Below are positions 1 through 64,000 of a stretch of 64,000 nt of DNA, piece after piece. This DNA comes from Typha latifolia. Lineage: Eukaryota; Streptophyta; Magnoliopsida; Poales; Typhaceae. Below the pieces are notes generated by a model. That model ran no database searches. It worked only from the letters and a program-made list of their open reading frames with translations, and was not told the DNA's origin. The stretch's first letter is position 1, and the number at the start of each line of letters is the position of its first letter. The DNA lies in the NCBI GenBank assembly GCA_019914945.1, contig CM034103.1:6510001-6574000 (forward strand). The letters run 5' to 3'. A program made the position numbers and the translations under genes.

Positions 1-35
1 CTCGAGACGTCATCGGTGAAGTCCGAATCGTATCA
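1..35 (-). repeat. A-family gypsy LTR, 5' terminal fragment
   Basis: Read on the minus strand this begins TGATACGATTCGG, the start of the A-family LTRs seen in full at 5104, 34922 and 47532. The rest of the LTR lies outside the window. The sequence to its right is a plus-strand gag gene rather than a polypurine tract, so this is the outer edge of a 5' or solo LTR inserted into that gag. Confidence 0.75.
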
Positions 36-1582
36 ATCAAATGTTACAACTCCGAACCGTTCGAGTTGATTTTCCTAAATTTAGCAGGGGCGACCCGTTG
101 GATTTGATCTATAGGGCGAAGCAATTCTTCACCTATCATGGGACACCTGACCACTAAAAGGTGCTTCTAGCCTCATTCCACCTTGAAGACGTAGCGGTGA
201 GGTGGTTTCAAGCACCACATTGCGCGCGCGCCTTCACTACTTGGGAGGAGTTCTCTGATGTGCTGTGTGTGCATTTTCGACCCTCCAACTATGAAGACTT
301 CTAAGCCACCTTGATGAAGCTAACCCAAAAGACCTCTATAAGAGCCTATCAAGAGGAGTTCAAAATAATTAGCAATTGAGTCTAGGGGTGGTCGAACTCT
401 GCTCTCAAAAGCACCTTCGTCTCCAAGCTTCATCATGATATCCAAGTGGAAGTCAAGGCAACTCGACCTACTACCTTGTTGGAAGCCTTCTTAGTGGCTC
501 AAATAATGGAAGAGAAGATACGGGAGTTAAAGGCGACACACCGTCCAGCATGGAGCACTAACGACCTGTGCTCCAACCCTAGATCACTAGTCTCGGGTGT
601 GGTGTGTTCGAGGAGGGTTCGGTCAAACCCCAATCGACCACCCCCACCATGGACAGCCCCTGATCCTAGAGAACAGCCAAGGATGATGGGTTGATGCCTC
701 ACACCAACGGAGATCGAAGATCGGCGCTCGAAAGGCCTATGCTTTTATTATGACGAGAGCTTCTTACTAGGCCATAAATACACCAAACAGCCCGCTGTCA
801 TCATACTCATGGAGGAGATGATCAAGGATGATCCCATAGAAGATCTAGAGGTGCAGCAAGAGGAGGAAGGTGGCCAGACCGAAGAGGACAGCTTGCTTGA
901 TGTCCATGCCGAGCTCTCCCTCCATTCTTTCACCGGCAAGACGACTCTAAAACTCTTTCCAGTCGAAGATACGATCAAGAAGAATAAAGTCCTAATTCTT
1001 ATTGGTTCAGGAAGTACCCACAATTTTGTGGATTCTCAGATGGTGAGGCATTTGGGATTGGAGTCAAACCCTTCCAATGGCTTCGATGTCACTATCGATG
1101 ATGGCACCATGTTGAGAACGGAGGGCATATGCCGCAAGGTCCAGCTGTAAATTTAGGGGTATGTCTTTCGAATTGATCTATATCTGTTGGCTCTACGAGG
1201 GGCCGACTTGGTGCTCGGGGTGCAATGGCTTTGAGATATTAGACCGGTCAGCTTCGACTTCACCATCATGGTGATGGAGTTCAGCCATGATGGCCAACCG
1301 ATCCAGCTACTAGCCGCGTCAAGCAAGGAAGATAAGGGCACAAAAACCCGAGTGTCACGGGTACCTCATGCCACTCATCGAAGGGGCTAAAGAAGTGGAC
1401 GATCCGACACACTTACCCGCTGACTTAAAGGTTATTTTGCAGGAATTTTGTATTCCAGTAGCCACATGGATTGCCTCCACCTAGAATGCAAGATCATCGT
1501 ATCGAGATTATACCCGGGGCGGGTCCAACAAATGTTAGGCCATACCAAGGAGCTGCCCAAGACTACTAAGGAGCTATGCGAC
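36..1582 (+). pseudogene. Ty3/gypsy gag-protease-RT start, decayed
   Basis: Conceptual translation in shifting frames gives a gypsy gag core (VDFPKF..GDPLDLIYRAKQFF, then ASFHLEDVAVRWF) at about 60-700. A degenerate zinc knuckle follows near 735 (CFYYDESF..GHKY). The protease is at 809-1150, and a capsid/RT linker then leads into the first RT residues near 1490-1570 (HRIEIIPG). The protease signature reads LIGSGSTHNF where the family has LIDSGSTHNF, so the catalytic aspartate is Gly. Several stops and frameshifts are present. RT is cut off after about 30 residues, where the next element begins. The element is dead; superfamily is confident, lineage is not. Confidence 0.8.
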
Positions 1583-3295
1583 CGGTATCAGAGCCAAGTT
1601 AACCTTAGACCTCTATTAATGGTTGAAAAAAGGAAGATGACATCAACAAGAAGACTAATAGATAGCACACCGACAAGGGAAGACTCAACCCACGATAACC
1701 CAAACCGTAAGGCCGCTTCCTTTGGAGTGACCGTGGTAGGACTGAGTCAACCAAAGTCCATGAGCGTGAATATGGGCTTGGTGGATAAACTTAGGGGCAT
1801 GGTCCAAATATTGCTACATAGAGTTGACGCAATGCAAAAGGATCACAATGATCTAAAGGAATATGTCATGAACCGATCGGCTTCATCATCTCCTCGACGA
1901 CGATCGGTGCATCAAGGAGGACCAATGGTGGGACCACACCAAACCGATACCCTACAAGTCCAAGTGCAACATGTTAATGTCAATGATCCTCTTTTACCTA
2001 TGCGTATATATCATCCCCCACATCCGTTACAAAACCTAAGACCAGCAGTGGTGGAACCCGAGAGGCACGCGGCACCGATGCGCTTCGTCGATGAGGAGGA
2101 TTGGCATTTTAAGGATGAGGTTGATCCCTTTTGAGATAGCGATGGATGTGCTCGAGGATTTAGAGAAGGAGATCATCATTCCAAAAGGTTCAAACCTGAA
2201 CCAAGGATCTTTCGCGAACCCAACACTGCTATTCGGGGGAGAACTGCACGATTAGACTTCCCTAAATTCCAAGGCGGTGATCCAACGGATTAGGTGTTTC
2301 AAGTTGAACAATATTTTGATTGTCAAGGGAAAGCAGAGGACGCAAAGGTCCATACGGCAAGCTTTCACCTCCAAGGAACGACATTGCATTGGTAAAGATT
2401 GGTTATTCGTGGTGGAGGATTTACCGGTTGGGCTAACTTTTGTAGGAGGATTACACATAGATTTGGGATAACAGCATATGAAGATTTTGATGCCACATTA
2501 AGCAAGATGGTTTAGAGGATGACCGTATTGGAGTATGAAACAGAATTTGAAAGAGTTAGTAGTTGTTGTGAGCCACCCTAGCCCAAATCGACATTGATGA
2601 GCACATTTATTTCAAGGCTACGAGAGGAGATACAGGTGGATGTTCGTGCTCTATGCCCTACCACTCTAGAGGAGGCCGTGAGGATGGAGCAAAAGCATAA
2701 GGCTCTCAAGATGGCAGCGAAAACAAGTTGGGGCAACCGAGATGGGATGTTTGCGCCTAGAACACCGACTGAAAATTTTGCGGGTTTAATGACAACGGCT
2801 GCTAGTACTAGATGACGACCACCTTTGATACGTTCTTCCAATGTTAGAGAAGGCACAAGACCCCCCCTTCGAACTCTCACACCTGCCTAGGTGGAGGAGC
2901 AAAGAGCGAAGGGCCTTTGTTTCGATGCGATGGATGTTTCACCCCCGGTCATCGGTGTTCCAAACCGATTAGGAGTGTGATGCCCATCGACGGCCTCAAA
3001 GAGGATGATGAGGTTGTTGAAGATGGAGAGTGTCTAGAGGAGGCCCATGAGGAGGCCGTTGAGGAGGGCGTGGAGGAAGATATCCAAGCTGAAATATCGA
3101 TGCATGTATATTTGGGTACTTCTGCGCCAAGGACATTACGGGTAGACAGACTCGTTAGAATGAACTGTGTGCACATCCTCATCGATTCAGGGAGTAAACT
3201 TTCTAGATGAGAGGTTAGTGAGGAGATTGGGCTTGGATGCCAAACGGACCATGGGGTTTGACGTTGCTATTAGAGACGGCACGAAGCTTAAGGTG
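1583..3295 (+). pseudogene. D/H-family gypsy gag-protease, lacking its LTR
   Basis: A PBS-like string (GGTATCAGAGCC) at 1583 is followed by the gag start MVEKRKM near 1618. The same gag appears at 38654 and, on the minus strand, at 55735. Gag continues in fragments (FPKFQGGDPTD at 2260, FISRLREEIQVDVRALCPTTLEEA at 2605) to an acidic linker (2970-3080). The protease has an intact LIDSGS near 3178, followed at once by a frameshift. Many stops interrupt it. No LTR precedes the PBS; the preceding element's RT is fused directly to it. The right end breaks at about 3295 inside the protease, where a minus-strand element takes over. Confidence 0.8.
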
Positions 3296-3726
3296 GATTT
3301 TCAGTGTGCCGAACTCCATCTCGTGCGCCTAACCCTGGTGGGTTCATCCATTGGTGTGCACACCCAAGGGATGGGTCCAACCCAAACCCTACGACATCGT
3401 CCTCTTCAACCAGTTCAGCATGCATAGGTTCGGGAGTCACAACACTCCTCTCTATAGTGGAGTTCATTCATTATAGAGTTCACGAATAGCGGACACCATC
3501 TCAGCCATTAAGGCTTGTATTGATTGCAAGGATTGAAGCACCTCCGGCTGAGCTGCCAAGGGTGGTGGGGTCGGCAGTTTCGGTGGTAGATTTGTGCTCT
3601 CGGGTAGTCAGGTAGTAGTCGTCAGTGGTGGATTCCTGATCATAGAAGTCTCACCGGTTACTCTTGCTGCCATCCCTCATGTGATTGTCATCTGGTCCGA
3701 GGATAACGATGACTCTGATACCAAAT
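3296..3726 (-). pseudogene. Probable gag start of a K-family element
   Basis: Position is the main evidence. It lies directly downstream, on the minus strand, of LTR K and its PBS (TTTGGTATCAGAGTCA, plus-strand 3711-3726). Its translation is proline-rich with a short helical patch (EVLQSLQSIQALMAEMVSAIRE), as expected for an N-terminal gag region. No diagnostic domain is visible and stops are present. Confidence 0.4.
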
Positions 3727-4690
3727 TGTTAAGGACCAGATCTCGAACGATCTGCCCTTAGGATGATTATGAAAACTTAGGTGGTGATAGCCTCACAAGA
3801 AAGGTTCTAATAGCTTTAGTTTCACATCAATCAGATGTCTAGATGGAAAGATATACTTAAAATGGTGGAGCAAGGTCAGAATGGGGCGGAATAGTAAATA
3901 TCCGACGTTGCGGTGGTCATCGGAAGGTGGCGGACGGCCAAGGGTGGTGGTGGACAGCCCTTGGATAGGGTGGCTGCTGGAGGTGATAGTGACTATGGGT
4001 TGGAGGTAGAATTAGGGTTTCTAACTTAGATCTACTCCTAGAATGATAATGACGATCTAACAGCTACGGTAAAAGATAACGATGATAAGTAGTGCAAGAT
4101 AAATAAACTTAACTTAACTTAACTCAATATTCCTTCCATTCAATTCTATGCCTAAATAAAAAAACCCAGCCCCTTTATATATAGAGGTCGGATACAATGA
4201 GTTCTACTCGGACTAGTCTTAAAGGCTTATACGACTCGAACGAAGACTTGCCTTAGACTAACCCTAAAGGCTTATACGACTCGAACTAGGGCTTGCCTTA
4301 GAGGCTAACATGACTTAATTAAACTTGCCTTAGTGGCTTATATGACTTAACTAGACTTGCCTTAAGTGCTTACAAAAGATATAAACATAACCTAGAGATA
4401 AACCTGACTTAGCTAAATCAGCCTTTCTTATCCTTCTCAAAATGATTCTTCATTCTTCCATAGATAGAGTCCGAATCTAGAGAAACCTTGAATATGAAAG
4501 TTGTAGATCAGGATGTCTTCGATCTTCTCCAACTAGTTTCATAATATTTGATTGTCTGTGGAATATCCTTCGAATAGTTTTCCAAAACTGTGCATAGCTG
4601 AATTAGTTAATAATAAATCCTAACCTAATAAGACTCTAATTAAAGCAAATAAGCAGATAAGATAACTAGACTCAATCCATTGAGCCCAAT
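3727..4690 (-). repeat. K-family gypsy 5' LTR (start truncated)
   Basis: The minus-strand 3' end reads CCTTAACA followed by a PBS complementary to initiator tRNA-Met, so this is a 5' LTR. A TATA box (CTATATATAAAG on minus) lies near 4170-4185. The upstream part carries a short repeated motif containing TCGTATAAGCC and AAGGCAAG. The outer end matches the first part of LTRs D1 and D2 (GGCTCAATGGATTGAGTCTA) but lacks about 45 bp at the start, so the left terminus is approximate. No GTTCGAACGC cluster is present. Confidence 0.7.
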
Positions 4691-5098
4691 CTCCCCTTGA
4701 GGTGGATGCAGTTTTGCGAGATCGAGATGAGGTGTTAAGGAGACTCAAGATGCACCTAGCGGCTACCCAGAACCGAATGAAATAAGTCTATGACCAGCGA
4801 CACTAAGAGAGGTCCTTCTCGATTGGGGATTGGGTCTATATCAAGCTCTAACCATATCGACAAAGCTCAGTTAGACCTATTCCTAATCAGAAGTTTGCTC
4901 CAAAATTCTATGAACCTTATTAGGTGATCGAGCAGATTGGACCCGTGGCATACTGTCCAGACTTACCCGAGGGGGCACAAATACATCCCGGTTTTTCATG
5001 TCTCAAGCCTTAAGGCTCAAGTTCCTCCTGCCAAGCTGATTGGAGTTGTTCCACCTGAGCCAATAAGGGCTGATCCGAATGAGTCAAAAGCCAAACTG
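4691..5098 (+). pseudogene. Gypsy integrase C-terminal region (B element, part 1)
   Basis: Translation gives the spacer and SH3-like C-terminal part of a gypsy integrase: LRDRDEVLRRLKMHLAATQNRMK, then FSIGDWVY, VIEQIGPVAY and HPGFHVSSLK near 4690-5030. Stops interrupt it. The reading is cut at 5103 by solo LTR A1 and resumes near 6070 with the chromodomain-like tail and LTR B. The two segments are one gene split by an insertion. Confidence 0.75.
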
Positions 5099-5213
5099 AG
5101 TACTGATACGATTCGGACTTCACCGACGTCGTCTCAAGCATGGATTCACTTTATGAGTATTTTTGTTTCATGTTTTAGTGTTTAATTTTCATTAAAATAA
5201 GTTTTCTGTAAGT

Positions 5214-5430
5214 CGCGTTCGAACGCGGGTGGAGTGAGTTCGAAAGCGTTTTGTGAACAGGGTTGTGAACGTGGGTGAAGATAGTGTTCGAACGCCTGCA
5301 TCGCGTTCGCAAATATCGACAGGCGTGTTCGCTCCCACGTTCGAACGCCTGCATCGCGTTCGCAAATCCAGAAGAGCTAATTTGGTGCGTTCGAACGCGG
5401 TCGGGCGAGTTCGAACGCGGTCGACAAAAA
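5214..5430 (+). repeat. GTTCGAACGC palindrome cluster in LTR A1
   Basis: It contains several copies of GTTCGAACGC and relatives. The last two TTCGAA cores are at 5390 and 5410, 20 bp apart, with a CGGGC-containing linker. Between them and the left end are GCGTTCGCAAAT half-sites that can pair with GAACGCCTGCATC to form short hairpins. The cluster ends about 50 bp before the TATA box. Confidence 0.85.
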
Positions 5431-5466
5431 TTGTGTTTTTAGGGTTAATTTGAGTTGTTGGTTAGC

Positions 5467-5476
5467 CTATAAAAGG
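5467..5476 (+). promoter_or_regulatory. TATA box of LTR A1
   Basis: CTATAAAAGG lies between the palindrome cluster and a CT-rich leader. The position is conserved among A-family LTRs (same context near 35305 and 47940), as expected for a U3/R promoter. Confidence 0.7.
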
Positions 5477-6069
5477 ATGTGGTAGGCAACCAAATTGAGG
5501 ATTGGATTATTGAGATTGAGTTTTGCCTTGCCTCCTTCGTCTTCTTCGCTCCCGTTCTCTCAATCCCCAGCGACGCCGCTTCTAACCTCCCTCGTCCGGC
5601 TAATCACCCTAGTCCCTTAGGGGTGGCCCTCTTCTCCCCTTTCGTCCAATCTATCCATCACTTGCCCTAATCCTTCCATCAACCACAACCCTTCCACCAT
5701 CACTTTTCACCGGTGCCACCACATTAACGCTGGTCCACCTTCAACCACCACTACCTAGGATCACGTGCCTCCATCCACGGATCCAAAACATACCATCTGA
5801 CCATTGTCCACAAATCGGACGATATCTCGAGATCCCCACATCTGATTCGCCTGCAACTAGATTTGTTGGAAAGCTCTTTTCCGGAGCTACAACATATCAA
5901 AGTTTCACATCGATCCGACGGCAGCATATTTCGGGATATTATTTCAAAATTCCGTGCCAGATCTAGTCCAGATCAAGAATTGGAAGAGATCGACCCTTCA
6001 ATAAAAAGGCGAGATCGTATCAAGCTGGTATCAGAGCTCCATAGCCAGAGGCATGATCGTAACAAGTAC

Positions 6070-6254
6070 CCTTATTCCAGTTTGGATCCTAACTAGATGA
6101 CGTACTCCAATCCAGAACGAGTGGGTGACCGAGATTTTGGTGGAGTGGCACGAACACATAGTGGACGAGGCGACTTGGATGCCCGAATCTAACTTCATGG
6201 ACCCTTATCTAGATTTGACACCTTGAGGGCAAGCTGAACGAAAGTGTGGTGGAG
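6070..6254 (+). pseudogene. Gypsy chromodomain-like tail and PPT (B element, part 2)
   Basis: From 6113 the translation reads EILVEWHEH followed by DEATWMPESNF and a terminal DLTP, the usual end of a plant gypsy polyprotein with a chromodomain-like tail. A purine-rich AAAGTGTGGTGGAG (6241-6254) abuts the LTR and is the expected polypurine tract. This continues the integrase fragment at 4691-5098, with solo LTR A1 between. Confidence 0.75.
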
Positions 6255-6740
6255 TGATACGACTCGATCAGATTGGATCCACTCACAATATTGGGTTCAT
6301 TGGGATGAGCCTATTTATCTAGTTTGATTTTTGCTAGAGAAAATAAGGCTTTTTGCTAGGGGGAATTCGAACACTAGGAACTCGCTTTCTAACGGGTCAT
6401 TCTAACGCCTACACATGTTCACAAAAATAGAGAACGAGATTTGTGCATTCGAGCAGCCACGGGCCTGTTCGAACGCGACCATTTGAATGCCTGCACGCGT
6501 TCGCAATGACAGAGAACAATATTTGCGCGTTCGAATACGATCGAGCATATTTGAACGCACCACAGCAAGAACTATTAGTTTATTAGGGTTTTAATTTGGT
6601 TGTTTGGGTTAAAAGGGTGAGCCTCTATAAATATATGGAGGAAACCCTAATTGGAGTTTATCTAATAATTAGATCGACATTGTTGCCCTTATCTCGCTCT
6701 TTCTTGCTCTAGCCATTGGCGTCCTCTTCCACCTCCTTTC
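6255..6740 (+). repeat. B-family gypsy 3' LTR, truncated by LTR A2
   Basis: It begins TGATACGACTCGATCAG directly after the polypurine tract, so it is a 3' LTR. It contains a degenerate GTTCGAACGC cluster (6368-6560), a TATA box (CTCTATAAATATATGG near 6625) and a leader. It is interrupted at 6740, where LTR A2 starts; its downstream part is not seen. Confidence 0.75.
6368..6560 (+). repeat. Degenerate GTTCGAACGC cluster in LTR B
   Basis: Copies include AATTCGAACACT, TGTTCGAACGCG, ACGCGTTCGCAA, GCGTTCGAATAC and ATTTGAACGC. The arrangement and position upstream of the TATA box match the other LTRs, with more mutations. Confidence 0.75.
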
Positions 6741-7680
6741 TGATATGATTCGGATTTCACCGATGTCACCTCGAGCATGGATACACTTTAGGGATGTCTT
6801 TGTCTCTTATTTTAGTGTTTAATTCTAAAAAACTAAGTTTTTTGTATGTCGCGTTTAAACCCAAGTGGAGTGCGTTCGAACGCGCTTGTGAACGCCTGCA
6901 TTAGGTTCGCACATCCAGAGAGTGTGAAATGTGTGTTCGAACACCGCGTTCGAACGTCCCTGCGAACTCCTGCATCGCGTTCGCAAATCCAATGAAGTGT
7001 GAAATATGTGCGTTCGAACGTGATCGGGCGCGTTCGAACGCGGTCGGCGAAAATGTGCTATTTAGGGTTAATATTTGCCATTTTTGAATTGTTTGGTTAG
7101 CCTCTAAAGGTGTGGATGGCAACCATGGAATTATTATTGATGAATTGAGTTTTTACCCTGCCTCCTTCGTCTTCTTCTCTCCCATTCTCTCGTTCCCCGG
7201 CAACGCCGCTTCTAACATCCCTCGATCAGCCAATCACCCTAGTTCCTTAGAGCGGCCCTCTCCTCTGTCTTCTTCCAATCTATCCATCGCTTGCCTTAAT
7301 CCTTCCATCACCCATAACCCTTCAACCACCACTTACTCACTGGTGCCACCCCATTAACGCCGGTCCTCCACCATCCACCATCATCTAGGATCTCGTGCCT
7401 CCATCTACGGATCCTAAGACATACTACCCGACGTTCGTCCACTAATCGGATGATATCTTGAGATCCCAAATCCGATTCGTCTGAAACTTGATTTGTTGGG
7501 AAGATCTTTTCCGAGGGTACAACATATCAAAATCTCACATCAATCTGACGACGGCATCTTTTAGGATCTATTTCCAAAGTTTCCTGTCAGATCTTGTCCA
7601 AATCTAAAAATTGGAAGAGATCGAGCCTTCACAAAAAGGGGAGATCGTATCAAGCTGGTATCAGAGCAGAGATCGTATCA
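6741..7680 (+). repeat. A-family gypsy 5' LTR (A2)
   Basis: It starts TGATATGATTCGG. A first LTR-type end (GAGATCGTATCA) is at 7652 and a second at 7680, because a 28-bp segment holding the LTR end plus a PBS (7641-7668) is repeated in tandem at 7669-7696. The gag-proximal copy (GGCTGGTATCAGAGCCACC) is the PBS in the same place as in other A elements, so the first PBS copy probably lies inside the LTR. A palindrome cluster is at 6854-7050. The LTR is inserted into LTR B. Confidence 0.8.
6854..7050 (+). repeat. GTTCGAACGC cluster in LTR A2
   Basis: Motifs include GAGTGCGTTCGAACGCGC, the paired GTGCGTTCGAACG..GATCGGGC..CGTTCGAACGCGGTCGG near 7008-7050, and several GCGTTCGCAAATCC half-sites. 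It lies upstream of the LTR leader. Confidence 0.8.
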
Positions 7681-7721
7681 GGCTGGTATCAGAGCCACCG
7701 TTCCTCGGACACGCACTTCCT

Positions 7722-8249
7722 ATGATGACAACCAGAGCCATGGTTGCACAACAGGATGAGGAAGAAGAGATTCTCCCAATAGAGGAGGGGGAAATGGTTG
7801 CGGGGACTTCCACCTATGGAACCGCCCGACCAAATCGGAATACGGAAGAGCCTAGTGTTCAAGCCGTGTTGGGGTCTCTTTCCGAACAAATGGCCATCAA
7901 CAACCAAATGATGATGGAGATTATGCGGGAATTACGGGCGACAAGGAAAGCCATGGTGAACGGGAATGCAACATCAACCCCACGACGCAAGTCCACTCCC
8001 ATAAACTTGCCGCCACCGGTTTAGAATTTGCAACCACAAGAGCCACTGCTGCCCCCACTCTATGGGCAGAGACAAGCAAGGATGGTTCCACCAGGCCCAG
8101 TTGCAGGTGAACCCATCCGACAAGCAAACCACTATGGAGATCACCTTGGAGATCTAGATCCTTGGGCGGGACAATACAAATCAGAACCGCGGCAAGTTAA
8201 TCAAAATTAAAGGAGGGATCATCAACCATTCATGGTGCATCCTCCTCTG
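7722..8249 (+). pseudogene. A-family gag N-terminal part
   Basis: ATG ATG ACA at 7722 opens a gag beginning MMTTRAMVAQQDEEEE, followed by EPSVQAVLGSLSEQMAIN and a proline-rich stretch. In-frame stops are at about 8022 and 8208. The homologous gag near 35863 continues into the capsid domain, but here it stops abruptly at about 8249, where unrelated repeat M1 starts. Confidence 0.8.
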
Positions 8250-10117
8250 GTATGATATCAAATGCAACCATATATGATGCATATTGATCACTCGATAATC
8301 AGGTAACCAAATGATAATGAAATCATATACATTTCTCAACATCACAATCATCATCGACATTTCGGTAAAATATCATCATACTAGACCACTGTGCACAGTC
8401 AACACTCGGTACCTAGTCTCAACATCATATCCGAAGGCTCAGAGCATACTCCGTCACTCGCAAAACTATCGCAAATATAACCATACCCCGCCACCTGCTA
8501 GGGTATCAACATCCATCCAGACCAGGCACCCACATAGTTGATAGAAATCTCGTGAGGATAACTCGCCACATATGCCCTAGCGAATGACATGTGTCTGAAT
8601 GTCTACTGCGCACACAGACTAACGACCTCAGATGTAAGGCCAACAGGTTCGCGACTATGTTGAGCGATCAATCATCTCTAGGCATGCCCTAACCCTCGCG
8701 CCCACTCGGGTATCCTCACGCTTTCTATCAACTATCATATTAATTATATTCCATGTTTTCTTTCTAAATGATAGATCATATGCATATATCTAATACGATA
8801 ACAAGTCGATGCATAACAGAAATTTAGGTGGAATAGCAATCAAGAGAAAATGATGCAACATAGTCTCCAACTATATCGTCATCACATGCATACTCATGCT
8901 AATCTATTACATGCATACCCATGCTACAGATCAACTCGGTATACAATAATAATAGTAGAATCATCTCCATTCATCTCTATATATATTACCAATGTACTTA
9001 TATCCCTGATCAGTATAATCGAATGCATGATAAAATATGCTCGACTGCAATTATCTCTAGATAAAATTATATAATCATGCTGGAGGCCAAAACATGCATG
9101 TACATAATATATAATATAACCTAATTTGAGAAAGGCGTCTAAGTGATAATACTACTTACCCTGATAAGAAGACGCAAACCACATATCCCTTATATTTGCC
9201 AATCAACCGAGTGACATTCATCGCTAGAAAGGTCCATGGGGTCTTAAATAAGGGGGTTCGAGATCTGAAATTATTTAAGTTGCAAGAAGTTAGTCGTTCA
9301 TCTAATTAAAATCCGTTCATGTAAAATATGATGATTTATTAGATTTTAGAATTTCTACTTATCTTTATAACTAGGTAGATTTTGAATTATAAATAAAAAT
9401 ATAAGTATAGATGATAACCTAATAATAATTGAATTATATCTTGATTAATTAGGGACTATGTAGTCATTACTTTATAAAATAATAAATAAATACTTAGGCA
9501 TATTATTTTATTTCTTACAAAATAATAATGTATAATAAATTATTAGAATTATTTAAAATGTATCTTATAAGAATATTAGTATATAAATTTGATAATCATA
9601 ATTTACAAATATATATATATTAATCTAATAGAGATATAAATAAATAAATAAATATGAGTATTACCTATATTTATACCTAATTAAATATTAATTATACAAA
9701 TTATAATTAATACTAAACTTATTGAAGAATATATATTATTATTAAAATAATTAATGTCTAAATAATCTATTTGCATTAAAAAAAATACTTAAATAAATAA
9801 ATAAAAATAAGGATGATGGGCTTGGTCTAGCATTAGCCCTACTACAGTGCTGGGCCGAACCTAGTATTGTTACAGGAAAAAGAAGAGAAGAAGTAGCTGA
9901 GGAAGAAGAAGAAAGGAAGAAGAAAGAAGGAAGAAGAAGAAGAGAAGAGAAGGGAAGGGAAGAGAAGAGAAGAGAAGAAGAGGAGGAAGAGGAGGGAGGG
10001 AAGTGCAGACCCGGGCTGGCGGGGAGGGCACCAGCCGCTGGTGGCCATCCAGCGGCCAGCCTCTCGCCGGCGGCTCGGCTCTGGCGAGTCCGAGTTCAAG
10101 GGCAAGAGAAAGGGAAC

Positions 10118-10169
<52 letters not shown>

Positions 10170-10249
10170 GAGAGAGAGATAAAGACAGAGAGAGAGAGAG
10201 AAAGAGAGAGGGAGAGGGAGAGAGAGTGGGAAAGAGAGAGGCTTACCCC
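8250..10249 (+). repeat. M1: long LTR-like repeat, truncated at both ends
   Basis: The first kilobase (8250-9290) matches 11980-12955 (M2) at high identity, starting at ATGATATCAAATGCAACC. It continues into an AT-rich stretch (9300-9835), a GAAGAA-rich tract (9880-9990), a GC-rich stretch (10005-10090) and a GA microsatellite. No coding sequence is visible. It interrupts A-family gag on the left and joins a gypsy LTR end on the right. By analogy with M2 and M3 it is probably part of a Tekay/Del-type LTR; that lineage is an inference. Confidence 0.55.
10118..10243 (+). repeat. (GA)n microsatellite
   Basis: An almost uninterrupted AG/GA dinucleotide tract with a few AAAG and GGAG interruptions. 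Apparent open frames through it encode only Arg-Glu or Ser-Leu runs and are not genes. Confidence 0.95.
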
Positions 10250-10329
10250 GGTGACGGATCCAGCCCAATTAAGATTAATTTTTTTATTTTTTTTATAAGG
10301 ATAGGTTGTTGCAATTCCGTAGCCTATCA
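10250..10329 (+). repeat. Gypsy LTR 3'-end fragment
   Basis: GACGGATCCAGCCCAATT matches the R/U5 region of the D/J LTRs, and CCGTAGCCTATCA at 10317-10329 matches the terminus of solo LTR J (63246-63258). The LTR body is missing. M1 lies on the left. Confidence 0.55.
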
Positions 10330-10343
10330 TCCCCTCACCTCTG

Positions 10344-11124
10344 TGATACAAATCAGATCAAATCGGATTATATCAAAAGAGATTAGGCTCAATGGATTGA
10401 GTCTATTATCTTATTTGGTTATTTGGTTTAGTTAGAGTCTTAGTAGGATAGGATTTTATTTAATTAGCTAAATCCAGCTCTGCGCAATTTTAGAAAAATA
10501 TTCGTAGAATATTCTACACATATCCAACTAATATCAAACTAGTTGGATAAGGTCGCCAACCTCCAGATCTACAAATTTGATATTCATTATTTCTCCAGAT
10601 TCGGAAATATCTGCGATAAACCAAAAGCTTAATCCAACAGGTAATCGGAGAAAATAAGGAATACTGGTTTAGTTGGTTTGTTAGGGTTTCATATTATTTT
10701 AGGACATGTTGGCTAGCCTTTATAAATACGTGGATGGGCAGACAACTTCATTATACAATTAGATTATTGATTTCTTTCCTCTTATCTTCTCTCTAGAGTT
10801 CTCCCTCCTCCCTCTTCACCATCATTCCACATCTACCGTTGGCAAGGTTTCTCCTTGCTTCTAATCTCCCTCAATTATTGAGTTACCCATCTTCTTTGGG
10901 ATCTCGACCACTTCGTTCCCTTCGTTTACTTCCCTTAATCACTTCCACAATCCACCCTCATCTCCATACCCAATCATAACCCTAACATCCATTTCATCCG
11001 TCACCACTACCATCACCCACGTTATTCAGTATTTTCGTCCCTGCTACAGTTTGAATCTATGAAGGGCACAAATACAAAAGTTGTAGATCAGGAAGTGACG
11101 GATCCAACCCAATTGGTTTCGTAA
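10344..11124 (+). repeat. D-family gypsy 5' LTR (D1), 3' end deleted
   Basis: It begins TGATACAAATCAGATC and matches LTR D2 (13771) along its length. The TATA box CTTTATAAATACG is near 10720. It lacks the GTTCGAACGC cluster. The LTR joins gag sequence (GAAACAAGGAAGATGAC) at about 11124 through the shared string TAATGG, so the LTR end, PBS and gag start are deleted. The five bases to its left are CTCTG (10339-10343); CTCTA follows D2. Confidence 0.8.
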
Positions 11125-11176
11125 TGGTGGAAACAAGGAAGATGACATCAACAAGGAGACCTATGGAGAGCACATT
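11125..11176 (+). pseudogene. D-family gag start fragment
   Basis: Fifty bases equivalent to the gag beginning at 38654 (ACAAGGAGACCTATGGAG) survive between the LTR D1 deletion and the M2 insertion. Confidence 0.7.
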
Positions 11177-12955
11177 TGTAACGCCCTTGCCCGGCACGGC
11201 ACGTGCACGCCTACGCGCCCACACGGCACGTGCGACGCACGCGACAGGTCGGGCAGGGCCCGTCACGCACATATACTTTCCTGTGCATATATAATCATGA
11301 CATCATTAAATAAAACCTGTTAACCTATCCATGATCACATAATCCATCACCAAATACATCATACTATCAACTAAATAAACTTGTTAACATATAAATATCC
11401 AAGCCCACAATAATATACACTAGATCGCTGCATAATCTGGCAGGACCCACACAGGCCACAACAAACCATCAAGATACAACTAAAATAACTAACACAAGAG
11501 TACACTATGATTCGACCTGTATTATACAAATCATCGCTTAATAAAAAAGAATACAAATATCAAATACTAGTACAACTCAATTTCTATATAAACTATCATC
11601 TATACCATCTCGCATTTATAGCTCACCTCATCATCGCTCTAAAATATCTTCTCAAGTCGCTATCATGTACCACATATCTGAGGGAGTTAGAAAAGAAATA
11701 AATAGAGTCATGAGCAAAAGGCTTAGTGAATAGACCTTACCCCGAATCAGTGATGCCAAATAGAGAGTAAATTATGTACTGGATAATATGAATCAGAAAG
11801 CACCATCATGTCATGAATGAGTATATGAATGTATTCTCAATAATACATAAATGAAAAGTAGATAATATGTCATACTGATAAAAGTATACAATCCTCGACA
11901 ATGAATAAACAAATCTCCATGTCATATGATCATCATAACTCTCTATCAAATATGACACATGATACATGCCGACCATGGCCATGCTATGATATCAAATGCA
12001 ACCATATATGATGTATATTGACCACTCAATAATCAGGTATGTCAGATAAAAATAAAATCATATGCATTTCTCAACATCACGATCATCACCGACATCTCGG
12101 TATAATATCATCATACTAGACCACTGTGCACAGTCAACACCCGATACCCGGTCTCAACATCATGCCCGAAGGCTTAGAGTATACTCTGCCATCTGCAAGA
12201 AGTATCTCAAATATAACCATATCCTGCCATCCGCTAGGGTATCAACATCCATCCAGACCGGGCACCCTTCTAGCTGATAGAAATCTCGTGAGGATAACTC
12301 GCCACATATGCCCTGGCGAACGGCATGTGTCCGAATGTCTGCCTGCGCACACGACGTAACCCTCGCGCCCACTTAGGACGTAAGGCCAACAGGATCGCGA
12401 CCATGTCGAGCGATCAATCATCCACCAAGCGCGTCCTAACCCTCGCGCCCACTCAGGTATCCTCACACTTTCTATCAACTATCCTATCAATCACATTTCA
12501 TGCTTTCCTTCTAAATGACAGATCATATGCATATATCTAGTACGATAACAAGTCAATGCATAACAGGAATTTAGGTGGAATAGGAATGAAGAGAAAATGA
12601 TGCAATGTAGTCTCCAATTATATCGTCAACACATGCATACTCATGCTAATCTATTACATGCATACTCATCATCTCTATATATGTCACCAATGTACTCATA
12701 TTCCAAATCAGCATAATCGAATGCATGATAAAATATGCTCGACTATAATCATCTCTAGATAAAATCATATAATCATACTGGAGGCCAAAACATGCATGTA
12801 CATAAATGTATAATATAACCTAAATTTGAGAAAGGCGTCTAAAGGATAAGACTACTCACTCTGATTAGAAGATACAAACCACGTATCCATTACATCCGCC
12901 CATCAACTGTGTGACACTTCTCACTAGCAAGGTCCACGGGGTCTCAAATAAGGGG
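11177..12955 (+). repeat. M2: LTR-like repeat starting TGTAACGCCC, 3'-truncated
   Basis: It starts TGTAACGCCC inside D-family gag and opens with a GC-rich, CACGTGC-rich 100 bp. An AT-rich body follows that matches M1 from 11980 on. It breaks off at about 12955, where D-element RNase H begins. TGTAAC(A/G)CCC...GGGTGTTACA termini, complete in M3, are typical of long LTRs of Tekay/Del chromoviruses. Whether M2 is a solo-LTR remnant or part of a larger deletion cannot be decided here. Confidence 0.55.
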
Positions 12956-13770
12956 AATGTCGTCCCATTGCCTATCTTAGTAAGGCTTTATCACAAAAAT
13001 CTTAGCAATTATTGACTTATGAAAGAGAGATGTTGGCAATTATGCATGCAGTGATAAAGTGGAGGCCTTATTTGATCGGTAGACGATTCATTATCCGAAC
13101 CGATCAAAGGAGCCTTCCATACTTTATGGGATAGCGCATACACAATCTGACACAGCAGCGATGGGTCACAAAATTGTTGTGGTATGATTATAAAATTCAA
13201 TACAAGAAGGGAATGGAAAATAGAGCGGTGGATGCACCATCGCGCCAACCCAATACCGCCGAGCTTATAACTTATTATTCTTCTACCTTTTCCTTCCTTC
13301 TCAAGCTAACGTATGCATGTACTTCTGACCCAAATATTTTGAGATTGTTGTAGGAGGTGTTGGATGATTCAGAGCGCCATCCAGAGTTGGAGAATCGAGG
13401 TGGTTTGCTGCTGGACCACGGATGCATTTGTGTGTTGGAGCGTATTGGTCCGGTTGCATATCATTTGGAGCTGCCGGAGGGGTCGAGAGTGCATCCTGTC
13501 TTCCATGTTTCATTGCTGAGGGAGTGCATTCGAGATCTTGAGATCATTGGATCAGTTCTACTAGAGCCATTGGAGGAGATAGAGATTGTAGAGCTAGTTC
13601 GTGTACTTGCTAGGCGCCGACGACGACATAGTACCAGATTGGAGATGGAGATTCTAGTTGAGTGGCTTGGCAAGCCATTCGATGAGGTCACATGAGAGTT
13701 GGAGACTGACATTTTGGAGCGTTTCCTTGACTTTTCACCTTGAGGACAAGGTGGGGGAAGTGTGGTTAAT
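12956..13770 (+). pseudogene. D-element pol remnant: RNase H fused to integrase tail
   Basis: RNase H is readable at 12960-13290 (YEREMLAIMHAVIKWRPYLIGRRF). The integrase zinc-finger region starts (RHPELENRGGLLLD, 13375-13430) but jumps at about 13433 to the integrase C-terminal part (LERIGPVAYHLELPEGSR). The whole catalytic core present in the minus-strand relative (52040-51540) is missing. The tail EILVEWLGKPFDE is chromodomain-like. The polypurine tract AAGGTGGGGGAAGTGTGG (13749-13766) precedes LTR D2. Stops are present. Confidence 0.8.
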
Positions 13771-14599
13771 TGATACGAATCGGATCAAATCAGATCACAT
13801 CAAAAGGAGATTAGGTTCAATAGATTGAGTTTAATTATCTTATTTGGTTATTTAGTTTAGTTAGAGTGTTAGCAGGTTAGGATTTTATTTAATTAGCTAA
13901 ATTCAGCTCTATGCAATTTCGAGAAATATTTGTAGAATATTTTACACATATCTAAATAATATCAAACAAGTTGGATAAGGTCGTCAACCTCCAGATCTAC
14001 AAATTGGATATTCATTACTTCTCTAGATTCAGAATCTATCTGTGACAAAATGAAAGCTTAGTCCGAGAGGTAATCGGAGAAGATAAGGAATATTAGTTTA
14101 GTTGGTTTGTTAGGGTTTCATATTGTTTTAGGACTTATTGGCTAGCCTCTATAAATATGTGGATGGCAGACAACTTCATTATGCAATTGGATTATTTTGT
14201 TTTTGCCTCTTATCTTCTCTCGACCACTTCGTTCCCTTTGTCTACTTCCCTTAATCACTTCCACAATCCACCCTCATCTCCATACCCATCCATAACCCTA
14301 ACATCCACTTCACCCGTCACCACCACCATCACCCACGTTATTTCGTATTTTCAGCCCTGCTATAGTTTAAATTTACGAAGGGTAATATAAAAGTTGTATA
14401 TCAGGAAGATAGGATCCAACTTCATTGGTTTCATAATTTTCTAACTACTAGAGAATATTTGACAAATATTTTTCCACGATTGTGCGGACTGTTTCCTGCA
14501 ATAAATTCAGATCTTAAGGAATTGTTCTATAGCCAATCTTTTGGTTCCAGATTCTATCATTTGGTATCAGAGCCTATCAATTGGTATCAGAGCTTAAAA
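13771..14599 (+). repeat. D-family gypsy 3' LTR (D2) ending in three PBS-like units
   Basis: It follows the polypurine tract and starts TGATACGAATCGG. TATA box CTCTATAAATATGTGG is near 14150. The last 60 bp (14540-14599) are three consecutive 20-bp units of the form TTTGGTATCAGAGCYTATCA, progressively closer to an intact tRNA-Met PBS. CTCTA follows at 14600-14604; the five bases left of D1 are CTCTG, a 4/5 match that supports the end at 14599. There is no GTTCGAACGC cluster. Confidence 0.7.
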
Positions 14600-14604
14600 C
14601 TCTA

Positions 14605-15805
14605 GTTGTGGCCGTGGAGGTAATCTTGCATCTTTGTCCTCGGTGGAGCTGCTGACACGTGATGTGTGGCTGCGGTTTGCCGAGGCACTCCTCTAAACTT
14701 CGTCGTGCTCCAACCCCCTTTTGCTGCCAACCGAAGCTCTCGAAGCTTTTCTTCCATCAATTGAGCAATTGCAATAGCCTCAAACAATGTTGTTGGTTGA
14801 GCAGCCTTCACTTCAGCTTAAATGTCCCGCCTAAAGCCACTAATGAATGTACTCTTGAGTTGGAAATCCAACCAGCCCCGCACTCAATTACTAACACGCT
14901 CAAGCTCCTCTTAATATGCTCCCACCGTAGTCCTTTGGGTTACTTGGTGAGAGCAGCTTGGAAATCTTCATAACTCGAGAGTCTAAATCGGACATAAATA
15001 GCATAGTGAACTTCTCCCACGTTCGATAGGGTTGAGCTCAATTTAGGGCCTAGTACCATCGGATGGCGGTGTTTTCAAGATGAAAGGATGCTAATAGCAC
15101 CTTTTGTGCATTAGGTGCCCTTTAGTACTCAAAGAATTGCTTCGCTCGATAAACTCAATCGAGCGGATCTCCTCCGTTGAAGTGTGGAAAGTTGAGGCGA
15201 ACAGTCCCTACACGGACGCCGCATTCTTCTTCTTCATGTTTGTTGGGCCTTCTTTCCCTTGGGTTTAATCCAGCATCCGTAGGATGGTGTCAAGGGGTCG
15301 CTGGTTCTTCGTAATCCACCCACTCATCATCATCATCGTGGATAGGTGGATCTGGTGCTCGGTTGTAGTGAAAAACTGACAAGGGTACGTTATGCCTTTT
15401 GGCTAGTGTAGGCAACAAGGGCCTCCTGGCGTGACCACCATAGGGTCTTCATGATCTTCCTTCTACTTGGTATAGAATGGTAAAGGCAGTGTCCCTTGGC
15501 AAAAATGTAGTTCGATCGGTTGTGTAGCCCGGGCTCAAGTAGGGAACTCGATCGCCACCATACCTGTTGGTGCGCCTAAAAAGACTTGAGTCATGGCTTC
15601 CAGCAATGCTTGCATGGCTCGTTGTGTCTCCATCACGTCCGCGAACATCTTGATCAGATCTGAGTTGACTATGGAGGTCATTGGAGGAGTTCCGACCGGT
15701 GAGTTTGGGTTGGCCTCTGATTACTAGAGGTGCCTTCATTGGGTTTCGTTGCCGTAGATTTGGTTGTTTACATAGTGTCCGAGGAATGGTGTCTCTGATA
15801 CAACT
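14605..15805 (-). pseudogene. F-element gag, decayed
   Basis: Read leftward from LTR F, the PBS (AGTTGTATCAGAGAC at plus 15791-15805) is followed by an N-terminal gag region (about 15740-15450). The capsid domain is at 15200-14850, and MKAAQPTTLFEAIAIAQLMEEKLREL lies at 14811-14700. That string matches the region KATRPTTLLEAFLVAQIMEEKIRELK of the plus-strand gag at 450-530, so both belong to one gag lineage. Several stops and frameshifts occur. The left end abuts LTR D2. Confidence 0.75.
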
Positions 15806-16677
15806 TGATATGGACCAAGCATCCGCTACAAAGTAGTCCGTGCAGTCAGAGAAAAATAATCTTAAAATATTCTACCATAAATAGAAAATTACAAAATTAG
15901 TAGCGATCGATCCGTAACTTCCTGATACACATTTTTGTATTCATGCCCTTCACAGATTCTAACTGTACCTAGGGGAAAAATACGCAAAAGTGGAGCAAAG
16001 GTGGAGGTGATGGGTGATGGTGATGATGGGGTAAGAGAGATGATAATCGTGATGGATTGGGTGGCATGGGTGTTGAGGGAATAAGGGTGGGGGGGGGGGG
16101 TGAAGTTGGTCGGGATCCCAAAGAGAAGAGAAGGGAGGACTTGATAGTCGAGGGGGATTAGAGGTAACTGACGATGAGATGGCACACGGCTAGGGCTTGA
16201 ACGAGGAGAGAGAAGAATTAGGGTAGAGAAGGAAGGGAAGGAAAGGAAAATTAATATTCATTCATAATGCTCCTTTAGGTTGCCATCAACATCTTAAGAG
16301 GCTAACCTAACAAGCCAAAATGGCAAGTAATAACTCTAGAAATAATGAATTCTCGTCGATCGTGTTTGAATGGGGTCGAGCGCGTTTGAAGCGCAATTTG
16401 CATTCACTGTCGATGCGAACGTATGCAGGCGTTCGCACGCGGATGTTCGATCGGGGTCGAGAGCATTCGAACGCACAAATTGCATTCTTTGTCGATGCGA
16501 ACACCTGCAGGCATTCGCGAGGGGTGTTTGAACGCGACCTCTCCGCATTCAAATGCGATATATAGAATCTTAATTTTTTATGAAGAAAATAACTAGAACA
16601 AAATAAGAATAGATCCCCATAGGTTGTATCCATACTCGAGATGACTCAGTGTGGTCCAAATCACATCGCTTTGATCA
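15806..16677 (-). repeat. F-family gypsy 5' LTR
   Basis: On the minus strand it starts TGATCAAAGCG and ends TCCATATCA, directly followed by a PBS-like AGTTGTATCAGAGAC. It contains a degenerate GTTCGAACGC cluster (16345-16565), a conserved GCTAGCCTCTTAAG context near 16290-16310, and a GGGGGG tract at 16091-16100. It is inserted in, or joined to, a plus-strand integrase on its right. Confidence 0.75.
16345..16565 (-). repeat. GTTCGAACGC cluster in LTR F (degenerate)
   Basis: Copies include GTGTTTGAATGGGGTCG, GCATTCGAACGCAC and GTTTGAACGCG, with paired GTTCGCAC/GTTCGCGA half-sites and the linker GGTCGAGAG. Most palindromes carry one or two transitions. Confidence 0.75.
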
Positions 16678-17059
16678 GCCAATTCCTAAACTCACCCCTC
16701 GGTGGATAGGAGGGCATCTTCCAAACCCACAAGTGACTAAAGCTCGATTATTGGTGGAATGGCATGAAGAAGGACATGCGCTACTACATACACACCTCTG
16801 AAGTGTACCAACAAACCAAAATAGATTGGACTCGACCATCCGACCTTCTCCAACCTTTCCCATGCCAGAAAATGTGGGAAGATATCTCAGCGGACTTCAT
16901 TGAAGGCTTACCAACTAACCATGGGTGATCGGTTATTGTGGTGGTGGTCAACTGCGTCTCCAAGTATGAGCACTTCTTAGTGCTCGGCCACCCCTTCATT
17001 GCACGTAAGGTTGCGGAAGTCTTCATTGATGATGTGGCTAAACTTCATGGGTGTTACGA
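16678..17059 (+). pseudogene. Gypsy integrase core fragment
   Basis: The translation includes MWEDISADFIEGLPTNHG, VIVVVVNCVSKYEHF and VAEVFIDDVAKLHG, the first part of a gypsy integrase catalytic core with its first aspartate (the D in SADF). The zinc-binding part upstream is degenerate. Stops are at about 16708 and 16927. It is flanked by LTR F on the left and unrecognised sequence on the right. Confidence 0.8.
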
Positions 17060-17367
17060 ACCATCTTGATCCAATTCGTAGCGGTTCTGCACGGGATTTG
17101 GGATCCACGGGTGGAGGCATGGATTCCTAGGTATAAGATGGAGGTGATGATGGATTGGAGGCCAAGTAGTTGATGGTGGTGGCTCAACAATAGATGATGG
17201 TGGTGGTGGTTTGCGGATGCGAATGTGATGGATGGTTGAAAGCTATGATTGGCCTACAACTGTGGTAAAAACTATTCGGGAGGTACAGATGGTTAAGATA
17301 AAGGGACGAAGGGGGGGAAGTAGGCCTGTCCAATGGGAACAGGGGGATCAGCGCCAGCGGGAGATTA
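17060..17367. other. No gene recognised
   Basis: About 300 bases rich in GATGGTGG-type runs. The start (GGGTGTTACGAACCATCTTGATCC) is reminiscent of an LTR edge but no partner is identifiable. The last bases, GCGGGAGATTA, resemble the polypurine tract of the copia element that follows. Confidence 0.4.
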
Positions 17368-17506
17368 TGTTAGGTTTTTATTTGTTGGCAATTGTGTACA
17401 AAATATTCTAAGTGTATTTTTTCATGTATATGAGCTTTACACAAGTTTAGAATATCTCTGATCTAAAGAATTGCAAGATTATTGGAGAAAAGTCATCGAG
17501 TTCACA

Positions 17507-17718
17507 CCGCGTTCACAAACGCGTTCGAACGCGGGTACTACGTTCACACAAACAGAGAGCCGCGTTCACAAACGCGTTCGAACGCGGGTACTGCGTTCAC
17601 ACAGACAGAGAGCCGCATTCACAAACGCGTCCGAACGCGAGTACTGCGTTCACACAAACCGAGAGCTGCATTCAAAAACGCGTTCGAACGCAACCTGAAG
17701 AATTCAAGTTGACGCGTT
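17507..17718 (+). repeat. 53-bp minisatellite, about four copies
   Basis: Units start at 17507, 17560, 17613 and 17666, exactly 53 bp apart; the last is partial. Each contains GCGTTCACAAACGCGTTCGAACGC followed by GGTACTGCGTTCACAC (here given in two parts of one unit) and an ACAGAGAG tail. Copy number differs between the two LTRs of each copia element. Confidence 0.9.
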
Positions 17719-17840
17719 CGAATGCACTCGGGCCCGTTCAAACGCACCCGGGCCGCGTTTGAACGCACCAACAAAGTTTGATAAAATTGGACTTTCATGA
17801 GTACGGATAAGACTTGGATTTGGCTCTATCTTGGAGATCA

Positions 17841-17849
17841 TATATAAGG
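17841..17849 (+). promoter_or_regulatory. TATA box of copia LTR
   Basis: TATATAAGG lies about 77 bp after the last TTCGAA-type core. The same context (GATCATATATAAGGATT) is kept in the other three copia LTRs. Confidence 0.7.
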
Positions 17850-18360
17850 ATTATGATGCCCTATCTTGAGGGTGGTTGAAGAAGATTATTGAAGGAGACT
17901 TCTTGAGGCTACATCGGTTCTTCAACTATCAAGATTTCACTCATCTATAAAACTTAATCTTTCGTCTTAAGGGTTATCTAGACGAAAGATCAATCTCGAG
18001 GGGTACTGAGATTGGACTTCAATCACAAGAAGCAGTGAATCGTGGGTTCTAGCGATCAAGACTGAGAGGAACAAAGTTGTTTGGATCGACGGGTTGTTTT
18101 GTGAGTCAGTCTTGTAACGGCTACTATTCTAGTGATTGGTTTTGATCCGAGTTTGGATCCGTGGTTTTTTCCCGTTTGGGTTTTTCCACGTTAAAATCTT
18201 GGCATTCATCTCTACTTTCGTTCTTAATATTTCTACAGACTTTTACTTAAGCGAACGTGTGATATCATTGCCTAGTATTTAGATACATATTTGTGTCTAG
18301 GGATTTTTTCAATTGGTATTAGAACAGGTTCTCTCACTCTTTGAGAGAGATCCGATAGAC

Positions 18361-21300
18361 ATAGATTTTCATAGAGATGGACCATCATCTATTAGACCTC
18401 CTATCCTAGATGGATCAAATTATGAATATTGGAAAACTAGGATGAGAGCTTACTTGAAGTCTATAGATGAATGAGTATGGTTTGCCGTTGTGAACGGTTG
18501 GAGTCCACCAATGTACATGGTGGATGATAAACTTGCTGATAAACCGATAGAGTCATGGGATAGGTCAGACTATGAAAAAGTTGGATGGAATAGCAAGGCA
18601 ATAAATGCAATTTTTAGTTGTGTTTCCTCGGAAGAATTTAGAAGAATCTCTACTTGTGAGATAGCAAAAGAAGCTTGGATGATCTTAGAAACTACTCACG
18701 AAGGAACTATGGCTGTAAAACTTTCTAAACTTCAGAGATTGACTACTAGTTTTAAAACTCTACGTATAGAGGAGAATGAGACATTTGATGAGTTTTATGC
18801 AAAGCTGAGTGATATAGTCAACTCCAGTTTCAACCTAGGAGAGAAAATTCCTTAAAACAGAATTGTCAGTAAGATCCTTAGGTCTCTTCCAGAGAGGTTT
18901 TAGGTGAAAGTCACAGCTATTGAGGAAAGTAAGGACATTGATTCTATGAAAGTTGAACAATTGGTAGGAAATCTACAAACATTTGAGTCCAGCCTCTCAA
19001 AACTGAGGAAGTCCAAAGGGATTGCCCTATCCATAGTTGAACAAAGTATAGAGGAGTCTGATAATGAAGGTGATTTAGATGTTGAGATGTTGGCCATGTT
19101 CGTCAAAAAGTTCAATAAATTCTTTCGGAAGCCAAACAAGTTGAATGCATAAAAACTTGAGAAAAGCAAAGCATTTGTGAAAAAGAAGAATACTGCGAGT
19201 TCTAACACATGTGTGAGCAACAACGGTGTCAAACAGAAAAATAAGAATTCTGAGAATAAAGTTCGATGTTTTGAATGTTCTAGTTTTGGACACATAGCAC
19301 AAGAATGCCCTAATCGCCTTAAGAAGAAGGGTAAAGCTATGAAAGTTACTTGGGATGACTCAGATGAATCTGATGATGATTCTGGAAAAGACGAAGAAAA
19401 CTTTGTTGCTTTTGCCTCTTCTCTACTCAATATTGATTCCGTTGTTGATATTGATATTACAGATGATCATGATATGTTACCAACTGAAGAAAATGAATCT
19501 GAAATTCAAAAGGCATATAATGACTTGTACCTGGAGTTGTTTAAACTCAAGAAAAGCAATCTTAGACTACATCAACGACTCGAGGTAATCGAACTTGAAA
19601 GAATTCAATTTGAGGAGAAGTATAAATTGAAACTTGAACGTGTCAAAGACCTTTCTGAACAACTTGAAAATGCAAAAAATAAAATGAAGGTTGATGAAAT
19701 TGAACTAGAGCGACTGAATAAGGAAGTGACATTTCTAAAAGGGAAGAACAAACTTGACGAGATCCTAAAGTCTCAGATCTCTGGAAAAGACAGGTATGGT
19801 GTTGGATACACTAGTAATTCAAATAATAATAAAATTGTCTTCGTTTCTGCAGGTATACAAAAGGAAGAATATCTAAAGTCATCAACCGCATTTACAAAGC
19901 AATCCTAGATGAATGCTTCTAAACTGAAGGTGAATCTACAAACTGGTGAATCGTCAACGGCACCTAAGGTAAACTTTAGTCACACTCCTCGACAAAAGGT
20001 GAGTAGAAAATGGTTTGTTCCGACATGCTATCATTGCGGCATTCTAGGACATATTCGACCTCATTGCAAATTTTTACAAAAACCTAGCACTGCTTTTATT
20101 TATGGGATAAAAACAAAGGCCAGATGGGTCAAGAAAAGTGATTTAAAATGTTATGTTGTGCATACAACTTTGAAAGCTTTAAATTCTGATTTGTGGTATT
20201 TAGACAGTGGCTGTTCAAGACATATGTCAGGTGACAAGTCGTTATTTTCTAATCTTAAAAAACATGAAATGAGAGTTGTGACATTCGGAGATGGTAATTC
20301 ATCCAAGGTAATAGGTAAAGGAAAGGTAAGTTCTCCTGGGGTTCCTATTCTTGAAAATGTTCTTTATGTTAAGGGCTTGAAAGCAAATTTTCTGAGTATC
20401 AATCAATTTTGTGATGAAGATTATGAGGTAAAATTCTCCAAAAATGATTATACTATTCTAGATCATGGTGGTAATGTTATATCTTATGGACCTAGAACAT
20501 CTGATAATTGCTATGTTGTTGGAACGTCACATAAACTGAATTGTAACAGTGCCTCTTTTAACATTGCAGATCTTTGGCATCAACGTTTTGGACATGTGAA
20601 TCACAAGGAATTATTTACTCTGTCCAAACAAGAAGTGGTAAGAGGAATACCTAAGATGAAAGAAATGTCAAAAAGAGTGTGCGGTTCGTGTCAAATTGGA
20701 AAACAAACTAGGATTTCACACAAGAAAGTAAATGCAGCTACCACCGACCGTGTGCTCCAATTAGTACACATGGACTTGATGGGTCCAACAAAAATGGAAT
20801 GTCTTGGAGGTAAACGCTATATATTCTTAATGGTCGATGATTACTCCAGATATACCTGGGTTGCCTTTCTACGTGAAAAGTCTGAAACCTTTGAAGTTTT
20901 TAAATCACTATGCTTAAAATTGTAAAATGAAAAATCTATTACCCTAGTTAGGATTCGTTCTGATCATGGTAGAGAATTTGAAAATAAAATTTTTTACATA
21001 TTTTGCGATTCTCTTGGTATTCAACATGAATTTTCAGCTCCTATAACTCCACAACAGAACGGGATTGTGGAAAGAAAGAACCGAGTTGTGCAGGAAATAG
21101 CTAGGGTTATGCTTCATGCTAAAAAGATTCCTCAAAAGACTGCATATGAAATCTGGAAAGGTAAGAAATCTAGTGTTAAATATTTTCGAGTTTTTGGTAG
21201 TAAATGTTATATCTTGCGTGATCGAGAATATTTGACTAAATTTGACACTAGAAGTAGCAAAGGCATCTTCTAGGGGTATTCGAATAATAGTAGAGCCTAC

Positions 21301-23157
21301 AGAGTATTTAATCTTGACACTTCTACTGTTATGGAATCTGCTAATGTTATGATAGATGAATCCACAACTGATTTAACTAAAGCTAGTCATATTTCTGTTT
21401 CTGCAGATACATATGACGAAGAAATAGAAAAGGAGCTTGATCTGGAAATTGAGAATCAGGACGAGGACAAAGTTGAAATCAACAAAGATGACTATAACAT
21501 ACCGGAACCATCTGCCAGAGTGAACTCAGATCATCCACTGTCATAAGTGATCGGAGACATAAATGAACCAATTAAGACAAGACGACAAATCCAAAGTGAG
21601 GTATCATTTACTTGCTATATATCTTTTTTTGAACATAAAAATATGAAGGAAGCATTGTTACACGATTCTTGGGTTAATGCTATGCATGAGGAATTAGAGC
21701 AATTTTCTAGGAATGATGTTTGGTATTTAGTCCCTAGACCTAAGAATGTGAACGTCATTGGAACAAAATGGATTTACAAGAATAAAAGTGATGAACATGG
21801 CAATATAGTTCGAAATAAAGCTAGACTCGTAGCACAGGGATATACTCAGGTTGAGGGTATAGATTTTGATGAGACATTTGCTCCTATTGTTAGATTAGAA
21901 TCTATTCGTATACTGCTTGCTATTGCTTGTCACTTAAAATTTAAATTGTTTCAAATGGATGTGAAAAGTGCTTTCTTGAATGGTACTCTGAATGAAGATG
22001 TTTATGTGGAACAACCGAAAGGGTTCGAAGATCAAAAATTTCCTTCTCATGTGTTTAAACTGAAAAAGGCCCTCTACGGGCTAAAACAAGCTCCAAGAGC
22101 TTGGTATGAGAAGTTGGCCACTTTTTTAGTGGATGCGGGGTTCACTCGAGAGGGAGTGGACAAGACATTGTTCATTAGACGGCCGAACAAGAGTTTAGTT
22201 GTGGCACAAATATATGTGGATGACATTGTATTCAGAGCAACGAGTTAATCGTTAGCTAAGGAGTTTGCGGATCTCATGCATAGTCATTTTGAGATGAGCA
22301 TGATGGGTGAGTTGAAGTTCTTTTTGGGACTTCAAATTACTCAATTGGAAAGAGGGATATTTATCGCTCAAACCAAGTATGCTAAGGATCTTGTGACTAA
22401 ATTCGGTTTAGAAAATGCAAAATATGCTAGAACTCCTATGAGTACAACTACCAAACTAGGTAAGGATATTTCAGGTAAAAGTCTTGATCAGACACTATAT
22501 AGGAGCATGATTAGTAGTATTTTGTACTTAACTGCTAGTAGACCTGACATTGCATTTAGTGTCGGTGTGTGTGCTAGGTTTTAGTCTGAACCTAAGGAGA
22601 CACATTTGTTTGCTGTGAAACGTATCATAAAATATGTTGGTGGCACAGTTGACTTAGGTATCTAGTTTACGTATGACTCGGGAGCTATCATATCTGGATA
22701 CACGGATTCTGATTGGGCAGGTTCATGTGATGATAGAAAAAGTACCTTAGGTGGATGTTTTTATATTGGAAACAATCTGGTTGCTTGGCATAGTAAGAAA
22801 CAAAACTCGATATCTTTATCTACTGCGGAGGCCGAGTACATTACAGCGGGAAGTTGTTGTTCTCAGTTACTATGGATGAAACAGATGGTCAAAGATTACA
22901 GCATTGAACAAGATACTATGATGCTTTATTATGACAACATGAGTGCTATTAATATATCGAAAAATCCTGTTCAACACTCGCGTACAAAACATATTGACAT
23001 TCGACATCATTTTATATGTGAGTTAGTTGAAGACAAAATAATAGCACTGGAACATGTTGAGATGGAGAAACAGTTGGGTGATCTATTTACAAAACCTTTG
23101 GATTTACAGAGATTTGAGTATCTTCGTACTTCTTTAGGGATTTGTGCTTTGGATTGA
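18361..23157 (+). pseudogene. Copia gag-pol polyprotein (copy 1), one frame with point stops
   Basis: The polyprotein runs in one frame of about 1,599 codons with no frameshift, broken only by in-frame stops (among them 18472, 18853, 18901, 19150, 19906, 20923, 21271, 21544, 22246, 22582 and 22663). The start codon is ATA where copy 2 has ATG. Domains in order: gag with YWKTRMRAYLKSID; CCHC knuckle CFECSSFGHIAQEC (19265); coiled coil; second knuckle CYHCGILGHIRPHC (20020); protease LDSGCSRHMSG (20200); integrase zinc motif and D..D..E core (MDLMGP, RSDHGREFE, VERKN); RT with YVDD (about 22217); RNase H with DSDWAG and STAEAEY. Integrase lacks roughly 25-30 residues after RVMLHAKK relative to the family. 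Catalytic residues of protease, RT and RNase H are retained. Confidence 0.9.
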
Positions 23158-24160
23158 TTTTCTTTTTGTTTTGGTTTGCGTGTTTTGGTTTGCATGCTTC
23201 ATTTTTATAACTTTTTTTTTGTAGGTTTTCTTCACTCTAAAATTTTCTTTGGTTTTAGTTTTAGATTTGACGAGAGTTTTTGTCATAAAAAAAAATTGAT
23301 GCACTCCTAGATTCAATAATATACTCTTGACATATAAATATGATTTTTCTCTTGATTATGAGTTATTATAGTCAATTTTGTCATCTTGTAGTATATTGTA
23401 TTATTTCTGATTTATTCACTCTGTCAATTTCTATGATAATTATACTGAAATTAATGCACCCATAACGTGTGTATATTCTTGTGTGAGCATGACATCATGA
23501 AATTCTTTTTAAATAGCTCACAATTGACCTTGATTTGCACAGTTTGACCTCATGCTTAGTCATCACAAACGTGTTTATGAAAGATCAATGAAAAGGGCTA
23601 CAATGAGTTAGTGTGAAAGCCATCTGGTTGAGAATCCAGTTTAACTCAGTACATTGATTGCAAATTAAATAAAATTTTTGCTACTTGTGTATATATTCTC
23701 GCACATTGTTTGATTTGTACTACAAGAAAAGCGCTACCTACTCATGTGTGAAAGCCATCATTGCACCTATATGGTTTATGTATAAAAAATAATATAGGAA
23801 AAATTCTTGTTATGTTATGGGGAATAAGTCGAAAAGTGCAAAATTTCAATACTAAGTCGGTTTGACTGCTGTGTTGCATCATTGTTTATATAGGAAAGTT
23901 TGTTTAAGAAGATTGGTTCATGTTATCTATGCTCATCTTGCATATGCGTATCGTTATGATCAATCAAGATTAATTTAATTTTGAGTGATGCATTAGAATT
24001 GATTATAATATGCTTTTGATGATTTGATTGATCTGTGTATGACTTATTTCATTTGATTGTCATATTCTATGTCTTGAATGTATTTTGAATCTTTAGATAT
24101 GCATCTCCAAAAATATTTTTTGATTTTTTCTTAGATTTTATTTTTTACTTAAAAAAAGGG
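23158..24160. other. Copia post-pol spacer, non-coding
   Basis: AT-rich, about 1 kb, no supported ORF. The corresponding spacer of copy 2 is at 43283-42290. Poly-T tracts and GTGTGAAAGCCATC-type repeats (23610 and 23740) are present. Confidence 0.6.
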
Positions 24161-24240
24161 CGTTCGAACGCAAATTTTTAAGTTCGAACGAGGTGACTGG
24201 CGCGTTCGAACGCGCAGACTGGTGCGTTCGAACGCACTCG
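24161..24240 (+). repeat. Internal GTTCGAACGC cluster before the accessory ORF
   Basis: Four TTCGAA cores at 24163, 24183, 24205 and 24227 (spacing 20, 22, 22 bp), mostly inside GCGTTCGAACGC. The cluster is outside the LTR, after the pol spacer and 15 bp before a TATA-like box. It is retained at 42195-42285 in the inverted copy 2. Confidence 0.9.
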
Positions 24241-24247
24241 AGGATTC

Positions 24248-24256
24248 TTTAAATAT
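24248..24256 (+). promoter_or_regulatory. Candidate internal promoter (TATA-like)
   Basis: TTTAAATAT lies 15 bp after the last TTCGAA core and about 460 bp before the accessory ORF's ATG. The equivalent box is kept in copy 2 near 42181-42190. It is inferred to drive a separate transcript for the accessory ORF. Confidence 0.5.
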
Positions 24257-24446
24257 TGCGTCTGAACCGAAGGGTTTTTATCTTCCATCTTCCAAACCCT
24301 AGAAACCCTTCATTTTCTCCCTTTCAAATCTTCAAGATCTTGCTATTTTTCATTAAATTTCTCATTACAAACCCTTTTAAAGGGTCGTTCTCCTCTGGAT
24401 CTAGCATCTTTCCGCCGAATTTATTAGTTTTTCTTCACTTTTGCGA

Positions 24447-24713
24447 GGTATGATCATCCATCAATTTTCCTATTTTTTATTCAATTAAGTCTCTTGATCT
24501 TGATTGATTTCGTGCGTTTTCAAGTTTTGATGACGTTAAAGTTACTATCTTGATGTTTCTTGTGTGATTGAACCTGATATCTTAGCGTTTTCAAGTGGAT
24601 GATGGATTTCATTTAGGGCCTTCATGATTTCTTAGATTTTTTTTTTTATTTCTTGCTATCTTTTTGTTTGCTTTGGGCATATATTGAATCTTGCATCTTG
24701 TTTCTTTCTCAAG
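24447..24713 (+). other. Candidate leader intron before accessory ORF
   Basis: A donor-like GAGGTATGATC at about 24444 and a polypyrimidine-AG acceptor (TTTCTTTCTCAAG, 24701-24713) one base before the ATG at 24715 would define an AT-rich intron of about 270 bp. Both sites are conserved in copy 2. Not verifiable without transcripts. Confidence 0.4.
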
Positions 24714-24714
24714 A

Positions 24715-25764
24715 ATGCCTAGAAAAGCTGTAGTTTCCAAGAAACCTAGGCCGCCTTCCTCACCTACTTCGGCTCCAAAGTTTTCTACTTCAACGGCTGC
24801 CAGGCGATACAAACATAATTTTGGTACCCGTCCTGTTATCTGTGAACGATCCGTGGTCATTTCCGATTTTTCTACCTTGGGGATAGAATAGATATTTACT
24901 GAGCGAGGATGGTTATCGGTGTGTCGGATCAGCAGAACTGCTTATGTTGAAGTTGTTCGGGAATTTTTTAGTAATGCCACGGTTTTAGAACGCTGTATTC
25001 GTTCTACTGTTCGTGGGGTGCCTGTGTACTTGGACTCAGATGTCATTCGCGCTGAACTTCGTCTTCCTGATGGTGAGTTCCAGTACCCCACGTTTGCTCC
25101 ACTTCCTGATGTCGATGACTATGCTGGCACTGTACTGATCAAACGGGAACGTTGGAAGGGGAACATGATGCCGCATGCGTAGCTGACACTAGTGGCTCGC
25201 ATGTTTCACCTGTTTTGTCTGTACAATGTTGCCCCCAAGACTCGACATTCAAGCATTAGTCTGGATCGTGCATTTCTTCTTCATGCAATGTTATTTGGCG
25301 TCTCGGTTGATTTGGCTGGGGTGATCTATGATTCAATACTCACAGCTGCACAGAAAGAAGCACCTCGTGAGAGGTTACCGTTTGGCATCTTTATTACAAA
25401 TTTGTGCACTCAGAGTGGGGTGCGTGTGGATGCTTCGGAACCTTCTCTTACTTCGCACAAACCGTTGGATCGGATTACTCTTAAGCGGAGTCAAGCTCAC
25501 GACCAGTCGTCTCCTCTCAAGCCGTCCTCTTCCGCCGCTGGTCGCTCCTCGCACCTCGACAGTTCTGATGATAGCTCTGACGGTGACACATCTCACTCTG
25601 AAGGGGAGTTACCACAGTACTCTAACCGTTTTGATCAACTTAGTACTCAAGTGCATGGTCTCCATTCGGTAGTGAATGATTTATGAGCTGAGCAAGCTCG
25701 TCAGGGGACAGTCCTTGATTCTGTGCTGACGATTCTTTAGCGTCAGTTTCCTTCGAGTTCCTAG
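24715..25764 (+). pseudogene. Accessory (env-like position) ORF of copia copy 1
   Basis: It starts ATG at 24715 and shares its final stop (25762-25764) with copy 2, giving about 349 residues. Stops at 24889 (CAG in copy 2), 25180 (AAG in copy 2), 25684 (CGA in copy 2) and 25738 (CAG in copy 2) break it. The N-terminus is basic (MPRKAVVSKKPRPP), the middle is a globular region (EVVREFFSNATVLERCIRSTV, RWKGNMMPHA, FHLFCLYNV), and the end is a Ser/Asp/Glu-rich tail. No hydrophobic transmembrane segment or signal peptide is evident, so it is not an obvious envelope protein. It resembles the conserved unknown plant 'putative transposon protein' domain found in such ORFs; that match is from memory and needs an HMM search. 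Confidence 0.7.
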
Positions 25765-25779
25765 TCTTTGGCATTTGTG

Positions 25780-26121
25780 GCAAAAAGGGGGAGAGTGTCT
25801 AGGTGTCTAGGTGTGTAGGGGGAGCATGGCAATAGGGGGAGTTTATTAGAGTCTTTCTGTCTTTCTAATCTTGCTTATAACTTTGCTTGGAGAAATTGTG
25901 AACTTTGTCTGTTTAAGTACTTTTGAACTTATGCTCCATTGATAACTTGTGTTTGGATTGTTTATTCATTTCAAGTTATTTTCACTTGATCTTGGATTGG
26001 TATATGTTTATTTGTAGGGATTGATGTGCAAAATATTCTAGTCTTGTTGATTGCTCAATTTGAAGTCTGTGTAATATCTTGTAACCTAGGTGTTTTGTCA
26101 CAAATTACCAAAGGGGGAGAT
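25780..26121 (+). promoter_or_regulatory. Multiple polypurine-tract block
   Basis: Purine tracts CAAAAAGGGGGAGAG (25783), TAGGGGGAGCATGG (25817), AATAGGGGGAG (25830) and CCAAAGGGGGAGA (26109) precede the 3' LTR; the last abuts it and is the primary plus-strand primer. Repeated polypurine tracts of this form are characteristic of Sireviruses. Copy 2 keeps the last tract but has a mutated third tract (CTCCCACTATT, 40606). Confidence 0.75.
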
Positions 26122-26264
26122 TGTTAGGGTTTTATTTGTTGGCAATTGTGTACAAAATATTCTAAGTGTATTTTTTCATGTATATGAGCTTTACACAAGT
26201 CTAGAATATCTCTGATCTGAAGAATTGCAAGATTATTGGAGAAAAGCCATCGAGTTCACACCGC

Positions 26265-26398
26265 GTTCACAAACGCATTCGAATGCGGGTACTGCGTTCA
26301 CACAGACCGAGAGTTGCGTTCACAAACGCGTTCAAACGCAACTGAGTTCAAGTCATGCCGTTCGAACGCACCCGGGCCGCGTTCGAATGCACCAACGA
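26265..26398 (+). repeat. GTTCGAACGC cluster in copia copy 1 3' LTR
   Basis: Two 53-bp units followed by a pair of TTCGAA cores separated by a CCCGGGCC linker (21 bp centre to centre). Confidence 0.85.
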
Positions 26399-29349
26399 AG
26401 TTTGATAAAATTGGACTTTCGTGAGTATGGATAAGACTTGGATTTGGCTCTATCTTGGAGATCATATATAAGGATTGTGATGCCCTATCTTGAAGGGGTT
26501 GAAGAAGCATTATTGAAGGAGACTTCTTGAGGCTACATCGGTTCTTCAATTAACAAGGCTCTTCTCATCTACAAAACTTAATCTTTCGTCTTAAGAGTTA
26601 TCTAGACGAAAGATCAATCTCGAGGGGTGAAACACCCACTTCCAAAACTCACGTGTTCTTCACGTGGGTATGTCCACGTGATTCCCACGTGACCGGTCAG
26701 TGAAATATTCTCACCAAGTATTTTAAACGAGCCAAGCAATACCATAATAAACCAACAAAAGTCTTGAATTAATAATGTCACAAGCCTCAACAAGTCTCTA
26801 GGGTTACAAGTTCTTCTCTAATTTGCTAAAACATAAATACCCTCGCAGGGGCTAAGTTTACTGAAATAAATAGAAATAACAAATGCAGGAAAAATAGGGA
26901 ATTAAATCTTCTACTCCTCAATGTCCGCATCCTCTACAATCATCTCTGAAATAATTCCACCAAAAATGGCGGTGAGCACAGGGCCCAGCAAGTAGAATCT
27001 AATAACAATCTAAGAAATATTACGTGATAAGTAAAAATGCAGCTCATACATGTCAGGGTAAAGTACTTGGTGATCATAGCTTATCTTGCATAGAAAAATC
27101 CACACAGGAGTCGAGTCACAATAACATATCTCACACAGCATCACAATAATCGAGGAGGACTAGTCAACTAGCGGTATTATTGCCCATACATGCCTGGCGA
27201 CGCTGCATATGACTGGTTGTCTGTGGCCATCAGACTAAGGACCCCAGTCGTAGGCCCATCAATACCGTTCTAGTAATCATCGCACAGAGCGAAACCATCA
27301 CATACGGCTGAGAAGAGCACACAGCTCAATAGACGCCCTGACCCTGCGTCCTCGGGTACCACTAGAACTACAATCCCAATCTCTCAATCATCTTTTCTAA
27401 TATCATACTAGTATAGTCTCCAATTAGGGCAGTGTAATCACCTGAATGCTCCACCTGCTACCGACCTCAGGTGTAGGCCGCTAATATAATACCATATAAC
27501 ATACACTCTACCCCTAACCCCGGGTTGAGTAGGTAAGAGGGCACTGCCTAACTGAGACTTGACTAATAGTGATACGTGCACGTGGTGTCATGACTTCTAT
27601 TATTTATTTAACATAATCATTACAATAGCAGTTATCATGATCAAACATGGGGTCTATCAATACTTGAGCATTAAGTGATAAATAATACAAAAAGAACTGA
27701 CATGTAATTAAATGCAAATATGAGATGTCATATAAAATTCATATGTAAGAAGCATCATTTAACTACCACACGTAAGATATGGCATAAGCATGCAATTTAA
27801 AGACTATTATAGAATTCTACTCGCCTGGTGTATTTCTGGAATTTGTCTTACTCTCCTAATCAGTCGGCTCTCCCTGAATTTCAAGATCCTTCCCGCACAA
27901 TGCTGAATCTAATAATTTATAAATAAACAATAAGTTAATCGACTTATAAACTAACCGTGTTGTTGTGTATATTAAGTTTGATTTTCTAAGTCCGAGATAT
28001 TATTTGTCCTAATTACTATAATAATGGTCATTAGAGCGGTTCGCATTGTAAATGTGAAGATAATAGAGAAGACTTAATATTCAATATTATTTTGATCTTG
28101 CGAAAATCACTAATTTTATTAACAACATGATTGAGAAATTATAATAATTACAAATTGTGCAGCTATCGAAATTTAAGAAAATAACGAGACTCACAATTAA
28201 TTAGACTAGGGTTAAAGAAAAATGTTAAAGGTTGGGCCGAGCCCAAGGCCCGGCAATTTAAGTGAGGGTGAGAGGGAGAGAGTGGGGCCGCAGACCCACC
28301 TCGCGGCCCCCACCGACCCAGTAAAGGGCTGGGCTCCCGAGCCCAGTCAGGCAGGGGGAGTTGGTGGACTGGCTCCAGAGCCCAGTCCGACAACAAAAAG
28401 GAGGTGGGCTGCGGGGCCCTCCGCAGCCCACCAGAAGCTAAGGGAAGGTGGTGGACTGGCTCCAGAGCCCAGTCCACCGAGACCCTTAGAGAAAAAAAAA
28501 GGGACTGTGGGCTTGGGCTGCAACGCAGCCCATGCCACAGTCCAAGGGAAAGAGAGAGAGAGCGGTGGGGGGACCCACAACCGGGAAGAGAAACAGAGGA
28601 GAGGGGTCTTACTACCGGCGTTCCCTATCGCCGGCAGCCCCCTCCCCTCCCCCGGCTCTAGCAGCTCGACTTGGGCGCAGAAGAGGAAAGAACCTCCGGC
28701 TAGTGCGGCCGGGGGTGTGAGTTGAAGGACTCCATGGCCGGCGGCCATGGAGTTCTCAACCTAGTGCAAGATGGGCTCGAAGCCCGATCCTCGGATACCC
28801 AACCCTTCCAAGTGAAGAGGTGGGTTAGCCGAAAACGAAGAGCGAGGCCACCACCGCTGGTGGTGGCCGCTAGTGCCAAAGGATTCCGACGGTGGGAGGC
28901 GACATGGCATCGCCTCCCACGCACCCCGTGGGTACCCAATTTGGGTACCTACAGCTAGGGGAAGAGACCGGGAAGCTTCCCGAACCGGTGGTTTGTCGAC
29001 CCGAGGTCGCCGGCCGGCGAATTTCCCGGCGAAGGTAAACCAAAAATAAAATCCTAAATACGCATGCTTACTAAACTATTTTCGAATTAAACTAGTGAGG
29101 AGCTGAAGGCTGACCTGACGATCGAAGAGGGAGGGTTTTGGTCGGCTGCCGGCGTTCCGGTGGCTCGTTGCCCGCGACGAAGACCTCGGCGGCTCGGAAG
29201 AGAAAAGGAGAGTAGAGAAACAGAGGAGAAGGGGGGTTAAATAGAGGAGAGGGGAGAGAGAATCGGAGTGGAGTTACTCCACTCCGGCGATCTTCTCTCC
29301 CACCTCTCGCAACTAACTGCGAGAGGTGGGGGAAAGGGAAGAAGGGGTC

Positions 29350-29404
29350 AGCGCACGCGCTTGGTGCGTGCGCTGCGGTTAGGGTGCACGTGCGTAGCAC
29401 GTGC
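29350..29404. repeat. Two GC-rich hairpins near the end of M3
   Basis: GCGCACGC..GCGTGCGC and GCACGTGC-GTA-GCACGTGC are adjacent inverted repeats immediately before the poly-T tract. They could form stable stem-loops. Confidence 0.7.
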
Positions 29405-29406
29405 GC

Positions 29407-29409
<3 letters not shown>

Positions 29410-29457
<48 letters not shown>
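29410..29457. repeat. 48-base homopolymer T tract
   Basis: An uninterrupted run of 48 T twelve bases before the right end of M3. Length may be affected by sequencing slippage. The lysine-run reading on the minus strand is not a gene. Confidence 0.9.
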
Positions 29458-29459
<2 letters not shown>

Positions 29460-29782
29460 GGGTGTTACAAGGGGTACTGAGATTGGACTTCAATCACAAG
29501 AAGCAGTGAATCGTGGGTTCTAGCGATCAAGACTGAGAGGAACAAAGTCGTTTGGATCGACGGGTTGTTTTGTGAGTCAGTCTTGTAACTGCTACTATCA
29601 TAGTGATTGGTTTTGATCCGAGTTTGGATCCGTGATTTTTTTCCGTTTGGGTTTTTCCACGTTAAAATCTTGGCGTTCATCTCTGCTTTCGTTTTTAATA
29701 TTTCTATGGACTTTTACTTAAGCGAACGAGTGATATCATTGCCTAGTATTTAGATACATACTTGTGTCTAGGGATTTTTTCA

Positions 29783-30476
29783 GACAATATATATTAATTC
29801 TAAGAGGCTCTAATTGGCAGATATCCTAGAATTGCCTTTGCAAGATTCGCCCTAGAATCTATCTAGAGACGGTTGCAGATCAAATTAAGTCGATTCCCAT
29901 TAGTTTCCCTATACAATATATGTTGGAGAGAACTAAAAAGAAGTACTATCATATTATTGGAAGAATCATTATATTGCAACAAGAATGAATACTAGGCTGA
30001 CAACATGGGTAAGAGAATAATTATGAACGTAAGAGAAAACTGATGAGAACATGTAGTAGAGTTGTCCAATATGTTTGAATTTAATGTCACAGATATTGAT
30101 AAGGCTCACATAGTGAATCTAGAAAAGAAAGAACACACATTTGGTACATAAAAGTACTTAGTGTTTTTCTATGAGCATGCACTTATTGCTATTGAATTTA
30201 GGTCACTTTTAGAATATGACTATTGTAAGAAATAGTTCACTATATATATATTTAGAAGCACTTATTCTAATTGTGCGCTAATTACCATATCAAAAGAATT
30301 TTTGTCGAGAAGTGATATTCCTAATTATCCAAGTGCTAGCCAACCCACGTTATGTTACTAAGCAGACTCAAAGAGGATGAACCTGAGTTCACTGATTAGC
30401 ACAACAAGCTGTACGAGTACAAGGACATCAGGGAATAGTCACCTTAAGAACAAGGTGTCGAAGGAATGGTGGATTA
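29783..30476 (+). other. Unrecognised sequence ending in a gypsy PPT
   Basis: Most of it is AT-rich without a recognisable domain. The last 110 bases read as the decayed end of a gypsy polyprotein (AACAAGGTGTCGAAGG) with the purine-rich GAAGGAATGGTGGATTAA abutting LTR G. Confidence 0.45.
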
Positions 30477-30845
30477 ATGCGAACTGGGTCAGATCGGATT
30501 GTACCATGAGAACATTGGGCTCAATGGATCGAGAACATTGAGCTCAATAGATCAAGCCTATCTAAGGCAAGTTTAGTTAAGTCATATAAGCTACTAAGGC
30601 AAGTTTAATTAAGTCATATAAACCTCTAAGACAAGTCCTAGTTTGAATCGTATAAGCCTTTATGGCCAAGTCTGAGTAGGATTCATTGTATTTAACCTCT
30701 ATATATAGAGGGGCTAGGCTTCTTAGTTTAATCATCAAAGCATTGATAATTAATTGAGTTTAGTTGTTTTTTTATTATCGCATTTACCATTTTTATTATA
30801 GTAATTAGATCGTATTTATCTTTATAGGAGTATATCGTAATCATA
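30477..30845 (+). repeat. G-family gypsy 3' LTR, truncated
   Basis: It begins TGCGAACTGGGTCAGATC after a polypurine tract. It shares the AAGGCAAG/TCATATAAGCC short repeats and CTCTATATATAGAGGGGCT TATA region with LTR K. It has a tandem duplication of about 23 bp (GAGAACATTGGGCTCAATGG and its copy, 30507-30552). It is cut at 30845 by LTR H. Confidence 0.7.
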
Positions 30846-30912
30846 TGATACATTTAGTTAGAATCTTTCTTACTGCATTAGTTGTTTATTTCATTACAAT
30901 AAAATTCCTGTA
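30846..30912 (+). repeat. H-family gypsy 5' LTR, left part
   Basis: TGATACATTTAGTTAG to CCTGTA matches the first 67 bp of LTRs D5 and J. The remainder resumes at 37836 after the nested A3 element; together they make about 848 bp, the same length as solo LTR J. Confidence 0.75.
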
Positions 30913-31808
30913 TGATACGATCTCCCCTTTAGGCGAAGGCTCGATCTATTCTGATTTCCAGATCTGAACAGAATCTGCCACGGAACTTTAGAAATAGATC
31001 CCGAAAGATGTCGCCGTCGGATAGATGTGAGATTTCGATTGTTGTAGCCTCAGAAAAAAGCTTTCCAACAAATCAAGTTTCATGCGAATTAGATGATGGG
31101 ATCTCAAGATATTGTCTGATTAGTTGACGAATGTTGAGAAGGCTGTATTAGGATTCGTGGATGGAGGCACGAGATCCTTGATGATGGTGGTTGGTGGTGG
31201 ACCGGCGTTATGGGGCGGCACGAGTGAATAAGTGGTGGTAGAAGGGTTATGGGTGATGGAGGGGTTAGGGCAAGTGATGGATAGATTGGAAGAAGGGGGA
31301 GGAGAGGGCTGCACCTAAGGGACTAAGGTGATTGGCCGGTCAAGGGAGGTTAGAAGCGACGTCGACGGGAATCGAGAGAATGGGAGCGAAGAAGACGAAG
31401 GAGATAAGGCAAAAACTCATTTCATCAATAATGACTCTATAGTTGTCATCCACACCTTTAGAGGCTAACCAACAATTCAAAATTAACTCTAAATAGTGCA
31501 TTTTTGCCGACTGTGTTAGAACGTTCCCGATCACGTTTGAACGCACTTATTTCTCACTTCTATGGATTTGCGAATGCGATGAAGGCGTTCGCAAGCACGT
31601 TCGAACGCAGGCATTAGCAGGCGCGTTCGAACACACAATTCGCACTCTCTGGATGTGCGAATGTGATGCAGGCGTTCACAACCGCGTTCGAACGCGGCAT
31701 ACAGAAAACTTATATTTTTTTAAGAATGAAACACTAAATCAAGAAACAAAGATACCCCTAAAGTGTATCCGTGCTCAAGACGACATCGATGAAGTTCGAA
31801 TCATATCA
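30913..31808 (-). repeat. A3 element 3' LTR
   Basis: On minus it begins TGATATGATTCGAAC after a polypurine tract (AAGGTTGCGGAAGCGTGGTGG) and ends GGAGATCGTATCA. It contains the GTTCGAACGC cluster at 31510-31700 and a CT-rich leader. The 3' terminus has no PBS-like tail, unlike A1. Confidence 0.85.
31510..31700 (-). repeat. GTTCGAACGC cluster in A3 3' LTR
   Basis: Motifs GTTAGAACGTTCCCGATCACG, GGCGTTCGCAAGCACGTTCGAACG (given as neighbouring segments), GCGCGTTCGAACAC and ACCGCGTTCGAACGCGG, several mutated. Confidence 0.8.
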
Positions 31809-34050
31809 GTCCACCACGCTTCCGCAACCTTGTCCTCAAGGTTTGAAATTAGGAAAGCGATCTTTGAACTCTGACTCAAACTCCTCCATGATTTGATTCT
31901 CTGCATTGGTTCCCCACATATCTTAAAATAGAGGAAAGGTTGGTGCTGAAAGTGCTGAAAAAGAGGTGAGCTCATTTGTATCTGGTTGGCGCAAAAAGGC
32001 ATCGGCCGCTCGATTCTCGATCCCCTTTTTGTAGACTAGTTTGTAGTCATACCCAAAGAGTTTTGTGATCCACCGTTGCTGTGCTCGGGTGTGCACACAT
32101 TCCTCCATGAAGTAAGGTAAGCTACACTAGTCCGTGCGGATAGTAAACCGTTGGCCAATCAAGTAGGGTCGCCATTTGGTGACGGCATGTAGAATTGCTA
32201 GCATTTCGTGCTCGTAGGTGGATAGTTGTCGCGACCGGTTTGACAATGCCTTGCTCATATATACCATGGGTCTGCCCTCTTGCATCAAAACTGCTCCAAT
32301 GCTCTCACCCAAAGCGTCGCATTCCACAAGAAAGGGCTTGATGAAATCTAGTAGTTCTAGAACTAGAGCGGTAGACATAGATGTCTTCAAGGCTTCGAAG
32401 GCCTCCGTCGCCTTGCCTGTCCATTGAAACCCACCTTATCTGAGTTAGGAGATCAGCGGGGTAGGAATTTTGCCGTACTTGGCAACGAATCGCCAGTAGT
32501 ACCCCGTCAACCCAAGGAATCCCCTCAATTCCCAATGATTAGTGGGAATCGGCCAGTCCACCATATTCTTGATCTTGCTTGGATCGACTTCCACTCCTAT
32601 TGCTGAGATTATATGTCCTAAGTACTCCACTCGTGCCTCTCCCCAAAGGCACTTGCTTATCTTGACTTTTAATTAGTTTTGTCGCAAGATATTCTACACC
32701 TCACGTACATGTCGTAAGTGCTCGCTCCAATTCCTACTATACACTAGAATATCGTCAAAGAAGACGAGCACGTACCGATGCAAGAGCGGGTGGAAAAGGT
32801 CATTCATCAGCCCTTAAAAGGTGGCCGGTGTATTAGTGAGCCCAAACGGCATGACTCGGAACTCATAGTGGCCATTGTGAGTTCGGAATGCCGTTTTGTA
32901 CACATCTTCCGGGTCGATGCGGATTTGATGTTCTTAAGTCAAGTTTGCTGAAGTAAGCTAACCCTGTGAGTTCATCTAGCAACTCCTCGATCATTGGTAT
33001 TGGATACCGGTCTTTGACGATAATCACATTCAAGGCTTGGTAGTCGACGCAAAATCACCAACTCCCGTCTTTCTTCCGAACCAGCAGCACCGGCAATGAG
33101 TAGGCACTTCTACTCAGTTGAATAATCCCTTGCTTGAGCATTTCCACCACCAATTTGCTAATCTCTTCCTTCTGGACATGCGGGTACTGATAGAGCCGGA
33201 CATTTGCTGGTTCAGCCCGTGGAATGATCTGGATGCGATAGTCGTGCCAATGGGTCGGCGGCAGTCCTCGGGGTTCCTTAAAGAGATCATTGAATTCCTG
33301 CAACAGCTCTTGCATGTCAGCAGCTATTTCCCTTAGTGGTGGATGTTTTGGTTCAGTAACAGCCATTTGCAATAGTAGAGCTCGGTCCCCTACACAAGGA
33401 AGGCCCAAAAGTGGTTGCAACATTGGCCCTTGCCGCAGTTGGTTTCCATCCAACAGCACCCTTCGACCATTCCTTCGAAATGTCAGTGTGAGGTTTGAAA
33501 AATCAAACGTTACGGGCCTCAAACTTTGAAGCCATTGGTCCCCAAGACAATGTTGGCACCTCGCAAGGCCAACGGATAAAGATCCAATGTGAAAGTTTGG
33601 CCTTGCACCTTCAATTCCACACCTCCACAAATAAAATATGCTCGCAATGTGGTGCCATCTCCAATCATCACATCGAACCCTTCTGTAGGTTCCAACTCGA
33701 GTCCAATCTTCCTAAAGAGCCTCTTGTCAATGAAGTTGTGGGTGGACCCGGTGTTGATCAAAATTCTCACTGTGGTTTTCTTGACTACACCGTTCACTTG
33801 CAAAGTCTTTGGCGCAGCTGTCCCCGAATAGGCGTGGAGGGAGATTTTGACTATCATGTCCTCCACGAGTTGCTCCTCAACTACTTCATCTTGATGTCCA
33901 GCCACACCTTCATCTTCAGCAGCAAACTCATCCTCCACATCCTCCAATCCATCTATTAGCATTACCAATCCCATCGGTTTAGCGCAGTGATGTTCGGGTA
34001 CAAATTTCTCATCACAACGAAAGCATAGACATTTGGCCCTTCGTTCCTCC
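31809..34050 (-). pseudogene. A3 element protease-RT-RNase H, integrase deleted
   Basis: Protease is at 34050-33520 with ILINTGSTHNF, where the catalytic Asp is Asn, followed by LYPLALRGANIVLG. RT starts near 33390 (RIQIIPRAEPANVRLYQYPHVQ), with SLPVLLVRKKDGSW and several later stops and frameshifts. RNase H is at about 32390-31960 (LVECDALGESIGAVLMQEGRPMV up to NRAADAFLRQPDT). Directly after RNase H comes the polyprotein's last segment (MEEFESEFKDRFPNFKP) and the polypurine tract. Integrase is absent. Confidence 0.8.
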
Positions 34051-34921
34051 ACTTGAGTCAGTGTGAGTGCTCATCTCAGACTTCTAGGTGCATACTTCAG
34101 GTGTAACTTCATGGCTCGTCCAATTCTGTTTCAGGTGTAACTTCATGGCCCTATGTTTATCTTCCATGAGCACCGCATCTTTGAAAGCCTCCTTCAAAGT
34201 TCTAGGCCTTAAAGCTATCACGTCGGCTTGTATGTCCCCCCACAGCCAGGAGATGAAGCTGCTGTGAAGTTGCTGATCCGTCCATGGGGGTTGACATCGG
34301 CTACTTATCCTCTCAAACTCTTCTTGGTATGCCCCAACTGTGGTCTTTTGCACTGTCTTTGAGAGGAGAGCATCAAAGCCTTCATACCCTGACACTCCAA
34401 ATCACCGCGTGATATCGGCACAAAATTCAGCCCAAGTTTCGATATACCTCATTGGCATTGGCTTCTCAAAACCAGTGAAGCGCCGCATCTTCAAGGTGGA
34501 AGCTCACAAGCGTCACCTTGTATTCCTTTGCCGTACCTTGGTATGCGAAGAATTGCTCTGCCCTATACAGCCAATCGATCGGATCGCCACCTTTGCACTT
34601 GGGGAATTTGAGATGCACGATTTATCCACGGATGTCGTTGTCTCATTCCGGATCATGTCCAAGTCCTTGTCTAACCGGAGGAGAATGCACTATGAATGGT
34701 TGATGATCCCTCCTTCAATTTTGATTAACTCGCCGTGGTTCCGGTCATATTGCCCCGCCCACGGATCTTGATCTACAAGGTGATCTCCATAGTGGTTCGC
34801 TCGTCAGATGGGTTCACTTGCAACTGGGCCTGGTGGAACCATCATTGCTTGCCTCTGCCTATAGGGTGGTGGCAGCAACGGCTCTTGTTATTGAAAATTC
34901 CAAACCGATGGCGGTGGGTTC
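34050..34921 (-). pseudogene. A3 element gag, C-terminal portion
   Basis: Capsid region (GYEGFDALLSKTVQKTTVGAYQEEF at 34395-34320) and zinc knuckle CFRCDEKFVPEHHC near 34020. A short tandem duplication (a CTTCAGGTGTAACTTCATGG-type unit, 34095-34150) lies between capsid and knuckle. The 5' portion continues at 37093-37365 beyond the A4 insertion. Confidence 0.8.
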
Positions 34922-35821
34922 TGATACGATTCAGACTTCACCGACGTCGTCTCGAGCATGGATTCACTTTAGGAGTGTTTTTATTTCATGTTTTAGTGTT
35001 TAATTTCCATTAAAATAAGTTTTCTATAAGTCGCGTTCGAACGCGGATGGAGTGAGTTCGAACGCGGTTTGTGAACGGGGTTGTGAACGTGGTGAAGAGA
35101 ATGTACTGTGCGTTCGAACGCACTGTGAACGCCTACATCGCGTTCGCAAATACCGACAGGCATGTTCGATTGCACGTTCGAACGCCTGCATCGCGTTCGC
35201 AAATCCAGAAGAGCGAACTCGGTGCGTTCGAACGCGGTCGGGCGAGTTCGAACGCGGTCGACGAAAATTGTGTTTTTAGGGTTAATTTGAGTTGTTGGTT
35301 AGCCTATAAAAGGATGTGGTAGGCAACCAAATTGATTATTGATTATTGAGATTGAGATTTGCCTTGCCTCCTTCGTCTTCTTCGCTCCCGTTCTCTCAAT
35401 CCCCGGCGACGCCGCTTCTAACCTCCCTCGTCCGGCTAATCACCCTAGTCCCTTAGGGGTGGCCCTCTTCTCCCCCTTTGTCCAATCTATTCAACACTTG
35501 CCCTAATCCTTCCATCAACCACAACACTTGCCCTAATCCTTCCATCAACCACAACCCTTCCACCATCACTTTTCACCGGTGCCACCACATTAACGCCGGT
35601 CCACCAACCATCATTTCCTAGGATTTCGTGCCTCCATCCACGAATCCAAAACAGAGCATCCTGACGTTCGTCCACTAAACAGACGATATCTCGAGATCCA
35701 CAACTCCGATTCGCCTGAAACTTGATTTGTTGGAAAGCTCTTTTCTAGGTCCGTGCAAGATCTAGTCCAGATCTGAGAATCGGAAGAGATCGATCTTTAG
35801 CCCAAAGGAGAGATCGTAACA
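34922..35821 (+). repeat. A4 5' LTR
   Basis: TGATACGATTCAG to GAGATCGTAACA, 900 bp, followed by a mutated PBS AGCTGGTAATCGAGCCACC. Contains a GTTCGAACGC cluster at 35034-35265, TATA box CTATAAAAGG near 35303-35312, and a 32-bp tandem duplication in the leader (CACTTGCCCTAATCC at 35497 and 35525). Confidence 0.9.
35034..35265 (+). repeat. GTTCGAACGC cluster in LTR A4
   Basis: At least six GTTCGAACGC-like sites. The last pair (GTGCGTTCGAACG and GAGTTCGAACGCG around GGTCGGGC) has 20-bp spacing. GCGTTCGCAAATCC half-sites face GAACGCCTGCATC. Confidence 0.9.
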
Positions 35822-35862
35822 AGCTGGTAATCGAGCCACCATTCCTCGGACAAGCGCTTCCA

Positions 35863-36908
35863 ATGATGACAACCAGATCCATGGCTGCACGGCGAGATGA
35901 TGAAGAAGAGATTCTCCCAATAGAGGAGGGAGAAATGATTGCAGAGACTTCCACCCGTGGAACCGCCCGATCTAATCAGAATACGGAAGAATACGAAAGA
36001 ACCTAGTGTTCAAGCCGTGTTGGGGTCTCTTTCAGAGCAAATGGCCATCAACAACCAGATGATGATGCGGGAACTACGGGCGACAAGGGAAGCAATGGCG
36101 AACGGGAAAGCACCATCGACCCCACGACGCGAGTCCACCCCCTTGAACCCACCGCCACCGGTTCAGCCTTTGCAACCACAAGAGCCGCTGCTACCACCAC
36201 CCTATGGGCAGAGGCAAGCAAGGATGGTTACACCAGTCCGGTTGCGGTGTGAACCCATCCGACGGGTGAACCACTATGGAGACCGCCTTAGAGATCAAGA
36301 TCCGTGGGCGGGTCAATACGATCCGGAACCACAACAAGTTAATCAAAACCGAAGGAGGGATCATCAACCCTTCATGGTGCATCCTCCCCAGGTTAGACAA
36401 GGACATGATCCGAAACGAGACAATGTCATCCGTGGACAAGTCGTGCGTCTCGAATTCCCCAAGTTCAAAGGTGGCGACCCGATCGATTGGTTTTATAGGG
36501 CGGAGCAATTCTTTGCATACCAAGGAACGGCGGAAGAGTACAAGGTGACGCTTGCGAGCTTCCACCTTGAGGATGCGGCGCTTCATTGGTTTCGAGCAGC
36601 CAATGCCATTGAGGCTATCAAAACTTGGGCTGAATTTTGCGCCGATATCACACGGCGATTTGGAGCATCGGGATATGAAGACTTTGATGCTCTCCTCTCA
36701 AAGACAGTGCAAAAGACCACAGTTGGGTCATACCAAGAAGAATTTAAGAGGATTAGTAGCCGATGTCATCCACCATGGACGGATCAGCAACTTCGTAGCA
36801 CCTTCATCTCCGGGCTGCGGGGTGACATACAAGCCGATGTGAGGGCTTTAAGGCCTAGAACCTTAAAGGAGGCCTTCGAAGATGCGGTGCTCATGAAAGA
36901 CAAACATT
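35863..36908 (+). pseudogene. A4 gag, best-preserved gag in the window
   Basis: It starts MMTTRSMAARRDDEEEILPI at 35863. A 10-bp tandem duplication (ATACGGAAGA/ATACGAAAGA, 35981-36000) shifts the frame; from there a 300-codon frame is open: EPSVQAVLGSLSEQMAIN, a proline-rich stretch, then the capsid domain (LEFPKFKGGDPIDWFYRAEQ, FHLEDAALHWFRAA, FISGLRGDIQADVRAL). It ends at KDKH where the deletion joins the 3' LTR. The zinc knuckle and protease are absent. Gag would form the particle core. Confidence 0.85.
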
Positions 36909-37087
36909 GATTCGCCTGAAACTTGACTTGTTGGAAAGCTCTTTTCTAGGGCTACAACATATCAAAATTTCACATCGATCCAATGGCGGCATATTTCGAG
37001 ATCTTATTTCAAAGTTTCGTGCAAGATCTAGTCCAGATCTGAGAATCGGAAGAGATCGATCTTTAGCCCAAAGGAGAGATCGTAACA
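36909..37087 (+). repeat. A4 3' LTR, only the terminal 179 bp
   Basis: It matches the end of LTR A4 (ATTCGCCTGAAACTTGA to GAGATCGTAACA) and is followed by the GGTTC duplication. Confidence 0.85.
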
Positions 37088-37092
37088 GGTTC

Positions 37093-37365
37093 ATGGTGCG
37101 ATCCCTTTCGCCATGGCTTCCCTTGTCGCCCGTAATTCCCGCATCATCTCCATCATCATCTGGTTGATGGCCATTTGTTCAGAAAGAGACCCCAACACGG
37201 CTTGAACACTAGGTTCTTTCGTATTCTGATTAGATCGGGCAGTTCTGCGGGTGGAAGTTCCTACACCCGTTTCCCCCTCCTCTATTGGGAGAATCTCTTC
37301 TTCCTCATCTCGCCGTGCAGCCATGACTCTGGTTGTCACCTAGGAAGTGCGTGTCTGAGGAGTGG
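37093..37365 (-). pseudogene. A3 element gag, N-terminal portion
   Basis: Minus-strand MTTRVMAARRDEEEEILPIEEGE followed by EPSVQAVLGSLSEQMAIN. It is the start of the gag whose remainder is at 34921-34050. The PBS (GCTGGTATCAGAGCC) lies just upstream. Confidence 0.85.
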
Positions 37366-37382
37366 TGGCTCTGATACCAGCT

Positions 37383-37835
37383 TGATACGATCTCCTCTTT
37401 AGGCAAAGGCTCGCTCTATTCTGATTTCTAGATCTGGATAGAATCTGCTATGGAAATTTAGAAATATATCTCGAACGATGCAGCCATCAGATCAATGTGA
37501 GATTTTGACATGTTATATCCCCGGAAAAGATCTTTCCAACAAATCAAATTTTAGGCAAATCGGATGCTGGGATCTCAAGATATCATCCGATTAGTTGATG
37601 AACGTCGAGAAGGTTGTCTTAGGATCTATGGATAGAGGCACGAGATCCTTGATGATAGTGGTTGGTGGTGGACCGGCATTACTGGGGTGGCACTGGTGAA
37701 TAAGTGGTGATGGAAAGGTTATGGGTGATGGAGGGGTTAGGGCAAGTGTTGGATAGATTGGAAGAAAGGGGAGGAGAGGACCGTTCTTAAGGGACTAGGG
37801 TGATTGGCCGGTCGAAGGAGGTTAGAAGTGGCGTC
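37383..37835 (-). repeat. A3 5' LTR, truncated
   Basis: The LTR 3' half (CT-rich leader to GATCGTATCA on minus) next to the PBS. It breaks at about 37835 inside the leader, where LTR H resumes, so its own promoter region is deleted. Confidence 0.8.
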
Positions 37836-38035
37836 AAACGCAAAGGGGTCATGTTTGAACGCCCTTGCGAACGCATGCATCAGGTTCACAAATACAGAGA
37901 ACGCATATTGTGCGTTCGAACGCGGTCGGGCGAGTTTGAACGCCCACGTTCGAACGCCTGCATCGCGCTCGCACATACATAAAACATCTTTTGTGCATTC
38001 GAACGCGATCGGGCACGTTCAAACGCGATTGGCGG
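37836..38035 (+). repeat. GTTCGAACGC cluster in LTR H
   Basis: Contains GTGCGTTCGAACGCGGTCGG, CCCACGTTCGAACGCCTG and GCATTCGAACGCGATCGGGC-type sites, partly mutated. Confidence 0.85.
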
Positions 38036-38616
38036 GAATCTTCTAGAATTATGGTTACATATTGTTTTTGGACTTGTTGGCTAGCCTCTATATATATATG
38101 GATGGCAGCCAAATTTATTATGCAATTGGAATATTAATTTTTTGCCTCTCTATCATCTATCTACCCTAATCTTCCTCCTCCCTCTTCACTATCCTTCCAC
38201 CTCTACCGTTGGCAAGGTTTCTCCTAACTTCTAATCTCCCTCGACTGTCAAGCCACCCCTCTTCTTTGGGATCTCGACCATTTTGTTCCCTTCGTCTATA
38301 TCCCTAAATCACATCCACAATCCACCTTCACCTCCATACCCATCCAAAACCCTAACATCCACTCCACTAGTCACCACCACATCACCCACGTTATCCGGTG
38401 TTTTCGTCCCAGTTTCATTTTGAATCTGCGAAGGACATAAATATGAAATTTGTATATTAGGGAGTTACAAATCTAATCCATTTAGTTTCGTAATTTTATA
38501 ACTACCAGATAATATTTGAAGAATATTTGTCCACGGTTGCACGGACGAATTCCTGTAATATATCTAGATCTTAAAGGAATCATTGCGTAGCCTATCTTTG
38601 GTTCAAGAACTTATCA
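37836..38616 (+). repeat. H-family gypsy 5' LTR, right part
   Basis: It resumes inside the GTTCGAACGC cluster (37836-38035), then GGCTAGCCTCTATATATATATGG (TATA region, about 38075-38100), the leader, and an end CTTATCA at 38616 followed by the PBS ATTGGTATTAGAGCA. The last 20 bp (TTTGGTTCAAGAACTTATCA) resemble a decayed PBS unit absent from solo LTR J. Confidence 0.8.
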
Positions 38617-38653
38617 ATTGGTATTAGAGCACGCGAACCTCAAACCTCCATTA

Positions 38654-39620
38654 ATGGTTGAAACAAGGAAGATGACATTAATAAGGAGACCTATGGAGAG
38701 CACATCGACAAGGGAAGACTCAATCCATGAAGACCCTAACCGTGAGGCCAATTCTTTTGTAGTGACCACGGCAGGACCGAGTCAACCAACGTCCATGAGT
38801 GCGAATATGGATGAACTTAAGGGCATGTTCCATATATTGATGCATAGAGTTATAACTCAATTCAAAAGGATCACAATGATTTCAAAGAATATGTCATGAA
38901 TTGATTTGATTCGTCATCTCCTTGATTTCAAGGAATATTGGTGCCTACACATCATTCCCCACCTCCGTTGCAAAACCCAAGACCGGCGGTGGTGGAACCC
39001 GAGAGGCGTGCGGCACCAATGCGCTTCATCAATGAGGAGGATTGGCACTTTGAGGATGAGGTTGATCTCTTTGGAGATGGTGATTGATGTGCTCGAAGAT
39101 TTAGATAAAGGGATCAATTTGTACAAAGGTTTAGATCTGAACTAAGGATCGGGGGAGAACCACACGCTTGGATTTCCCAAAATTCTAAGGCGGTTACCCA
39201 ACTGATTGGGTGTTTCAAGTTGAATAATATTTTGATTGTCAAGGTATAGCAGAAGATGCAAAGGTCCAGATGGCAAGCTTTCACCTCTAAGAAACGGCAT
39301 TACATTGGTATAGATCGGTTATTTATGATGGAGGATTTACCAGATGGGCTAATTTTTGTAGGAGGTTTACATACATATTTGGGACAGCGGCATATGAAGA
39401 TTTTGCTGCCATATTAAGCAAGATGGTTCAGAGGACGACTGTATTGGAGTACTGAGCTAAGTTTGAAAGAGCTAGTAGTCGTTGTGAGCCACCTTGGCCC
39501 GAACCGATATTAATGAGCACATTTATTTCAATAGCAGCAACTGCTAGTACTAGACCACAACCACCTTTGAGACTTTCTTCTGATGTTAGAGGAGGCACAA
39601 GACCCCATTCAAACTCTCAC
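38654..39620 (+). pseudogene. H-element gag, part 1
   Basis: ATG at 38654 begins MVETRKMTLIRRPMEST, then EDSIHEDPNREANSF. Capsid-type sequence follows in shifting frames at 39170-39520 with stops. The reading is interrupted at CTCAC (39616-39620) by the inverted copia element and resumes at 46868. A stretch between the capsid and the zinc knuckle present in related copies is deleted near 39530. Confidence 0.8.
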
Positions 39621-40326
39621 TAAAAAAACCCCTAGACATAAGTATGTATCTAAATACTAGGCAATGATATCACTCGTTCTCTTAAGTAAAAGTCTATAGA
39701 AATATTAAGAATGAAAGCAGAGATGAACGCCAAGATTTTAACGTGGAAAAACCCAAACGGGAAAATATCACGGATCCAAACTCGGATCAAAACCAATCAC
39801 TAGAATAGTAGTAGTTACAAGACTGACTCACAAGATAGGGCATCATAATCCTTATATATGATCTCCAAGATAGAGCAAAATCCAAGTCTTATCCGTACTC
39901 ACGAAAGTCCAATTTTATCAAACTTCGTTAGTGCGTTCGAACGCGGCCCAGGTGCATTCGAACGGCATGACTTGAACTCAGTTGCGTTCGAACGCGTTTG
40001 TGAACGTAGCTCTCGGTCTGTGTGAACGCAGTACCCGCGTTCAAATGCGTTTGTGAACGCGGCTCTCTGTCTGTGTGAACGCAGTACCCGTGTTCGAACG
40101 CAGTACCCGTGTTCGAACGCGTTTGTGAACGTGGCTCTCTGTCTGTGTAAACGCAGTACCCGCGTTCGAATGCGTTTGTGAACGCGGTGTGAACTCGACG
40201 GCTTTTCTCCAATAATCTTGCAATTCTTCAGATCAGAGATATTCTAGACTTGTGTAAAACTCATATACATGAAAAAATACACTTAGAATATTTTGTACAC
40301 AATTGCCAACAAATAAAAACCTAACA
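39621..40326 (-). repeat. Copia copy 2, 3' LTR
   Basis: 706 bp. The outer dinucleotide is TA on the plus strand where TG is expected. About 210 bp of the downstream LTR part are deleted relative to the 5' LTR, while the 53-bp minisatellite is longer (about four units plus a 19-bp partial, 39980-40195). Confidence 0.85.
39930..40195 (-). repeat. GTTCGAACGC minisatellite in copia copy 2 3' LTR
   Basis: About four 53-bp units, one interrupted by an extra 19-bp partial copy (GCAGTACCCGTGTTCGAAC near 40080-40118), plus a promoter-proximal TTCGAA pair at 39937-39962. Confidence 0.85.
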
Positions 40327-40683
40327 ATCTCCCCCTTTGGCAATTTGTGACAAAACACCTAGGTTATAAGATATTACACAGACTTCAAATTGAGCAATCA
40401 AGAAGACTAGAATATTTTGCACATCAATCCCTGCAAATAAACATATACCAATCCAAGATCAAGTGAAAATAACTTGAAATGAATAAACAATCTAAACACA
40501 AGTTATCAATAGAGCATAAGTTCAAAAGTACTTAAACAGACAAAGTTCACAATTTCTCCAAGCAAAGTTATAAGCAAGATTAGAAAGACAGAAAGACTCT
40601 AATGAACTCCCACTATTGTCATGCTCCCCCTACACACCTAGACACCTAGACACTCTCCCCCTTTTTGCCACAAATGCCAAAGA

Positions 40684-41732
40684 CTAGGAACTCGGAGGAA
40701 ACTGACGCTGAAGAATCGTCAACACAGAATCAAGGACAGTCCCCTAACGAGCTTGCTCAGCTCGTAAATCATTCACGGTCGAATGGAGATCCTACACTTG
40801 AGTACTAAGCTGATCAAAACGGTCAGAATACTGTGGTAACTCCCCCTCAGAGTGAGATGTGTCACCGTCAGAGCTATCATCAGAACTGTCGAGGTGCGAG
40901 GAGCGACCAGCGGCGGAAGAGGACGGATTGAGAGGAGACAACTGGTCGTGAGCTTGACTCCGCTTAAGAGTAATCCATCCAACGGTTTGTGCGAAGTAAG
41001 AGAAGGTTCCGAAGCATCCATACACACCTCACTCTGAGTGCACAAATTTGTAAGAAAGATGCCAAACGGTAACCCCTCACGAGGTGCTTCTTTCTGTGCA
41101 GCTGTGAGTATTGAATCATAGATCACCCCAGCCAAATCAACCGAGACGCCAGATAACATTACATGAAGAAGAAATGCACGATCCAGACTAATGCTTGAAT
41201 GTCGAGTCTTGGGGATGACATTGTACAGACAAAACAGGTGAAGCATGCGAGCCACTGGTGTCAGCTTCGCATGCGGCATCATGTTCCCTTTCCAACGTTC
41301 CCCTTTGATCAGTACAGTGCCAGCATAGTCATCAACATCGGGAAGTGGAGCAGACGTGGGGTACTGGAACTCACCATCAGGAAGACGAAGTTCAACGCGA
41401 ATGACATCTGAGTCCAAGTACACAGACACCCCACGAACAGTAGAACGAATACAGCGTTCTGAAACTGTGGCATTACTAAAAAATTCCCGAACAACTTCCA
41501 CTTAAGCAGTTCTGCTCATCCGACACACTGATAACCATCCTCGCTCAATAAATATCTGTTCTATCCCCAAGGTAGAAAAATTGGAAATGACCACGAGTCG
41601 TTCACAGATAACAGGACGGGTCCCAAAATTATGTTTGTATCGCCCAGCAGCCGTTGAAGTAGAAAACTTTGGAGTCGAAGTAGGTGAGGAAGGCGGCCTA
41701 GGTTTCTTGGAAACTGCAGCTTTTCTAGGCAT
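40684..41732 (-). pseudogene. Accessory ORF of copia copy 2
   Basis: Minus-strand ATG at 41732, same stop as copy 1. It is 1,049 bp against 1,050, with a one-base shift near 40990. Stops differ from copy 1: there is a TAA before VEVVREFF (about 41503) and one near 40750, while the positions broken in copy 1 are sense here. The globular middle is one open stretch of 242 codons. Function unknown. Confidence 0.7.
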
Positions 41733-42194
41733 TCTTGAGAAAGAAACAAGATGCAAGATTCAATATATGCCCAAAGCAAACAAAAAGATAGCAAGAAATA
41801 AAAAAATCTAAGAAATCATGAAGGCCCTAAATCCATCATCCACTTGAAAACGTTAAGATATCACGTTCAATCACACAAGAAACATCAAGATAGTAACTTT
41901 AACGTGATCAAAACTCGAAAACGCACGAAATCAATCAAGATCAAGAGACTTAATTGAATAAAAAATAGGAAAATTGATGGATGATCATACCTCGCAAAAG
42001 TGAAGAAAAACTAAGAAATTCGGCCGAAAGATGCTAGATCCGGAGGAGAACGACCCTTTAAAAGGGTTTGTAATGAGAAATTTGATGAAAAATAGCAAGA
42101 TCTTGAAGATTTAAACGGGAGAAAATGAAGGGTTTCTAGGGTTTGGAAGATGGAAGATGAAAACCCTTGGGTTCGGACGCAATATTTAAAGAAT

Positions 42195-42285
42195 CCTCGA
42201 GTGCGTTCGAACGCACCAGTCTGCGCGTTCGAACGCGCCAGTCACCGTGTTCGAAGTCAAAAATTTGCGTTCGAATGCCCTTTTT
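42195..42285 (-). repeat. Internal GTTCGAACGC cluster of copia copy 2
   Basis: Same four-site cluster as at 24161 in copy 1, on the opposite strand, one site mutated (GTGTTCGAAGTC). It is adjacent to the TATA-like ATTTAAAG on the accessory-ORF side. Confidence 0.85.
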
Positions 42286-42289
42286 TTTT

Positions 42290-43282
42290 ATGTAAAAAAA
42301 ATCTAAGAAAAAATCAAAAATAATTTTTGGAGATGCACCTCTAAAGATTCAAAATACATTCAAGACATAGAATATGACAATCAAATGAAATAAGTCATAC
42401 ACAGATCAATCAAATCATCAAAAACATATTATAATCAATTTTAATGCATCACTCAAAATTAAATTAATCTTGATTGATCATAACGATACGCATATGCAAG
42501 ATGAGCATAGATAACATGAACCAATTTTCTTAAACAAACTTTCTTATATAAACAATGATGCAACACAATAGTCAAACCGACTTAGTATTGAAATTTTGCA
42601 CTTTTCGACTTATTCTCCATAACATAACAGGAATTTTTCCTGTATTATTTTTTATACATAAACCATATAGGTGCAATGATGGCTTTCACACATGAGTAGG
42701 TAGCCCTTTTCTTATAGTACAAATCAAACAATATGCGAGAATATATACACAAGTAGCAAAAATTTTATTTAATTTGCAATTAATGTACTGAGTCAAACTG
42801 GACTCTCAACAAGATGACTTTCACACTAACTCATTGTAGCCCTTTTCATTGATCTTTTATAAACACATTTGTGATGACTAAGCATGAGGTCAAACTATGC
42901 AAATCAAGGTCAATCATGAGCTATTTAAAAATAATTTCATGATATCATGCTCACACAAGAATATACACACGTTATGGGTGCATTAATTTCAGTATAATTA
43001 TCATAGAAATCGAGAGAGTAAATAAATCAAAAATAATACAATATACTACAAGATGACAAAATTAACTATAATAACTCATAATCAAGAGAAAAATCATATT
43101 TATATGTCAAGAGTATATTATTGAATCTAGAAGTGCATCAATTTTTTTCATGACAAAAACTCTCGACAAATCTGAAACTAAAACCAAAGAAAATTTCAGA
43201 GTAAAGAAAACCTACAAAGAGAAAAAAAAACTCATAAAAATGAAACATGCAAACCAAAACACGCAAACCAAAACAAAAAGAA
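42290..43282. other. Copia copy 2 post-pol spacer
   Basis: AT-rich, no gene seen. It aligns with 23158-24160 of copy 1. Confidence 0.6.
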
Positions 43283-46020
43283 AATCAATCCAAAGCACAA
43301 ATTCCTAAAGAAGTACGAAGATACTCAAATCTCTGTAAATCCAACGGTTTTGTGAATAGATCACCCAACTGTTTCTCCGTCTCAACATATTCTAGTGCTA
43401 TTGTTTTGTCTTCAATTAACTCGCGTATAAAATGATGTCGGATGTCAATATGTTTTGTACGCGAGTGTTGAACAGAATTTTTCGATATATTAATAGCACT
43501 CATATTATCACAATAAATCACCATAGTATCTTGTTCAATGCCATAATCTTTGACCATCTGTTTCATCCATGGTAACTGAGAACAACAACTTCCCGTTGCA
43601 ATGTACCTCGACCTCCATAGTAGATAAATATATCGAGTTTTGTTTCTTACTGTGCCAAGCAACTAGATTGCTTCCAATATAAAAACATCCACTTGAGGTA
43701 CTTTTTCTATCATCACACGAACCTGCCCAATTAAAATTCGTGTATCCAGATATGATAGCTCCCGAGTCATACGTAAACCAGATACCTAAGTCAACTGTTC
43801 CACCGACATATTTTATGATATGTTTCACAGCAAACAAATGTGTCTCCTTAGGTTCAGACTGAAACCTAGCACACACACCGACACTAAATGCAATGTCAGA
43901 TCTACTAGCAGTTAAGTACAAAAGACTATCAATCATGCTCCTATATAGTGTTTGATCAACACTTTTTCCTGAAGTCTCTTTTTCTAGTTTGGTAGTTGTA
44001 CTTATAGGAGTTCTAGCATAGTTTGCATTGTTACATTTCAGATTATGTGAAATTCTAACAACATAGCAATTATCAGATGTTCTAGATCCAAAACATATAA
44101 CATTACCATCATGATCTAGAATAGTACAATCATTTTTGGAGAATTTTATCTCATAACCTTCATCACAAATATGATTGATGCTTAGTAGATTTTCTTTCAA
44201 GCCCTTAACATAAAAAATATTTTCAAGAATAGGAACACCTGGAGTACTTACCTTTCCTTTACCTATTACCTTGGATGAGTTACCATCTCCAAATGTCACA
44301 ACTCCCCATTCATGCTCTTCGAGATTAGAAAATAAGGATTTGTCGCGTGACATATGTCTTGAATAGCCACTGTCTAAATACCACAAGTCAGAATTTAAAG
44401 CTTTCAAGGCAGTATGTACAACATAACATTTCAAGTCACTTTTCTTGACCCATATGGCCTTTGTTTTCATCCCATAAATGAAAGCACTTCTAGATTTTTG
44501 CAAAAATTTGCAATGGGGTCGAATATGCCCTAGAATGCCGCAATGAAAGCATGTTGGAACAAAACCTTTTCTACTCACCTTTTGTCAAGGAGTGTGACTA
44601 AAGTTTACCTTTGGTGCCGTTGAAAATTCACCAGTTTGTAGATTCAACTTCAATTTAGAAGTATTCATCCAAGATTGCTTTGTAAATGCGGTTGATGACT
44701 TCAGGTATTCTTCCTTTTGTATACCTGCAGAAACGAAGACAGTTTTGTTATTTTTTGAATTTCCAATGTATCCAACACCATACCTATCTTTTCTAGAGAT
44801 CTGAGCTTTTAGAATCTCGTCAAGTTTGTTCTTCCCTTTTAAAAATGTCACTTCCTTATGCAATCGCTCTAGTTTAATTTCATCAGCCTTCATTTTATTT
44901 TTCGCATTGTCAAGTTGTTCAGAAAGGTCTTTGACACGTTCAAGCTCCAATTTGTACTTCTCAAATTGAATTCTTTCTGGTTCAATTACCTTGAGTCGTT
45001 GAAGTAGTCTAAGATTGCTTTTCTGGAGTTTAAACGACTCCAGGTACAAGTCATTATATGCCTTTTGAATTTCAGATTCATCTTCCTCAGCTAGTAGCAT
45101 ATCAAGATCATCTGTATTATCAATATCAACAACAAAGTCAGTATTAAGCAGAGAAGAGGCAAAGGCTACAAAGTTTTCTTCATCTTTTTCAGAATCATCA
45201 TCAGATTCATCTGAGTTATCCCAAGTAACTTTCATAGCTTTACCCTTTCTCTTAAGACGATTAGGGCATTCTTGTGCGATGTGTCAAAAACCAGAACATT
45301 CAAAACATTAAACTATATTCTCAGAATTCTTATTTTTCTGTTTGACATTGTTGTTGCTACCACCTGTATTCGAACTCACAGTATTCTTCTCTTTCACAAA
45401 GGCTTTATTTTTTTCAAATTTTTTAGCATTCAACTTGTTTGGCTTCCGAAAGAATTTATTGAACTTTTTGACAAACATAGTCAACATCTCAACATCTAAA
45501 TCACCTTCATCATCAGACTCCTCTAAATTTTGTTCAACTGTGGATAGGGTCATCCCTTTGGACTTCCTCGGTTTTGAAAAGCTTGACTCAACTGTTTGTA
45601 GATTTCCTACCAATTGTTCAACTTTTATAGAATCGATGTCCTTACTTTGCTCAATAGTTGTAACTTTCGCCTGAAACCTCTCTGGAAGAGACCTAAGGAT
45701 CTTACGGATAATTCTATTTTCAGCAATTTTCTCTCCTAAGGAATTTTCTCTCCGAGGAAACACAACTAAAAATTGTATTTATTGCCTTGCTATTCTATCC
45801 AACTTTTTCATAGTCTGACCTATCCCATGACTCTATCGGTTTATTAGCAAGTTTATCATCCACCATGTACATTGGTGGACTCCAACCATTCATAACCGCA
45901 AACCATAGTCGTTCATCTATAGACTTCAAGTAAGCTCTCATCCTAGCTTTCCAATATCCATAATTTGATTCATCTAGGATAGGAGGTCTAATAGATGATG
46001 GTCCATCTCTATGAAAATCC
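43283..46020 (-). pseudogene. Copia gag-pol of copy 2, integrase and most RT deleted
   Basis: Gag starts ATG GAT TTT CAT at about 46020 (MDFHRDGPSSIRPP) and runs through YWKARMRAYLKSIDERLW; a frameshift lies near 45780. The first zinc knuckle is lost (GCGATGTGTCAAAAACC region, 45279). The second, CFHCGILGHIRPHC, and protease LDSGYSRHMSRD are intact. At about 44030 the protease segment passes directly into the last part of RT (YARTPISTTTKL). This removes integrase and the RT core (20552-22420 in copy 1). RNase H follows with a frameshift near 43600. Confidence 0.85.
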
Positions 46021-46071
46021 ATGCCTATCTGATCTCTCTCAAAGAGTGAGAGAACCTGCTCTGATACCAAT

Positions 46072-46867
46072 TGAAAAAACTCCTAGACACAAGTATGTAT
46101 CTAAATACTAGGCAATGATATCACTCGTTCGCTTAAGTAAAAGTCCGTAGAAATATTAAGAACGAAAGCAGAGATGAACGCCAAGATTTTAACGTAGAAA
46201 AACCCAAACGGGAAAAAACCACGGATCCAAACTCGGGTCAAAACCAATCACTAGAATAGTAGCAGTTACAAGACTGACTCACAAAACAACCCGTCGATCC
46301 AAACGACTTTGTTCGTCTCAGTCTTGCTCGCTAGAACCCACGATTTACTGCTTCTCGTGATTGAAGTCCAATCTCAGTAGCCCTCGAGATTGATCTTTCG
46401 TCTAAATTAAGTTTTGTAGATGAGTGGAACCTTGATAGTTGAAGAACCGATGTAGCCTCAAGAAGTCTCCTTCAATAATGCTTCTTCAACCACCCTCAAG
46501 ATAGGGCATCACAATCCTTATATATGATCTCCAAGATAGAGCAAAATCCAAGTCTTATCCGTACTCACGAAAGTCTAATTTTATCAAATTTCGTTGGTGC
46601 GTTCGAACGCGGCCCGGGTGCGTTCGAACGGCATGACTTGAACTCAGGTGTGTTCGAACGCGTTTGTGAACGCAACTCTCGGTCTGTGTGAACGCAATAC
46701 CCGCATTCGAACGCGTTTGTGAACACAGTGTGAACTCGACGGTTTTTCTCTAATAATCTTGCAATTCTTCAGATCAGAGATATTCTAGACTTGTGTAAAG
46801 CTCATATACATGAAAAAATACAGTTAGAATATTTTGTACACAATTGCCAACAAATAAAAACCTAACA
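46072..46867 (-). repeat. Copia copy 2, 5' LTR
   Basis: Plus-strand TGAAAAAACTCC to CCTAACA, next to the PBS complement on the left. It has two 53-bp units and a GTTCGAACGC pair at 46596-46625 with 21-bp spacing. TATA CATATATAAGG on minus is near 46515-46527. Confidence 0.9.
46595..46740 (-). repeat. GTTCGAACGC cluster in copia copy 2 5' LTR
   Basis: Two promoter-proximal TTCGAA cores around GCGGCCCGGGTGCG, then two minisatellite units. Confidence 0.85.
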
Positions 46868-47531
46868 CTCACACTTATACAGGTGGAGGAGTGAAGAGCG
46901 AAGGGTCTTTGCTTTCGATGTGATGAGCGTTTCACTCCAAGTCATCGGTGTTCGAAACTGATTGGGAGTGTGATGCTCATCGATGGTCTCAAGGAGGATG
47001 AAGAGGTTGTTGATGATGGAGAGTGTCCAGAGGAGGCCCACGAGGAGGACATTGAGGTGGGCGCGGAAGAAGATATCCAAGCTGAAATATCAATGCATGT
47101 ATATTTGGGTACTTCCGTGCAAAGAACGTTACGAGTAGACGTACTCGTTAGAAAGCATTATGTGCACATCCTCATCGATTCAGGGAGTACACACAACTTT
47201 CTAGACGAGAGGTTTGTGAGGAGATTTGGGCTTGGATGCCAAACCGACCATGGAATTTGATGTTGCTATTGGAGACGGCACGAAGCTTAAGGCAGGAGAG
47301 CTTGTTTCGCGGGTTGGTATACGAGTGCAAGGACACGACATCATTGTGGACTTGTATTCATTGGCGCTGCGAGGAGCAAACATTGTCCTTGGTATTTAGT
47401 GGTTATAGAGTTTGGGACCCGTCACATTTGATTTCCGGAGCATGTGGATGAAATTTAAACAAGGAAACAAAGATGTGTGGCTGGATGGTGTTCGGTCTTC
47501 GCCGATTCCTATGATGCAGCCTATGGTGGGG
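46868..47531 (+). pseudogene. H-element gag-protease, part 2
   Basis: It continues the gag broken at 39620: VEE then RAKGLCFRCDERFTPSHRC knuckle region (46885-46950), the acidic linker, and protease with intact HILIDSGSTHNF (47165-47200). A frameshift follows near 47240, then VQGHDIIVDLYSLALRGANIVLG. It ends where LTR A6 starts at 47532. RT and everything downstream of this element is missing. Confidence 0.8.
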
Positions 47532-48488
47532 TGATACGATTCAGACTTCACCGATGTCGTCTCAAGCATGGATTCACTTTAGGGGTGTCTTTATTTCTTA
47601 TTTTAATATTTAATTCCTAATAAAATAAGTTTTCTGTAAGTTGCATTTGAACATAGGTGGAGTGTGTTCAAACGCTGTTGTGAATGAGGTTGTGAACACC
47701 TGCATCACATCCAAAGAGTGTGAATTGTGCGTTCAAACACGGTGTGAACACCTGTATCGTAGTTGCAAATCCAGAGAAGTGGGAAACAAGTGCGTTCGGT
47801 CGCGTGCTCGAATGCCTGCATTGCGTTCGCAAATCCAGAGAAGAGCAAACTAGGTGCGTTCGAACGCGAGTGGGCGCGTTCAAACGCGGTCGGCGAAAAT
47901 GTACTATTTAGGGTTAATTTTGAATTGTTTGGTTAGCCTCTAAAGGATGTGGATGGCAACCATAGAGTCATTATTGAAGAATTGAGTTTTGTCTTGCCTC
48001 CTTCATCATCTTCGCTCTCGTTCTCTCGATCCCCGGTGATGCTGCTTCTAACCTCCCTCGACCGGCCAATCACCCTAGTTCCTTAGGAATGGCCCTCTCC
48101 TTCCCATTCTTCTAATCTACCCAACACTTGTCCTAACCCTTCCATCAACCATAACCCTTCCACTGCCACTTTTCACCAGTGTCACCCTATTAACGCCGAT
48201 CCACCACCAACCACCATCATCTAGGATCTCGTGCCTCCATCCACGGATCCTGATCAAACCTCCTGACGTTCGTACACTTATCGGATGATATCTCAAGATC
48301 TCCACATCCGATCTGCCTGAAACTTGATTTGATGGAAATCTCTTTTCTAGAGCTACAACATATCCAAAATTCATGTCACTCTGACGGCGGTATCTTTTAG
48401 GATCTATTTACAAAGTTCCATGCTAGAATCTATCCAAATCTGAGAATTGGAAGAGATCGAACCTTAGCCAAAATGTGAGATCATATCA
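47532..48488 (+). repeat. A-family gypsy 5' LTR (A6)
   Basis: TGATACGATTCAG to GAGATCATATCA, 957 bp, followed by PBS AGATGGTATTAGAGCC. Palindrome cluster 47645-47895. The usual CTATAAAAGG is CTCTAAAGG here. Inserted in H-element pol. Confidence 0.85.
47645..47895 (+). repeat. GTTCGAACGC cluster in LTR A6
   Basis: Contains GTGCGTTCGAACGCGAGTGG and GCGCGTTCAAACGCGGTCGG with 20-bp spacing, plus several decayed sites on the left. Confidence 0.85.
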
Positions 48489-48530
48489 AGATGGTATTAG
48501 AGCCACCATTCCTTGGACACGCACTTCTTA

Positions 48531-49590
48531 TGATGACAACCAGAGCCATGGCTACACGGCGAGATGATGAAGAAGAGATTCTCCCAATATAGGAGGAGGA
48601 AACGGTTAAGGGGACTTCCACCCGAGGAACCGCTCGATCTAATCGAAATACGGAAGAACCTAGTGTTCAAGCCGTGTTGGGGTCTCTTTCTGAACAAATG
48701 GCAATCAACAACCAGATGATGATGGAGATGATGTGGAAATTACGGGTGACAAGGAAAGCCATGGCGAATGGGAATGCACCATCGACCCAGATGCGAGTCC
48801 ACTCCCATGAACCCACTGCCACCGGTTCAGAATTTGCAACCACAAGAGCCGCTGCTGCCACCACCCTATGGGTAGAGGCAAGCAAGGATGGTTCCACCAG
48901 GGCCAGTTGCAACTGAACCCATCCGACAAGTGAACCACTATGGAGATCAAGATCCGTGGGTGGGTCAATACGATCCAAAACTACGGCGAGTTAATCAAAA
49001 CCGAAGGAGGGATCATCAACCCTTCATGGTGCATCCTCCTTTGGTTAGATAAGGACTTGGACATGATCCGGAATAAGACAACGATATCCGTGGATAAATC
49101 GTGCGTCTCGAATTCCCCAAGTTCAAAGGTGGTCATCTGATCGATTGGTTGTATAGGGCGGAGAAATTCTTCACATACCAAGGCACAATAGAAGAATATA
49201 AAGTGATGCTTGCGAGCTTTCACCTTGAAGATGCGGCGCTTTATTGGTTTCGAGCAACCAATGCCAATGAGGCTATCGAAACTTGGGCTGAATTTTGTGC
49301 CGATATCACGCGGTGATTTGGAGCGTCGGGGTATGAAGACTTCGATGCTCTCCTCTCAAAGACGGTGCAAAAGACCACGGTTGGAGCATACCAAAAAGAA
49401 TTTGAGAGGATAAGTAGTAGATGTCATCCCCCATCGACGGATCAGCAACTTCGCGGCACCTTTATCTCCGGGCTGCGGGGAGACATACAAGCCGATGTGA
49501 GGGCTTTAAGGCCTAGAACCTTAAAGGAGGCCTTCGAAGATGTGGTACTCATGGAAGCCAAACATAGGGCCGAAACAGAATTAGACAAGA
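48531..49590 (+). pseudogene. A6 gag, 3'-truncated
   Basis: MMTTRAMATRRDDEEEILPI start at 48531, a stop soon after, frameshifts near 48790 and 49130, then the capsid core (EFPKFKGGHLIDWLYRAEKFF, FHLEDAALYWFRATN, FISGLRGDIQADVRALRPRTLKEAF). It breaks at about 49590 after LMEAKHRA, where AT-rich non-TE-like sequence begins. Confidence 0.8.
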
Positions 49591-50095
49591 CAAGTAACAT
49601 GGGGGATACTACAACTTATTTGTAATAGAATTAGACAAGCCAATATCTTGCTAATTTGTAGTATTTATAACTAGATACTGCAACTTATTTGTAACATAGA
49701 TTAAGTTCTTTTTAGAGAAAACTAAGCAATTTGAATTAAGCAATTCTCTCTTTTTGAAAAATTGATCTTAGATCTTTTGCTTATTTTGGCAATATAGATG
49801 AAGTTATTTTTTTGAGGAAACAAATCAATTCATTTTTTTTTTGTTCTATTTGTTGCTAATGTTTAACTACAGAATTTATAAATTAATTATGGAATTTGTA
49901 AATAAAAGTGTTAATAACTTGATATCTCAACTCATTTGTGACACAAATTAAAAGCATTTCGTGCGAAACCAACCAATTCAAATTAAGTAAATAACTATGA
50001 CGTAAATGTGCTAACCCTATAAATAAATAGAAGTTTTCCAACAAAACTCTAATTCTTATCCCATCTACCATTGGATTAACTGAATGTAATCATGT
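49591..50095. other. AT-rich sequence, no gene recognised
   Basis: No coding signal. It has short internal repeats (ACTACAACTTATTTGTAA and ACTGCAACTTATTTGTAA near 49610 and 49680). The last 60 bases match 56760-56826 on the far side of the D element, so this is probably host flanking DNA. Confidence 0.6.
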
Positions 50096-50895
50096 TGATA
50101 GACTTTGATACCAAATGATGAGATCTGGAACCAAAAGATTGGCTATGGGACAATTCCTTAAGATCTGAATTTATTGTAGGAAGCAATCCACGCAATCGTG
50201 GGAAAATATTCTTTAGATATTCTCTGGTAGTCAGCAAATTACAAACCCAATTGGGTTGGATCCATAACTTTCTAATCTACAACTTTTGTATTTATGCCCT
50301 TCGCAGATTCGAACTTTAGCAGGGAAAAAAATATAGAATAACGTGGGTGATGGTAGTGGTGACGAGTAAAGTGGATGTTAGGGTTATGGATGGGTATGGA
50401 GATGAGGGTGGATTGTGGAAGTGATTAAGGGAAGTAAACGAAGGGAACGAAGTGGTCGAGATCCCAAAGAAGAGGGGTGACTCGATAGTTGAGGGAGATT
50501 AGAAGCGAAGAGAAACCTTGCCAACGGTAGATGTGGAATGATGGTGAAGAGGGAGGAGGGAGAAGTCTAGAGAGAAGATAGGAGACAAGAAATCAAAAAT
50601 CCAATAGCATTATGAAGTTGGCTGCCATTCACATATTTATAGAGGCTAGCCAACAAGTCCTAAAACAATATAAAATAATTCTAGAGGATTCCCGTCAATC
50701 GCGTTCGAATGCGCCCGATCGAGTTCGAACACACTCAAAAAGCACCTTCTTTGGATTTCAGAATGCAACACAAGCGTTCGAATGCAGGCGTTCACAAGGC
50801 GTTCACAAGGGCGTTCGAACGCGACCTACACGAATTTTATTTTAATGAAAATAAACTCCTATTATAATAAGAAAAAATCTTAACTAAGTGTATCA
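50096..50895 (-). repeat. D-family 3' LTR (D3) ending in two PBS-like units
   Basis: The minus-strand start TGATACACTTAG follows the polypurine tract. It contains a GTTCGAACGC cluster (50690-50830) and TATA box TATAAATATG (50633-50642). The final 40 bp are TTTGGTTCCAGATCTCATCA plus TTTGGTATCAAAGTCTATCA, both like the tRNA-Met PBS. The target duplication follows immediately, so they lie inside the LTR. Confidence 0.85.
50690..50830 (-). repeat. GTTCGAACGC cluster in LTR D3
   Basis: GCGTTCGAATGCGCCCGATCG, GAGTTCGAACACACTC, GCGTTCGAATGCAGGCG and GGGCGTTCGAACGCGACC, with one duplicated GGCGTTCACAA. Confidence 0.85.
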
Positions 50896-53800
50896 GCCCA
50901 CCACACTTCCCCCACCTTGCTCTCAAGGTGAAAAGTCAGGGAAACACTCCAAGATATCAGTCTCCAACTCCCATGTCGCCTCATCAGATGGCTTGCCAAG
51001 CCACTCAATTAGAATCTCCATCTTCAATCTGGTACCATGTCGTCGGCGGCGTCTAGCAAGTACTCGAACTAGCTCTACGATCTCTATCTCCTCCAATGGC
51101 TCCGGTAAAATCGATTCAACAATCTCATGATCTCTAATGTGCTCTCTCAACAATGAAACATGAAAGACAGGGTGCACTCCCGACCCCTCCGGCAGCTCCA
51201 AATGATATGCAATCGGACCAATACGCTCCAACACCTGAAACGGAATAAAGTAGCGATATGCTAACTTTTGGTTTCGCATCGGACATAAGGTCACCTGTCG
51301 ATACAGTTGCACCCTCACAAATACCCAGTTGCCGATGTCAAACTCCTGCTCTCTATGGCTACGATCATAAACTTGCTTCATGCGGTTTTGAGCAAGTTTA
51401 AGATGAGCATGCAACCTCCTCAATGTGGCGTCTCTATCCATCAATGCTAAGTCCACCTTCGTCCTATTTGCCGATGCCACTGGATCATAAGCGCGTAACG
51501 TCGGAGTCGTGCGTCCATACACGACCTCAAATGGAGTCATGCCAATGCTGCTATGATAGGCGGTTTATAAGACTACTCCGCCCACAGTAAGAATTCCAAC
51601 CATCGTCTCGGCATCTCTCCAATAAAGCACCTCAAATACTGCTCAATGCCTCAATTAATAACCTCAGTTTGGCCGTCCATCTGTGGATGGTAGGCCGAAC
51701 TGAAGTTTAATCAAGTCCCCTGCAATCTGAAAAACTCAGTCCAAAAGTCGCTCATAAATACATGATCATGATACGAGACTATCGTGCGTGGCATGCCATG
51801 TAATCGAGCAATATCTCTAACAAAAATTTCAGCCACCATCTTGGCTGAAAATGGATGTGATAATACAAAAAGTGCACATACTTGCTCAATCTATCAACCA
51901 TTACAAAGATAACAGAATAACCACGTACCAGCGGAAGACTCTCTATGAAGTCCATATAAATGTCCTCCCAAACACGATCCGGTATAGGTAAAAGCTATAG
52001 TAATCTAGCCGGTTTTAAGGTGGTTGCTTTAGCCCTTTAACAGACTTCGCAAGCACGGACAAAACTCCTCACATCTCGTCTCAATCCTGGGCACGTGCAA
52101 CTCTGAGATATCCTCCTATAAGTTCTCAAGACACCCTCATGACTAACCTCTGGAGTTTGGTGAAAGTGCCCCCACAATTTCTGCCATAATTCATCATTTG
52201 TGGGCACTCGAATGCATTTGCGGTCTAGCAACAAACCTCCTCGATTCTCCAACTCAGGATGGCGCTCTAGATCATCCATCACCTCCTGCAATAATCTCAA
52301 AATATCTGGGTCAGATGTACATGCATACCTCAGCTCATCAAGTAAGGGAAAGGTAGGAGATGAATAGGCTGCAAGCTCGGCGCCATCAGGTTAACACAAT
52401 AGTTCATCCGCCGCTCTATTTTCCGTTCCCTTCTTGTATTGAATTTCATAATTATACCCCAGCAATTTTGTGACCCACACTACTGTGCCGAAGTGTGTAT
52501 GCGCTGTCCCATAAATTATGAAAGGCTCTTTTGATTGGTTCGGATAATGAATCGTCTACCGATCAAATAAGGCCTCCACTTTGTCACCGCATGTAGAATT
52601 GCCAACATCTCTCTCTCATAAATTGATAATTGCTAAAAATTTTGCGATAAAGCCTTGCTAAAATAGGCAATGGGACATCCTTGTTGCATTAGTACAGCTC
52701 CTATGCCAACACTCGATGCATCACATTTCATAATAAATTCTTTGGTGAAGTTTGGTAGCGCTAGAACGGGTGCCATCGTCATTGCTGTTTTCAATTTTTC
52801 AAAGGCTAAAGTGGCATCATTTGTCTATCTAAAAGAGTCTGTCTTCAACAAAGAAGTGAGAGGAGCAATGATCTTGCCATATCTGGCGATGAATCGACGA
52901 TAATAACTAGTCAGCCCCAAAAATCCTCTCAATTTGATGGTAGTAATAGGAATAGGCCAAGTAGTCATACATGCAACCTTTTGAGGATCTACCGCTACAC
53001 CATTTGCTGAAATGATGTAGCCTAAATACTCCACCTTTCGTACTCCCCATAGACATTTATACTTCTTGATCTTCAATTGGTTTTGCTCCAACAAATTCAG
53101 CACGTCCTCCAAATGCTTCCAATGCTCCAATTCAGTCTTACTATACACCAAAATATCGTCAAAAAATACCAAGATATATCTTCACAAGAGAGGCCGAAAT
53201 AAATCATTCATGAGACCTTGAAAGGTAGCTGGAGCATTGGTAAGACCAAAAGGCATCACTCAGAACTCATAAGGTTCATCCGAAGTCCAAAATACAGCTT
53301 TGTGCACATTCGCCGAGTAAACTCTAATTTGATAATACCTGGCCCTCAAGTCAAGCTTACTAAATATAGTCGCTCCTGCAAGCTCATCGAGCAACTCCTT
53401 GATAACCGGAATAGGATACTAGTCCTTGACGGTAATAATGTTTAGTGCTTGATAGTCGACATAAAAATGCCATGTCCCATCCTTTTTTCACACTAAAAGC
53501 ACAGGGGATGAGTATGAGCTATGACTTGGTTGTATGAGGTCTTTCTCCAATATCTCAGCTACCATCCTTGAGATAACTTCATCTTGCACATGTGGATACC
53601 GATATGGCCTCACGTTCGCCGGTGTAGCCTCGGATACAATCTCTATACGATGGTTCGCCGCTCTCCTCGGTGGCAACTCCTGCGGCTCCTCAAACAGTCC
53701 AGAAAAGTTATCTAATAAATTAGACAATTCAATGGTAATACCTGAACTCATTTGAGGCTCATCTCCTACTGGTCCTAACTAAATAAGATAGGCTAAATCA

Positions 53801-55735
53801 TACGCACAAGGCAGCCCCACCATAGACTGCATTGCAGAAATCGGCGAAGACTGAACACCATCAAGCCACACATCTTTGTTTCCTTGTTTATATTTCATCT
53901 ACATGCTCTGAAAATCAAATGTGACGGGTCCCAAACTCTGTAACCACTGAGCACCAAGGACAATGTTTGCTCCTCGCAGCGCCAATGGATACAAGTCCAT
54001 AATGATGTCGTGTCCTTGCACCCGTATACCTACTCGGCAACACAAGCTCTTCGCCCTAAGTTTCGTGCCGTCTCCAATAGCAATGTCAAAACCCATAGTC
54101 GGTTCGGCATTCAAACCCAATCTCCTCACTAGCACTCGTCTAGAAAGTTGTGTACTCCCCGAATCGATGAGGATGTGCACACAATGCTTTCTAATGAGTC
54201 TATCTACTCATAACATCCTCGACTCGGAAGTACCCAAATATACATACATCATTATTTTAGCTTAGATATCTTCCTCAACGCCCTCCACAATGGCCTCCTC
54301 ATGCGTCTCCTCTGGACACTCTCCATCATCATCAATCTCGTCATCCTCCTTAGGACCATCGATAAGCATCACACTCCCGATCGGTTTAGAACATCATTGA
54401 CCGAGGGTGAAATGCTCATCACATCGAAAGCAAAGACCCTTCGCTCTTCGCTCCTCCACCTGGGCAGGTGTGAGAGTTCGAACGGAGGGTCTTGTGCCTC
54501 CTCTAACATCAGAAGAAGGTCTCAAAGGTGGTCGTGGTCTAGTAATCGCAGCCGCTATTTTTGAAACCGCAGAATTTCTAGCTGGCGTTCTAAGTGCAAA
54601 CCGCCCATCTCGGTTGCCCTAATTAGTTTTCGCTACCATCTTTAGAGCCCTATGCTTTTGTTCCATCTTCATGGCCTTCTCAAAGACCTCCTCAAGAGTA
54701 GTAGGACATAGAGCACAAACATCCGCTTGTATCTCCTCTCGCAGCCCTGAAATAAATATACTCATCAATGTACGTTCAGGCAATGGTGGCTCACAACGAC
54801 TACTAACTCTTTCAAACTCAGCTTGGTACTCCAATACGGTAGTCCTTTGAACCATCTTGCTTAATATGGCAGCAAAATCTTCATATGCCGCTGTCCCAAA
54901 TCTGCATGTAATCCTCCTATAAAAATTAGCCCATCCGATAAATCCACCACCACGAATTATCGATCTATACCAATGCAATACCGTTCCTTGAAGGTGAAAG
55001 CTTGCCATCTGGACTTTTGCATCTTCTGCTGTACCTTGACAATCAAAATATTGTTCAACTTGAAATACCAAATCCGTTGGATCACCGTCTTGGAATTTTG
55101 GAAAGTCCAAACGTGCAGTTCTCCCTCGAATAGCATTGTTAGGTTCGCGAAAGATCCTTAGTTTAGGTCTAAACCTTTGTGCATGTTGATCACCTTCTCT
55201 AAATCCTTGGGCATGTCCATCACCATCTACATAGGGATTAACATCATCCTCATAGTGCTAATCCTCCTCATCGACGAAGCGCACCGGTGCCGCATGCCTC
55301 TCGAGTTCCACCACCGCTGGTCTTGGGTTTTGTAACGAAGATGGGGGATAATAAAGGCATAGGTAGGAGGGGATCATTGACACTCAAATGACGCACTTGG
55401 ACCTGTGGGGTATCAGTTCTATGGGGTCCCACCGCTGGTCTTTCTTGAAACTCCGTTCGTCGTCAAGGAGATGACGAACCCAATCGATTCACGACATATT
55501 CCTTGAATTCATTGTGATCCTTTTGCATATTGTCAACTCTATGCAATAATGTTTGGAACATGCTCCTAAGTTCACCATATTCGAACCCATGGACGTTGGT
55601 TGACTCGGTCCTACCGTGGTCGCTCCAAAGGAATCGGCCTCATAGTTAGGATCATCGTGCATTGAGTCCTCCCTTGTCAGTGTGCTCTCCATAGGTCTCC
55701 TTGTTGATCTTATCTTTCTTATTTCAACCATTAAT
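50896..55735 (-). pseudogene. D-element gag-pol with all domains present
   Basis: Minus strand in order: gag start (MVEIRKIRSTRRPMEST, 55735); capsid FPKFQDGDPTDLVFQVEQYFD (55110) to LEEVFEKAMKMEQKH; zinc knuckle CFRCDEHFT (54430); acidic linker; protease HILIDSGST (54180) and [39 protein letters not shown] (53172), YLGYIISANGVAVDP; RNase H (52780-52400); integrase zinc region RHPELENRGGLLLD (52250) and catalytic core (52030-51560); C-terminal GPIAYHLELPEGSG and chromodomain-like EILIEWLGKPSDEATWELE (50990). Protease and RT catalytic motifs are kept, but at least a dozen stops and a few frameshifts occur, mostly in integrase. Chromovirus affinity is likely; clade uncertain. Confidence 0.85.
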
Positions 55736-55751
55736 GGAGGTCTAAGGCTCA

Positions 55752-55869
55752 CCTGCTTTGATACCAATTGGTAGGCTCTGATACCACTTGATAAGCTCTA
55801 ATACTAATTTGTTAAGCTATGATACCAAATGATAAGCTCTGATACCAAATGATGAGCTCTGGAACCAAA
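55752..55869 (-). repeat. Six tandem PBS-like units at the LTR D5/gag boundary
   Basis: Units (plus coordinates) 55850-55869, 55830-55849, 55810-55829, 55789-55809, 55769-55788 and 55752-55768. Each is about 20 bp of form TTTGGTATCAGAGCTTATCA on the minus strand. By comparison with D3 the first two belong to the LTR and the other four lie between LTR and gag. The gag-proximal one (ATTGGTATCAAAGCAGG) is in the normal PBS position. Confidence 0.85.
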
Positions 55870-56607
55870 AGATCGGCTATGAATCAATTCCTTAAGATCT
55901 GAATTTATTGTAAAAAGCAGTCCGCGCAACAGTGGGAAAATATTCTTCCAATATTCTCCGATAATCAAAAATTACAACATTAATTGGGTTGGATCCGTAA
56001 CTTTATGATCTACAATTTCGTATTTATGTCCTTCACAGATGTGAACTTTAGCAGGGACAAAAATACGGAATAACGTGGGTAATGGTGGTGATGATTGGTG
56101 AAGTGGATGTTAGGGTTATGGATAGGAGTGGATTGTGGAAGTGATTAAGGAAAGTAGACGAAGGGAACGAAGTGGTCGAGATCCCAAAGAAGAGGGGTGA
56201 CTCGACAATTGAGGGAGATTAGAAGCGAGGAGAAATCTTGCCGATAGTAGATGTGGAAGGATGGTGAAAAGGGAGGAGGGAGAAGTCTAGAGAGAAAATA
56301 TGAGGCAAGAAATTAAGAATCCAATAGCATTATGAAGTTGGCTGCCATTCACATATTTATAGAGGCTAGCCAACAAGTGCTAAAACAATATGAAACCCTA
56401 ATTCTAGAGGATTCTCGTCGATCACATTCGAACGCGCCCGATCGCGTTCGAACGCACTCAAAAAGCCTCTTCTCCGGATTTGCGAACACGACACAGGCGT
56501 TCGAACGCGGGCGTTCACAAGGGCATTCGAACGCGACCTACAGGAATTTTATTTTAATAAAAATAAACACCTAATGCAATAAGAAAATATCTTAACTAAA
56601 TGTATCA
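55830..56607 (-). repeat. D-family 5' LTR (D5)
   Basis: It starts TGATACATTTAG on minus and contains a GTTCGAACGC cluster (56405-56540) and TATA box TATAAATATG near 56347-56356. The inner end is set by alignment to D3. Followed by the CATAT target duplication at 56608-56612. Confidence 0.85.
56405..56540 (-). repeat. GTTCGAACGC cluster in LTR D5
   Basis: Pair GCGCCCGATCGCGTTCGAACG with 20-bp core spacing, plus GGCGTTCGAACGCGGGCG and GGCATTCGAACGCGACC. Better preserved than in D3. Confidence 0.85.
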
Positions 56608-57040
56608 CATATACTTATTGGTAAGTCAAACGAATAGATACATAACTAATCTTAATTATCTCACCACTATTTTCAATTACTCTCTTACTTTATTAATTAA
56701 AGAATGATTAAAGAGATTTGTATAAAAACAAAGAGAAGAGTTAATTCTTATCCCATCTACTACTAGATTTGTATAAAGCTCCAATTCTTATCCCATCTAT
56801 CACTGGATTAACTGAATGTAATCATATACTTATTGGTAAGTCAAACAAATAGATGCATAACTAATCTTAGTTATCTCACCACTATTTTTAATTAGTCTCT
56901 TATTTTATTAATTAAAGAGTGATTAAAATGTTTTGTATAAAAATAAAGAGAAAAGTCAAGAGATAGAAGAAAAAGAAGAAAAAATAATAACAGAAAAAAA
57001 TAAAACTTCAGCGGCAAAAGAGGAAGAAGAATACAAAGCC
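56608..57040. repeat. Host tandem duplication, period 215 bp
   Basis: ATACTTATTGGTAAGTCAAA occurs at about 56611 and 56826, and the following 110 bases are near-identical in both. The first copy's left part is at 50040-50095, separated by the D element. TTCTTATCCCATCTA is repeated further at 56747 and 56786. No coding signal. Confidence 0.8.
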
Positions 57041-57517
57041 TGTTCTTTCTATAATGCATCGTCCCATTAGGCACTAAATTACAAAAGGATAAACTTAGAA
57101 GAAAAAAAGAAAAAACTTCATCTACAAAGAAAATTGAAAATAGGTCTAAGTGACGAAATAAAAAACTTAGTGTGTTTTTTGTGTATTTTTCTCTTATAAA
57201 ATTCCCTAAAATGCAAATAAATAAATTATAGTGTTATGCTTATGCACCGTAGTCTATCGTACAGATGAAGGGATAAGGCAACTTGTTACAAAGATCTGTC
57301 TTTACCAAAATTATCGAAATTCCAAACGGAGGCCAGAATCTTTCACTTCTTATGGAGGGTCAACATTGGCCAATCGGGCGTCGTGCTTGCCAACTAGATA
57401 TCCTTAACGCCAATGGCAATACCGAAATTAACTCCGATTTAGAAGGAAATTTTCTATTACGAAGGCACCATTTCCTCTTCTTCGGTTCTTCCACCCGGTT
57501 AAGTGGTGGAATTATTG
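57041..57517 (+). promoter_or_regulatory. Presumed promoter and 5' UTR of the MYB gene
   Basis: This lies between the D-element flank and the MYB start codon. A candidate TATA (CTTATAAAAT) is at 57193-57202. Sequence from about 57280 is of more balanced composition and probably transcribed. The transcription start cannot be fixed. Confidence 0.4.
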
Positions 57518-60393
57518 ATGGAGGGGAAAGCGGAGACGACGATGCATCAAGATTCACGCAAGGAAAAGGTTTTCAAGCTATTCGGGGTGCGGATTACGAA
57601 GGAAAGCGGCGATGGTGCTGCGTCGCCGGAGAAGGAAGAGGAGGAGGTGATGAGGAAGAGCAAGAGCATGGGTAACCTCATCGCTGCCGGAGCTGCCGCT
57701 CCTGTCGGCGACGGCGACGCCGGCGATGAAGGATACCACTCGGAGGGTGGGCTGGTTCGGTCATCGAAGAGGAGATCGCAGGAGAGGAAGAAAGGTTGGT
57801 ACTCATCAATCCTTTTGTTTCTGCCCCCAAATTGTTCCGCTTTTGCTATCATTGATGGCCTTTTATGTTATCTAGTCCCATTATGTAGTTGGGATTGTGG
57901 AATTGTTTGGGGGAATCACTAGCCAGTAGATATTTTTTGTATAAATAGGGATATTATCATGTGGTAGTACTTTAATTGCTGTAGCTCTTACGTCTGATGA
58001 TATTATTACAATCCTATACAATTAAGAGTTGTACTATGGCTTGATGCAATTTCTAAAGATTAAGTGTTGACTTTTTGGAATTATTAAGCTGTATCCTGAG
58101 AATTCAATTATCTTGTCATGCTACTAGAACCAAGCCTTTAGCTACAACGATTCCTTATCAAGATTATTTCATTTTTCATTTTTAAATTTGAATTATATGT
58201 GCTTATTTTTCTCTGTTTCTACCTGTTTTCTTCTTGATCATAATTGTCAAGTACAGGGAATAAAAAGAACTCCCGCACATGTTTCTTTGTTAAGTTCTAG
58301 CAATCCTATTTGGCAGATAGGAACATTGTCCGTTCTCCAAGAATGTATGAGAAAAAGAACTAATGGCAAATATCTCTTAGTTAGTTGATGGATCAAGGTT
58401 AGCAGATATAATACCTTTGTCTTCTGTATTCAATGTTGATAATTCACTATGGACAATAGCTTAATGTTATTGCACTAGTGTTTATTATTATATACTTTTT
58501 AATGATATTCTGTCAATCTATTATTTTTTCTGATGATAGCATTGAACACCAGTTTTTATTATTTCATTGCATGTCATCATATTTTGCCATTTCCCATAAA
58601 ATATGGGGACACCTGTGGAATATGGGTAAAAATGGAACTGAATATTTGTCATGATAACCTGGGTATAAAAATTTGGTTGAGAAACATTTCATAATTTTTG
58701 TTTGTTATCAAATAGAATGAACTAATAGACTACGGAAAATCTGATATGCTTGTCTTTATTAGCTATTGCAACTGTAGGATGTAGCTTTAACCACAAAATG
58801 GCTATGTTAGAGCAAGCTTTGGTTATCATTTTGATTAGGCAAAAGTAGATATCTTCTAATTACCAACTATTTAGTACCATCAATTCCTCATGAGAAATGG
58901 TGGCCAGCTACCTGACTAGTTAAATAAGTCGCCCTTTTGAATTCCATAAATGTGTGCATTTCAAGTCAACTAAATACAGTACACATCTTGCTATATTGAT
59001 CTGCCTGATTCTGCTAGGCAACTATCTTATATTTATCTCCATGGTCGTCCCCGCCTCTTAACTGCATATAACCCAAATTAGGCTATTCTAATTGCATAAA
59101 TGACTTGTGATCTCTGTTCTACTTGCCTCTCAGATGGTTTCTCTGAACATTGAACAGAAAGCTACTTTCTGAGTTTCTTCTTGTCTGAATTTTCATTCTC
59201 GTATAGCACATCATACACTCCCATCTTTCTTTGGTTTCTTCATGTCAACACTTTCTGAAGTTTGTTATTTTCTTTGGTATTTCTAATGACCTCTCAATTT
59301 CTCAACTTCTCCATTTTGCAGCGGTTCCTTGGACTGAAGAAGAACATAGGACATTCCTCGCTGGACTTGAAAAGCTTGGGAAAGGAGACTGGAGGGGAAT
59401 TGCAAAGGAATTTGTGACTACTAGAACTCCAACCCAAGTTGCCAGTCATGCTCAAAAGTATTTTCTTAGACAAAGTAATACCAATAAGAAGAAGCGAAGA
59501 TCCAGCCTTTTTGACGCTGTTGTCAGTCATTCAGTAATTCTTCTTACGTACCTCTAACTATCTGCTAATCAGAATAATAAGTCTTCCTCTACATGAAGAA
59601 AAACTCAATCTCCTCTTCGTTTAGTTGGTTCTCAAGTCTCAATTATGCCTCGGTTATGCATATGCAGGTGCCTACCTCTGAAACTCTTGTCACACCATTA
59701 TCATCAATGAGGGTCCACGAAGTTATGAACATCAATAACGAATTCCTCAGAGGCAGCAGCCTTGTAAGTGCTACATCTCCATCAATGTGCTTGCACAATT
59801 TCATTTATATAATGAGTAGCTGGTGACTTTCAGGATGGACCCTTATTTTCTAATGCAATCAAAGTGAGGCCTCAAACTACAGAAGCTTTCCCAGCTTCAC
59901 TTGTGATCAAGGAACAACCCAGAGTTGAGCCAAATATGCAGAGTGTAAATTATTTGGTAAATCCACCAAAGGATGACTTGTTAATTTATAGTTTAACAAT
60001 TAATTATTTTTCTTATTAATGTTCCAAACCATTGGTTTATCTTGAGGTTTGATTCCCATGTTTAGCCAATAACTCTCAGGGTTTCGGCAGGTGAACTTCT
60101 CCAAAACTTCCATGGAACAGGTCATCCTTAACTCGTCATTTAGCTCAGCAGTCAATATCCCTGATGAGGCACCACCAACTTTTCAAGTTGACTCAACTAC
60201 AGATGCTGCAAATTTTCTGAGATTGTCCTCTAATTCATCAGTTCAACTTAACCTGCAGTGCCCTTCACAATTCATTGCAGCATCTCATTTAACAGAAAAC
60301 AGTGAGTTGGAGCTGACAATTGCACCACCACCACAACATAATTTGACAAAAGTTTCTTCTCAGAGTTATATAGGAGCAGTTAGAGTAATTTAG
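57518..60393 (+). CDS. 1R-MYB (SHAQKYF-type) transcription factor, five exons
   Basis: Proposed exons: 57518-57794, 59322-59521, 59668-59763, 59834-59956 and 60091-60393. They join in frame to 332 residues with GT..AG introns (the first 1,527 bp). ATG at 57518 is the first in-frame ATG. Residues 20-24 are KLFGV, a known repression motif. A Ser-rich, acidic region follows. The single MYB repeat spans about 93-142 ([13 protein letters not shown]96 and W116, SHAQKYF at 134-140), then a basic [10 protein letters not shown]. The C-terminal half is Ser/Asn-rich and ends [10 protein letters not shown]. Family members are nuclear DNA-binding proteins, commonly of I-box/TATCCA-type sites; the resemblance is to MYB1R1/MYBS3-like proteins. 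It is likely a repressor (inferred). Exon 2 donor is slightly ambiguous: GTCAGT at 59522 is chosen over GT at 59519. No disabling mutation is seen, so it is probably functional. Confidence 0.85.
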
Positions 60394-60480
60394 GTTATCC
60401 TTCTACTTAGGTTCTACCCTATGTCTGATGTTAAATAGTTTTAGTTATTTGTTTTCAGTTATCAGTAAGCAATAAATTGT
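60394..60480 (+). terminator. MYB 3' UTR with polyadenylation signal
   Basis: AATAAA at 60471-60476, 78 bp after the stop codon, in a T-rich context typical of plant 3' ends. Confidence 0.5.
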
Positions 60481-61440
60481 TATGTCATTTCATTTTTGTG
60501 ATGGAAACTTAAAGATAGCAGTCCTGCGTCTTCATGTTCTCCATCCAAAACAATGGGCAATGTAAACTTCTTTTCTTGTGATGCTTGGTGGTACGTGGCA
60601 TGTTAAATTCTGCGCGTAGAGTCCATTAGTTTTGCTGTCATTTTAGATTATGATTTTGTTAGAAGAGTGTTCTAATGCCAATGCCCGCACCGATATAAAA
60701 TTACTGAGAAGACTGAGGCAAGATGTAGGCACTAGGCAGTCTATCATTGATTCTATGTGGTTATTTTGTCGGCACAAACATGTGATGATACAGCATGTAT
60801 GATGTGAGCCTTGCAGGCACTTTTTTTTTCTTTTTTTTTCTTACGGACACTGCAAGGATGATACTAGTGCAATCCTTCTGATAATTTAATGGATATTCTC
60901 TTTAAACTCCTAGGTGTGACGCACTCTTCAAGCCCATAGCTATACCAGCGTCAGCTATTATTCTTAAAACAGCACCATTATATGTCAATTGTTTTATATG
61001 AGTTAAATCTTTAATTGTGATGGTTTTGTTACATTTTTCTTGGGCTTACAAAAATATCATACTTCAAATTTTTTTATATGTTTGAACACTGCGAAAGAAT
61101 TTGAATCAATCATGTCCGTCAGAGATGATAATTTTTTATAAGTTTGATATTTATTTTAATAAAAAAATTTAGTAGCTAGTCTAAATTATTTATATGTTTA
61201 GATTTTCTGTCTTCCCATACACAGGAGGAGAGAATGTCTGGTATACGTGTCAAATTAGTTTGGCCAACTTAGCCCATCTTCCAAGTCCAGATCCTCCTAA
61301 TAAATTAAAGCTTAAGGGAGCTTGCTATGATGGATTAAGGGTGATTGAGCTCAACTTCAAGGGGACACAAATTGAGTTAAACCAGCAATGCCAGTTCAGA
61401 CCGATCCGTCCGAACCAAGACGAGCAAGATTGAAAGAGCA
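60481..61440. other. Intergenic, little recognised
   Basis: AT-rich, with T-rich tracts near 60820-60842. An 80-codon open frame at 61194-61433 lies just before a gypsy-like 3' end and may be the decayed end of that element's polyprotein or chance; no domain is recognised. Confidence 0.4.
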
Positions 61441-61491
61441 ACTCATCCACCCATCACTTTGAGGACAAAATAAACGGAAAGCATGGTGGAT
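61441..61491 (+). other. Gypsy polyprotein end and polypurine tract
   Basis: CACTTTGAGGACAAAATAAACGG reads as the usual end of gypsy pol (TLRTK-like), followed by purine-rich AAAGCATGGTGGAT abutting LTR I. Confidence 0.5.
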
Positions 61492-62335
61492 TGATGTGAT
61501 CTAGGTCAAACCGGACCACCTCGTGGACATTAGGCTCATGGCTTGAGTCACCTGTTTAGATAATGAGTTAATTTCAGCATTTAGTTTAAGTTCTTTCTAG
61601 CTTATCGAGTCGGTTTAACATTGGATTTATTGTGGGTTGGATAATTGGTTAGCCTCCACTATATAATGTGGAGTGCAACCTAAATTAATAATGTTTTGAT
61701 GAATAAGCTTTTTTAGCTGGGGCATTCAAATGCAAAGAAGGGTCGTTCGAACGCCTATATTCCATTCGCAAAGTCAAAGATCCTGTTTTGGCAATTCAAA
61801 CACCTCCCAAGCCGTTCGAATGCTCCGCGGCGCAAATGATTGTATTAGGGTTATTTTTTCTTAGTCGTTTGGTTGATAGGCTAGCCTCTAAATATGTTGA
61901 AGGCAGCCTCATTAGGGATTATCTAATAAATCATTGAGTTGACATATCTTCTCCCCTCTAATCTGAAACTTCTCCCTCCTCACACAAATCCTAGCGGCGT
62001 GCCACCTCGGCACAGGTTACCCCTAACCTCCTTTGACTATCAGACCCTCCCTTCTTCTTAGGATACCGACCATCTTCTCCCCCCTCTTCCTTCACCCTAT
62101 TGCACTTTGTGCAAACCATACCCAACATCCACGTCCACTCCATCTCCACCTTCATCAACACCTCCACCATAACTTTGCCTATTTTTGCCTTAGCTACAGT
62201 CTGAATCTACAAATGGCATAGTTACCAAAAATATAGAAAAGAAGATATGGAACGAACCCGTCTAGTTTAGTAATTTTCTAACTATGAGAGAATATTTGAC
62301 GAATAATCTTGTCTGACTACGCGGACTACCTTTCT
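61492..62335 (+). repeat. I-family gypsy 3' LTR, decayed
   Basis: It begins TGATGTGATCTAGGTC after a polypurine tract. Contains a degenerate GTTCGAACGC cluster (61735-61830), GGCTAGCCTCTAAATATG, the CT-rich leader, and CGCGGACTACC near the 3' end. The terminus is not clear. Confidence 0.65.
61735..61830 (+). repeat. Degenerate GTTCGAACGC cluster in LTR I
   Basis: GGTCGTTCGAACGCCTAT, CCATTCGCAAAG and GCCGTTCGAATGC, the minimal recognisable set. Confidence 0.65.
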
Positions 62336-62410
62336 ACACACGAACGCAAACCGGTAGTCAAGATCAAGTAATAACACCATTGCCACCAACATACCGCTTC
62401 CTTAAACCGA

Positions 62411-63258
62411 TGATACACCTTATTAGAGTCTTTTCTTATTGCATTAGTTATTTATTTTCATTAAAATAAATTTTTTGTAGATCGCATTCGAACGCAGAAG
62501 GGGCACGTTCAAACGTCTTTGCGAACGCCTGCATTAGGTTTGCAAAAACAGAAAATGCGAAATATGCATTCGAACGAGGTCGAGCACGGTCGAGCGTGTT
62601 CGAACGTCTACATCAGGTTTGCATCGACAGTGAACACCTTTTGTGCGTTCGAACACGATCGGGCACATTCGAACGCGATCGGTGGGAGTCCACTAGAATT
62701 AGGGTTAAAAATTATTATTTTGACTTGTTGGCTAGCCTCTATAAATGTGTGGATGCTAGCCAAAATTATTATGCTATTAGAATATTGGTTTCTTGTCTCT
62801 CTATCTTCTCTCTAGTCTCTCTACCCTAATCTCTCTCCTCCCTCTTCACCAACCTACCACCTCTACCGTTAGCAAGATCTCTCCTAACTTCTAACCTCCC
62901 TCGTCTGTCAAGTTCTTTCTCTTCTTTGGGATCTCGACTATTTCTTCCCCTTCATCTTTATCCCTTAAACAACATCACCCATCCACCCTCACCTCTATTA
63001 TCATCCATAACCCTAACATCCACTCCACTCGTCACCACAACCATCATCCGCACTATATCATATTTTCATCCCAGTTTCAGTTCGAATCTGGAAGGGGCAT
63101 AAATACAAAAACGTAGATTAGAAAGTTATGAATCGATCCAATTTAGTTTCATAATTTTACGACTATGGAAGAATATATGGTAAATATTTTACCTCGGTTG
63201 TGCGGACTACTTCCTGCAATCAATCCAGATCTTGAAGGGATCATTCCGTAGCCTATCA
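62411..63258 (+). repeat. Solo LTR J (D/H-related gypsy)
   Basis: It starts TGATACACCTTATTAG and ends CCGTAGCCTATCA, with perfect target duplication ACCGA (62406-62410 and 63259-63263). Palindrome cluster 62485-62690 and TATA CTATAAATG at 62739-62747. The 3' end has no PBS-like 20-bp unit, making it the reference 'short' end for the family. Confidence 0.9.
62485..62690 (+). repeat. GTTCGAACGC cluster in solo LTR J
   Basis: TTCGAA cores at 62648 and 62668 (20 bp, linker with GATCGGGC) and several upstream decayed sites (GCATTCGAACGCAG, GTGTTCGAACGTC). Ends 65 bp before the TATA box. Confidence 0.85.
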
Positions 63259-63263
63259 ACCGA

Positions 63264-63684
63264 TCACCACCATGCCCACTTCGGCCACCCCTTTTCATGA
63301 TCCATTCTAATAGATTTGTCCTCCATCCCAAGTCTATCATAACTCAAAAAACCACACGTTTGTCTAACCATTGGGTCTCAAGTTACAACTTAAACTTGAT
63401 GATCCGTGATAACCCTAAAGCATATGTATCAGATAAATACTTTGTTAATGCCTTATTCAACAATTAAAGAGCACCCACAAGACCCACAAGCTTCACCATT
63501 TGTAATACCGTGATATGAAACAATTCCTTAGTTAATCCTTTTTCTTGCTTTTGGATTGTAGTAGTTATTTACTTGTTTGCTGAAGAATAAGATCCCGTGT
63601 CCATGAACAGTTCATATCTCGAGCTTTGGCATTTGAACCCCTCAGCTAAGCATTCGAACACAAGTACCTAAGAGTAGAAAGGGG
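63264..63684. other. No gene recognised
   Basis: Mixed composition with frequent stops in all frames. It is continuous with 62336-62405 across the solo LTR. Confidence 0.5.
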
Positions 63685-63900
63685 GTTTTTGGTAGGGATA
63701 GCAAAAATTGACCCAACCCAATAACCCGACTCTTAATCGGGTTTAGGTTTAATCAGGTTCGGGTCGTAAATGGGTCAACCCGCCTAACCCGATTAATAAT
63801 CAAGTCGTGTTCGGGTTTATACCACTAACCCATTTTGACCAGTTTAAATATACGGGTTAGGTTGGGTCAGGTCAACCCACCAACCCGCCAACCATATATA
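63685..63900. repeat. AACCCG / CGGGTT-rich dispersed repeat
   Basis: Reiterated GGGTTAGG, GGGTCAACCCG and CCCGATTAA in both orientations, then an (AT)n run at 63894-63908. This composition recurs in plant dispersed repeats; no element boundary is visible. Confidence 0.6.
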
Positions 63901-64000
63901 TATATATTTCTAATCGTAAACCTAACCTAACTCTAGACTCTCCCCACTCTCCCTCAAACATAAGCTGCCTCACTCATCTCTCATCTCTCATCTCCCATCT

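Follow-up and report, generated by a model that had tools for sequence, protein, structure and literature searches.

Palindrome arrays in the window

The window is the whole 64-kb stretch of Typha latifolia DNA that was analysed. It contains gypsy-type LTRs and two copia elements with their four LTRs (Table 1). Near-copies of a 12-bp palindrome, GCGTTCGAACGC, were counted with up to 2 mismatches, which generated 83 copies; 100 dinucleotide shuffles gave a mean of 0.73 and a maximum of 4. 81/83 copies fall into 18 clusters, located in 4 copia LTRs, 12 gypsy-type LTRs and 2 copia-internal regions, and the other two are isolated at 54474 and 63650. These numbers uphold the initial annotation, which had placed palindrome clusters in gypsy LTRs and in all four copia LTRs, while the two internal clusters, upstream of the env-like position, were absent from it. 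Its gypsy LTR labels (A1, D3 etc.) have no one-to-one match to the LTRs delimited here. Among the cores it quoted, those at 5390/5410, 62648/62668 and 17717 are exact TTCGAA, but 17737 reads TTCAAA and 17758 reads TTTGAA.

Table 1. Positions of palindrome clusters and associated retrotransposon features in the window.
Feature	LTR or element	Positions	Strand	Copies	Remark
Palindrome array	A-type gypsy LTR (5097-6037)	5215..5418	+	6	
Palindromes	Diverged gypsy-type LTR (about 6255-6741)	6465..6538	+	2	L001 relative
Palindrome array	A-type gypsy LTR (6738-7667)	6872..7041	+	5	
Palindrome array	Gypsy-type LTR (15827-16630)	16429..16535	-	3	
Palindrome array	Sirevirus 1 5' LTR (17356-18311)	17521..17766	+	7	
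Internal cluster	Sirevirus 1, between pol and env-like-ORF-homologous region	24160..24235	+	3	Up to 2 mismatches; weaker copy at 24180 in addition
Polypurine octamer AGGGGGAG	Sirevirus 1, before 3' LTR	25786..26119	+	4	Motif per PMC2829016
Palindrome array	Sirevirus 1 3' LTR (26122-26628, resuming 29470-29782)	26275..26390	+	4	
Palindrome array	A-type gypsy LTR (30913-31816)	31533..31695	-	5	
Palindrome array	A-type gypsy LTR (34915-35750)	35033..35255	+	6	Then Ty3-type gag ORF 35939-36907
Palindrome array	B-type gypsy LTR (about 37834-38630)	37912..38026	+	5	
Palindrome array	Sirevirus 2 3' LTR (39620-40326)	39933..40173	-	7	
Polypurine octamer AGGGGGAG	Sirevirus 2	40329-40847	-	4	
ORF, Pfam PF20167	Sirevirus 2	40776..41501	-		Putatively env-like, from position
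Internal cluster	Sirevirus 2, upstream of env-like ORF	42169..42278	-	4	
LTR/primer-binding-site junction CAATTGGTATCAGAGC	Sirevirus 2	46058..46073	-		Exact; motif per PMC2829016
Palindrome array	Sirevirus 2 5' LTR (46072-46867)	46599..46714	-	4	
Palindrome array	A-type gypsy LTR (47524-48503)	47664..47887	+	5	
Palindrome array	B-type gypsy LTR (50095-50895)	50701..50822	-	4	
Palindrome array	B-type gypsy LTR (55812-56607)	56424..56534	-	4	
Palindromes	Probable gypsy-type LTR relic	61743..61823	+	2	61868-62332 downstream matches the 15827-16630 LTR
Palindrome array	B-type gypsy LTR (62412-63257)	62484..62676	+	5	

The genome was sampled with twenty 10-kb pieces from five chromosomes (200 kb). 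All 17 exact copies were within the 10.9 kb of LTR-matching DNA, and the remaining 189 kb contained none. The possibility that the motif is a commonplace of ordinary DNA, equally frequent outside LTRs, is ruled out for these samples.

The copia elements are Sireviruses

Judged by their sequence features, the copia elements of the window are Sireviruses. The junction CA/ATTGG/TATCAGAGC is exact at 46058 (minus strand) and has 2 mismatches at 18310 (plus strand). In each element four AGGGGGAG tracts precede the 3' LTR. Sirevirus repeated motifs (RM) are described as palindromic, multicopy and CpG-rich sequences located in the LTR upstream of the TATA box; a further cluster precedes the env-like gene (Bousios et al. 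2010, PMC2829016). The Typha arrays are likewise palindromic, upstream of TATA and CpG-rich, and have a cluster before the env-like position. The RM definition calls for at least 8 copies in the internal cluster plus 3' LTR; Sirevirus 2 has 4 + 7, and Sirevirus 1 has 3 + 4 at up to 2 mismatches, or 8 with the weaker copy at 24180. The copia arrays of the initial annotation are present but not novel in kind: they and the second, pre-env-like cluster are the known Sirevirus palindromic repeated motif (PMC2829016), with a new sequence.

The sequence differs from those known. GCGTTCGAACGC is without the CGG-CCG core found in 12/13 RMs listed in PMC2829016, where the exception, Tnd-1, has a different sequence. 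Maize Sireviruses also have a palindrome-rich regulatory part of the LTR, but their sequence is CACCGGACTGTCCGGTG (PMC2829016, Table 3). RM are described there as Sirevirus-specific within Ty1/copia, and the passages on these motifs hold no comparison with gypsy; the Typha palindrome is found also in gypsy-type LTRs and in a candidate non-Sirevirus copia family.

Three unrelated LTR groups carry the palindrome

This third palindrome-carrying family has Retrotran_gag_2, Pol_BBD and RVT_2 domains and appears, from its sequence, to be a copia family distinct from Sireviruses in polypurine tract, size and reverse transcriptase. Its copy length is about 5.65 kb and its polypurine tract is AGGTGGAG rather than AGGGGGAG. 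Identity to the window Sireviruses is 42% over 103 aa of reverse transcriptase and 28% in the Pol_BBD region; the Pol_BBD region of the window Sireviruses is mostly 40–57% identical to plant database relatives. The third-family junction, CA/AATTGG/TATCAGAGC, is one base off the Sirevirus junction.

By these assignments the same palindrome is present in at least three unrelated LTR groups: Sireviruses, chromovirus-type gypsy elements and the candidate non-Sirevirus copia. For the gypsy group, a chromodomain (PF00385) was seen for one element only, in the ORF at 50926-51564 (minus strand) adjoining the B-type LTR at 50095-50895. The initial two-group picture of copia and gypsy is correct as to both carriers but too narrow.

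Common descent of the LTRs would explain the sharing, and the gypsy-type subgroups are indeed related among themselves by BLAST. Between groups, with palindromes masked, the best matches had E values of at least 0.004, save one 31-bp match at 3e-4, and shared 8-mers confine the likeness to the palindrome. Whole-length LTR homology is ruled out by this comparison, and the initial view that copia and gypsy LTRs lack common ancestry at this resolution is sustained: they are otherwise unalike. A TFIIIC B box could also mimic a palindrome. The B-box string is GTTCRANNC, which the core resembles, but the last C is needed and the palindrome has G there; ARAGORN found no tRNA gene in the 64-kb window, and the B box was rejected. 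Shared ancestry or a B box as the source of the arrays is extremely improbable.

A twin module, palindrome-NNTCGGGC-palindrome, is common to the groups beyond chance and is inverted in the third family. Since the linker is shared along with the palindromes, the module fits the portable cassette proposed initially, which may have been gained by exchange or by convergence. A literature search covered Sireviruses, palindromes, gypsy, chromoviruses and convergent copia/gypsy sites; in the titles, abstract openings and passages of the matches listed, no palindrome shared between superfamilies was recognised. The sharing between gypsy elements, the third family and Sireviruses looks new.

Array layout

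34 LTRs were scanned for a TATA-like box. The array was upstream of the box in 9/9 Sirevirus, 6/6 third-family and 18/19 gypsy-type LTRs, in agreement with the initial placement, but in 9 of the 18 gypsy-type LTRs the box is merely degenerate (CTCTAAAGG and similar, admitted by the scan pattern). In all nine Sirevirus LTRs the distance from array end to TATATAAG is 74 bp.

Spacing was examined with exact palindromes separated by linkers of 1–30 nt. Among the first 50 pairs listed genome-wide, 21 were 20–22 bp apart, 14 were 34 bp apart and 6 were 15 bp apart. Per nucleotide, spacings of 20–22 bp are ∼19 times denser genome-wide than those of 23–33 bp, and they are achieved with many different linkers. 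The last pair is 20 bp apart in both array 5215..5418 and array 62484..62676. Because 34, 15 and 53–55 bp are also common, phasing is not strict. A rule of exactly two helical turns is unsupported, and the 20–21 bp spacing claimed initially is frequent but not dominant, a preference rather than a rule. The CGGGC-type linker was read as described, the sequences between the quoted cores being ggtcgggc, gatcgggc, actcgggc and acccgggcc.

Conservation and turnover

In each of the three aligned sets, conservation was higher at non-CpG motif positions than in linkers or elsewhere in the LTR, although the alignment may favour motifs. Among 168 copies the core positions are kept as follows: T4 in 167, T5 in 160, A8 in 150 and A9 in 166. 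The core middle is C or T, then G or A, in nearly all.

The arrays contain tandem duplication units of 53, 55, 27 and 20 bp. Copies multiply by tandem duplication, so copy number by itself is no proof of selection. These units show recent expansion, as expected if slippage and gene conversion spread a functionless repeat through LTRs. Such neutral turnover explains neither the same palindrome in three unrelated groups nor its fixed place. In the third-family LTR L036, eight palindromes are 0.97 alike despite long linkers at chance level (short linkers are marginally above shuffles, 0.55 vs a 95% level of 0.53). We regard neutral turnover as very doubtful.

Bousios et al. are said to have described maize Sirevirus palindromes as small-RNA hotspots in 2016. 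The palindromes could then be chiefly targets of host silencing through small RNAs, hairpins or CpG methylation, a role suggested for those of maize Sireviruses, whose palindrome-rich LTR region is a small-RNA mapping hotspot (PMC5311732). As single strands, 4/5 array stretches folded better than shuffles (z -2.7, -2.3, -4.8 and -7.1), but the fifth did not stand out (z -0.8) and any palindrome array is self-complementary. CpG transitions account for 123/236 motif mismatches, a hint in favour of the methylation target suggested initially, yet the arrays remain CpG-rich (observed/expected 1.29–2.29 in the 18 clusters vs 0.61 in non-LTR sample DNA). Silencing predicts neither a spacing preference nor a fixed TATA distance, and no selection on elements to retain a silencing target is expected. 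This explanation seems unlikely.

Discussion

The motif was observed confined to LTR-matching DNA in the samples, at a consistent position, with a spacing preference, excess conservation, three carrier groups and a shared linker. We think it probable that it makes up an array in U3 to which a single dimeric DNA-binding protein binds, and that unrelated retrotransposons acquired this array by exchange, by convergence or in both ways. The protein, its cooperative binding, its activating effect and the way in which the array came to be shared are inferred from sequence. Each palindrome is a predicted site for one sequence-specific, probably dimeric, Typha nuclear protein. With some two helical turns between twin sites, neighbouring dimers would lie on the same DNA face, where they could cooperate. 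The predicted role of the array is to increase transcription, or set its timing, at the TATA box about 30–90 bp downstream, and the second Sirevirus array may drive the env-like ORF likewise. Unrelated LTR retrotransposons would thus have come to use one common protein. Two palindromes and the TCGGGC linker between them make a module of ∼32 bp. Recombination or template switching may have carried it from one family to another; alternatively, it may have been fixed repeatedly since the bound complex also reads the linker.

A common RM-binding factor was sought but not found in PMC2829016. One candidate is a CPP/TSO1-type (LIN54-like) protein reading the core as a CHR element (TTYRAA), which would link the elements to the cell cycle. 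LIN54 is strict for the outer TT and AA and lenient for the middle Y and R (PMC4974476), and TTCGAA counts among the functional CHR variants (PMC4705690). The Typha core fits TTYRAA, with outer T and A nearly invariant (T4 and A9) and the middle varying to TTTGAA and TTCAAA, and the genome has CPP-domain exons, although their 9 matches give no evident sign of a CPP gene expansion. However, LIN54 prefers a middle A-T pair, making TTCGAA weaker (PMC4974476), and CpG decay gives the same middle changes. The conserved GCG/CGC arms are left unexplained; the CHR as defined in the relevant passages of PMC4974476 and PMC4705690 has no such arms, dense arrays or mostly G-C middle, all of which are Typha features. 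A CHR-binding factor is quite improbable.

A heat-shock factor reading an ungapped TTC-GAA is another candidate. Targets without a gap are known for some oomycete heat-shock factors and for human HSFY2 (PMC11267843), and several Brassicaceae copia families gained heat elements, adopting one class of host factor through one promoter site (PMC5059998). That case concerns COPIA families and a short site; in Typha both superfamilies share a 12-bp palindrome plus part of the linker. The plant heat element nTTCnnGAAn (PMC5059998) has a 2-nt gap that the core TTCGAA is without, which rejects the classical element, and the GCG arms are foreign to it. We consider a heat-shock factor highly unlikely. 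In text searches of the literature the palindrome 12-mer was found in none of the papers covered; GTTCGAAC occurs as a whole word in three, in one of which it is an 8-mer of an oomycete bZIP, and a search for DAP-seq with TTCGAA returned nothing beyond the same paper.

Shared palindrome rows upstream of the start signals suggest one control protein for all three groups. If unrelated copia and gypsy families share a palindrome at the same promoter position, its factor would act as a hub for retrotransposons across the genome. More tentatively, both superfamilies might form a retrotransposon regulon, wired to one nuclear protein by a physically transferred palindrome-NNTCGGGC-palindrome cassette that works in either orientation. 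If so, activation or silencing would strike unrelated families jointly, and a regulatory module would move between LTR superfamilies independently of genes. The Typha arrays offer a natural system in which to ask if regulatory cassettes are passed between LTR superfamilies or arise again and again, and if a single shared site lets a host silence several families at once.

The palindrome is abundant, clustered and, in genome samples, confined to LTR-type DNA

The window is part of contig C5 in the 214-Mb, 62-contig assembly. With up to two mismatches allowed, the 12-bp palindrome GCGTTCGAACGC (core TTCGAA, arms GCG and CGC) was found 83 times in the window versus 0.73 expected. As the initial annotation had it, these motifs are clustered in copia and gypsy LTRs. 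In all, 81/83 motifs belong to 18 clusters; four of the clusters are in copia LTRs, two in copia element interiors and 12 in gypsy-type LTRs. Genome-wide there are 14,944 exact copies and 0 copies of the same string read backwards. When every perfect 12-base palindrome was counted across the window and 200 kb of genome samples, GCGTTCGAACGC came up 41 times and any other at most three times, two AT repeats excepted. The CpG observed/expected ratio is 1.29–2.29 in the clusters versus 0.61 in non-LTR sample DNA.

The genome samples were 20 stretches of 10 kb, taken at regular steps from contigs C1–C5. Sample DNA matching window LTRs over at least 100 nt formed the LTR mask; since the mask was built on similarity to window LTRs the arrays could aid matching, and most matches reach well past the arrays. 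Of the 200 kb, 10.9 kb is masked, and this DNA contains 17/17 exact palindromes; in the samples, the motif is therefore not equally common outside LTRs. TTCGAA density was 4.68/kb in LTR-matching sample DNA versus 0.196/kb elsewhere (24-fold). Five matches with one or two mismatches fall outside the mask. Three are isolated, another lies 50 bp from masked DNA, and the fifth is at the cut end of a stretch whose 88-bp LTR match fell below the masking length. All sample clusters of at least two motifs (11/11) are within LTR-type DNA, the weakest assignment being locus L006 (69–73% identity over 211–360 bp).

Three groups of LTR retrotransposons carry the array

By their sequence features, the window copia elements are Sireviruses. 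The junction CAATTGGTATCAGAGC and AGGGGGAG tracts are defined as Sirevirus features in PMC2829016. The junction is exact in element 2 and has two mismatches in element 1, while four tracts precede the 3' LTR in each element. For the copia query, the best protein match came from Typha latifolia (86% identity, 64% of the query covered). According to PMC2829016, Sirevirus LTRs carry palindromic repeated motifs upstream of the TATA that form CpG islands, and a further cluster is located upstream of the env-like gene. Both LTR arrays and internal clusters are also present in the window copia elements. The published motifs differ in that 12/13 have a CGG-CCG core, which the Typha palindrome lacks.

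Sirevirus LTR arrays end 74 bp before TATATAAG in 9/9 LTRs examined. By its position, the PF20167 ORF of Sirevirus 2 would be env-like. Homologous DNA is present in Sirevirus 1, where no ORF of at least 180 aa is listed. In one Sirevirus LTR outside the window (L004:1375–2117) there are 16 palindromes, with 11 successive spacings of 55 bp; this array is a recent expansion.

Features of the window copia and gypsy-type elements
Feature	Position	Strand	Remarks
Internal palindrome cluster, Sirevirus 1	24160–24235		
Internal palindrome cluster, Sirevirus 2	42169–42278		
ORF, Pfam PF20167 ("putative plant transposon protein")	40776–41501	-	open; preceded by internal cluster of Sirevirus 2
Exact CAATTGGTATCAGAGC junction, Sirevirus 2	46058	-	
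Interruption of Sirevirus 1 3' LTR	26628–29470		~2.8-kb insertion, ending near 48-T run at 29410–29457
A-type gypsy LTR	34915–35750		Ty3-type gag ORF downstream
B-type gypsy LTR	50095–50895		chromodomain ORF adjoins
Tandem 20-bp units beside B-type gypsy LTR	55755–55873	-	5.9 units
Tandem 20-bp units beside B-type gypsy LTR	14558–14597	+	

Besides the A- and B-type gypsy LTRs, further subgroups (at 16 kb and 6.3 kb in the window; loci L001, L006, L028, L030, L041 and L043) are tied to gypsy elements by LTR similarity only. The 20-bp tandem units are read as duplicated primer-binding sites; several contain TATCAGAGC, the primer-binding-site string, or a sequence close to it. At L026:282–1233, a Sirevirus-type internal palindrome cluster and an array-bearing A-type gypsy LTR lie directly side by side.

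A third family was entered through locus L027, picked from the genome-wide list of exact pairs. L027 has eight palindromes, and its similarity to sequences in hand is confined to 35–41 bp of motif. A genome search with L027 gave at least 72 matches (40 of 264 candidates scored), several of which pair on the same strand ~4.9 kb apart. One such pair, on contig C11, spans ~5.65 kb in total with LTRs of ~730 bp that are 98.5% alike. One ORF of this copy has the Retrotran_gag_2 and Pol_BBD domains, and a second ORF has RVT_2. The copy also contains the tract AGGTGGAG, which differs from the Sirevirus octamer by one base. Third-family and Sirevirus RTs are 42% identical over 103 aa. Pointing the other way, the LTR/PBS junction, CA/AATTGG/TATCAGAGC, is one base off the Sirevirus junction. 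The family is provisionally classified as non-Sirevirus, probably classic copia. PMC2829016 describes the repeated motifs as absent from classic elements. At L027 ~2160–3000, a third-family LTR lies within ~1 kb of an apparent NAC-type transcription factor coding sequence, identified by eye only.

The groups share the palindrome and a twin module

Whole-length homology of copia and gypsy LTRs was looked for, and cross-group similarity nearly vanished once palindromes were masked. In unmasked BLAST, short alignments ran through the palindromes, with E of 4e-5 to 7e-8 (one subgroup pair: 0.17). Masking left a best E of at least 0.004, except for a 31-bp match (E 3e-4) that links the third family with a B-type LTR. 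Nine Sirevirus, 19 gypsy-type and 6 of 10 third-family LTRs were searched for 8-mers occurring in at least 60% of the LTRs of every group. Only palindrome pieces qualified, some of them extended by one or two flanking bases; with the palindromes masked, 0 8-mers were common to all three groups even at 40%.

Twin palindromes joined by NNTCGGGC-type linkers are common to Sirevirus and gypsy-type LTRs; the third family has them in inverted orientation. For comparison between groups, linkers were extended by three bases at either end, and the best cross-group score was set against 500 shuffles. The Sirevirus-gypsy score was matched by 3/500 shuffles (6/500 with inversion allowed). For Sirevirus-third family, 0/500 shuffles reached the score with inversion and 468/500 without; for gypsy-third family, 1/500 and 271/500. 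In the third family, the best match comes from just one linker, of 8 nt; the others at that position have 9 nt. Genome-wide, the TCGGGC twin module was counted 301 times and one scrambled linker 0 times. Linker sharing beyond shuffles, together with these counts, argues that the module was transferred between families or that a bound complex also reads the linker. The proposal of a portable cassette, gained by exchange or convergence, fits these data in that the module is common to the groups.

Spacing, conservation and the predicted factor

The suggested two-turn spacing of 20–21 bp is a recurring preference. Exact pairs genome-wide numbered 139, 137 and 214 for linkers of 8, 9 and 10 nt, 94 for 11–21 nt, 249 for 1–7 nt and 1,526 for 1–30 nt, making 20–22 bp spacing ~19 times denser per nucleotide than 23–33 bp. 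The 20–22 bp pairs arise through many different linkers. The spacing is no rule, because 15-bp pairs are common too and linkers of 22–30 nt account for ~693 pairs (by subtraction), largely the Sirevirus 34-bp spacing. Adjacent motifs are 20–22 bp apart in 15/60 cases in Sireviruses, 22/67 in gypsy-type LTRs and 23/41 in the third family.

In the third-family LTR L036, eight palindromes are 0.97 alike at constant spacings of 20–22 and 41–43 bp. Similarity among the L036 linkers is 0.49 for the long ones (shuffled mean 0.48) and 0.55 for the short ones (shuffled mean 0.46, 95% level 0.53), the latter value owing much to one 0.89 pair. Across LTR copies of Sirevirus, gypsy A and gypsy B, conservation was 0.88, 0.87 and 0.84 at non-CpG motif positions, 0.75, 0.71 and 0.67 in linkers, and 0.84, 0.80 and 0.72 in the rest of the LTR, with the pairs non-independent and an alignment that may favour motifs. 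The L036 contrast and the motif conservation may be taken as signs of selection.

The simplest account is that the arrays would be U3 binding sites for one predicted dimeric protein. In 168 motif copies, the outer core T was retained 167 times and the outer core A 166 times; the inner T and A were retained 160 and 150 times, and the terminal G and C 140 and 144 times. Candidate factors are a CPP/LIN54-type protein reading TTYRAA and a heat-shock factor reading ungapped TTCGAA. Both leave the GCG arms unexplained, and another factor is therefore favoured. CpG transitions make up 123/236 mismatches in this tally, a pattern that occasional methylation of the sites would produce. The main rival to a binding protein is that the arrays act in silencing via small RNAs or hairpins, on which a 2016 maize study reportedly bears.

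It was already known that Sireviruses have palindromes (PMC2829016) and that several COPIA families have recurrently acquired heat elements (PMC5059998). No counterpart was found in the literature searched for two observations that are apparently new: the same palindrome array is present in a copia family classed as probably non-Sirevirus, and both LTR superfamilies of one genome bear the same long palindrome array.
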